Assembly: GCF_023023025.1 (NCBI RefSeq)
Contig: NZ_CP095481.1
Span: 6,089,001-6,153,000, forward strand
Source of the DNA: Amycolatopsis sp. WQ 127309
GTDB taxonomy: Bacteria > Actinomycetota > Actinomycetes > Mycobacteriales > Pseudonocardiaceae
Length of the DNA stretch: 64,000 nt
Reading direction: 5' to 3'
In this document: in pieces, positions 1 through 64,000 of the stretch
Layout: each line of letters starts with the position of its first letter
Numbering within the stretch: position 1 is the stretch's first letter
Made by a program: the position numbers and the translations under genes
Notes under the pieces: model-generated
Told to the model about the DNA's origin: nothing
Databases searched by the model: none
What the model saw: only the letters and a program-made list of their open reading frames with translations

Positions 1-54
1 ATGACCGCCGGCGGCTTATACAGGCCGGTATCGAAACGCCGGCTTGGCGGGCGG

Positions 55-2814
55 TCAGTGGCCGCCGTTGGGTTTCAGGGCGTGCGTCAGCTTGCGGATG
101 GTCGGGTTCAGGTACAGCTCGCGCAACGGCAAGGCGGGCAAGCCTTGCTGTTGCATCGCGGCGTCCAAGCGGACTGCGTACAGCGAGTTGCCGCCCAGGC
201 TGAAGAAGTCGTCGTCCGGTTCTACCGGTTTGCCCAGCACCTCTGCCCAGATCTTCAGCATGACCGGGTCGACGTCGTCGTCGGCGTTGTCTGGGCGGTC
301 GGAGGTGGAGTTGTGGGCGAACTCCGGGGCAGGGACGGCTGCCGTGTCGAACTTGCCGTTTGTGGTGAGGGGTAGCTGGGGTAGCACCGTGATCGTGGCC
401 GGGAGCATGTGCTCCGGGAGGAGTTTTGCCGCCCATCGGCGGATTGCGGTTGTTGTGGTGCCGTCGGTTACCACGTAGGCGTCCAGGCGCAGTGCCGCGG
501 TGTCACCCGCGTCGCGGCCGCCGACTACCACCGCGGCGTCGTGCACGCCTGGGCACTGGCGGAGTACGCCGCGGACTTCGCCGGGTTCTATGCGGAAGCC
601 GCGGATCTTGACCTGGTCGTCCAGCCGGCCTAGGTGTTCCAGGCGGCCGTCGGGCAGCAGGCGGCCTCGGTCGCCGCTGCGGTACATGCGGCCGCCCGTG
701 AACGGGTCGGGCAGGAACCGCGCTGCCGTCAGGGCCGGTCGGCCGAGGTAGCCCATGGCTACCCCGGCGCCGCCCACGTGGATCTCGCCGGGGACGCCGA
801 TCGGTAGGGGACGGCCGCGTTCGTCCAGTACGTAGAGGTGCCAGCCCGGCAGTGCGGGACCTACCGACCGGGAGCCGGAAAGTGCTTCGCGGCGGGTGAT
901 CGTCTGCGCTGTGACGTGCACCGTCGTTTCGGTGATGCCGAACATGTTCACCAGCCGGCACCGGTTCTCGGGGTAGCGGTCGAACCACCCGCGCAGCGGG
1001 GCGGGATCCAGCGCTTCGCCGCCGAACACGACCAGCCGCAGCGGCAACGGCGCGAGCGGCGCCCGGTCGGCGGCCATCAGCTGGGCGAACGCCGACGGCG
1101 TCTGGCTGAGGACGGTGACCCGCCGTGACACGAGCAGCGCGCGGAACTCGGCCGGGGACCGCGAGACCCAGTACGGCACCACGACGAGGTGCCCGCCGGT
1201 GAGCAGCGCGCCCCAGATCTCCCAGACGGAGAAGTCGAACGCGCTCGAGTGGAACAGCGTCCAGACGTCGTCCGGGCCGAGCCCGAAGTCGCCGGTGGTG
1301 GCGGCCAGCAGCGCCGGCACGTTGCGGTGCGGCACCACCACGCCTTTCGGGCGGCCGGTGGAGCCGGACGTGTAGATCACGTACGCGGCGTCGTCCGCAC
1401 TGCGCGCCGGAGCCGGAAGTTCCCCGGTACCAAGGGAAAGCGCTGCCGGTGACACCCACTCGACGTCGCTCGCCGGGAGTTCAGCGGTCGCGGCCACCAC
1501 GAGCCGCAGGTCGGCGTCCGCGACGGTGTAGGCGAGGCGGTCCCGGGGGTGGGCCGGATCCATCGGCACGTAGACCGCGTCCGCCTTGAGCACGGCGAGC
1601 AGCGTGGCCACCAGGTCCAGCCCCCGGTCGAGGCAGACGCCCACCCGGTCGCCGGGGCGCACCCCGTGCGCGACGAGGCCCGCGGCGAGGCGGGTGGACC
1701 GGTCGTCGAGTTGTTCGTAGGTCAGGGATTCGGCTTCGCAGGACACGGCGGTCGCGGCCGGTCGCTCGGCCACCCGGCGGGCGAAGACACGCTCGATGCG
1801 CTCCGGGTGCCAGTCGGGCTCCCGGGACGGACGGCCGAGTGCGGCCAGGGCGGCGGCCTCCACGTCGTCGACGAGGTCGAGGTCCCGTGGGTCGCGTTCC
1901 GGAGCACTCGCGAGCACCTGGGCGTAGACCCGGGCGAGGTGGGTGGCGAACCGTTCGGCCGAGGCGTCGTCGACGTCCGCCAGCCGGTGGTGGACGGTCA
2001 CGGTCAGCTGACCGGCGGTTGTGTGGGGGACTAGCGTCAGAGGGCACAGCGGGGCCTGGCAGGCGACGTACCCGTCGGCGATCTGTCCATTCGCGAGGAT
2101 CGCGACGGCCTGACCGGCAGGCCGCGCTGCTGGGTTCGCCAGCTCGCCGAGGGTCGACTCGCCAGAGAAGTCCAGTGATGGCACCGAAAAGCGGTCGAAC
2201 GCGCCGAGAGCCGCGGTCGGGCGGTCCGGTTCCGGGGCGCACAGCAGGATTTCCTGCGTCGTGCGCCCGGTGTACCGGCTGAGCACCAGGCCCGCCGCGA
2301 CGACCAGTGCCGGTACCGCGGCGGAGTCCTCCTCGCCGAGCGTGACGTCCACCTGGCCACTGCGGTCACCCGCCCGCGGATCCGAGGTGGCCCAGGCGGT
2401 TTCGCCGTCATCCCAGTCGGTGTCGACGGAGGGTGCCGACAGTGAGATGCCCGCGGCCGCGCGGGTGCCCGTGACGACGTCGGCGATGAGCCGTAGCGAC
2501 GTCAGGTCCAGCGCCTGCCGGCGGGCGACGAGCACCAGGTCGGCCGATCCGTCCGCGTAGACCAGGCACACGGCGCGCAGTACCGGGCCGCCCGGCTCGA
2601 TCGGCCGGTGCAGTTCGGCGTGGAGCCGGCGGTCCGCCGCGGGAGAACCGGCGGGCGCCGGGACCGGGTCCAGCCACAGCCGGGGCGGGTGGGCCGGCCA
2701 CCACGTCGTCGCGGCGGCCCGGAACGCGGGTTCCGCGTCGGCCGGCGGGTGGGGGAGGCGGACCCGCAGGGCGTGACACGATGCCCGGGGCGACCGGGAT
2801 GCCTTACTGGACAA
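55..2814 (-). CDS. NRPS A-T protein (Thr code) with a degenerate N-terminal condensation domain
   Basis: Activates an amino acid, most likely threonine, and holds it on its own carrier domain. Residues 1 to about 335 look like a shrunken condensation domain, but the HHxxxDG catalytic motif is gone: the matching stretch reads ARRQALDLTSL. An adenylation domain follows (about 345-835; YTSGSTGRPKG, FGITETT, NGKFD near its end), then a carrier domain with LGGNS, Ser877. Specificity residues read by eye against GrsA are D-F-W-S-V-G-M-V-H-K, close to the Thr code DFWNxGMVHK. Start is a TTG preceded by AGGAGG (2821-2826, 6-nt spacer). It is the last gene of a five-gene minus-strand operon, 39 nt after the SDR. 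With no active C domain it may feed Thr to the NRPS line or hold Thr for tailoring; which is inference. Nothing is visible in bases 1-54 downstream. Confidence 0.9.
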   Translation of the reverse strand: MSSKASRSPRASCHALRVRLPHPPADAEPAFRAAATTWWPAHPPRLWLDPVPAPAGSPAADRRLHAELHRPIEPGGPVLRAVCLVYADGSADLVLVARRQALDLTSLRLIADVVTGTRAAAGISLSAPSVDTDWDDGETAWATSDPRAGDRSGQVDVTLGEEDSAAVPALVVAAGLVLSRYTGRTTQEILLCAPEPDRPTAALGAFDRFSVPSLDFSGESTLGELANPAARPAGQAVAILANGQIADGYVACQAPLCPLTLVPHTTAGQLTVTVHHRLADVDDASAERFATHLARVYAQVLASAPERDPRDLDLVDDVEAAALAALGRPSREPDWHPERIERVFARRVAERPAATAVSCEAESLTYEQLDDRSTRLAAGLVAHGVRPGDRVGVCLDRGLDLVATLLAVLKADAVYVPMDPAHPRDRLAYTVADADLRLVVAATAELPASDVEWVSPAALSLGTGELPAPARSADDAAYVIYTSGSTGRPKGVVVPHRNVPALLAATTGDFGLGPDDVWTLFHSSAFDFSVWEIWGALLTGGHLVVVPYWVSRSPAEFRALLVSRRVTVLSQTPSAFAQLMAADRAPLAPLPLRLVVFGGEALDPAPLRGWFDRYPENRCRLVNMFGITETTVHVTAQTITRREALSGSRSVGPALPGWHLYVLDERGRPLPIGVPGEIHVGGAGVAMGYLGRPALTAARFLPDPFTGGRMYRSGDRGRLLPDGRLEHLGRLDDQVKIRGFRIEPGEVRGVLRQCPGVHDAAVVVGGRDAGDTAALRLDAYVVTDGTTTTAIRRWAAKLLPEHMLPATITVLPQLPLTTNGKFDTAAVPAPEFAHNSTSDRPDNADDDVDPVMLKIWAEVLGKPVEPDDDFFSLGGNSLYAVRLDAAMQQQGLPALPLRELYLNPTIRKLTHALKPNGGH

Positions 2815-2853
2815 GGAAACCCTCCTGGGAGTGCACGGCGTCGGAGGCCGGGG

Positions 2854-3678
2854 TCATCGAGCGGTGAAGCCGCCGTCCACGGTCAGGACGCTGCCCGTCA
2901 CCTGCCGGGACTCGTCGGAGGCGAGCCACACCGCGGCGGCCGCGACGTCGTCCGGTTCGATCAGCGCGTTCATCGGCTGCGCCTGGAGGAAGGTCGCCTC
3001 GTGCTCGGAGACGGGGACCGCCAGCGACCGGGCGATCTCCGAGAGCATGCGGCCCTCGACGGCGTCGTCGTCGCGGACGGACCCCGGGCACAGCGCGTTG
3101 ACCCGCACCTTCGCGGGGGCGTAGTCGAGCGCGGCGGCCTTGGTGAGCCCGATCAGCCCGTGCTTGGCCGCGACGTAGCCGGCGAAGTACCGGTACCCGA
3201 CCAGCCCCGCCGTCGAGGCGATGTTGACGATGCTGCCCGACCGCCTGTCGACCATCCCGCCGGCGACGGCGCGAATGGCGCGCCACGCACCGGACAGGTC
3301 GACGTCGATCATCAGCTGCCACTCCTCCTCGGCGATCTCGTGCGCGGCCTTGCCCGAGGGCGCGGCGATCCCGGCGTTGTTGACCAGCACGTCGATCCGG
3401 CCGAACCGCTCGACGGTGTCGGCCACCGCGGTCACGATCCCGGGCAGGTGCCGCACGTCGACGTGGTGCGTCCGCACGGCGACGCCTTGTTCGCGGCACA
3501 GGTCGGCGGTGAGGGCCAGCTGGCTCGCCGAGCCCAGCGGGTACGGGACGCCGTCGAGGTCGCCCGCGATGTCCAGCAGCACCAGATCGGCGCCTTCGCG
3601 CGCGAACGCGGTCGCGCAGGCGCGCCCGACGCCCCGGGCGGCCCCGGTGACCACGATGACCTTGTCCCGCAGTCTCAT
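2854..3678 (-). CDS. Mycofactocin-type short-chain dehydrogenase/reductase
   Basis: NAD(P)-dependent alcohol oxidoreductase of the SDR superfamily, 274 residues. Visible: the cofactor loop TGAARGVG (11-18), NNAG (100-103), catalytic Ser155, Tyr168 and Lys172 (YVAAK), and the C-terminal VDGGF. Residues about 36-62 carry an insertion after the first beta-alpha-beta unit with VPYPLGSASQL, as known from mycofactocin-coupled SDRs (TIGR03971), which keep their nicotinamide tightly bound and pass electrons to the redox peptide mycofactocin. Start is the ATG at 3678, overlapping the stop of the thioesterase gene by 4 bp (ATGA). A natural guess is oxidation of a beta-hydroxy group, for example Thr held by the neighbouring A-T protein; the substrate is not shown by the sequence. 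Confidence 0.9.
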   Translation of the reverse strand: MRLRDKVIVVTGAARGVGRACATAFAREGADLVLLDIAGDLDGVPYPLGSASQLALTADLCREQGVAVRTHHVDVRHLPGIVTAVADTVERFGRIDVLVNNAGIAAPSGKAAHEIAEEEWQLMIDVDLSGAWRAIRAVAGGMVDRRSGSIVNIASTAGLVGYRYFAGYVAAKHGLIGLTKAAALDYAPAKVRVNALCPGSVRDDDAVEGRMLSEIARSLAVPVSEHEATFLQAQPMNALIEPDDVAAAAVWLASDESRQVTGSVLTVDGGFTAR

Positions 3679-4391
3679 GGCGCGCTTTCCCCGGCTACGG
3701 CCAGTTCGCCGGCGAGCAGGCCGAGCACCTCTTCGGCCCGGTCCACCAGGTACATGTGGCCGCCGGCCAGCTCGACCGAACGGAAACCGGCGGTGCTCGC
3801 CCGCGCCCACTCGGCGATCCGGGCGGCACTCACCAGTGCGTCGTCGCGTCCGCGCAGTGCGGTCACCGGGATCGGCAGCGCCACCCCGGCGTCCGGGCGG
3901 TAGTTCTCGTGCATCTCGACGTCGGCCCGCAGCATCGGGAGCAGCATCGAGCGCATCTCCGGGTGCCGCAGCGTGGGGTGGGCGTAGCCGGAGAACCGCT
4001 CGACCTGGGCCAGGAACGCGTCGTCGGGCAGGCCGGTCGCCCGGCTTTCCCGGCCGCTCCACGGCCCGGGGGAGCCGCTCACGAAGAGCCGGGTGAGCGG
4101 CGCCCCGAGCCGGTCGAGGCGCCGGGCCAGCTCGAACGCGAGCACCGCGCCCAGGCTGTGCCCGAACAGCGCGATCCGCCCGGCGCCCTCGATCCGCTCG
4201 ACGACGGCGGGCAGGACGTCGTCGAGCGCGCGGCCGACGTCCGCGTGCGGTTCGTCGACGAACCGCTCTTCGCGCCCGGCGAGCTGGACCGCGACGACGT
4301 CGAGCGACGCCGGCGCCAGGGGCTGCCAGGCCCGGAAGAACGACGCGCCCGCGCCGGCGAACGGCAGGCAGATCACCGTGGTTTCGCGCAC
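3675..4391 (-). CDS. Type II (editing) thioesterase
   Basis: Alpha/beta-hydrolase of the external NRPS/PKS thioesterase family, 238 residues, which clears wrongly loaded or stalled groups from carrier domains or releases a free intermediate. Visible: the N-terminal LPFAGAGASFFRAW typical of the family, nucleophile motif GHSLG with Ser79, an acid in RDDALV and the catalytic His in GGHMYL. I chose a GTG start at 4391 because the family begins right there (VRETTVICLPFAG) and GGAGAAGGGA lies just upstream; the longer open frame adds a low-complexity N-terminus. It overlaps the SDR start by 4 bp, so the two are translationally coupled. Confidence 0.9.
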   Translation of the reverse strand: MRETTVICLPFAGAGASFFRAWQPLAPASLDVVAVQLAGREERFVDEPHADVGRALDDVLPAVVERIEGAGRIALFGHSLGAVLAFELARRLDRLGAPLTRLFVSGSPGPWSGRESRATGLPDDAFLAQVERFSGYAHPTLRHPEMRSMLLPMLRADVEMHENYRPDAGVALPIPVTALRGRDDALVSAARIAEWARASTAGFRSVELAGGHMYLVDRAEEVLGLLAGELAVAGESAP

Positions 4392-4425
4392 TTGCTTCCC
4401 TTCTCCGCGGCCGTCCGGGACGGCC

Positions 4426-5703
4426 TCACCGTGCCGGTGTCCGCGCTCGGCCGAGCTCCGCCGCGGTGACCAGCTCCCGGCCGCCACCGCTGTCGATCGC
4501 GAACGTCAGGCGGTCGAGCACCCGCGCCAGCCGGGCCAGCATCTCGTCGTGGTCCGCGGCGACCCCGCTGATCAGGTCGAGCGGCCGCGTCATGACCGAC
4601 GCCGGCAGCGATGTGCCGGGTTCGAAGTACGGCCGGTACCCGGTGACGCCGGGGACGCGCCGGACGTCGTCGACGCCCAGGGTCTCGAGCAGCGTGAAGG
4701 CGCCGACCGGGGCGGGGGTGTTGTACTGGAAGTAGACCTGCCCCGGCCGGGGCGGCCGCTCGGGCGGCTCGGCCCCCAGGGCCAGCCGCGCGGTCAGCTG
4801 GACCATGTCCAGGCCGTGGGCCCTGCGGGCGAGGTCGTTGATGTGCCCGCCCATCCGGCCGTTGACCTCGATGATCCGCGGGCCGGCCGCGGTCAGCTTG
4901 ACTTCGGTGTGGCTCACGCCGAAGCGCACCCCGAGCGCGCTCAGCGCGCGCCCGGTCAGCTCCTCGACCTCCCGCTCTTCGGCCGGGGACAGCGGGGAAG
5001 GCCAGAACTGGCCCACTTCGCGGAAGGGCGGCAGGGTCGGGAACTTCCCGGTCACGGCGAGGTGCCGGACCCCGCGCGGGGTCGTCACGCTCTCGACCGA
5101 GACGTAGTCGCCGAACGGCTCGCTGGGCCGCCCGGCCAGGAACTCTTCGAGCACGAGACCCGCTACCGGGTCGGGGCCCGCCAGCAGGTCCGCGCTCAGC
5201 CGGGCGCCCGCTTCGGCGTCGGTGACGAGGTGGGTGTGCCGGCTTCCCTGTCCCCGCAACGGTTTGAGTACCGCCGGGACGCCCACCGCGGCCACCGCGC
5301 GCGGCCAGTCGCCGGCGTGGCGGACCGGGTGCGCCCGCACCTCGTCGACGCCGTGGGCGCGCAGCTCGTCGCGCTGCCGCAGCTTGTCCGTCAGCAGCGC
5401 CACGGCCGGCGCCGAGTGGAACCGCAGGCCCAGCCGGTCGGCGATGCGCGCGGCGACCGGCATCATGGTGTCGCTGAAGGTCACCACGGCGTCGATCCCG
5501 ATCGCGGCCAGCCGGGTGAGCACGGGCTCGAGACCGTCGTCCAGGAACAGGACCTCGCCCAGCTCGCGCAGCAACGGCACGAGTGGTCCCGCGGGTCCCG
5601 CTTCGTGGCCCACGAAGACCAGGTCGCCGAGCGCGCCGAGGCTGAGCGCGACCTCGGCCGCGTTGACCGCACCCCGGTCGTAGGCGACGGCGAAGGTGGT
5701 CAC
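4426..5703 (-). CDS. ATP-grasp carboxylate-amine ligase
   Basis: ATP-grasp enzyme of 425 residues that would form an acyl phosphate and join a carboxylate to an amine, as in L-amino-acid ligases. Visible: an N-terminal Rossmann-like part (1-105), Lys148 in KPLRGQGS for ATP binding, the hinge LEEFLAG (185-191), and the Mg/ATP segment EVNGRMGGH (279-287). A C-terminal extension with FQYNTPAP and RRVPGVTGYRPYF resembles that of antibiotic-pathway dipeptide ligases. GTG start at 5703 overlaps the stop of the carrier-protein gene by 4 bp, so the two are made together. It could load or extend the free carrier protein, or make a dipeptide-like building block. The substrate cannot be read from sequence. 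Confidence 0.85.
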   Translation of the reverse strand: MTTFAVAYDRGAVNAAEVALSLGALGDLVFVGHEAGPAGPLVPLLRELGEVLFLDDGLEPVLTRLAAIGIDAVVTFSDTMMPVAARIADRLGLRFHSAPAVALLTDKLRQRDELRAHGVDEVRAHPVRHAGDWPRAVAAVGVPAVLKPLRGQGSRHTHLVTDAEAGARLSADLLAGPDPVAGLVLEEFLAGRPSEPFGDYVSVESVTTPRGVRHLAVTGKFPTLPPFREVGQFWPSPLSPAEEREVEELTGRALSALGVRFGVSHTEVKLTAAGPRIIEVNGRMGGHINDLARRAHGLDMVQLTARLALGAEPPERPPRPGQVYFQYNTPAPVGAFTLLETLGVDDVRRVPGVTGYRPYFEPGTSLPASVMTRPLDLISGVAADHDEMLARLARVLDRLTFAIDSGGGRELVTAAELGRARTPAR

Positions 5704-5993
5704 GCCGGTTCTTCCGGTGGCGCGGCCGCCACCAGCCGTCGCGCCGCCGCGATGAAGTCGGCCAGCACCGGGTGCTCGAAGATGAGCCTGATCGGCACCT
5801 CGGTGTCCCAGCGGGCGCGCAGCCGGGTGATCATCCGCATGGCGGCGGTCGAATGGCCGCCGAAGTCGAAGAAGTTCGTTTCCGGTCCGTCGGGCGGACT
5901 GCCGAGCACCTCGGTCCAGGCCTGGATGACGGTGTTGCCGACCGGGTCCGGTTTCGTTTCCGGCGGCATATCGATCTTGGGAGAGTTTTTCAT
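5700..5993 (-). CDS. Free-standing peptidyl carrier protein
   Basis: A 97-residue stand-alone carrier domain. The phosphopantetheine site is FGGHS with Ser48; the surrounding NFFDFGGHSTAAMRMITRLR and the IFEHPVLADFI helix are typical of NRPS carrier domains. First gene of the minus-strand operon; the start ATG has GGAG 8 nt upstream. The 4-bp overlap with the ATP-grasp gene suggests the two proteins cooperate: an amino acid or other acid may be tethered here for modification before it enters the assembly line. NRPS1 begins with a condensation domain, so an upstream carrier such as this one or the Thr A-T protein must supply its donor, unless the donor is an acyl-CoA. Confidence 0.92.
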   Translation of the reverse strand: MKNSPKIDMPPETKPDPVGNTVIQAWTEVLGSPPDGPETNFFDFGGHSTAAMRMITRLRARWDTEVPIRLIFEHPVLADFIAAARRLVAAAPPEEPA

Positions 5994-6257
5994 TCACGTG
6001 TCTCCGGTATGTGCTGATCTTGGAGATCTTCGTAGCGATTCACGCTAGCAGTGATCAATTTGTCAGCTGTCGGTAATTTTACCCACTCGGGTGCGGTGGG
6101 GAATTCCCTTCCTTCGTCGGGAAAACGCGAGCTATAGTCGGGACGAACGTCGAGCCCGGCGAGCATCGGTTCTCGCTGAAATAGGGCGGAAACCGGTCCG
6201 GGGATGTGCTCGGTGCCGGGTTGCACGCAACGATGCGGGCAGGTGAGAGGTACTTTT
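5994..6257. promoter_or_regulatory. Divergent promoter region of the two NRPS operons
   Basis: The 264-bp gap between the divergent carrier-protein and hydrolase genes must hold both operon promoters. For the plus strand a plausible -10 is TATAGT (6133-6138), with a weak -35 TTCCTT (6109-6114, 18-bp spacer). A near-palindrome GGTAATTTTACC (6072-6083) is a possible operator. The segment is clearly more AT-rich than the flanking genes. No G-tract repeats of the kind found in front of the ansamycin operons occur here. Confidence 0.5.
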
Positions 6258-7544
6258 ATGTCATTTCTGTCGGCCGTGGAATCGGCTCGTCCGGTAGCGA
6301 TCTTCGATTCGAATCGATCCGCCGTACGGGTGAACGGCACGCGAATGCTGGCCGATCTCGACAAATTGGCTACGTACGGTGTCGATTCCGAGGGCGGTTT
6401 GTCCAGGCTTGGGTTCACTGCCGCGGAAGATTCCGCGCGCGCGTTTTTGCGCGACGCGGCCGCGCGAGCGGGCCTGGGCAGTACGGTGGATCAAGCGGGT
6501 AATCTCTTCCTGCACCACGGGGAAACGCTTCCCGACGATCCGGTGGTGCTGATGGGGTCGCACGTCGACACGGTGCGGCGAGGCGGCCGCTTCGACGGCA
6601 CCTACGGCGTGGTCGCCGGGCTGGAAGTGCTGCGGACCCTCGCCGAACACGACCTGCCGATGCGCAACGCCCCGGTGGCCGTGGCGTTCTCCAACGAAGA
6701 GGGCGCCCTTTTCCCCTATCCTTTCTGGGGTTCGCTGGCGGTCAGCGGGCAGCTGGACGCGCCCGAGGCCGCCGTCGACCGGACGGGCCGCTCGATCCGT
6801 GAGCCGCTGGCCCGCGCCGGCGGCGACCTGGACGCGATCGGCAAGGCCGTCTGGCCGCCCGGGATGATGGCGGCCTACCTCGAACTGCACATCGAGCAGG
6901 GGCCCGTCCTCGAGTCCCGCGGTATCCCGATCGGTGTGGTGACCGGCATCGTCGGGCGCACCATCATGGAGTTCGAGGTGCGGGGCAAGCAGAACCACGC
7001 GGGAACCACGCCGATGGACCAGCGGCGCGACGCCCTCGTGGCGGCGGCGAAGCTGGTGCTGCGGGTCGAAGCCCTTTCGGCCGAACGGAAGCTGTGCGCG
7101 GTCAGCACCGTCGGCGACCTCGCCGTCGAGCCGGGACAAGCGAACGTGGTACCGGGCCGGGCGCGGCTGACGGCCGAGATCAGGGACCTCGACGCGACCC
7201 GCCTCGAAGTCGTGGAAGCGTTGCTCCGCGAAGAAACCACGCGGTCCGCGCGCGATGCCGGGGTCGACGTCACGTGCGTGACGACCATGCGCTCGGCGCC
7301 GGTCCGGACCGCGACGGCGCTGCAGACGGCGATCGAGGAGGCGGCGGCGGACCTCGCGCTGCCCGCCGTGGCCATGCCCAGCGGTGCCGGGCACGACGCG
7401 CAGATGATCGCCGCCGTCGCGCCGGTCGGGATGATCTTCGTGCCCAGCCGCGACGGGATCAGCCACGCACCCGAAGAGCACACCGCGCCGGGACAGCTCG
7501 TCGCCGGCGCCAACGTGCTCCTCCACGCCGCCCTTCGCGCCTGA
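6258..7544 (+). CDS. M20-family amidohydrolase (N-carbamoyl-amino-acid hydrolase / allantoate amidohydrolase type)
   Basis: Two-metal hydrolase of the hydantoinase/carbamoylase branch of M20, 428 residues, expected to cleave an N-carbamoyl or other ureido/amide bond. Metal-site motifs are visible: GSHVDTV (His102), RFDGTYG (Asp113), SNEEG (Glu147/148), ELHIEQG and a distal SGAGHDAQ; the dimerisation-domain motif NHAGTTPMDQRRDA is also there. Start chosen as ATG 6258, which has GAGAGG about 8 nt upstream; an ATG at 6204 in the same frame lacks such a site and only adds a Cys-rich tail. First gene of the plus-strand operon (hydrolase, MbtH, dehydratase, NRPS1, NRPS2, MFS, LLM, radical SAM). It may trim a ureido or carbamoyl group from a precursor or the peptide; the target is unknown. 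Confidence 0.88.
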   Translation: MSFLSAVESARPVAIFDSNRSAVRVNGTRMLADLDKLATYGVDSEGGLSRLGFTAAEDSARAFLRDAAARAGLGSTVDQAGNLFLHHGETLPDDPVVLMGSHVDTVRRGGRFDGTYGVVAGLEVLRTLAEHDLPMRNAPVAVAFSNEEGALFPYPFWGSLAVSGQLDAPEAAVDRTGRSIREPLARAGGDLDAIGKAVWPPGMMAAYLELHIEQGPVLESRGIPIGVVTGIVGRTIMEFEVRGKQNHAGTTPMDQRRDALVAAAKLVLRVEALSAERKLCAVSTVGDLAVEPGQANVVPGRARLTAEIRDLDATRLEVVEALLREETTRSARDAGVDVTCVTTMRSAPVRTATALQTAIEEAAADLALPAVAMPSGAGHDAQMIAAVAPVGMIFVPSRDGISHAPEEHTAPGQLVAGANVLLHAALRA

Positions 7545-7580
7545 CGAAACCGGCGCAACCGACCGAAACGGGGAACAGCC

Positions 7581-7805
7581 ATGCCGAACGACACCACCGA
7601 AGACGAGTTCGAGTACCAGGTCGTCGTGAACGAGGAAGAGCAGTACTCCATCTGGCGGGTGGGCAAGGAGATCCCGCGGGGCTGGCGGCCCGACGGGACC
7701 CGCGGGGCCCGGAAAGCCTGCCTGGAGCACATCGAGCGGGTCTGGGTCGACATGCGGCCGCTGAGCCTGCGCTCGTTCATGGACCGGCAGGCGGCCGGGA
7801 ACTGA
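7581..7805 (+). CDS. MbtH-family NRPS chaperone
   Basis: Small 74-residue MbtH-like protein that binds adenylation domains and is often needed for their solubility or activity. Visible family signature: NEEEQYSIW near residues 19-27, PRGW (34-37), and the C-terminal [10 protein letters not shown] (56-65). Length is normal for the family. It lies 36 nt after the hydrolase gene and 26 nt before the dehydratase gene, with GGGGA upstream of its ATG, clearly within the NRPS operon. It probably serves the A domains of both NRPSs and perhaps the separate A-T protein. Confidence 0.97.
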
Positions 7806-7831
7806 TCCGGCCGCCCCGGCGCGAGGTCGGC

Positions 7832-8779
7832 ATGCCCGCACCGAGAACGCCGTTCGCCCGGCAGTGCCTGGCGGCGCGCGACCGCATCGGACCGCTGATC
7901 CGGCGCACGCCGATCCTGACCGACCCGGACACCGGGATCCACCTGAAGTGCGAGAACGAGCAGGTCACCGGCTCGTTCAAGGCACGCGGCGCGCTCAACG
8001 CCCTCACCGCGCTCGGGCCGGCCGCCGTCGTCGTCGGCTCGTCCGGGAACCACGGCATCGCCACCGCGTGGGCCGCGTCCCGGATGGGGGCCGACGCCAC
8101 GGTGGTGATGACCGAGGCGACGAGCGCGTACAAGCGGAACCGGATCCGGCGTCTCGGCGCGCGGGTGATCACGTGCGCCGGCGGGAACAACGCCCGAGGT
8201 GACCGGGTGGCCGAGATCGCTGCCGCGACCGGCGCGGTCCCGGTGTCGTCCTACGACCACCCGCTGGTGGTGGCCGGGCAGGCCTCGGTGGGCTTCGAGA
8301 TCCTCGAGCAGCTGGCCGGGGCCACGACGATCGTGGTGCCGGTCGGCGGCGGCGGGCTGCTCGCCGGGGTGGCCGCCGCGGTGGAGGTCGCCGGCCGGCG
8401 GGTCCGCGTGGTCGCCGCCGAGCCGCGCGCGGCCAACGACACCGCGCTGTCGCTCGCGGCGGGCCGGCGGATCGTGATCGACCCCCCGGTTTCCCTCTGC
8501 GACGGCGTTCTCGCCCAGACGCCCGGCGCGTTCACCTTCCCGCTCATCCGCCGGCTGGTCGACGAAGTCGTCGAGGTCGGTGAGGACGAAGTCCTCGCGG
8601 CGATGCAGGAACTCGCCGTGCTCGGCCTGACCGTCGAACCGACCGGCGCCCTCGCCTTCGCCGCGGCCCGCACCCTGCCGGCCGCGGCGGGCACGGTCGC
8701 CGTCGTGAGCGGCGGGAACGTCGAGCCGGCCGAGTTCCGCCGGCTCACCGGAGCCAGCCGGTACCCCGCCCGTCCCTGA
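7832..8779 (+). CDS. PLP-dependent threonine dehydratase / serine-threonine ammonia-lyase family enzyme
   Basis: Fold-type II PLP enzyme of 315 residues, like threonine deaminase, serine racemase or hydroxyaspartate ammonia-lyase, but without the C-terminal ACT regulatory domain of biosynthetic IlvA. Visible: the PLP lysine in SFKARGA, GSSGNHG for substrate carboxylate binding, and the phosphate-binding loop GGGGLLAG. The ATG follows the MbtH stop by 26 nt. In this operon it may convert a hydroxy amino acid (Thr, Ser or hydroxy-Asp) to a keto acid or an epimer, or build a beta-substituted amino acid for the NRPS. The family alone does not decide between lyase, racemase and synthase. Confidence 0.85.
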   Translation: MPAPRTPFARQCLAARDRIGPLIRRTPILTDPDTGIHLKCENEQVTGSFKARGALNALTALGPAAVVVGSSGNHGIATAWAASRMGADATVVMTEATSAYKRNRIRRLGARVITCAGGNNARGDRVAEIAAATGAVPVSSYDHPLVVAGQASVGFEILEQLAGATTIVVPVGGGGLLAGVAAAVEVAGRRVRVVAAEPRAANDTALSLAAGRRIVIDPPVSLCDGVLAQTPGAFTFPLIRRLVDEVVEVGEDEVLAAMQELAVLGLTVEPTGALAFAAARTLPAAAGTVAVVSGGNVEPAEFRRLTGASRYPARP

Positions 8780-8804
8780 TCGTCACGTGTTTCGGAGGAA
8801 GCCG

Positions 8805-26685
<17,881 letters not shown>

Positions 26686-26689
<4 letters not shown>

Positions 26690-27990
26690 CCGCCCGCGAA
26701 GAACCCACGGCGCCCGCGCCCGAGGCGGCCGGTCCGGCCGAGATTCCGGTGCTGCTGAGCCGCAACCGCGACTTCAGGCTGCTCTGGGTGAGCCAGCTGG
26801 CGTCCGTGCTGGGCAGCCGGATGTCCTACGTCGGCTACCCGCTGCTGGTGCTGTCGCTGACCGGGTCGCCCGTGCTCGCCGGGCTGGTCGCGACGGCCCG
26901 GGGGGCGCCGCAGTGGCTGCTGGGTCTGCCCGCCGGGTTCTTCGCCGACCGGTGGGACCGCCGCCGGCTCATGCTGACGTGCGACCTCGTCCGGTTCGTC
27001 GCGCTCGCCAGCATCGTCGGCGGGCTCGCGACGGGCTGGCTGACGTACCCGCACATCATCGTCGTGGCGCTCGTCGAAGGCTCGGCCACCGTGCTGTTCT
27101 CGCCGGCGGAGGTGGGGGCGTTGCGCCACGTCGTGCCCGCGTCCCAGCTGCGTTCCGCGACTGCGCGCAACGAAAGCCGGGAATACGGCGCGATGCTGGC
27201 CGGCCCGCCGATCGGCGGGACGCTCTTCTCGATCGCCGCCCTGCTGCCGTTCCTCGGCGACGCGCTGTCCTACCTCGTCTCCTACGTCACGGTGTCGATG
27301 ATCAAGACCCGGTTCCGGTCGGCGCCGGTGCCGGACACGAAGGCGCTGTCGCTGGTTTCGGGGGTGCGTGACGGGCTTCGCTGGCTGTTCCGCCAGCCCT
27401 TCCTGCGTGGCAGCGCCCTCATGGTCGCGGCCACGAACCTCGTCGGGAACGGGATGCCCACGCTGCTCGTCGTCATCGGCCACGAGTCCGGCACGCCGGC
27501 CGCGGTGGTCGGCACCGTGCTGACCGTGGCCGCGGTGGGCGGGCTGCTCGGGTCGTTCGCCGCGACGTGGGCGGCCGAGCGGATCCCCGCGTCCTGGATC
27601 GTCATCGGGTTCCCGTGGGTGTGGGCCGCGCTGCTGCCGATCCTGCTGGTGGCGGGCAACATCGTCGTGATGGGTGTCGTGTTCGGGCTGATGCTCGCGG
27701 CCGCGCCCCTGTGGAACTCGGTGCTCTCCACCTACCGCATCGTGCTCGTCCCCGACGAGCTGCTGGGCCGGGTCGACAGCGCCTGCCGGTTCATCAGCCA
27801 GTCGGCCACCCCGCTCAGCCCGCTGCTGGCCGGGGTGCTCCTGCAGTTCTACGGCAGCACGACGACCGTGCTGGTGATGCTGGGCTGGCTGGTGCTGGTC
27901 GCGCTGGTGGGCACCGTCGTGCCCGCGCTGCGCCACCCGCCGGTGCTGCCCGGTGACGAGAAGCAGCCGTCCGATCCGGTCGTCGCCTGA
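26686..27990 (+). CDS. MFS transporter, EntS/MFS_3 type exporter
   Basis: Inner-membrane major facilitator protein of 434 residues with about twelve hydrophobic segments. The N-terminal FRLLWVSQLASVLGSRMS and the loop DRWDRRRLML after the second pair of helices are typical of the EntS-like MFS_3 group, whose members export siderophores and other specialised metabolites. The first 25 residues are a Pro/Ala/Glu-rich cytoplasmic leader. The start ATG overlaps the NRPS2 stop by 4 bp, so it is co-translated with the synthetase and probably exports the peptide, giving self-resistance or delivery. Confidence 0.9.
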
Positions 27991-28014
27991 CCGCCCACCA
28001 CGAAGGGAAACCCG

Positions 28015-29085
28015 ATGCGCTTCGGCATCATGTTCTTCGCCGCTCCCGACGGTGCGGCCGCCTCCGAAACCTTCGACACCATGTTCGCCGCCGCGAAACT
28101 GGCCGACCGGGGCGGGCTGAGCGCCGTCTGGACGCCGGAACGGCACTTCGACCGGTTCGGCGGCGTCTTCCCGAACCCCGCGCTGACGAGCGCGGCGCTC
28201 GCCATGACGACGGACTCGCTGCAGCTGCGCGCCGGCAGCCTGATCTCGCCGCTGCACAACACGGTCCGGATGGCCGAAGAGTGGTCCGTGGTGGACAACC
28301 TCTCCCGCGGCCGGGCCGCGGTGTCCTTCGGCGCGGGCTGGAACGTCAACGACTTCGTGCTGAGCCCGCAGACCTACGCCGATCGGCGGGACGTCATGCT
28401 GGCGCAGCTCGACGACCTGCGGCGGCTGTGGCGCGGCGAGGCGATCGAGCTGCCCAACGGGCTGGGCCACCCGGTGCCGGTGCGCCTGTTCCCGCGGCCG
28501 GTCCAGAGGGAGCTGCCGATCTGGCTGACGTCGTCGGGCAACCCGCAGACGTTCGTGGACGCCGGCGCCCGCGGCACGAACGTGCTGACGCACCTGATCG
28601 GGCAGGACGTCGACCAGCTCACGGCGAAGATCAAGCTGTACCGCGAGGCCCGGGCCGGGACCGGGCTCGATCCCGCCACCGGCGTCGTCTCGCTGATGCT
28701 GCACACCCACCTGGCCGACGACGAAGCCGAAGCGAAAGCGACGACGAGAACGCCGTTCCGCGAGTACCTCCGCTCGGCGGTTTCCCTGGAGACCAAGGCG
28801 GCGAAGGGCGGCGGGACCATCAGCGGCGGCCACCGGATGCCGGCCGAGGACCTGCCGGACGACGTCGTCGAAGACCTGCTCGACCTGACCTGCGACCGCT
28901 ACTTGCGGGACGGATCGCTGATCGGCTCGCCGGAGAGCTGCCGGACCGTGGTCGAACGCTTCGCGGCGGCGGGGGTGGACGAAATCGCGTGCCTGGTCGA
29001 CTTCGGCCTGAGCGCGGAGCGGATCCTCGCCGGGCTCCCGCCGCTGATCACCCTCGCGCGGCAGTTCTCCCGGACCCGGCCTTGA
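28015..29085 (+). CDS. Luciferase-like (LLM) FMN-dependent monooxygenase, MupA/Atu3640-like
   Basis: TIM-barrel flavin monooxygenase of 356 residues using reduced FMN from a partner reductase. Visible: RFGIMFFAA at the N-terminus, WTPERHF (about 42-48), GSLISPLHN, the SFGAGWN strand and LPIWLTSSGNPQTF, as in the natural-product LLM subfamily (MupA/Atu3640 group) that often sits in or beside NRPS and PKS lines. ATG lies 24 nt after the MFS gene with AAGGGA upstream. Likely hydroxylates or otherwise oxidises a carrier-bound amino acid or the peptide; the site is not predictable. Its stop overlaps the TTG start of the aminomutase-like gene. Confidence 0.87.
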   Translation: MRFGIMFFAAPDGAAASETFDTMFAAAKLADRGGLSAVWTPERHFDRFGGVFPNPALTSAALAMTTDSLQLRAGSLISPLHNTVRMAEEWSVVDNLSRGRAAVSFGAGWNVNDFVLSPQTYADRRDVMLAQLDDLRRLWRGEAIELPNGLGHPVPVRLFPRPVQRELPIWLTSSGNPQTFVDAGARGTNVLTHLIGQDVDQLTAKIKLYREARAGTGLDPATGVVSLMLHTHLADDEAEAKATTRTPFREYLRSAVSLETKAAKGGGTISGGHRMPAEDLPDDVVEDLLDLTCDRYLRDGSLIGSPESCRTVVERFAAAGVDEIACLVDFGLSAERILAGLPPLITLARQFSRTRP

Positions 29086-30422
29086 CCAGCTCGCGCGTCC
29101 GGCCGGCCCCGGCGCGGTTCAAGGCCTACCGGTTCCGCCAGGCCAGCCGGCTCGACCTGCTGGCGAAGCTGCCGGCTGACCTGCGCTTCGAGATGGAGGT
29201 CGTGTCGCACATCCTGCCCTTCCGGATCAACGACTTCGTCCTCAACGAGCTGATCGACTGGGCGGACCCGCCCGCCGACCCGCTGTTCCGGCTGCTGTTC
29301 CCGCACCGGGACATGCTTTCCCCCGAGCACTTCGACGCGATGTCCGAGCTGGTGCGGCTGGGCGCGCCGGCCGCGGAGGTCCAGGCGCTGGCGCGGAAGA
29401 TCCGGGAGGAGCTCAACCCGCACCCCGCCGGGCAGCAGACGCTGAACGTGCCGTCGCTCGAGGGCGACGCGCTGCCCGGGATGCAGCACAAGTACGCCAA
29501 CACCGTGCTGTTCTTCCCGTCGGCGGGCCAGACGTGCCACTCGTACTGCGCGTTCTGCTTCCGCTGGCCGCAGTTCGTCGGCGCCGAAGACCGGTTCTCC
29601 GCGCCCGACAGCACGGCGTTGCGCGCCTACCTGCGCGTGCACCCCGAGGTGTCCGACGTCCTGGTGACCGGCGGCGACCCGATGGTCATGCGGACCCACC
29701 GGCTGGCCGGGTACCTCGACCCGCTCCTGGCGGACCCGGGGCTGGAGCACGTGCGGACCATCCGGATCGGCACCAAGGCACTCACCTTCTGGCCGCACCG
29801 CTTCGTGCTGGACGACGACGCCGGCGAGCTGCTGGCGCTGTTCCGGCGGATCGTCGCCGGCGGCCGGCACCTCGCGGTGATGGCCCACCTCGACCACTGG
29901 CGGGAGATGGAGGACCCGCTGTTCGCCGAGGCCGTCCGCCGGATCCGCGAGACGGGGGCGGTGATCCGCAGCCAGGCACCGGTCCTCGCGCGCGTCAACG
30001 ACGACCCGCGGGTGTGGTCCCGGATGTGGGAACGGCAGGTGGCACTGGGCATCGTGCCCTACTACATGTTCGTCGAGCGCGACACCGGGGCACGCAACCA
30101 CTTCGAGGTGCCGTTGGTGCGCACGTGGCGGATCTACGCCGACGCCGTCAGCGCGGTGTCCGGCCTGGCCCGCACCGCGCGCGGCCCCAGCATGAGCTGC
30201 GGTCCGGGCAAGGTGGAGATCCAGGGGGTCGCCGAGGTCCACGGCGAGCGGGTGTTCGTCCTGCGGTTCATCCAGGCCCGCGACCCCCGCTGGACGCAGC
30301 AGCCGTTCTTCGCGGCGTTCGACCCCGCCGCCACCTGGTTCGACGCCCTGCGCCCGGCCTTCGGCGAGCGGGAGTTCTTCTTCAGCCGGGAGTACGCGGC
30401 CATGACCGGCGCGGGAAGCTGA
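29082..30422 (+). CDS. Radical SAM aminomutase homologue (KamA family) with altered substrate pocket
   Basis: Radical SAM, PLP-dependent protein of 446 residues in the lysine 2,3-aminomutase family, which moves an alpha-amino group to the beta carbon. Visible: the cluster motif Cys152-x3-Cys156-x2-Cys159, Arg161 two residues on (equivalent to the carboxylate-binding Arg134 of the clostridial enzyme), GGDPMV, and GPGK with the likely PLP lysine. The two aspartates that hold the lysine side chain in the clostridial enzyme are missing: YYIYQCD corresponds to YYMFVER, and VVDAPGG to SMSCGPG. The substrate is therefore probably a different amino acid. No ATG or GTG fits the start; TTG 29082 overlaps the LLM stop (TTGA). 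Last gene of the operon; it may supply a beta-amino acid for the unassigned A domains. Confidence 0.85.
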   Translation: MTSSRVRPAPARFKAYRFRQASRLDLLAKLPADLRFEMEVVSHILPFRINDFVLNELIDWADPPADPLFRLLFPHRDMLSPEHFDAMSELVRLGAPAAEVQALARKIREELNPHPAGQQTLNVPSLEGDALPGMQHKYANTVLFFPSAGQTCHSYCAFCFRWPQFVGAEDRFSAPDSTALRAYLRVHPEVSDVLVTGGDPMVMRTHRLAGYLDPLLADPGLEHVRTIRIGTKALTFWPHRFVLDDDAGELLALFRRIVAGGRHLAVMAHLDHWREMEDPLFAEAVRRIRETGAVIRSQAPVLARVNDDPRVWSRMWERQVALGIVPYYMFVERDTGARNHFEVPLVRTWRIYADAVSAVSGLARTARGPSMSCGPGKVEIQGVAEVHGERVFVLRFIQARDPRWTQQPFFAAFDPAATWFDALRPAFGEREFFFSREYAAMTGAGS

Positions 30423-30440
30423 CACCCCGGCCCGGGAACT

Positions 30441-31409
30441 TCAGTGGCACAGCAGGGAAGAGCCGCGTTCGGAGAGTTCGTGGAACGCCGAGCCGCGTGA
30501 TCGGCCCGTCGTCACCAGGCCCGCCCCGCGCAGTACCGACGTGTGCTGGCTCGCGCTGGCCAGTGAGATGCCGGCCGCGCGGGCCAGTTCGGTGGTGTTC
30601 ACCCGGGGGAGGGTCGCGATGACGCGCAGGACCTCGGCGCGGGTGTTGCCGAGCAGGGTGTTGAGCGAGCGGTCGCACCCGGTGGCGGGCTCGGCCGCCC
30701 AGCCGGGTTCCGGGGCGATGGGGTAGACGAGCACGGGCCGGTCCGGCTGCCGCAGCAGCGTGATCGGGCCCGGCCAGCAGAACAGCGACGGCACCAGCGT
30801 CAGCCCGGCGCCGCCCAGGACCAGGTCCTGCTCGACGGGGTAGGCCAGTTCGAGGACCGGGGCGCGCCAGCGGGCCGACGGGTGCAGGGTGGCCAGGACG
30901 GCCTCGAACCCCCGGGTCACGGCCAGTTCCGCCCGCTTCCGGCGGTCGGCGCGGATGTGGCGGCGGATGGTTTCCCAGTGCGGCTTCACGGCCGCGTCGT
31001 GGTAGGTCGTCAGCGCGTCCCCGAGCAGGTTCAGGGCCGGCACGTTGCCGTCGGCCAGGTCCGCCGGCCAGGACGCGACCCGGGTGCCGGACGCGAGCTG
31101 GGCGATGTCGGCGCGCAGCCGCTCGCGCGGCGTGCTGAGGACGAGGTCCAGCCCGGTGCCGAAGTCGGCGACGTCCCCGGACGGCGTGAGGAAGTCGGGG
31201 GAGTACCCGGTCGGCCGGCTCAGCGTGCGCAGCACGCCGGCGGGCCGGGCGAGGCGCGCCGGCAGGCCGCGCCGCCAGCCGCGGAAGCGCAGGTCGGCCG
31301 GTGCCGGCGTCGTCAGGTGCAGGCTGAGCAGGACCTCCCACATCGGATCGGGCTCGGCGAGGATCCGCACGCGCACGAGGTCGGCGTCGGTGAAGTGGAT
31401 GCGAAGCAT
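30441..31409 (-). CDS. Winged-helix transcriptional regulator, ArsR-like with large N-terminal domain
   Basis: Regulator of 322 residues. The C-terminal part (about 255-322) is an ArsR-type winged helix: RAEVLRVIATLPRVNTTELA, then ISLASASQHTSVLRGAGLV as the recognition helix. The N-terminal 250 residues match the DUF5937-like region common in actinobacterial regulators of this shape, possibly a ligand-binding part. ATG 31409 has GGGGGA just upstream; the longer open frame would read through the divergent promoter. A perfect palindrome ACCATATGGT lies 26 bp upstream and may be its own operator. It ends 18 bp from the convergent aminomutase-like gene. Confidence 0.85.
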   Translation of the reverse strand: MLRIHFTDADLVRVRILAEPDPMWEVLLSLHLTTPAPADLRFRGWRRGLPARLARPAGVLRTLSRPTGYSPDFLTPSGDVADFGTGLDLVLSTPRERLRADIAQLASGTRVASWPADLADGNVPALNLLGDALTTYHDAAVKPHWETIRRHIRADRRKRAELAVTRGFEAVLATLHPSARWRAPVLELAYPVEQDLVLGGAGLTLVPSLFCWPGPITLLRQPDRPVLVYPIAPEPGWAAEPATGCDRSLNTLLGNTRAEVLRVIATLPRVNTTELARAAGISLASASQHTSVLRGAGLVTTGRSRGSAFHELSERGSSLLCH

Positions 31410-31434
31410 GAATCCCCCAGTTGGTGACAACCCG

Positions 31435-31444
31435 ACCATATGGT
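31435..31444. promoter_or_regulatory. 10-bp palindrome, candidate operator of the ArsR-like gene
   Basis: ACCATATGGT is a perfect 10-bp palindrome 26 bp upstream of the ArsR-like start and inside the 175-bp divergent region. Position and symmetry fit autoregulation by a dimeric winged-helix protein. This is inference from position only. Confidence 0.4.
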
Positions 31445-31460
31445 GCGGCGACGCCTGAAC

Positions 31461-31480
31461 GCTGTACGCTTGCTGTACGC
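31461..31480 (+). promoter_or_regulatory. Tandem 9-bp direct repeat at 11-bp period, candidate SARP box
   Basis: GCTGTACGC occurs twice (31461-31469 and 31472-31480), start-to-start 11 bp, so both copies face the same side of the helix. SARP proteins typically bind such phased direct repeats just upstream of the -10. The repeats lie about 105 bp before the SARP-fusion gene, so autoregulation is plausible. I found no further exact copy in the window. Confidence 0.5.
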
Positions 31481-31584
31481 GGGCGTATCGCGTTCTACCA
31501 GCGAATTCGTCGAAACTTCGGCGGTCCGACCGGCAGAATCCGGCGACGATCGGCAGGAACAGGGGAAGACTTGCGAGGGGGCCG

Positions 31585-34500
31585 ATGACGCTGGGGGAGC
31601 GGCTGCTGGCGTACCGGCGGCGAGCCGGGATCAGCCAGCAGGAGCTGGCCGGGCTCGCCGGGGTCAGCGTGCGGACGTTGCGGGACATCGAGCGGGGCGA
31701 GGTGCGGCGGCCGCACGCGCGGTCGCTGGCGAAGCTCCTGGAGGCCACCGGACTGGCGGACAGCGGTCCCGCACCCGGCGAGCGGGCCGGCGGGTTCCGC
31801 GTCGAGGTGCTGGGCCCGCTCGCCGTGCGGCGGGACGGCCGTGAGGTACCGCTCGGCTCGGTGATGCAGGCCCGCCTGCTGGGGTTGCTCACGCTGCGCG
31901 CCAACCAGGTGGTGTCCCGCGCGGACGTCGTGGAGTTCCTGTGGGGCGAGCGGTCCCCGGAGTCGTCGGTGAACCTCGTCCAGACCTACGTCTCGCGGCT
32001 GCGGAAGTTCTTCGCCGGCCTGGACGCCGACCCCGGGCTGGTGACCCGCGTCGGGCCGGGGTACCGCCTCGGCCTGGCACCCGGGCAGAGCGATCTGCTG
32101 GAGTTCGCCGAAACCCTGGCGCAGGCCCAGGAAGACCGCCGGGCGGGCGATTCCGCCGCGGCCGTGCGGTCCTACCGGTCGGCGCTGGAGCTGTGGCGCG
32201 GTCAGGTCCTGGACGGCGTCCTGCTGCCCGCGGCCCCTCACCCGGTGGTCGTCGCGGTCACCCAGCAGCGCCTCAAGGCCGTGCTCGACTACGCGGATCT
32301 CGCGGTGCCGCTCGGCCACCACGACGACGTCCTCGACCGGCTGCGGGAAGCGGCCTTCGCCGACCCGCTGCACGAAGGGCTGACGGAGCGGATCATGCGG
32401 GCGCTGGCCGCCTCGGGGCAGCGGGCGGCCGCGGTCCGGGTCTTCCTCGCCTTCCGCGGCCGGCTCCGGGAGAACCTCGGCCTCGAGCCGGGTCCCGAAC
32501 TGCAGCGCACCTACCTGCACAGCATCCGCGAGGAACCGGGCACGCCGACCCCGGCCCTGCTCAGCCGCCGCTCCGGGACTCCGGCCGCGCCCATCCCCGC
32601 CGAGCTGCCGCCCGACCCGTCGCGGTTCATCGGCCGGGACGCGCAGCTGCGGCAGCTCGACGAGTTCGTGTTCGACGCCGCCCCGCACGCCTCGGCCCGC
32701 GTCGTGGTCCTCAGCGGCACCGCGGGCGTCGGGAAGTCGGCGCTGGCCGTGCGGTGGGCGCACCGGATGCGCCACCGCTTCCCGGACGGGCAGCTGCACG
32801 CCGGGCTCAACGGCTTCTCCACGGTCGGCACCCGGTCGGCGGGCGAGGTGGTGGCCGCGTTCCTCACCTCGCTCGGCGTCGCGCCCGCCACCATCCCGGT
32901 CGACCTCGACGCCCGGGTCGCCCTCTTCCGCTCGGTGCTGGCCGACCGCCGGATGCTGCTGGTGCTGGACGACGCCGTCAGCCCCGACCACGTGCGCCCG
33001 CTCATCGCCGCCAGCCCGCGCTGCGCGGTGCTCGTGACGAGCCGCAACAGCCTGGCCGCGCTCACCCTGCACGTCGACGCGCTGCTGGTCGAGCTCGACG
33101 TGGTCTCCCGCGGCGAAGCCGTCGCGCTGCTGCGGGCGTCGTGCGAGCGGGAGGCGGCCGAAGCCTCGCCCGGGGCCCTGGCGGAGCTGGCCCGGCTGTG
33201 CGCCCACCTGCCGCTCGCGCTGCGGATCGCCGCCGCCAACATCGCCGGCCGGAAGACGGTCGCGGAGTACCTGACCGTCCTCACCGAAGGCGATCGGCTC
33301 GCCGGGCTCTCCCTGGGCGGCGACAGCCGGTCCGCGGTGCTGACGGCCTTCGAGATGTCCTACGCCGCGCTCCCGCCGGAGACGGCCCGGCTGTTCCGGC
33401 TGCTGGGTTCACTGCCCGGAGCCGACGCCGGGATGCCGGCCATCGCCGCGCTGGCCGGCTCCGGCGTGGACGACGCGGCGCGGATGGTCGACCGGCTGGT
33501 CGCCGCGCACCTGGTGCAACGACGGCCGGGCGGCCGGTTCCAGACCCACGACCTGCTCCGCCTGTTCGCCGGGCAGCGCAGCGCCCGCGCCGACGAGGAA
33601 GCGGACCGGACGGCGGCGCTCGAGCGGTTGTTCGACTACTACCTGGAGACCGCCACGCAGGCGACCGCGAGGCTGTACCCGGGCATGCTGCGGCTCTCGG
33701 AGCTGCGTCAGTACCCGCCGTCGCCCTGGCGGGAACGGGACGAACCCGGGGCCTGGCTGACCGCCGAACGCGCGAACTTCGCGGCCGTCGTGGCGCACGC
33801 GGCCGACCACGGCCCGCAAGGCGTGGCCTGGCAGCTGATCGACGTGCTCCGCGGCCACCTGTGGCGCACTTACGACCCGTCGTCGTGGTGCGCGCTGGCG
33901 CTGGCCGGGCTCGACGCGGCGCGCCGGGAGGGCAACCGGGCCGCCGAGGCCGCGATGCACTACAGCCTGGGCGCGGCGCACCGCTACGGCCTGCGCGACC
34001 TGGCGGCCTCCCGGCAGCACCTCGACGAGGCCCAGCGGATGCTCCGGGAACTGGGCGACACCACCGGGTGCGCCGCGGCCCTGGACAGCCTGGGCATGGT
34101 GCTGCACGAGGCCGGCGAGTCCGCTCCGGGCCTGGCCGCGCTGGAGACGTCGCTGGAGCTGTGCCGCGAGGCCGGGTTCGTGGTGGGCCAGGCGAAGGTG
34201 CTGGGCAACGTCGGTTTCGTCCTGGCCACGATGGGCCGCACCGAGGAGGCCAGGCAGCGCTTGGCCGAGGCGGCGGCTTTCGCCGCGCGGCTCGGTGATC
34301 GTCACCTGGAAGCGACGGTCCAGCACAACCTGGGTTACGCGCGGGCGTGCGACGGACGGTTCATCGAGGCCGAGCGCGCCTACCAGCAGGCGCTGCTGAT
34401 CCGGGAGGACATCGGCGACGCCGAGGGCCGCGCGTCGACGCTGGAGAAGATCGGCACGCTGCTGCACGACACGGGAAACCCCGCCCAGGGAACGCGGTAC

Positions 34501-34602
34501 TGGGAGGCGGCGCTGGTCGTCTTCGACGAGATCGCCCACCCGAAGGCGGCGGAGGTCCGCGCCCGCATTCCCGATTTCCGGGAAACCCGTCGTCGAACAT
34601 GA
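31585..34602 (+). CDS. XRE-SARP-NB-ARC-TPR fusion transcriptional activator
   Basis: Large regulator of 1005 residues joining four parts. Residues 1-60 are an XRE-type helix-turn-helix (YRRRAGISQQELAGLAGVSV, then RTLRDIERG). About 72-165 is an OmpR-like winged helix, and about 170-315 a bacterial transcriptional activation (BTAD) domain ending LGLEPGPELQ: together a SARP unit. About 350-640 is an AP-ATPase/NB-ARC with Walker A GTAGVGKSAL and LLVLDD. The last 310 residues are TPR-like helices. AfsR-type proteins have SARP-ATPase-TPR; the added N-terminal XRE domain gives a second DNA-binding unit. Start ATG 31585 sits behind GAGGGGGCC. It lies between the peptide and ansamycin clusters, so either may be the target; the phased repeat upstream suggests self-control. 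Confidence 0.92.
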   Translation: MTLGERLLAYRRRAGISQQELAGLAGVSVRTLRDIERGEVRRPHARSLAKLLEATGLADSGPAPGERAGGFRVEVLGPLAVRRDGREVPLGSVMQARLLGLLTLRANQVVSRADVVEFLWGERSPESSVNLVQTYVSRLRKFFAGLDADPGLVTRVGPGYRLGLAPGQSDLLEFAETLAQAQEDRRAGDSAAAVRSYRSALELWRGQVLDGVLLPAAPHPVVVAVTQQRLKAVLDYADLAVPLGHHDDVLDRLREAAFADPLHEGLTERIMRALAASGQRAAAVRVFLAFRGRLRENLGLEPGPELQRTYLHSIREEPGTPTPALLSRRSGTPAAPIPAELPPDPSRFIGRDAQLRQLDEFVFDAAPHASARVVVLSGTAGVGKSALAVRWAHRMRHRFPDGQLHAGLNGFSTVGTRSAGEVVAAFLTSLGVAPATIPVDLDARVALFRSVLADRRMLLVLDDAVSPDHVRPLIAASPRCAVLVTSRNSLAALTLHVDALLVELDVVSRGEAVALLRASCEREAAEASPGALAELARLCAHLPLALRIAAANIAGRKTVAEYLTVLTEGDRLAGLSLGGDSRSAVLTAFEMSYAALPPETARLFRLLGSLPGADAGMPAIAALAGSGVDDAARMVDRLVAAHLVQRRPGGRFQTHDLLRLFAGQRSARADEEADRTAALERLFDYYLETATQATARLYPGMLRLSELRQYPPSPWRERDEPGAWLTAERANFAAVVAHAADHGPQGVAWQLIDVLRGHLWRTYDPSSWCALALAGLDAARREGNRAAEAAMHYSLGAAHRYGLRDLAASRQHLDEAQRMLRELGDTTGCAAALDSLGMVLHEAGESAPGLAALETSLELCREAGFVVGQAKVLGNVGFVLATMGRTEEARQRLAEAAAFAARLGDRHLEATVQHNLGYARACDGRFIEAERAYQQALLIREDIGDAEGRASTLEKIGTLLHDTGNPAQGTRYWEAALVVFDEIAHPKAAEVRARIPDFRETRRRT

Positions 34603-34681
34603 TCGAACTCGTAGGCCGTGCTCTCGCCGGCGGCGCAATCCGGCGGCTCGGTGCCGTGCGTCCGAGGCGGAGTTGTGAATC

Positions 34682-34732
34682 TTGCGGGTCGTCACATCCG
34701 CGGCTAGGATATAGTTGTGTGACTCTCAACTA
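34682..34732 (+). promoter_or_regulatory. Strong -35/-10 promoter with overlapping dyad
   Basis: TTGCGG (34682-34687), 17-bp spacer, TAGGAT (34705-34710): a good match to the actinobacterial vegetative promoter TTGACn-17-TAGRRT. A dyad TAGTTG-N9-CAACTA (34712-34732) covers the expected transcription start, the usual place for a repressor site. Transcription would run toward the LuxR gene about 750 bp downstream, or make a short transcript from the otherwise empty segment. Confidence 0.55.
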
Positions 34733-35262
34733 CACTTTCGCTTGCCGAGTCCGGCCGCCCACTGTCCGAGAATGGGCGAATCATATCAGGTTCTCATTGT
34801 TTCGGTGTTCGAATCCGAGCTGATGCTCGTTCGCGATGACGTGTCGCCTTCGGCGTTCCTCATCGACCGGGATTCGACAGCCACCCGCTCGGCTTCCCCG
34901 ATGCGGACGTCTATCCGCGATCGGCGGCAGGGTCTTTCGGGCAATGGTCCGGGACTGTTCGGGCAATGCGGTCATTGCTTGCACGAACCCCGCCGCCGGC
35001 GTTACCGAGTGGTGCCCGGCTCGCCTCCGCGCGTGTGGGCTGATTGCCGTACCCGGACCGAGCCGAGTGGGGGAGTCGTGCGAAAGCCGTGGTCCGGCGG
35101 CATGACTGCTCGAATGAGCACTGGTCCGAGCGGGCCGGATGTCGAAGCTGGAGCGACTCCAGCAATTGCACGCTTTGCGTCTCGAGAGTTTCCGAAGTTC
35201 ATTCCGCGGACACCGGACTCGGTTGCGCGAAGAGTGTCGAAGGGGTGTTTACTCCGCAGGTA

Positions 35263-35290
35263 AGTGACATTAGTTCCGGGGCGTGTCACT
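35263..35290. promoter_or_regulatory. 7-bp dyad AGTGACA-N14-TGTCACT
   Basis: A perfect 7-bp inverted repeat with a 14-bp gap, about 180 bp upstream of the LuxR start. The 21-bp centre-to-centre spacing (two helical turns) fits a dimeric regulator better than a terminator, since no T-run follows. Function is inferred from symmetry and position only. Confidence 0.35.
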
Positions 35291-35472
35291 GTTGCCGGGA
35301 AGTTTCCGGCAGAATTCGTCGCCGGGTAACCGGGAAACGTCGCTGGTCAACCGGGGGCGGCTCTCGGCCCCGGCATTCGAATGTGGAGATCGGCGGCTCG
35401 CTGAGGGTACGGTGGCTGGCGAGGAGAACTTCGAGGCGGACGTCGGCCTAACTCGCTGTGGAGATGATGGGG

Positions 35473-38220
35473 ATGGCATTCTATGGTCGAGATCTCGTTG
35501 AGCTGATCGCGGAGGGTGTGGATCTGAGAGCCGCCGACCGGCTGCTGGACGGCGGCTCGGTCGGCCGTGGTGGAGTGCTGCTGGTGACGGGACCGCTCGC
35601 CTGTGGCAAGACGACCGTCCTGCGGGCGATCGCCGAGATCGCGGACGATCGCGGCTTCGCGGTCCTGTCCGCCAGCTGTGCCCACGCGGAGCGGGAACTG
35701 CAGTTCGGGGTCGTGGCGCAGCTGTTCCGGGCGGCGGGCCTGACGGCGGGCCTGCTGCCGCCGGCCGGTTGCGCGGGCGACGAGCACGAGGGCATGCCCG
35801 GCTTGGACGAGGCCGAGATCGTGCGCTGGGGCAACCAGCTGTGCGCGAGGCTGATCGAAGCGGCCGGGCGCACCCCGCTCCTGATCGTGGTCGACGACCT
35901 GCGCCACGCCGACCTGGCCTCCGCCATCTGCCTCGCCCAGCTGATCCGCCGGGTCGACCAGGTCGCGATCACGGTGGTGGTGGGGGATGATCTCAACCTC
36001 AGACCGTCGTACCCGCCCCTGCGCGCGGAGCTGCTGCACCGCCCGGAATCCGGCCGGATCGAGGTCGAGCCGCTGGCGCCGGACGTGGTCAGCGACATCA
36101 TGGCCAAGCGGTTCGACGGCGATCCCGGTGACCGGTGCGTCACCGACTTCTGCAAGGTCTCCGGCGGAAACCCGATGCTGCTCCAGGCCTTGCTGGAGGA
36201 CTACGGCGAGGTCGGCGACGTGCGGGACGAGGGGTACGGCCGCGCCTTCCTGAACTGCTTGTACCGCAACGAACCGATCCTCCTGGCCGCGGCGCGCGCC
36301 CTCGCCGTCCTCGACTCGGACGTCTCGGACGCCGAGCTCGCCCGGGTCGCCGGCGCCGAGCCGGCGCTCGTGGCCCAGGCGCTGCGCGCGATGAACGAAG
36401 GGGGGCTCCTGCACGGCGGAGCCTTCCGGCACGAGTCGGCCCGGCAGAGCGTGCTGACCGAGATGCCGGCCGACGTGCGCGCGGACCTGCACCGCCGGGT
36501 GGCCGAACTCCTGCACGACACGGGAACACCCGTGGTCACGGTCGCGCGGCACCTGATGAGCGCCGGCCCGCTCGACGCCGCGTGGAGCCAGGACGTCCTG
36601 CTGGAGGCGGCGGATCTGGCGTCGATCGCCGGCAACGTCGGCTTCGCGGTCGACCTGCTCGAGCGCGCGCTGGCGTCCTGCGCGCCGCACGCGCGCGCCG
36701 GCGTCGAGGCCAAGCTCGCCGAGACCGAGTGGCGGCTCGACCCGGCCACCGCGGCGCGGCACCTCGGGTCGCTGGTCACCGCGGCCGGCGACGGCGACCT
36801 CGGCGTCCCCGAATCGGTCGCGGTGGTGCGGCAGCTGCTGTGGCGCGGGCGGACGGCCGAGGCCGAGGACCTGCTGGCGCGGCTGCGGCAGACCCCGGAC
36901 ATCGCCGACGAGCTGTACTCGGTGGACCAGTGGCTGACGTGCACCTACCCGGTCCTCGCCCGGCGCGGGATCCGGCCGCCCGCCGATCGCGGGTCCGCCG
37001 CGGCCAAGGCGGCCAGCCTGCCCCGGGCGTCGGGCGTGCTGGCCGACGTGCTCGTCCGGGGCCAGAGCCAGGAGATCAAGCCCCGGGCCGAAGAGGTGCT
37101 CCGGGAGCTGCACGTCACGCACCGGGTGACGGGGCAGGAGGAGGACGGCCTGCTCGCGGTGCTGGCCCTGGTGTACGCCGATCACCTGGACGCCGCGGAT
37201 GCGTGGTGCGACGACCTGCTCCGCGAAGCGGGTTCCCGCCGGCTGCCCGTGTGGCGGGCGCTGTTCTCCGCGTGCAAGGCGGAGATCGCGGTGCGGCGCG
37301 GGGACCTGTCGGACGCGGTGAACCTCGCGAACCAGGCGTTCTCGGAGCTCTCCCCGGGATCGTGGGGCTCAGCGGTGGGGTTGCCGCTCGGGTGCCTGAT
37401 CCTCGCCTACACCCGGATGGGGAAGTTCGACGAGGCGGCCAGGTACGTCAACCAGTCGATCCCGGCGGCCGGCCTGCAGAACCGGTACGGACTGCACTAC
37501 CTCCACGCCCGCGGGAACTTCTCCCTCGCGACGGAACGGCGTCAGGCGGCCCTCGCGGACTTCCTGCTGTGCGGCGAGCTGATCGACAGCTGGGGCCTGA
37601 ACGGCAGCGGCCTGGTCCCGTGGCGGACCAGCGCGGCCGAGGCGTGGCTGTCGCTCGGCAACCGTGATCAGGCCAAGCGGCTCGTCAACGAGCAGCTGGC
37701 CCGGCCCGGCTCGGACGGCGATCGGTCCCGCGCGTTGTCGTTGCGCCTGCTGGCCGAGACCAGTTCGGCGCGGCGCCGGTCCCAGCTGCTCACCGAGGCC
37801 ATCGAGGTGCTGGAGGAGCGGGGGGACAAGTACGAGCTGGCCAGGGCCCTGCGGGACCTGAGCAGCGCCTGTTACGCGATCGGTGAGCACAAGCAGGCGC
37901 GCCGGGTGATGCGCCGGGCGTGGTACGTCGCCAAGAGGTGCGACGCGGAACCGTTGTGCGAAGAGCTGCTCCCGGCGGGCAGCGACGAGCTGGCGCAGGC
38001 GACGGCGGCGGCCGAACGGCCCGGCCGCGTCAAGCTGCTCACCGACACCGAAAACCGGGTCGCCTCGCTCGCCGCCATGGGCTACACCAACCGGGAGATC
38101 GCCGGCCGGCTCTTCGTGACCGCCAGCACGGTCGAGCAGCACCTCACCCGGGTGTTCCGCAAGCTGGGCGTCAAGCGGCGCGAGGAACTGCCTGACGGGA
38201 TCGGCTTCTGGACCGCCTGA
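35473..38220 (+). CDS. LAL-family LuxR transcriptional activator
   Basis: Large ATP-binding LuxR regulator, 915 residues from ATG 35473. Residues 1-300 are the STAND/AAA-like ATPase part with Walker A GPLACGKT (about 40-47) and the Walker B-like LLIVVDDLRHAD. A long helical repeat region follows. The last 70 residues are the LuxR helix-turn-helix: LTDTENRVASLAAMGYTNRE, then STVEQHLTRVFRKLGV. Pathway activators of this type occur in ansamycin clusters (GdmRI/GdmRII, Asm8, RifZ). Several in-frame starts exist (35458 GTG, 35464, 35467, 35473 ATG); 35473 places GGAG 9 nt upstream and starts MAFYGRD as in relatives. It directly precedes the carbamoyltransferase operon and is the best candidate to bind the phased G-tract repeats found there. 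Confidence 0.92.
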   Translation: MAFYGRDLVELIAEGVDLRAADRLLDGGSVGRGGVLLVTGPLACGKTTVLRAIAEIADDRGFAVLSASCAHAERELQFGVVAQLFRAAGLTAGLLPPAGCAGDEHEGMPGLDEAEIVRWGNQLCARLIEAAGRTPLLIVVDDLRHADLASAICLAQLIRRVDQVAITVVVGDDLNLRPSYPPLRAELLHRPESGRIEVEPLAPDVVSDIMAKRFDGDPGDRCVTDFCKVSGGNPMLLQALLEDYGEVGDVRDEGYGRAFLNCLYRNEPILLAAARALAVLDSDVSDAELARVAGAEPALVAQALRAMNEGGLLHGGAFRHESARQSVLTEMPADVRADLHRRVAELLHDTGTPVVTVARHLMSAGPLDAAWSQDVLLEAADLASIAGNVGFAVDLLERALASCAPHARAGVEAKLAETEWRLDPATAARHLGSLVTAAGDGDLGVPESVAVVRQLLWRGRTAEAEDLLARLRQTPDIADELYSVDQWLTCTYPVLARRGIRPPADRGSAAAKAASLPRASGVLADVLVRGQSQEIKPRAEEVLRELHVTHRVTGQEEDGLLAVLALVYADHLDAADAWCDDLLREAGSRRLPVWRALFSACKAEIAVRRGDLSDAVNLANQAFSELSPGSWGSAVGLPLGCLILAYTRMGKFDEAARYVNQSIPAAGLQNRYGLHYLHARGNFSLATERRQAALADFLLCGELIDSWGLNGSGLVPWRTSAAEAWLSLGNRDQAKRLVNEQLARPGSDGDRSRALSLRLLAETSSARRRSQLLTEAIEVLEERGDKYELARALRDLSSACYAIGEHKQARRVMRRAWYVAKRCDAEPLCEELLPAGSDELAQATAAAERPGRVKLLTDTENRVASLAAMGYTNREIAGRLFVTASTVEQHLTRVFRKLGVKRREELPDGIGFWTA

Positions 38221-38253
38221 GCCGGGCCGGCACCCCTTGGCTCCGCGGCAAAG

Positions 38254-38309
38254 GCAGGGGATCCAGGGGGGCCGGTTAGGGGAGACGGCGGCCCGTCTTG
38301 CGCGAGACT
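38254..38309 (+). promoter_or_regulatory. G-tract repeat operator and promoter of the carbamoyltransferase operon
   Basis: Three G-tracts: CAGGGG (38255), CCAGGGGGG (38263) and TTAGGGG (38276). First and third A are exactly 22 bp apart, with the middle tract slightly shifted. A -10-like GAGACT (38304-38309, in GAGACTGG) starts 26 bp after the third A. The same arrangement recurs at other ansamycin transcription units; the site is proposed as the LAL activator box. Confidence 0.6.
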
Positions 38310-38402
38310 GGCCGTGGGACTTGCGGCATGGCGCGTGCTTCGGGAGATGCCAGGCCCAGTGATCGTGGTTCTGTCCGTTGCCGAGGGTATGGGTGGTCGA
38401 AC

Positions 38403-40412
38403 GTGTTGGTGCTTGGCTTGAACGGGAACTTTTCGACCGGGGAATCCGATCTCGTGCCGCTGATGTCCGAGTTCTTCTTCCACGACGCTTCGGCGTCCCT
38501 CGTCCGTGACGGCGAACTGATCGCCGCGGTCGAGGAGGAACGGCTCAACCGCATCAAGAAGACGACCAAGTTCCCGGTCAACGCGATCCGCGCGTGCCTC
38601 GACGCGGCGGGTGTCACCCCCGGCGAGATCGACGCGGTGGGGTACTACTTCCGCGAGGAGCACATGGACAACGTGCTCAACCACCTCTACACCGAGCACC
38701 CGCGGGTGCCGGTCCGCTACTCCCGGGAGCTCGTCAAGCAGCGGCTCCGGGAGGAGTTCGGCTGGGACCTTCCCGACGAGAAGCTGATCTACGCCCCGCA
38801 CCACGACGCGCACGCGATGTCGACCTACATGCACTCGGGGATGCGGGAGGCGTTGGTGGTCGTCCTGGACGGCCGCGGGGAGGACAACTCCGGCACGGTC
38901 TACCGCGCGGTGGACGGCAGCTTGGAGAAGCTGGCCGACTACTCGGTGATGCACTCCCTCGGCGTGCTGTACCTGAACGCCACCCAGCTCCTGGGCTACG
39001 GCTTCGGCGACGAGTACAAAGTGATGGGCCTCGCGCCGTACGGCGACCCGGCGACCTACCGGGACCTCTTCGCTCGGCTGTACACGTTGCGGGACAAGGG
39101 CACCTACGACCTGCACCCCAACATGACGGTGCCCAACCTGGTCAGCCCGCTGTTCTTCGCGCACGGGTTCCGGCCCCGGCGCAAGGGCGAGCAGTTCACC
39201 CAGCAGCACAAGGACTTCGCCGCGGGGCTGCAGGAAGCGGTCGAGACGATCGCGATGCACGTGTTCCGGTACTGGGCGGAGACCACCGGCCTGCCGGGAC
39301 TGTGCTTCGGCGGCGGGGTGGCCCACAACTCGAGCCTCAACGGCGTGCTCCTCGGTTCCGGGCTGTTCCAGGAGGTCTTCGTGCACCCGGCGTCCCACGA
39401 CGCCGGCGCCGGCGAGGGCGCCGCGTTCATGGCGATGGCCGAGCTCGGCCACCGGCTCCCGCCCGGCGAGCGGCTGCGCAGCGCCGCCGTGGGCCCCGCA
39501 CTGGGTACCGAGGCGCAGGTCGCCGAGCGGCTCGCCGCGTGGAGCTCGGTGGTCGAGATCGAGCGGCGGGACGACATCGTGGACACCGCGGCGCGGCTGC
39601 TGGCGGACGGCTCGGTCCTGGGCTGGGCGCAGGGCCGGTCGGAGTTCGGCCCCCGCGCCCTCGGCCACCGCAGCATCATCGCGGACGCGCGGCCGGCCGC
39701 GAACCAGACCCGGATCAACGCGATGGTCAAGAAGCGCGAGAGCTTCCGGCCGTTCGCGCCGGTGGTCACCGCCGAGGACGCCAAGAGCTACTTCGACCTG
39801 CCCGGCACCGCGGCGGCCTACGAGTTCATGTCCTTCGTGGTGCCGGTGCTGGCGGAACGCCGGCCGGAGCTCGGCGCGGTCACGCACGTCGACGGCACCG
39901 CCCGCGTCCAGCTCGTCGACCCGCTGTCCAACGCGCGGTTCCACCGGCTGGTCGCCCGGTTCGGCGAGCTCACCGGAACTCCGGTGCTGCTCAACACGTC
40001 CTTCAACAACCACGCCGAGCCGATCGTGCAGAGCGTCGACGACGTCGTGACCTCGTTCCTGACCACCGAGCTCGATTACCTGGTCGTGGAAGACTTCCTC
40101 GTCCGGCGCAAGAACGGCGCGCGGGTCGACCTCGACCCCCTGGTGCCGGGCTTCCGGCCGGTGACGAGGCTGGCCGAGCGGTCCGGCGACGGTTCGCCCG
40201 CCGCCGTGATCGTCTCCCGGGAGATCTACCTGGACTACTCCGGCGGTCCGGTCGCGACGGTGTCCGAGCCGCTCTACGAGCTGCTCCGCAAGGTGGACGG
40301 CCGCACGACGGTGGGCGCACTGGTGGCGGCCGCGGGCGGAGTTCCCGATGGTGTGCGCGACGAACTGTACGACCTCTGGCAGCAGCGGCTGCTGAACCTG
40401 ACGCCCGCCTGA
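38403..40412 (+). CDS. Ansamycin O-carbamoyltransferase, GdmN/Asm21 type
   Basis: Carbamoyltransferase of the NodU/CmcH family, 669 residues, that uses carbamoyl phosphate and ATP to place a carbamate on a macrocycle hydroxyl. The N-terminal Kae1-like transferase part (about 1-350) has [19 protein letters not shown], metal-site HHDAHA and [10 protein letters not shown]; the YrdC-like C-terminal part (about 380-600) has [14 protein letters not shown] and [12 protein letters not shown], for the carbamoyl-adenylate step. Over its whole length it resembles GdmN/Asm21 of geldanamycin and ansamitocin clusters as I remember them, which ties the cluster to carbamoylated ansamycins. GTG start 38403, six nt after GGGTGG, gives the usual family N-terminus; the frame is open 105 bases further upstream without a better site. 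First gene of the plus-strand operon. Confidence 0.93.
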
Positions 40413-40459
40413 AGCCCCCTGCCGACGTGGCAGCCGTCGCGGATGTCAGTGGAGGCATC

Positions 40460-40783
40460 GTGCACCGGACACTCAACGAGACCGTGGCCGACCCGGCGCG
40501 GACACCGCCGGACGACGGCCGGCGCGACGCCGCGCTGGTGACGGCCGCGGACGGCGTCCAAGCGGACATCTTCCGGCTCCTCACCGCGCTCGGCGAGCAC
40601 CGCGCGAAGTCCGACGCGCTGGTCGAAGCGTGCGTCGCCTGCTTGGAGGCCGCGCAGTGCGTGGCCGGCCTGGTGGCCGGCGACTCGCCGGCGGAACACA
40701 CCACAATGGACCCCCGGGCGCAGGAAGCGGTGCACGCCATGCGGGCGGCCACCCTGGCGGTCCGGTTCGCGGTGACGGAGTAG
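40460..40783 (+). CDS. Small unknown helical protein
   Basis: A 107-residue protein I do not recognise. It has a charged, disordered-looking N-terminus (about 1-30), then predicted helices with QADIFRLLTALGEHRAKSDALV and a Cys cluster ACVACLEAAQC (C-x2-C-x5-C). No signal peptide or membrane segment. GTG start with GGAGG 4 nt upstream; GC-rich third positions support real coding. It lies 47 nt after the carbamoyltransferase and 21 nt before the kinase, so is part of the operon. The length, helices and cysteines could suit a small partner or scaffold protein; that is only a guess. Confidence 0.65.
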   Translation: MHRTLNETVADPARTPPDDGRRDAALVTAADGVQADIFRLLTALGEHRAKSDALVEACVACLEAAQCVAGLVAGDSPAEHTTMDPRAQEAVHAMRAATLAVRFAVTE

Positions 40784-40804
40784 GACGGGTGCGCCATCGG
40801 CTAC

Positions 40805-41728
40805 GTGGGGATCGACATCGGCGGCACGAAGGTCGCTTTCCGTACCGAGCGGGAGAAAACCGGTGAGGTGACCGAGTTCTCCGTCACCTGGCCGGATCCG
40901 GCGGCCGGGGCGGCGGCGGATCTGCGGCTGCTCGGCGCGCAGGTCGCGAAGCTGCCGCCGCGGATCACGGCCGTCGGCGTCTCGGTACCGGCCACTGTGG
41001 ACCGGACCGGGCGGGTGGTGGCCTGGCCCGGGCGGCCCAGCTGGACCGGCGTGGACTTCGGTGCGGCGCTGCGGTCGCTCTTCCCGGGCGTACCGGCGTG
41101 CTTCGCCGACGACGGGGACCTCGCCGCGATCGCCGAGGCCCGCGCCGCGCACTGCGCCGACCTGGTCTACTTCGGGGTCGGCACCGGCGTCGGCGGCGGG
41201 ATCGTGCTCGACGGGCGTCCGTGGCCCGGGCTCGCCCGCGCGTCCTGCGAGCTCGGGCACGTGGTGGTGGACCGGTCCGGTACGCGCTGCGACTGCGGCC
41301 GGCGGGGCTGCGTCCAGGCGGTCGCGTCCGGACCGGCGACGCTGCGCCGGGCGGCCCGGACCCGGGGTGCGGCGGTGACGGCCGCGCAGCTGCGGGACGG
41401 GATCGCGGCGGGCGCGCCGTGGGCGGTGTCGGCGGTGACCGAGAGCGCCGGGGCGCTGGCCGCCGCGGTGGTGAGCGTCGGGGAGCTGTGCGACCCGGCG
41501 CTGGTCCTGATCGGCGGCGGGTTCGCCGCGGGCGTCCCGGGCTTCGTCCCGCTCGTCGCCGAGGAGGTACGCCGGCTGGCGCGCCCGGGCCACGAGCCGG
41601 CACCGGTGCGGCCCGCGGTCCTCGGCGGACTGTCCTCTTTGCACGGTGCCGTGCTCGCGGCGCGGGACCTGACGCGTGCCGGTCAGTCCGCGGAGATCTC
41701 CAGCAGCGCGCGGGCCGCGAGCCGGTAA
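40805..41728 (+). CDS. rifN: ROK-family sugar kinase, kanosamine kinase (RifN-like)
   Basis: ROK kinase of 307 residues; in AHBA pathways this enzyme (RifN, AsmN-like) phosphorylates kanosamine at C6 to feed aminoDAHP formation. Visible: phosphate loop DIGGTKV (4-10), ROK signature GVGTGVGGGI, catalytic region ELGH and the zinc site CDCGRRGC, followed by VQ where most ROK proteins have xE. The assigned start is GTG 40805; its Shine-Dalgarno site is poor, and ATC 40796 in the same frame sits six nt behind GGACGGG and would add GYV-type residues as in relatives. Its end overlaps the end of the opposite dehydratase gene by 46 bp. Confidence 0.85.
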   Translation: MGIDIGGTKVAFRTEREKTGEVTEFSVTWPDPAAGAAADLRLLGAQVAKLPPRITAVGVSVPATVDRTGRVVAWPGRPSWTGVDFGAALRSLFPGVPACFADDGDLAAIAEARAAHCADLVYFGVGTGVGGGIVLDGRPWPGLARASCELGHVVVDRSGTRCDCGRRGCVQAVASGPATLRRAARTRGAAVTAAQLRDGIAAGAPWAVSAVTESAGALAAAVVSVGELCDPALVLIGGGFAAGVPGFVPLVAEEVRRLARPGHEPAPVRPAVLGGLSSLHGAVLAARDLTRAGQSAEISSSARAASR

Positions 41729-42117
41729 CCGAGCGCGCCGAGCCCGACGACGGCTCCGCTGGCCAGCGGAGCCAGCACCGACTCGTGCCGGAACCGCTCA
41801 CGGGCCCAGACGTTCGACAGGTGCACCTCGATCCACGGCCGCGGGTAGTTCGCGAGCGCGTCGCGCAGGCTCCAGCCGGCGATCATCAGCGCACCCGGGT
41901 TGAGGATCGCGCCGACGGTGCCGTAGCCGTTCTGGAGGACCCGGATCAGTTCGCTCTCGGCGTCGGACTGGAACGCGGTGACCCGCCAGCCGCGTTCTGC
42001 GACCTCGGCGGTGACGGACTTCTCGATGTCGTCGAGCGTCGCCAGTCCGTAGATGTCGGTTTCGCGACGGCCGAGTATGCCGAGATTGGGTCCGTTCAGC
42101 AGCAGCAATTCGTCCAT
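41683..42117 (-). CDS. rifJ: Type II (amino)dehydroquinate dehydratase (RifJ-like)
   Basis: Small type II dehydroquinase of 144 residues. In the aminoshikimate route it turns 5-amino-5-deoxy-3-dehydroquinate into 5-amino-5-deoxy-3-dehydroshikimate. Visible: LNGPNLGILGRRETDIYG near the start (lid Arg and catalytic Tyr region), QSDAESELI, NPGALM, and EVHLSNVWARERFRHESVL with the catalytic His. Start is the ATG at 42117, where the family begins (MDELLLLNGPN); the open frame further upstream is low-complexity. Encoded opposite to rifK, with the divergent 236-bp region between them; its end overlaps the kinase gene tail to tail. Confidence 0.92.
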   Translation of the reverse strand: MDELLLLNGPNLGILGRRETDIYGLATLDDIEKSVTAEVAERGWRVTAFQSDAESELIRVLQNGYGTVGAILNPGALMIAGWSLRDALANYPRPWIEVHLSNVWARERFRHESVLAPLASGAVVGLGALGYRLAARALLEISAD

Positions 42118-42223
42118 GGTGATCGCCCGTCCTCGTTTTCGCAGGCATCCGGTTCGAGCGCCCGGTTCCCGGACGATAGCAAGAATTGCGCTACCGGGCC
42201 GGGAAACGGCGTCGCCGTGCGAG

Positions 42224-42284
42224 GCTAGGGGGACTTTAGGGGGCGGCAAGGGGATTGGTCGCGTCCGAACCGAATGGGTAACGT
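42224..42284 (+). promoter_or_regulatory. Three-copy 11-bp G-tract operator and promoter before rifK
   Basis: CTAGGGGG (A at 42227), TTAGGGGG (A at 42238) and CAAGGGGA (A at 42249) are spaced exactly 11 and 11 bp: one helical turn each. A possible -10 TAACGT (42279-42284) starts 30 bp after the last A. This is the cleanest triplet together with the one before the PKS gene. Proposed binding site of the cluster LAL activator. Confidence 0.65.
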
Positions 42285-42353
42285 GACGATCGTTTGGTGA
42301 ACGACGTCGGTGATATCTGCATGCCTGTTTCGCAAAAGTAGGGGCGGAAGTCA

Positions 42354-43517
42354 ATGAGTGAAGTGCGCCAGAAGCTTGAATTCCCGGCCTGGCCCCAGTT
42401 CGGCGACGAGGAACGGATCGGCCTGCACCGCGCGCTCGAGCAGGGCCAGTGGTGGCGCGTCGGCGGCAGCGAGGTCGACACGTTCGAGCGGGAGTTCGCC
42501 GAGTACCACAACGCCGAACACGCGCTGGCGGTCACCAACGGCACGCACGCGCTGGAGCTCGCGCTCCAGGTGCTGGGGGTGACGCCCGGCAGCGAGGTCG
42601 TCGTCCCCGCGTTCACGTTCATCTCGTCTTCGCAGGCCGCCCAGCGCCTCGGGGCGGTGGCCGTGCCGGTCGACGTCGACCCCGGGACCTACAACATCGA
42701 CGTGGCCGCCGCGGCCGCGGCGATCACCTCGAAGACCAGCGCGATCATGCCGGTGCACATGGCGGGGCTGCTCGCCGACATGGACGCGCTGGCCAAGCTG
42801 TCGGCCGACTCCGGGGTGCCGCTGCTGCAGGACGCCGCGCACGCGCACGGCGCGCGGTGGCGCGGCCGGAAGGTCGGCGAGCTGGGCTCGGTGGCCGCCT
42901 TCAGCTTCCAGAACGGCAAGCTGATGACCGCGGGCGAGGGCGGCGCCGTGCTCTTCGGCGACGCCGAGCTGTACGAGACCGGGTTCGTGCGCCACAGCTG
43001 CGGCCGGCCCCGGACCGACCGGGGCTACTTCCACCGCACCTCCGGGTCGAACTTCCGGATGACCGAGTTCTCGGCCGCGGTGCTGCGGGCCCAGCTGACC
43101 CGGCTCGACGAGCAGATCGCCGTGCGGGAACAGCGGTGGCAGGTCCTTTCCGGGCTGCTCGCGGGGATCGACGGCGTCGTGCCGCAGGCGACCGACGACC
43201 GGTGTGACCGCAACCCGCACTACATGGCGATGTTCCGGCTGCCGGGTGTCACCGAGCGGCGGCGCGCCGAGATCGTCGACGCCCTCATCGAGCGCGGGCT
43301 GCCGGCCTTCGTCGGGTTCCGGGCCGTCTACCGCACCGACGCCTTCTGGGAGACCGGGGCCCCGGACGTCACGGCCGACGAGCTCGCCCGCCGGTGCCCG
43401 AACGCCGAGGCGCTGACCACGGACTGCGTGTGGCTGCACCACCGGCTGCTGCTGGGGACCGAGGCGCAGATGCACGACGTGGCCGCCGCCGTCGCCGACG
43501 TCGCGGGCCGCGGATGA
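42354..43517 (+). CDS. rifK: AHBA synthase (3-amino-5-hydroxybenzoate synthase)
   Basis: PLP enzyme of 387 residues in the DegT/DnrJ/EryC1 family, making 3-amino-5-hydroxybenzoic acid, the ansamycin starter, by dehydrating and aromatising aminodehydroshikimate. The PLP lysine is Lys189 in FSFQNGKLMTAGEGG, at almost the position known for RifK; other family landmarks are TNGTHALELAL, PAFTFISSSQ, QDAAHAHGA and GSNFRMTEFSAAVL. The start ATG is preceded by GGGGCGGAAG. Its stop overlaps the rifL start by 4 bp. Presence of rifK with rifL, rifM, rifN, rifJ and rifG is the accepted signature of an AHBA cluster. Confidence 0.96.
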   Translation: MSEVRQKLEFPAWPQFGDEERIGLHRALEQGQWWRVGGSEVDTFEREFAEYHNAEHALAVTNGTHALELALQVLGVTPGSEVVVPAFTFISSSQAAQRLGAVAVPVDVDPGTYNIDVAAAAAAITSKTSAIMPVHMAGLLADMDALAKLSADSGVPLLQDAAHAHGARWRGRKVGELGSVAAFSFQNGKLMTAGEGGAVLFGDAELYETGFVRHSCGRPRTDRGYFHRTSGSNFRMTEFSAAVLRAQLTRLDEQIAVREQRWQVLSGLLAGIDGVVPQATDDRCDRNPHYMAMFRLPGVTERRRAEIVDALIERGLPAFVGFRAVYRTDAFWETGAPDVTADELARRCPNAEALTTDCVWLHHRLLLGTEAQMHDVAAAVADVAGRG

Positions 43518-44623
43518 GCGGCCGCCGGGGGTCCGCGCCCCTGCGGGTCGCCGTGGTCGGGCTCGGCTGGGCGGGCCGGAACATCTGGCTGCAACGGTTG
43601 CGTGCCCACCGCGCCTACGAGGTGGTGGCGCTGGTCGAGCCGGATCCGGTGCTGCGGGCGAGCGTGGCCCGGGAGGCCGGGGGGACGGCGGTGTACGCGT
43701 CGACCGACCGGCTGGCCGCGGACTCGGTCGACCTCGCGATCGTCGCGGTGCCCAACCACCTGCACGCGCCGGTCGCCGGCCGGGTGCTGGCCGCGGGCAT
43801 CCCGGTGTTCCTGGAGAAGCCGCTGTGCCTGTCCTCGGCCGAGGTGGACCAGCTGGCCGCCGCGGAGGCCGCGGGCGGTGCGGTGCTGCTGGGCGGGAGC
43901 GCGGCCTGCTACCGCGCCGACGTGACCGCGCTCCGGGAGCTGACCGCCTCGCTCGGGGAGATCCGGCACGCCGAGCTGTTCTGGCGCCGGGCCCGCGGGG
44001 TGCCCGCCGGGGCCGGCTGGTTCACCAGCAGGCAGCTGGCGGGCGGCGGTGCCCTGGTCGACCTCGGCTGGCACCTGCTGGACGTTGCGCGGCTGCTGCT
44101 GGGCCGCCAGGTGTTCGAGCAGGTGGTCGGCGCCGTCTCCGCCGACTTCGTCAACGGCCGGTCCTTCCGGGCGGCGTGGCGCGAGGACGACCCGGCCGAC
44201 GGCCCCGGCGGCGACGTCGAGGACACCGCGCACGGGTTCATGGTCACCGCCGACGGGCTTTCGGTGGCGCTCCGGGCGAGCTGGGCCTCCCACGAGGCAC
44301 TGGACAGCACCGTCTTCCGGATCGAGGGCAGCGAGGGCGCCGCGGAGCTGCGGTGCACCTTCGGCTTCAGCCCGAACCGCGTCGAGGGCTCGTCGCTCAC
44401 CCACACGGTCGGCGGGGTGGCCGGCCCCGCCGAAGCGCCGGCCGAACCGATCGGCGCGGAGTACGACCGCCAGCTCGACGCGGTGCCGGCGCTGCTCACC
44501 GATCCGGCGGGGCGGGGCCGCGCGGTGGAGGACGCGCGCTGGGCGATCGATGTCATCGAACGGATCTACGCGTCGGCGGCGCTCGCGCAGGCCGGGCGAC
44601 CGTTGAGCAGCGTCAGCCGATAA
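43514..44623 (+). CDS. rifL: RifL-like Gfo/Idh/MocA oxidoreductase
   Basis: NAD-dependent dehydrogenase of 369 residues. RifL works with RifK to make UDP-3-keto-glucose and then UDP-kanosamine, the nitrogen source of AHBA. Visible: the nucleotide loop VVGLGWAGRN (about 14-23), EKPLCLS with the catalytic Lys, and GALVDLGWHLLD, all typical of Gfo/Idh/MocA proteins. The start overlaps the rifK stop (ATGA) and the gene ends 14 nt before rifM, an arrangement kept in AHBA clusters. Assignment as rifL rests on family plus conserved neighbourhood. Confidence 0.92.
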   Translation: MSGRRGSAPLRVAVVGLGWAGRNIWLQRLRAHRAYEVVALVEPDPVLRASVAREAGGTAVYASTDRLAADSVDLAIVAVPNHLHAPVAGRVLAAGIPVFLEKPLCLSSAEVDQLAAAEAAGGAVLLGGSAACYRADVTALRELTASLGEIRHAELFWRRARGVPAGAGWFTSRQLAGGGALVDLGWHLLDVARLLLGRQVFEQVVGAVSADFVNGRSFRAAWREDDPADGPGGDVEDTAHGFMVTADGLSVALRASWASHEALDSTVFRIEGSEGAAELRCTFGFSPNRVEGSSLTHTVGGVAGPAEAPAEPIGAEYDRQLDAVPALLTDPAGRGRAVEDARWAIDVIERIYASAALAQAGRPLSSVSR

Positions 44624-44637
44624 CCGGGAGTGGATGC

Positions 44638-45351
44638 ATGAGTACCCAGCAGGAACCTGAGCGCGGTGCGGCGCCGGTCGCGGCCGGACGGCGGGTGAGC
44701 GTGGTGGTGTTCGACCTCGACGGCGTGCTCGTGGACAGCTTCGGCGTCATGCGCCAGGCGTTCGACCTCGCCTACGCCGAGGTGGTCGGCGACGGCGAAG
44801 CGCCGTTCGCCGAGTACAACCGGCACCTCGGCCGGTACTTCCCCGACATCATGCGCATCATGGGGCTGCCACTGGAGATGGAGGCGCCGTTCGTCCGGGA
44901 GAGCTACCGCCTGGCCCACGAGGTCCGCGTCTTCGCCGGGGCGCGCGAGGTCGTGTCCGCGTTGCGGGACAGCGGGTTCGGGCTGGCGGTCGCCACCGGC
45001 AAGAGCGGGCCGCGGGCCCGTTCGCTGCTCGAGCGGCTGGACCTGCTCCGGCTGTTCGACCACGTCATCGGCTCGGACGAGGTGGCCCGGCCCAAGCCGG
45101 CCCCGGACATCGTGCTGCGCGCGATGTCCCTGCTGGGCGCGGTCCCGGACGAGGTGATCATGGTGGGCGACGCCGTGACCGACATCGAGAGCGCGCGCGA
45201 CGCCGGGGTCGCCGCCGTCGCCGCGTTGTGGGGCGAAACGGATGAAGCCGCGCTGATGCGGGCGAAGCCGGACGTGACCCTGCGGAAGCCGGAAGACCTG
45301 CTGGAGTGGCTGGGCCTCGACCAGCCCGAGCTGGCGAGCTCCGGCAGGTGA
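44638..45351 (+). CDS. rifM: RifM-like HAD phosphatase
   Basis: HAD-superfamily phosphatase of 237 residues, needed in AHBA formation, probably to remove a phosphate on the way to kanosamine. Visible: motif I FDLDGVLVDS with the nucleophile Asp, motif II in VATGKSG, motif III Lys in ARPKPAPD, and motif IV VGDAVTDIESA. The first 20 residues are extra and Gln/Ala-rich. ATG 44638 lies behind GGGAGTGG, 14 nt after rifL, completing the K-L-M block. The longer open frame upstream overlaps rifL and is not used. Confidence 0.93.
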   Translation: MSTQQEPERGAAPVAAGRRVSVVVFDLDGVLVDSFGVMRQAFDLAYAEVVGDGEAPFAEYNRHLGRYFPDIMRIMGLPLEMEAPFVRESYRLAHEVRVFAGAREVVSALRDSGFGLAVATGKSGPRARSLLERLDLLRLFDHVIGSDEVARPKPAPDIVLRAMSLLGAVPDEVIMVGDAVTDIESARDAGVAAVAALWGETDEAALMRAKPDVTLRKPEDLLEWLGLDQPELASSGR

Positions 45352-45413
45352 CGGCCCGGCCACGGCACCGACTGCTCCCGTGAAATCAATGGACACCGCA
45401 CCAAGGGGAACTA

Positions 45414-46391
45414 ATGGCATACTCGGCAACCGCTTCCGTCTACGAACACTTTCCTTTCCCGTCTTCGAACGTCGACAACTCGGACGTGCTGGTTCCCGAC
45501 GACATTCCGGCGATTGTCGAGGGTGGGCTGAAGAGCGGCTGGACCGTTCTCGACGCCGGCTGCGGAACCGGGCAGACGGTGGTGTCGATGGCCCGCGCTT
45601 ATCCGGATGTCGACTTCGTCGGCCTGGAACCGAACGGGCCGTCCCGTGAGGTCGCCGAACGTCTTCGTTCGCGAGCCGGCGTCACCAACCTGAAGCTCGT
45701 CGACGGTTCCATCTCGGGAGAACCACTCGGCACCGAATTCGATTTCATCTACAGCTACGGCGTGGTCCACCACATTCCGGACCCGGCCGAAGCGATTCGC
45801 TGGCTGAGTGCGCACCTGGCGGAGAACGCGCTGTTGCACCTGTGGATCTACGGCAGTATCGGCGAGGCCGAGCGGATGCGCCAGCGTGAGATGGTGCAGC
45901 TGCTCAACCGGTTCGAAGGCAAGGAGGGCATCCGGATCGTCCGGGCGCTGGGGTTGCAGCTCTCGCCGGCCAGCTACGGGATCGCCGGTGACTACCGCGA
46001 GGTCGCCGAATCGTCGGACTACCAGGACATCCTGGACGCCGACGCCTTCCTCAACCCCGTCGTGCAGACGATGCGCGTCAAGGATGTCGCCGCCGTGCTC
46101 GGCCAGCTCGCCGACTGGGTGGCGATGGACCGCGTCTGGGCTTCCCGGGGCAATCCGCACATCGACTTGTCGGGTGCCGAAGCGGATGGCTCGAGCAAGC
46201 TTTCGGTCCTGACGCCCGAGGATCTGTTCGAGGCTCCGCTCCTGCGGGAGAGCATCGCCGCGCTCTCCCCGCTCGAACGTTCCTCGCTCATCGAACTCGC
46301 GGTCTCCGCGTCCGGGTTCAACCTGCTCGCCGGGCGCGGGACGGCGCTGTCCTGGTGCACCCCGCGCATCGGCGGCAACCTCCTGACCTAG
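45414..46391 (+). CDS. Class I SAM-dependent methyltransferase
   Basis: Methyltransferase of 325 residues. Visible: SAM-binding motif I VLDAGCGTGQT (about 45-55), acidic motif at FVGLEPN, and FDFIYSYGVVHHIPDP as post-motif II/III. The first third is a normal class I core; the C-terminal 150 residues are longer than in minimal members and may form the acceptor lid. It lies between rifM and the convergent rifG, 62 nt after rifM, with AAGGGG just before its ATG. Likely an O- or N-methyltransferase tailoring the ansamycin; the position modified is unknown. The N-terminal codons are less GC-rich than the neighbours. Confidence 0.9.
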   Translation: MAYSATASVYEHFPFPSSNVDNSDVLVPDDIPAIVEGGLKSGWTVLDAGCGTGQTVVSMARAYPDVDFVGLEPNGPSREVAERLRSRAGVTNLKLVDGSISGEPLGTEFDFIYSYGVVHHIPDPAEAIRWLSAHLAENALLHLWIYGSIGEAERMRQREMVQLLNRFEGKEGIRIVRALGLQLSPASYGIAGDYREVAESSDYQDILDADAFLNPVVQTMRVKDVAAVLGQLADWVAMDRVWASRGNPHIDLSGAEADGSSKLSVLTPEDLFEAPLLRESIAALSPLERSSLIELAVSASGFNLLAGRGTALSWCTPRIGGNLLT

Positions 46392-46444
46392 CCGGGATCG
46401 AGCCGCTGCCGCCGCACCAGGGGGCGGCAGCGGCTCAGTCCCGG
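46392..46444. terminator. Bidirectional terminator hairpin between the methyltransferase and rifG genes
   Basis: A perfect 14-bp stem, GAGCCGCTGCCGCC (46400-46413) with its complement at 46423-46436 and a 9-nt loop, is flanked by a second 6-bp stem CCGGGA/TCCCGG (46392-46397 and 46439-46444). It starts right after the methyltransferase stop and runs over the rifG stop, so it can end both convergent transcripts. Confidence 0.75.
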
Positions 46445-47457
46445 GGCATCGAAGCCAGCGCGCTCGCGACGACGTGCTCGGGCACGTCGCGGACCAGGGC
46501 GGGGCCCGCCGGTCCGTCCAGCACGAAACCCAGGCCGGTGGTCGCCTTCTTGTCCAGCCGCATCAGGGCGATCAGCTCGCGGTCGTCGACCCCGGCGGGC
46601 AGCGTGGCCGGCAGCCGGTAGCTCGTCACCACGTCGTGGTGCTCGGCGACGCGGGCCGGGCCGATCCGGCCGAGCTCGCCGGCGAGCCGGCCCGCGAACA
46701 CCGTGCCGATGGCGACGCCCTCCCCGTGCCGCAGCGCGAAGCCGGTGGCCCGTTCGAGGGCGTGGCCCAGGGTGTGGCCGTAGTTGAGCAGGTGCCGGAC
46801 GCCGGCGTCGCGCTCGTCGGCCGAGACGATCCAGGCCTTCAGCGAGACACTGGCGGCGATCTGGTCGAGCAGCGGCCGTCCGTTGAGGCCGGGTGCGCCG
46901 ATGAAGTGGCAGCGGGCGAGCTCGCCGTACCCGTTGAGCCATTCCCGCTCCGGCAGCGTGTCCAGGTAGTCGAGGTCGCAGAGCACCGCGCTGGGCTGCC
47001 AGTACGTGCCGACCAGGTTCTTGCCCTCCGGCAGGTTCACCGCGGTCTTCCCGCCCACGCTCGCGTCGACCTGGGCGAGCAGCGACGTCGGCAGGTGGAT
47101 CACCGGGATGCCCCGGTGGTACAGCGCGGCAGCCAGGCCCACGGTGTCGGTCGTCGTGCCGCCGCCGCAGGACACGACGACGTCCGACCGGGTCAAGCCG
47201 GAGTCCACGAACCGGCGGCAGAGCTCCCCGACGGTCGCCAGCGTCTTGGCCGCCTCCCCGTCCTGGGCCGGGACGACCGTGTACGGCACACCGGGATCGG
47301 GCACCTCGGCCTCGTGCCGCGCCGTGACGACGACCGCCTTGCGCGCGCCGAGACGACCGACGATCCCGGGAAGTGCTTGCCGCACCCCGGAACCGATGTG
47401 CACCGGATAGGACCGCTCGGCCAGTTCGACGGTGACGCGTCTGCTCTCGCTGGGCAC
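46435..47457 (-). CDS. rifG: Aminodehydroquinate synthase (RifG-like)
   Basis: Dehydroquinate-synthase family protein of 340 residues, converting aminoDAHP to 5-amino-5-deoxy-3-dehydroquinate in the AHBA route. Visible: GGGTTTDTVGLAAALYHRG for NAD, LPTSLLAQVDASVGGKTAVN, metal ligands in YGELARC, NYGHTLGHALE and RHGEGVAIG. A GTG start at 47457 with an AAAGG upstream fits the family N-terminus (PSESRRVTVELAERSYPV). It stands alone on the minus strand, divergent from the A-KR loading protein across 162 bp and convergent with the methyltransferase. Clustered AHBA genes without rifH here imply that the aminoDAHP synthase lies outside the window. Confidence 0.93.
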   Translation of the reverse strand: MPSESRRVTVELAERSYPVHIGSGVRQALPGIVGRLGARKAVVVTARHEAEVPDPGVPYTVVPAQDGEAAKTLATVGELCRRFVDSGLTRSDVVVSCGGGTTTDTVGLAAALYHRGIPVIHLPTSLLAQVDASVGGKTAVNLPEGKNLVGTYWQPSAVLCDLDYLDTLPEREWLNGYGELARCHFIGAPGLNGRPLLDQIAASVSLKAWIVSADERDAGVRHLLNYGHTLGHALERATGFALRHGEGVAIGTVFAGRLAGELGRIGPARVAEHHDVVTSYRLPATLPAGVDDRELIALMRLDKKATTGLGFVLDGPAGPALVRDVPEHVVASALASMPRD

Positions 47458-47529
47458 GGGTACCGGCCTTTCGGTCTGGGATCGGCTACGGCGGAAGGGT
47501 AGTACGCGGGTGCCCGGCCGGACCCGGAT

Positions 47530-47586
47530 TGAGGGGGCCTGCGGGGAGCGGTCAGGGGGGAGCACCCCGGCGGCAGCGGAGAGACT
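47530..47586 (+). promoter_or_regulatory. G-tract repeat operator and promoter before the A-KR protein
   Basis: TTGAGGGGG (A at 47532), TGCGGGG (47541) and GTCAGGGGGG (A at 47554); first and third A are 22 bp apart. A -10-like GAGACT (47581-47586, in GAGACTGG) starts 27 bp after the third A, as before the PKS and carbamoyltransferase genes. Transcription would start about 27 bp before the A-KR start codon. Confidence 0.6.
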
Positions 47587-47619
47587 GGCCTTGCCTGCGC
47601 GAGCGAGAGGTGTGGTGGC

Positions 47620-50565
47620 ATGCTGCGTACCGACCTGATTCGCCCGCTGCTCGAACTGTTGCGGGAGAACGCCTTCCGGCACGCCGACCGGATCGCCTTC
47701 GCGGACGGGCGGCGGTCGGTCACCTACGCCCAGCTCGAACTGCGGACGCGGCGGGTGGCCGGGCACCTGGCCGACCTGCGCCTGCAACCGGGTGACCGCG
47801 CGATGATCTGCCTGGGGAACCGGGTGGAGACCGTGGAGAGCTACTACGCGGTGCTCCGGGCGAGCGCGCTGGCCGTGCCCGTCGACCCGCGGTCGGCGGA
47901 CGCGGAACTGGCCTACCTGCTGGACAACTGCGGCGCCCGCCTGGTGATCACCGACCACGCCCACGTCGAGCGGTTCCTCCGGCTTTCGGCCGGCTCGGAC
48001 CTGCGGATCGTGCTGGTGGGCGACGAGCCGCCGGTGCCCGGCTGCGTTTCCTGGGAGGCCTTGCTGGCCCGGAAACCCCGCGCCGCGGCGCGGGACGATC
48101 TGGGCTTGGACGAGCCGGCGTGGGTGTTGTACACGTCGGGGACGACGGGCCGCCCCAAGGGCGTGGTGTCGACCCAGCGGAGCTGCCTGTGGTCGGTGGC
48201 GGCGTGTTACGTCCCGGTGGCCGGGCTGGGCCCGGACGATCGGGTGCTGTGGCCGTTGCCGTTGTTCCATTCGTTGTCGCACATCGTGTGCGTGCTCGGC
48301 GTGGTGGCGGTGGGCGCGTCGGCTCGGTTGCTGCCGGGTTTCGCGGCGGACGACGTACTGGGCGCGGTGGCGGAGTTCCGGCCGACCGTGCTGGCCGGGG
48401 TGCCGACCGCTTACCACCACCTGGTTTCGGTGGGCGGTGGTGATTTGTCGGGGGTGCGCGTGGGTCTGGTGGGTGGCGCGGTGCTGCCGGCGGGGTTGCG
48501 GCGGTCGTTCGAGGACATCTTCGGTGTCCCGCTGGTGGACGCGTACGGGTCGACCGAGGCGTGCGGCGCGATCGCGGTGAACTGGGTTTCGGGTGGCCGG
48601 GTGGCGGGGTCGTGCGGGCTGCCGGTGCTGGGTCTGGCGGTGCGGCTGGTGGGCGTGGGTTCGGGATCGGACGTGGGTGTGGGGTGCGAGGGCGAGGTGT
48701 GGGTCCGGGGTCCGAACGTGATGCTGGGGTACTACAACCAGCCGGCGGCGACCGCCGAGGTGCTGGTGGACGGCTGGTTGCGGACGGGGGATCTGGCCCG
48801 TCGTGACGAGTCGGGGTTCCTGACGATCACGGGCCGGATCAAGGAGCTGATCATCCGGGCGGGGGAGAACGTCCATCCGGCTGAGGTGGAGGACGTCGTC
48901 CGGGGCGTAGCGGGGGTGGCGGACGTGGCCGTGGTGGGCCGGCCGCACGAGGTGCTGGGCGAGGTGCCGGTGGTCTTCGTGGTGCCGGGCCCCGAGGGTT
49001 TCGATCCCGCCGACGTCCTGGCCGCGTGCCACGAGCGCTTGTCGCCGTTCAAGGTGCCCGAGGCCGTCTACCAGATCACCCGCTTGCCGCGCACGGCGTC
49101 CGGGAAGATCAAGCGCCACGCGCTGCTCGACCTGCCGGCCCGGTTGCGGGCGATCGGCGACGACGAGTACGAGTCGCTCCTGCGCATGGACTGGGTTCCC
49201 CGCCCGCTGCTGCTCGATCCGCCCGCGCTGACGGGCTCCTGGGCCGTGGCCGGCCCGGGCGGCGACGCGCTGGCGGCCGGCCTGCGGCTGGCCGCGTCCC
49301 CGGACCGGGCCGGCCCGGACATCCGCGTCGGCACCTCGCCGGGCGAGCTCCGCGCCGCGATCGTGGGGCGGGCGCCCGACCTGCTGGTGCTGCTGCCGGC
49401 AGCCGGTGGTGCCGCCGAGGACGTCGGCGACGCGGTCGAAGCCGGCGTGCGGGCCTTGACCGCCGAAGTGGCCGCCTGGCTCGCCGACGAACGGCAGAGC
49501 GCCTCGACGGTCGTGGTGCTCACCCGCGGCGCGGTCGTCACCAGCGACCAGGAAGACGTGCGGGAGCTCCGGCACGCGCCGATCTGGGGCGCGGTGCGGT
49601 CACTGCAGGCCGAGCACCCGTCCCGGGTCCGCCTCGTGGACGTCGACGCCGGGTCGTGCCCGTGGACGGCCGCGCTGATCAGGGCGGTGCTCGCGGGCGA
49701 GACCCAGTCGGCCGTCCGCGGCGGTGTCGTGCTGGTGCCCCGGCTGGCCCGCGTCTCGGCCCCGGCCGAGCCCGGGCGGGGGCCCGCCGTCGATCCGGCG
49801 GGCACCGTCCTGGTCGCCGGCGCGGACGGGCCGCGCGGCGCCGCGATCGCCCGGCACCTGGCGACCGCCCACGGCGTCCGGCACCTGCTCCTGCTCAGCG
49901 CGGACGGCTGGCCGGACGCGGTCGCGGCCGAGCTGACCGCGCGGTTCGCGGCCGTGGGCACCGAAATCACGCTGGGGACCGGGACCGCCGCCGACCGGCC
50001 GGCGCTCGCGACCCTGCTCGACGGCGGGAAGCGGGCCGTCACCGGCGTGGTGCACGCGGAGGAGACGAGCACCCGGTACCCGGTGGGCGCCGCGATCCGG
50101 GGCCTCGTCAACCTGCACGAGCTGACCCGGCGGGACGAGCTGGGCCTGTTCGTCCTCGTGACGTCCGCCTGCGGTCCGCTCGGCGGTGCGGGCCGGGCGG
50201 AGCAGGCCGCGGTGGACGCCTTCGGCGAGGCGCTCGTCCTGCGCCGGCGGCGCCGCGGCCTGCCCGGGCTGGCGCTGGCGTGGGGGCCGCTGGCGGAGGA
50301 GGGCCGGTCCCGGTTCCCCGGCGCCGGCCCGATGTCCACTTCGGACGGACTCGCCATGGTCGACGCGGCGCTCGCGGCCGGCCAGGGATCCCTGTGCGTG
50401 CTGCGGGTCGACCCCGCGAACGTGCGCGCGCGGCCGGTCCCGGACCACGCCTCGGTGGTGCTGCACGACCTGATCGACCTGGCCCCGGCGAACCCGACCG
50501 CGGGTGATCGCCGCGTGACACCCCGGCAGGAAGAGGAGAGTGATGGTGCTTACGTCGCCCGCTGA
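47620..50565 (+). CDS. Stand-alone AHBA loading protein: A domain plus inactive KR, no ACP
   Basis: A 981-residue protein with the same layout and high similarity to the first 950 residues of the PKS at 54174, but it stops before any carrier domain. Residues 1-500 are an acyl-activating (CoA-ligase type) A domain with [17 protein letters not shown], the YYNQPAAT stretch and the A10 lysine in TASGKIKRHA, so it should make acyl-AMP, presumably of AHBA. Residues about 520-950 are KR-like but dead: the nucleotide loop reads VAGADGPRG, and the catalytic Tyr segment GNYAAAN is replaced by AEQAAVD. The C-terminal tail (RQEEESDGAYVAR) is short and charged. ATG 47620 lies behind GAGAGG; the monooxygenase gene starts inside its end. 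It could load the PKS ACP in trans, prime another carrier, or be a spare copy. Confidence 0.93.
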   Translation: MLRTDLIRPLLELLRENAFRHADRIAFADGRRSVTYAQLELRTRRVAGHLADLRLQPGDRAMICLGNRVETVESYYAVLRASALAVPVDPRSADAELAYLLDNCGARLVITDHAHVERFLRLSAGSDLRIVLVGDEPPVPGCVSWEALLARKPRAAARDDLGLDEPAWVLYTSGTTGRPKGVVSTQRSCLWSVAACYVPVAGLGPDDRVLWPLPLFHSLSHIVCVLGVVAVGASARLLPGFAADDVLGAVAEFRPTVLAGVPTAYHHLVSVGGGDLSGVRVGLVGGAVLPAGLRRSFEDIFGVPLVDAYGSTEACGAIAVNWVSGGRVAGSCGLPVLGLAVRLVGVGSGSDVGVGCEGEVWVRGPNVMLGYYNQPAATAEVLVDGWLRTGDLARRDESGFLTITGRIKELIIRAGENVHPAEVEDVVRGVAGVADVAVVGRPHEVLGEVPVVFVVPGPEGFDPADVLAACHERLSPFKVPEAVYQITRLPRTASGKIKRHALLDLPARLRAIGDDEYESLLRMDWVPRPLLLDPPALTGSWAVAGPGGDALAAGLRLAASPDRAGPDIRVGTSPGELRAAIVGRAPDLLVLLPAAGGAAEDVGDAVEAGVRALTAEVAAWLADERQSASTVVVLTRGAVVTSDQEDVRELRHAPIWGAVRSLQAEHPSRVRLVDVDAGSCPWTAALIRAVLAGETQSAVRGGVVLVPRLARVSAPAEPGRGPAVDPAGTVLVAGADGPRGAAIARHLATAHGVRHLLLLSADGWPDAVAAELTARFAAVGTEITLGTGTAADRPALATLLDGGKRAVTGVVHAEETSTRYPVGAAIRGLVNLHELTRRDELGLFVLVTSACGPLGGAGRAEQAAVDAFGEALVLRRRRRGLPGLALAWGPLAEEGRSRFPGAGPMSTSDGLAMVDAALAAGQGSLCVLRVDPANVRARPVPDHASVVLHDLIDLAPANPTAGDRRVTPRQEEESDGAYVAR

Positions 50566-52192
50566 GGGAGAGTCCGCCGCGGACGTGGTCGTCGTGGGCT
50601 ACGGCCCGGTGGGCCAGCTGCTGTCGGTCCTGCTCGCGCAACGGGGGTGGCGGGTCGTCGTGCTGGAGCGGTGGCCGGAGCCCTTCTCGCTGCCGCGCGC
50701 GGTGGGGTTCGACAGCGAGGCCGCGCGCCTGCTCGCCGCGGCCGGGATCGGCGACGCGTTCGCCGAGTTCGGCGAGCCGTCACGGGAGTACGCCTGGCGC
50801 AACGCCCGCGGGCAGACGCTGATCGAGTTCGACGTCGCCGAACGGGGCCACTGCGCATGGCCGGATTCGACGTCGTTCTACCAGCCCGCACTGGAAGCCG
50901 CGTTGATCGCCCGCGGTGCGAGCATGCCCAACCTGCGGGTGCTACGCGGCCACACCCTGGTGGACACGGCGGAGCGCGACGACGGGGTCGACCTGACCGC
51001 CGAGACATCCGGCGGCGCCCGCCGGAGCTTCCGCGCGAGCTGGGTGATCGGGTGCGACGGGGCCAACAGCTTCGTCCGGGACCGCATCGGGACCACCAGC
51101 ACGGATCTCGGCTTCGCCCACGACTGGCTGATCTGCGACGTGACCCTGCGCGAGCCCCGCGAGTTCCGGCCGAACAACCTGCAGATCTGCGATCCGGCCC
51201 GGCCGCGGACCGCGGTGTCGGCGGGCCCCGGGCACCGCCGCTGGGAGTTCATGCGCCTGCCGGGGGAGCGGGTGAGCGGCTTCGGCGACGCCGGGAACGC
51301 CTGGCGCCTGCTCCGCCTCGTCGACGTCACCCCCGAGAACGCGCGGCTGGACCGCCACGCCGTGTACACCTTCCGGGCGAGCTGGGCGGATCACTGGCAG
51401 TCCGGCCGGCTGCTCATCGCGGGGGACGCGGCCCACCTCATGCCGCCCTTCGCCGGGCAGGGCATGTGTTCGGGCTTCCGGGACGCGGCCAACCTCGCGT
51501 GGAAGCTCGACTTCGTGCTGGCCGGCGTGGCGGACGCGGCGCTGCTCGACACCTACACCGCCGAGCGCCGGGCCCACGTGCGGCACGCGGTGACCATGTC
51601 GGTCGAGCTCGGCAAGGTGGTGTGCGTGGTGAACCCGGCCGCGGCCGCCGACCGGGACGGCGCCATGCTCACCGCGCGCAGCCGGAACATCGGCCCGCCG
51701 GCGCGGGAGCGGACCGCGGTCAAGGCGCTGGTGACCGGTTTCCTGCACCACGGTGCCGACGGCCTCCCGGCCGCGCACGCGGGTGACTCCACCCCGCAGG
51801 CGCGGGTGGCCGCCGGTGGCCGCACGGGTCTGTTCGACGAGATCGTCGGCCTGGGCTTCGTGCTGATCAGCACCCTGGACGTGGCCTCGGTGCCCGACGC
51901 GGGCTCGCTGGCCGCGATCGGCGCCCGGCCGGTCCGGGTGCGCCCGGCCGGCACCGCGGCGGGCGACCTCGCCGAGCACGACGTCGTCGACGTCGACGAC
52001 GTCTACCTGCCGTACCTGGCCGGTCTGGGTGCGGTGGCGGCGCTGGTGCGTCCGGACTTCTACCTCTTCGGCGTCGCGGAGGACGAGGACGGCCTGCGAC
52101 GGCTGGTGCGGGACGCCGCCGGCCGGCTCACCGCGTCGCGGGCACCGACCGGCCGGATCCCGGCGGAACCGGTGCCGCCAGGCGCCCGCTGA
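50543..52192 (+). CDS. FAD-dependent aromatic monooxygenase, Rif-Orf19/GdmM-like
   Basis: Flavoprotein hydroxylase of 549 residues in the 3-(3-hydroxyphenyl)propionate hydroxylase family. Visible: N-terminal FAD loop VVVVGYGPVGQLL, the second FAD motif VIGCDGANS and the ribityl-binding GDAAHLMPPFAGQG. Relatives in ansamycin clusters (Rif-Orf19, GdmM, MbcM) oxidise the aromatic ring of the growing or released polyketide, giving quinone or naphthalene forms; with a geldanamycin-like start module here, ring oxidation to a quinone is the likely role. The start ATG lies 23 bp inside the end of the A-KR gene with GAGGAG upstream; GTG 50546 is also possible. Its end overlaps the opposite gene by 65 bp. 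Confidence 0.9.
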   Translation: MVLTSPAEGESAADVVVVGYGPVGQLLSVLLAQRGWRVVVLERWPEPFSLPRAVGFDSEAARLLAAAGIGDAFAEFGEPSREYAWRNARGQTLIEFDVAERGHCAWPDSTSFYQPALEAALIARGASMPNLRVLRGHTLVDTAERDDGVDLTAETSGGARRSFRASWVIGCDGANSFVRDRIGTTSTDLGFAHDWLICDVTLREPREFRPNNLQICDPARPRTAVSAGPGHRRWEFMRLPGERVSGFGDAGNAWRLLRLVDVTPENARLDRHAVYTFRASWADHWQSGRLLIAGDAAHLMPPFAGQGMCSGFRDAANLAWKLDFVLAGVADAALLDTYTAERRAHVRHAVTMSVELGKVVCVVNPAAAADRDGAMLTARSRNIGPPARERTAVKALVTGFLHHGADGLPAAHAGDSTPQARVAAGGRTGLFDEIVGLGFVLISTLDVASVPDAGSLAAIGARPVRVRPAGTAAGDLAEHDVVDVDDVYLPYLAGLGAVAALVRPDFYLFGVAEDEDGLRRLVRDAAGRLTASRAPTGRIPAEPVPPGAR

Positions 52193-52973
52193 CCGTGCCG
52201 TCCCGCAACGCCGTGCGCAGCAGGGAAGCCGCCAGGGCCAGGGTGTCGCGCGGCAGGCCGAGCCGGGGCGCGCTGCTCTTGGCGTGCTCGAACATCAGGT
52301 AGTGCACCGGCGTGGCCCCGGTGGACGCCTCGTCGCGCGCGACCCGCTCGACGAGGTGCAGCTGGCGGTGCCACGCGTCGCGGAACCGCCCGTCGGCGCG
52401 CAGGTCCCCGGCCCGTGCCAGCGCCGAGTCCGCCGCCTGGACGGCCAGCCCGGCCAGCGCGACCCGCCGGCCCGGGCGCATCCCGCGCGTCCAGTGTTCC
52501 CAGCAGGAGAACAGGAACGACGCGCGGGCGGCGTCGCTCACCGCTCCGAGCAGCGACCACAGGTGCAGCACCGCCGTCGGCAGGCCGGAGCCTTCGGTGG
52601 GTTCGCCCGCCAGGCACAGGTCGAGGGCCAGTTCGCTGGACACCGTCGCCAGTTCCTCGGCGCGGCGCCGCCCCAGCGGGTCCGCGAACTGCCCGGTCGG
52701 CGGGTCACCCGCCCGCTGGGCCAGGCGCCAGCCGCGGCGCGCCGCGGCGTGCTGGAACCGCCGGACGATTTCGTGGCGATGCCAGGCACCGGTGTGCACC
52801 CACAGCGCGAAACCGTCGTCCAGCGGGTCGAAGAACCAGTGCGCGGCCCCGGGTTCCGCGTGCGGCTCCCGGATCGTCTCGAGCTCCGCGCTCCACGTGG
52901 CCCACGCCGTGGGGTTCGGTCCGGAAAGGTGGTTCTCGTCGCGGAGGTGGAGGGAAAACCATTCGTCGGTCAT
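52128..52973 (-). CDS. Unknown protein resembling the lantibiotic-dehydratase C-terminal (SpaB_C / thiopeptide cyclase) fold
   Basis: A 281-residue soluble protein, not clearly recognised. Three blocks recall stand-alone SpaB_C-like proteins: WFFDPLDDGFALWVH early on (family: WFFIRY plus a pattern of alternating residues), ELATVSSELALDLCLA in the middle, and YLMFEHAKSSAPRLGLPRDT near the end (family: hMHxNRLLGLxR). Length fits that group, whose members include lyases of class I lanthipeptide dehydratases and the [4+2] cyclases of thiopeptides. No RiPP precursor or partner dehydratase is nearby. The typical catalytic residues cannot be confirmed by eye. It is encoded opposite to the monooxygenase and overlaps its end. 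In a polyketide cluster it could be a cyclase or a chaperone-like protein; this is a weak inference. Confidence 0.55.
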   Translation of the reverse strand: MTDEWFSLHLRDENHLSGPNPTAWATWSAELETIREPHAEPGAAHWFFDPLDDGFALWVHTGAWHRHEIVRRFQHAAARRGWRLAQRAGDPPTGQFADPLGRRRAEELATVSSELALDLCLAGEPTEGSGLPTAVLHLWSLLGAVSDAARASFLFSCWEHWTRGMRPGRRVALAGLAVQAADSALARAGDLRADGRFRDAWHRQLHLVERVARDEASTGATPVHYLMFEHAKSSAPRLGLPRDTLALAASLLRTALRDGTVSGRLAAPVPPGSGRSVPATR

Positions 52974-53327
52974 GAACTCGACTTTCGATTCGCCGGCTAC
53001 CGGTGCTCACTCGGCCCGTTCGGCCGCAGGTCGTTCCGCGGAAAGCGGTGACGACCGATTCCTACCACCGGAGCCCGGCCGCGGCTCCGGCCGCGCGGAA
53101 GTCTGGGATGCCTTAGGGGGGGCCACCGGGGTGTGCGCGTGCGCGGGCGAATCGGAACGACCCTACCGCGCCGGGGCGAGCCGGCCGCCGGGGAAAGCCG
53201 ACCCCCCTTGGGGTCCCGGGAATCGTGCGGCGGCAAGGGGGGTGGTCAGGGGGGAGGCGTGGTGCTCCGCGCCGCTAGCGTCGCGCAATGAAGAGATCCG
53301 GTCCGAACACGAGAGGTCCGACGAACC
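52974..53327. other. 354-bp divergent intergenic region
   Basis: Lies between the SpaB_C-like gene (minus) and the YceI gene (plus). It contains no convincing gene. Visible elements are TTAGGGGGGG (53113-53122) and CAAGGGGGG/TCAGGGGGG (53234-53254) on the plus strand, and one inverted copy on the minus strand (CCAAGGGGGGT, complement of 53200-53210) facing the SpaB_C-like gene. So both directions may answer to the same regulator. Confidence 0.6.
53234..53281 (+). promoter_or_regulatory. Two-copy G-tract operator and promoter before the YceI gene
   Basis: GCAAGGGGGG (A at 53236) and GTCAGGGGGG (A at 53248), 12 bp apart, then a -10-like TAGCGT (53276-53281) 28 bp after the second A. The arrangement is a two-copy form of the repeats seen at the other ansamycin promoters. 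Confidence 0.55.
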
Positions 53328-53897
53328 ATGAGTAATGCCGCAGTGCCGTTCTCGCCCATCGATCCCGAGGTGAGTGGTTCGTACCAGCTGGATCCCCTGC
53401 ACTCCCGCATCGGCTTCGTCGCCCGGCACGCGATGGTGACGAAGGTGCGCGGCAACTTCAACGAGTTCGAGGGCACCCTGATCCTGAACGCGGAGAAGCC
53501 GGCCGAGTCGAGCGCGGCCCTGTCGGTCCAGGCCGCCAGCGTCGACACCCGCAGCAAGCTCCGCGACGACCACCTGCGCACGGGCGACCTCCTCGACGCC
53601 GACACCTTCCCGCAGCTCACGTTCACCAGCACCGCCGTCGAGCAGACCGGTGACACGCGGTTCCGGATGACCGGTGACCTGACCATCCGCGGTGTCACCC
53701 GGCCGGTCGACATCGACTGGGAGTACGGCGGCACCGTCAAGGACCTGACGGGCAGTCTCCGCAGCGGTTTCGAGGGCAAGGCGGAGATCGCCCGCTCGGA
53801 CTTCGGCATGGAGTTCAACATGCCGCTGGAGGCCGGTGGGTTCCTGGTGTCCGACAAGATCGTCCTCGAGCTGGACGTGTCGGCGGTCAAGGACTGA
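53328..53897 (+). CDS. YceI-family lipid/isoprenoid-binding protein
   Basis: A 189-residue YceI-like lipocalin-type barrel. Visible: YQLDPLHSRIGFVARHAMVT at the start, VRGNFNEFEGTL, the central D..LRTGDLLDADTFPQLTF and a late SDFGM. Members bind polyisoprenoids, quinones or related long hydrophobic molecules. No signal peptide is seen, so this one should be cytoplasmic. It has its own promoter-like element with G-tract repeats, suggesting it belongs to the ansamycin regulon, where it might bind a hydrophobic intermediate or protect quinone chemistry. Role in the pathway is inference. Confidence 0.9.
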   Translation: MSNAAVPFSPIDPEVSGSYQLDPLHSRIGFVARHAMVTKVRGNFNEFEGTLILNAEKPAESSAALSVQAASVDTRSKLRDDHLRTGDLLDADTFPQLTFTSTAVEQTGDTRFRMTGDLTIRGVTRPVDIDWEYGGTVKDLTGSLRSGFEGKAEIARSDFGMEFNMPLEAGGFLVSDKIVLELDVSAVKD

Positions 53898-53990
53898 CCG
53901 TTTCGTTACCGGCAGCCGCGTTTCCGCCGCACAGGCAGGAACGTGGCTGTCTTCGTGTGCGCGTCCGGGAGCCGGGCGGCGCGCGGCGAA

Positions 53991-54047
53991 CCTGGGGATG
54001 TGCAGGGGGCGGCTAGGGGGCCCCTCACCCGGATCAGCGGCGAGACT
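53991..54047 (+). promoter_or_regulatory. Three-copy 11-bp G-tract operator and promoter before the PKS gene
   Basis: CTGGGGA (T at 53993), CAGGGGG (A at 54004) and TAGGGGG (A at 54015) are exactly 11 and 11 bp apart. GAGACT (54042-54047, in GAGACTGG) starts 27 bp after the last A, so the third copy abuts the -35 position, as expected for an activator touching RNA polymerase. The untranslated leader before ATG 54174 would be about 120 bases and holds no gene. Confidence 0.65.
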
Positions 54048-54173
54048 GGGGTGGACGGCCGATTCGCGGGAGTCCGCCGTCCGAATGGTTTCTGGCGTCA
54101 CGCTGATGTGCGGCGGCCCGGTGGTTCGCCGACCGCGTCAGGATGTCTCACTCGACCGAGGGATGTTTGCGGC

Positions 54174-64000
<9,827 letters not shown>

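Follow-up and report, generated by a model that had tools for sequence, protein, structure and literature searches.

Many antibiotic gene clusters are switched on by LAL activators, and the locus studied here raises the question of which protein reads the G-rich repeats standing in front of its ansamycin genes. The window analyzed, i.e., the whole stretch of 64,000 nucleotides from Amycolatopsis sp. WQ 127309, had initially been annotated with TAGGGGG-like direct repeats upstream of five plus-strand units, proposed to be an operator of the ansamycin genes bound by the LAL regulator encoded next door. A site recognisable in the sequence itself would lead to promoter maps and regulon borders (here, that between the ansamycin cluster and the adjoining NRPS cluster), and to targets through which silent ansamycin and giant polyketide clusters might be woken. 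In the portions available of two publications, LAL binding sites are described as unknown or merely proposed: the sequences recognised by the geldanamycin regulators are still to be elucidated according to a 2019 review (PMC6784220), while a putative inverted repeat is all that is given for FkbN (PMC6022917). No AGGGG-type LAL operator was found among literature titles and the first lines of abstracts, a body of text that mostly excludes subscription journals. The string TAGGGG, in a LuxR and Streptomyces context, was found in a primer.

Direct reading and a script both located the repeats at the places and with the spacings first reported; the operators, -10 elements and genes of the window described below lie on the plus strand. 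Operator 1 (38256..38282), 5' of the carbamoyltransferase gene (38403..40412, start codon by inspection), consists of three G-tract copies in 11-bp phase, with the A of AGGGG at 38256, 38265 and 38278. Its middle copy had been considered shifted, which holds for the A at 38265, but the extended G run at this place also contains an in-phase GGGGG at 38267. Operator 2 (42227..42253) has three AGGGG copies spaced 11+11 bp (A at 42227, 42238 and 42249) and precedes the gene of the AHBA synthase RifK (42354..43517), a member of the DegT/DnrJ/EryC1 aminotransferase family. Operator 3 (47532..47558), with AGGGG at 47532 and 47554 and an in-phase GGGGA between them at 47543, is found 5' of the gene encoding the A-KR loading protein (47620..50565). 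Operator 4 (53236..53252) is a pair 12 bp apart (53236 and 53248) upstream of a YceI-like gene (53328..53897). Finally, operator 5 (53993..54019) combines an upstream TGGGG at 53993 with AGGGG at 54004 and 54015, again 11+11 bp apart, and stands before a PKS/loading gene with an N-terminal adenylation domain (54174..64000, continuing past the window; its first 1000 residues were scanned).

When AGGGG pairs at spacings of 8-14 or 20-24 bp were searched for by script in the window, the only remaining one was a 24-bp pair at 55162, within the PKS reading frame. No such pair was present on the minus strand or upstream of the NRPS genes, in line with the earlier statement that the NRPS operons lack the repeat, and positions 1-35000 gave no match to any of the four repeat patterns scored. 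A sixth site of the same kind was located 17 kb past the window end (G000:C1:6170370), at a PKS gene. The proposed regulon of five units is sound as to its five sites and has at least one further member. Candidate -10 elements follow each of the five operators, namely GAGACT (38304..38309), TAACGT (42279..42284), GAGACT (47581..47586), TAGCGT (53276..53281) and GAGACT (54042..54047). They start 26, 30, 27, 28 and 27 bp after the last A, respectively, reproducing the 26-28 bp (30 for rifK) measured before, and the gap between the end of the last AGGGG and the proposed -10 amounts to 21-25 bp.

Dinucleotide shuffles of the window rarely reproduced these arrangements. The strict 11-bp triplet, observed three times, had a shuffle mean of 0.012 and that count was reached in none of 500 shuffles; AGGGG pairs at 10-12 bp were seen four times (mean 0.52, with two of 500 shuffles reaching four), and the repeat combined with AGACTNG three times (mean 0.076, one of 500 reaching three). 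If the repeat is defined loosely, with copies spaced 9-13 or 22 bp, the window on its own is weaker evidence, with five occurrences against a mean of 1.23 and a maximum of six in 200 shuffles. Across the 11.13-Mb genome, AGGGGN{21,23}AGACTNG matched only four times, always inside the cluster (once past the window) and covering four of its six operators, whereas the mirror control gave no match; equal frequency elsewhere, the condition that would have refuted the initial annotation, is thus not observed for the combination of repeat and AGACT-type -10. The strict triplet had five matches genome-wide, three of them in the cluster, and its mirror one. In contrast, AGGGGN6AGGGG was rarer than its mirror in the genome (9 vs 18), and loose clusters of at least two copies, spaced anywhere from 9 to 26 bp, were no commoner than mirrored ones (67 vs 80), for which reason we discarded the latter as evidence. 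It follows that discrimination is provided only by phased arrays in promoters. Clusters of at least three copies numbered 23, as compared to one for the mirror motif.

We then considered the regulators encoded beside the operators. The LAL gene (35458..38220) encodes a protein of 920 amino acids, close to the approximately 900 residues typical of the family, with an N-terminal AAA_16 ATPase domain at residues 25-169 (E 9e-14), the Walker A sequence GPLACGKTT, and a C-terminal GerE (LuxR-type) HTH at residues 860-911 (E 3e-12). The NCBIfam MalT model also matches this HTH (E 9e-9), at a score far below the model's full-length cut-off. No tandem repeat exists in the upstream region of the LAL gene itself, and self-activation is therefore not supported.

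The gene adjoining it (31585..34602), which the initial annotation left out of its discussion, encodes an AfsR-type SARP with HTH_31, Trans_reg_C, BTAD, NB-ARC and TPR matches. That this SARP binds the repeats deserves attention, as SARP sites are direct repeats with a period of 11 or 22 bp according to the part of the source at hand (PMC10936776), and the window has 11+11 bp at 42227 and 53993 and 22 bp at 47532. SARP geometry is also flexible: in the accessible text on PimR, a SARP-LAL, the site consists of three heptamers without -35 overlap, and a 10-bp repeat is likewise bound (PMC10972967). Nevertheless, 8 bp separate the 3' repeat from the -10 in the typical SARP promoter, as the same excerpt on SARP sites reports (PMC10936776), as opposed to the 21-25 bp observed here. 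Moreover, in Amycolatopsis vancoresmycina, whose syntenic cluster contains a LAL 80% identical to that of the window, synteny starts at the LAL gene and excludes the SARP, and yet the operators persist. They are kept at the carbamoyltransferase, AHBA synthase, loading protein and PKS genes and at a further PKS gene. The counterpart of operator 5 is conserved except for the middle A, which is G, and a 12-bp pair reminiscent of operator 4 directly precedes it; the proposed -10 elements of operators 1 and 2 read AAGACT and TAATGT there. The SARP had no match on the 99.9-kb A. vancoresmycina contig among the matches listed (150 of 166 candidates being scored), nor by tblastn in 80 kb of it. Overall, and even though PimR demonstrates variable SARP geometry, typical geometry, synteny and the association described below make the SARP a very improbable binder; it probably belongs to the NRPS cluster.

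To compare both regulator families, 21 LAL loci (830 kb), excluding our own cluster and the A. vancoresmycina orthologue, were set against 10 SARP loci (400 kb, from two genomes only). AGGGG pairs at 10 or 11 bp were present at 14 of the 21 LAL loci, with 29 sites and none for the mirrored GGGGA, while around the 10 SARP genes of those two genomes neither the pairs nor their mirror occurred at all. This comparison supports the LAL over the SARP as the candidate binder. The helix STVEQHLT was found in 30 of 36 LuxR-HTH reading frames of at least 500 amino acids at the compared loci, including the LALs of the seven loci lacking a 10/11-bp pair. A looser pattern detected something at four of these seven (two being TAGGGG pairs 12 bp apart), and none of the seven had its variant requiring [TG]AnnnT. 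This helix is also present in a second LAL of our strain's genome, in whose vicinity two TAGGGG copies stand 12 bp apart. A scan of genome contigs for close relatives of the window LAL gave only that of A. vancoresmycina, besides two matches limited to the HTH. Altogether, the view of the repeat as an operator of ansamycin genes holds insofar as it is present there, but it is not specific to them, since it recurs near other LALs of this subfamily, also in other actinobacteria. The mirror controls also bear on a different explanation, in which the G-tracts form a structure in DNA or RNA (G-quadruplex) in place of a protein-binding operator. A quadruplex would be favored by the two to four runs of at least four Gs inside about 30 bp, but should ignore both the preceding A and the helical phase; the ratios of 29 to 0 near LALs and of 23 to 1 for clusters of at least three copies, together with the narrow distance from operator to -10, leave it hardly any probability.

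The recurrence anticipated in other AHBA clusters was also observed. Twenty other places encode an AHBA synthase with at least 70% identity, and the analysis covered the neighbourhoods of 18, all but G198:C16 and the second place in G203 (the latter has a triplet directly upstream). The repeat stands directly upstream of the AHBA synthase at 14 of these 18 loci, among which G007/G052, G046/G038 and G139a/G203 are near-identical and not independent. Some neighbourhoods were short: 9 kb in G017 and 16 kb in G256 (whole contigs), 44 kb in G198 (contig end), 20 kb in G343, 40 kb in G203 and 60 kb in G233. Six of the 14 repeat-bearing loci have a LAL within the stretch read, and for six more, from genus g15, a tandem LAL pair lies elsewhere in the genome with a repeat 2-4 kb downstream. 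In G085, the gap between the AHBA locus and the LAL pair is occupied by 32 ketosynthase domains, pointing to one giant cluster. LALs frequently mark polyketide clusters, so some association between operator and LAL is expected anyway, and the repeats could be bound by some other regulator, conserved in these genera but with its gene elsewhere, the LAL merely sharing the location. The operator of G139a, with no LAL in an 80-kb stretch, would fit such a regulator; that of G343 has no LAL in the 20 kb read. In G073 and G006, however, 80-kb AHBA neighbourhoods without a LAL are also without the operator (the LALs of G073 being more than 1.6 Mb away), and a common helix fits a common site, so that we regard binding by such another regulator as very improbable.

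Promoter geometry was evaluated on 72 aligned sites. A script selected those with at least three linked copies or with 10 or 11 bp as the first spacing, and for the two ansamycin clusters it took every linked site. Within 8-43 bp past the last copy, 32 of the 36 occurrences of TAnnnT start at +28 (n=10), +29 (n=16) or +30 (n=6) from the last A, with four in the rest of that range. Counted by site, 33 of 72 have TAnnnT at +26 to +30 and nine have RAGACT at +26 to +28, whereas 30 have neither. With the last AGGGG ending 21-25 bp before the proposed -10, the tandem G-rich copies abut or overlap the putative -35 if starts are as predicted. An alternative sigma factor with a long-spacer -35 was also considered, but the gap of 21-25 bp seems excessive for it and the tandem array superfluous.

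The sites, their geometry, conservation and rarity elsewhere in the genome, and their association with LAL genes can all be read from the sequence, and the G-rich repeat is probably the docking site of the LAL activator family. It is best read as a putative operator of the LAL subfamily with helix STVEQHLT, a MalT-like tandem abutting the -35 in ansamycin and other clusters. Binding by the LAL, the head-to-tail order of its protomers, activation and the transcription starts are inferred. Two or three (C/T)AGGGG copies about one helical turn (10-12 bp) apart, the last at about -41 to -36, would carry LAL protomers in head-to-tail alignment, and bound LAL would compensate for the poor -35, aiding RNA polymerase at an nAnnnT -10. 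Six ansamycin transcription units, including the PKS gene past the window, would be induced jointly, the adjoining NRPS cluster would stay outside the switch, and further LALs with this recognition helix would use the same operator type. It appears highly likely that the cluster's MalT-like LAL activator has its operator in these repeats and works in this full manner. A wider proposal is one that we favor with less assurance: a single DNA code, with (C/T)AGGGG in tandem every 10-12 bp and its last copy at about -41, would act together with helix STVEQHLT to control ansamycin clusters and many others in more than one actinobacterial family. If true, the code would allow prediction of the regulon wherever a silent cluster contains such a LAL, and of cross-talk between LALs within one genome, and the putative docking site could help to locate and activate silent antibiotic clusters.

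Among known systems, RifZ reportedly recognises CTACC-N8-GGATG. In the accessible text it is a LuxR-family activator of the rifamycin cluster that activates rifK, and so resembles the LAL described here as a pathway activator of an AHBA/ansamycin cluster (PMC7062684). The sites of PAS-LuxR regulators such as PimM, CTVGGGAWWTCCCBAG, are located at the -35, and their half-site CTAGGGA resembles CTAGGGG; the portion consulted describes a small PAS protein and a palindrome (PMC9774167), whereas here direct-repeat half-sites accompany a LAL, and inspection of the five operators revealed no such palindrome. The heptamers of AfsR, ActII-ORF4 and PimR, as far as the excerpts on SARPs extend, likewise are 11-bp-period direct repeats in antibiotic promoters, but differ in their position relative to the -10. 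The MalT-type regulator of Actinoplanes sp. SE50/110 is also actinobacterial and MalT-like; its motif, in the part of the article available, extends over the -35, with its end 34.4 nt before the start, but is an inverted repeat, TCATCC-5nt-GGATGA, and not a tandem of AGGGG (PMC7567727). MalT of E. coli and Klebsiella has a core, GGA(T/G)GA, that differs from (C/T)AGGGG in 10-12 bp tandem, which is devoid of the GATGA part (neither GGATGA nor GGAGGA was seen on inspection of the five operators). Nevertheless, MalT is, like the regulator here, a LAL ATPase that ends in a LuxR HTH, and its boxes, GGGGA(T/G)GAGG in the same excerpt, are likewise G-rich and repeated, with copies overlapping the -35 (PMC7567727).

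All five groups of phased AGGGG repeats that the initial annotation had proposed as operators of the ansamycin genes were found in place, both by direct reading and by script. In the candidate operators preceding the carbamoyltransferase (38256/38267/38278), AHBA synthase (rifK; 42227/42238/42249) and PKS (53993/54004/54015) genes, [A/G/T]GGGG recurs every 11 bp in strict register; the candidate before the loading protein (47532/47543/47554) has GGGGA as its middle copy, and that before the YceI gene is a pair 12 bp apart (53236/53248). The claimed distances between the final A and the proposed -10 element were likewise borne out (26, 30, 27, 28 and 27 bp). When the window was shuffled 500 times with dinucleotides preserved, the strict triplet, observed three times against a mean of 0.012, never reached that number, the repeat followed by AGACTNG (3 observed against 0.076) reached it in a single shuffle, and pairs at 10-12 bp (4 observed against 0.52) attained their count in two. 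Loose pairs, with AGGGG spaced 9-13 or 22 bp, constitute weaker evidence (5 observed against a mean of 1.23 and a maximum of 6 in 200 shuffles of the window).

Three of the five window candidates lie in divergent gaps, where the leftward neighbours are a type II dehydroquinase gene, a dehydroquinate synthase gene and a reading frame without a Pfam match (52128-53006). As the script scan of the window found no minus-strand repeat belonging to these leftward genes, it is possible that they share control with the operator-bearing rightward genes. A lone TTAGGGGGGG at 53113-53122 has neither a tandem partner nor a fitting -10; its counterpart in Amycolatopsis vancoresmycina is TTAGGGGGG, adjoining a common AGTCTGGG. 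Two window proteins, the free A-KR loading protein (47620-50565) and the PKS start (54174-57173), resemble each other in their N-terminal adenylation domains, and in both KR matches come next, perhaps representing a duplicated loading function.

The proposal implied that such repeats should not be equally frequent elsewhere, and in the 11.13-Mb genome, in which the window is C1:6089001-6153000, all four matches to AGGGGN{21,23}AGACTNG fall within the cluster, while the mirror motif, GGGGA, gives none. The fourth match, at 6170394, is past the window's end, where 174 bp separate a long reading frame from a further PKS gene. AGGGGN6AGGGG has nine genome matches, four within the cluster (mirror, 18), and the three-copy pattern has five, three within the cluster (mirror, 1). 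Since these patterns were derived from the window sites themselves, matches there are expected, and it is their rarity elsewhere that constitutes the result.

The proposed binder, a MalT-like LuxR-type regulator (LAL; 35458-38220), carries AAA_16 and GerE domains. The adjacent gene at 31585-34602, absent from the initial annotation's finding, encodes a rival candidate, a SARP with an AfsR-like SARP-NB-ARC-TPR body and an extra N-terminal HTH_31. PMC10936776 describes the sites of SARPs as direct repeats with a spacing of 11 or 22 bp whose 3' copy stands 8 bp from the -10; repeat spacing alone therefore pointed to the SARP. SARP geometry is also flexible, as PimR has three heptamers without -35 overlap and binds a 10-bp repeat too (PMC10972967). 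Across 21 further LAL neighbourhoods (830 kb), we found 29 AGGGG pairs at 10 or 11 bp over 14 loci and no mirrored pairs, the independent true sites being fewer than 29 because certain loci nearly duplicate each other (G007/G052, G046/G038) and, by eye, a few pairs resemble ordinary G-rich or repetitive DNA (G073_2243, G004_4591, G021). Ten SARP neighbourhoods (400 kb, two genomes) held neither AGGGG nor mirrored pairs at these spacings. A looser pattern with nAnnnT matched at four of the seven pair-negative LAL loci, two of these matches being TAGGGG pairs 12 bp apart (G000:5913909, in the genome under study, and G073:1801849), and nowhere around the SARPs; when [TG]AnnnT was required instead, neither set gave a match.

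The closest LAL relative found (80% identity) belongs to A. vancoresmycina (G058), whose orthologous cluster resembles the window only from 35407, at the LAL, excluding the SARP and NRPS side. No SARP was present among the matches listed for its 99.9-kb contig (150 of 166 candidates scored), nor was one detected by tblastn within the 80 kb read. Repeats are retained there before the genes for carbamoyltransferase, AHBA synthase and the loading protein, before the PKS gene, where G replaces the middle A of the operator, and before the further PKS gene that lies beyond the window in our strain. A 12-bp pair, like the one ahead of YceI in our strain, stands about 40 bp before the PKS operator in A. 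vancoresmycina, where a gene would not fit between. The LAL upstream regions of both ansamycin clusters contain no tandem repeat. The SARP probably regulates the adjoining NRPS cluster.

AHBA synthase is encoded, at 70% identity or more, at 20 other places among 298 genomes of the order, 18 of whose neighbourhoods were read. At 14 of the 18, a repeat precedes the gene by no more than about 250 bp (G139a and G203 being nearly identical there), with a 10- or 11-bp step at 13 and one 12-bp pair in G343; in the neighbourhoods read, G073, G006, G017 and G256 have none. In the 1.30 Mb formed by these 18 neighbourhoods and those of the two ansamycin clusters, AGGGG makes 23 groups of at least three copies and the mirrored GGGGA makes 1; groups of at least two copies at any spacing (67 against 80) were uninformative. 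A LAL lies within the fetched stretch at six of the 14 repeat-bearing loci (G271, G240, G226, G291, G139b, G203). Six more of the 14, all of genus g15 (G085, G106, G146, G198, G233, G296), show none in theirs, but each of these genomes has a tandem LAL pair, and 2-4 kb downstream of the pair there is a repeat array. The pair occurs in all eight g15 genomes searched (these six, G380 and G415; one LAL is split in G146). In the 6.9-Mb genome G085, 32 of 47 ketosynthase matches lie between LAL pair and AHBA synthase, all on one strand, apparently as parts of one giant type I PKS cluster, AHBA-linked and about 200 kb long (G085:C3:4017036-4214032), that has an operator near both ends. LAL pair and AHBA gene are on separate contigs in G198 and G233. 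The G139a locus has an operator and no LAL within its 80-kb stretch, that genome having one nearer its other AHBA gene (G139b). The 80-kb AHBA stretches of G073 and G006 contain neither, though G073 carries LALs over 1.6 Mb away.

Among 72 aligned sites, TAnnnT starts 28, 29 or 30 bp from the last A in 10, 16 and 6 cases, at 26 once, and at other offsets between 8 and 43 only three times, all at 18; in the two ansamycin clusters, the majority of units have RAGACT at 26-27 in its place, and 30 of the 72 sites have neither. Where a -10 is visible, these offsets place the end of the last AGGGG 21-25 bp upstream of it, abutting the -35. The recognition helix STVEQHLT occurs in 30 of the 36 LuxR-HTH reading frames of at least 500 aa at the loci compared, the remainder being one LAL with STIEQHLT, one with SAIEQRLT and four other proteins that differ otherwise. 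As the helix is also common to LALs without detected sites, it does not by itself predict a detectable site nearby. Our strain's second LAL (G000:C1:5906928-5913955) has a helix identical to that of the cluster LAL and, nearby, two TAGGGG copies 12 bp apart, the last A of which is followed 28 bp on by TAGCGT; cross-talk between the two is possible.

We suggest that an ATP-dependent LAL oligomer could align on copies that run head to tail at intervals of roughly a helical turn and, so aligned, may touch polymerase at the -35. In titles and opening lines of abstracts, within a coverage of few subscription journals, no description of an AGGGG-type LAL operator was found, and a 2019 review states that the recognition sequences of the geldanamycin regulators are still unelucidated (PMC6784220). 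MalT-type motifs are likewise placed at the -35 (PMC7567727), whereas typical SARP repeats differ in position. The AGGGG half-site also resembles the PAS-LuxR half-site CTVGGGA (PMC9774167); however, PAS-LuxR sites are palindromic and those described here are tandem, an arrangement that would fit an oligomeric activator better than a dimer.
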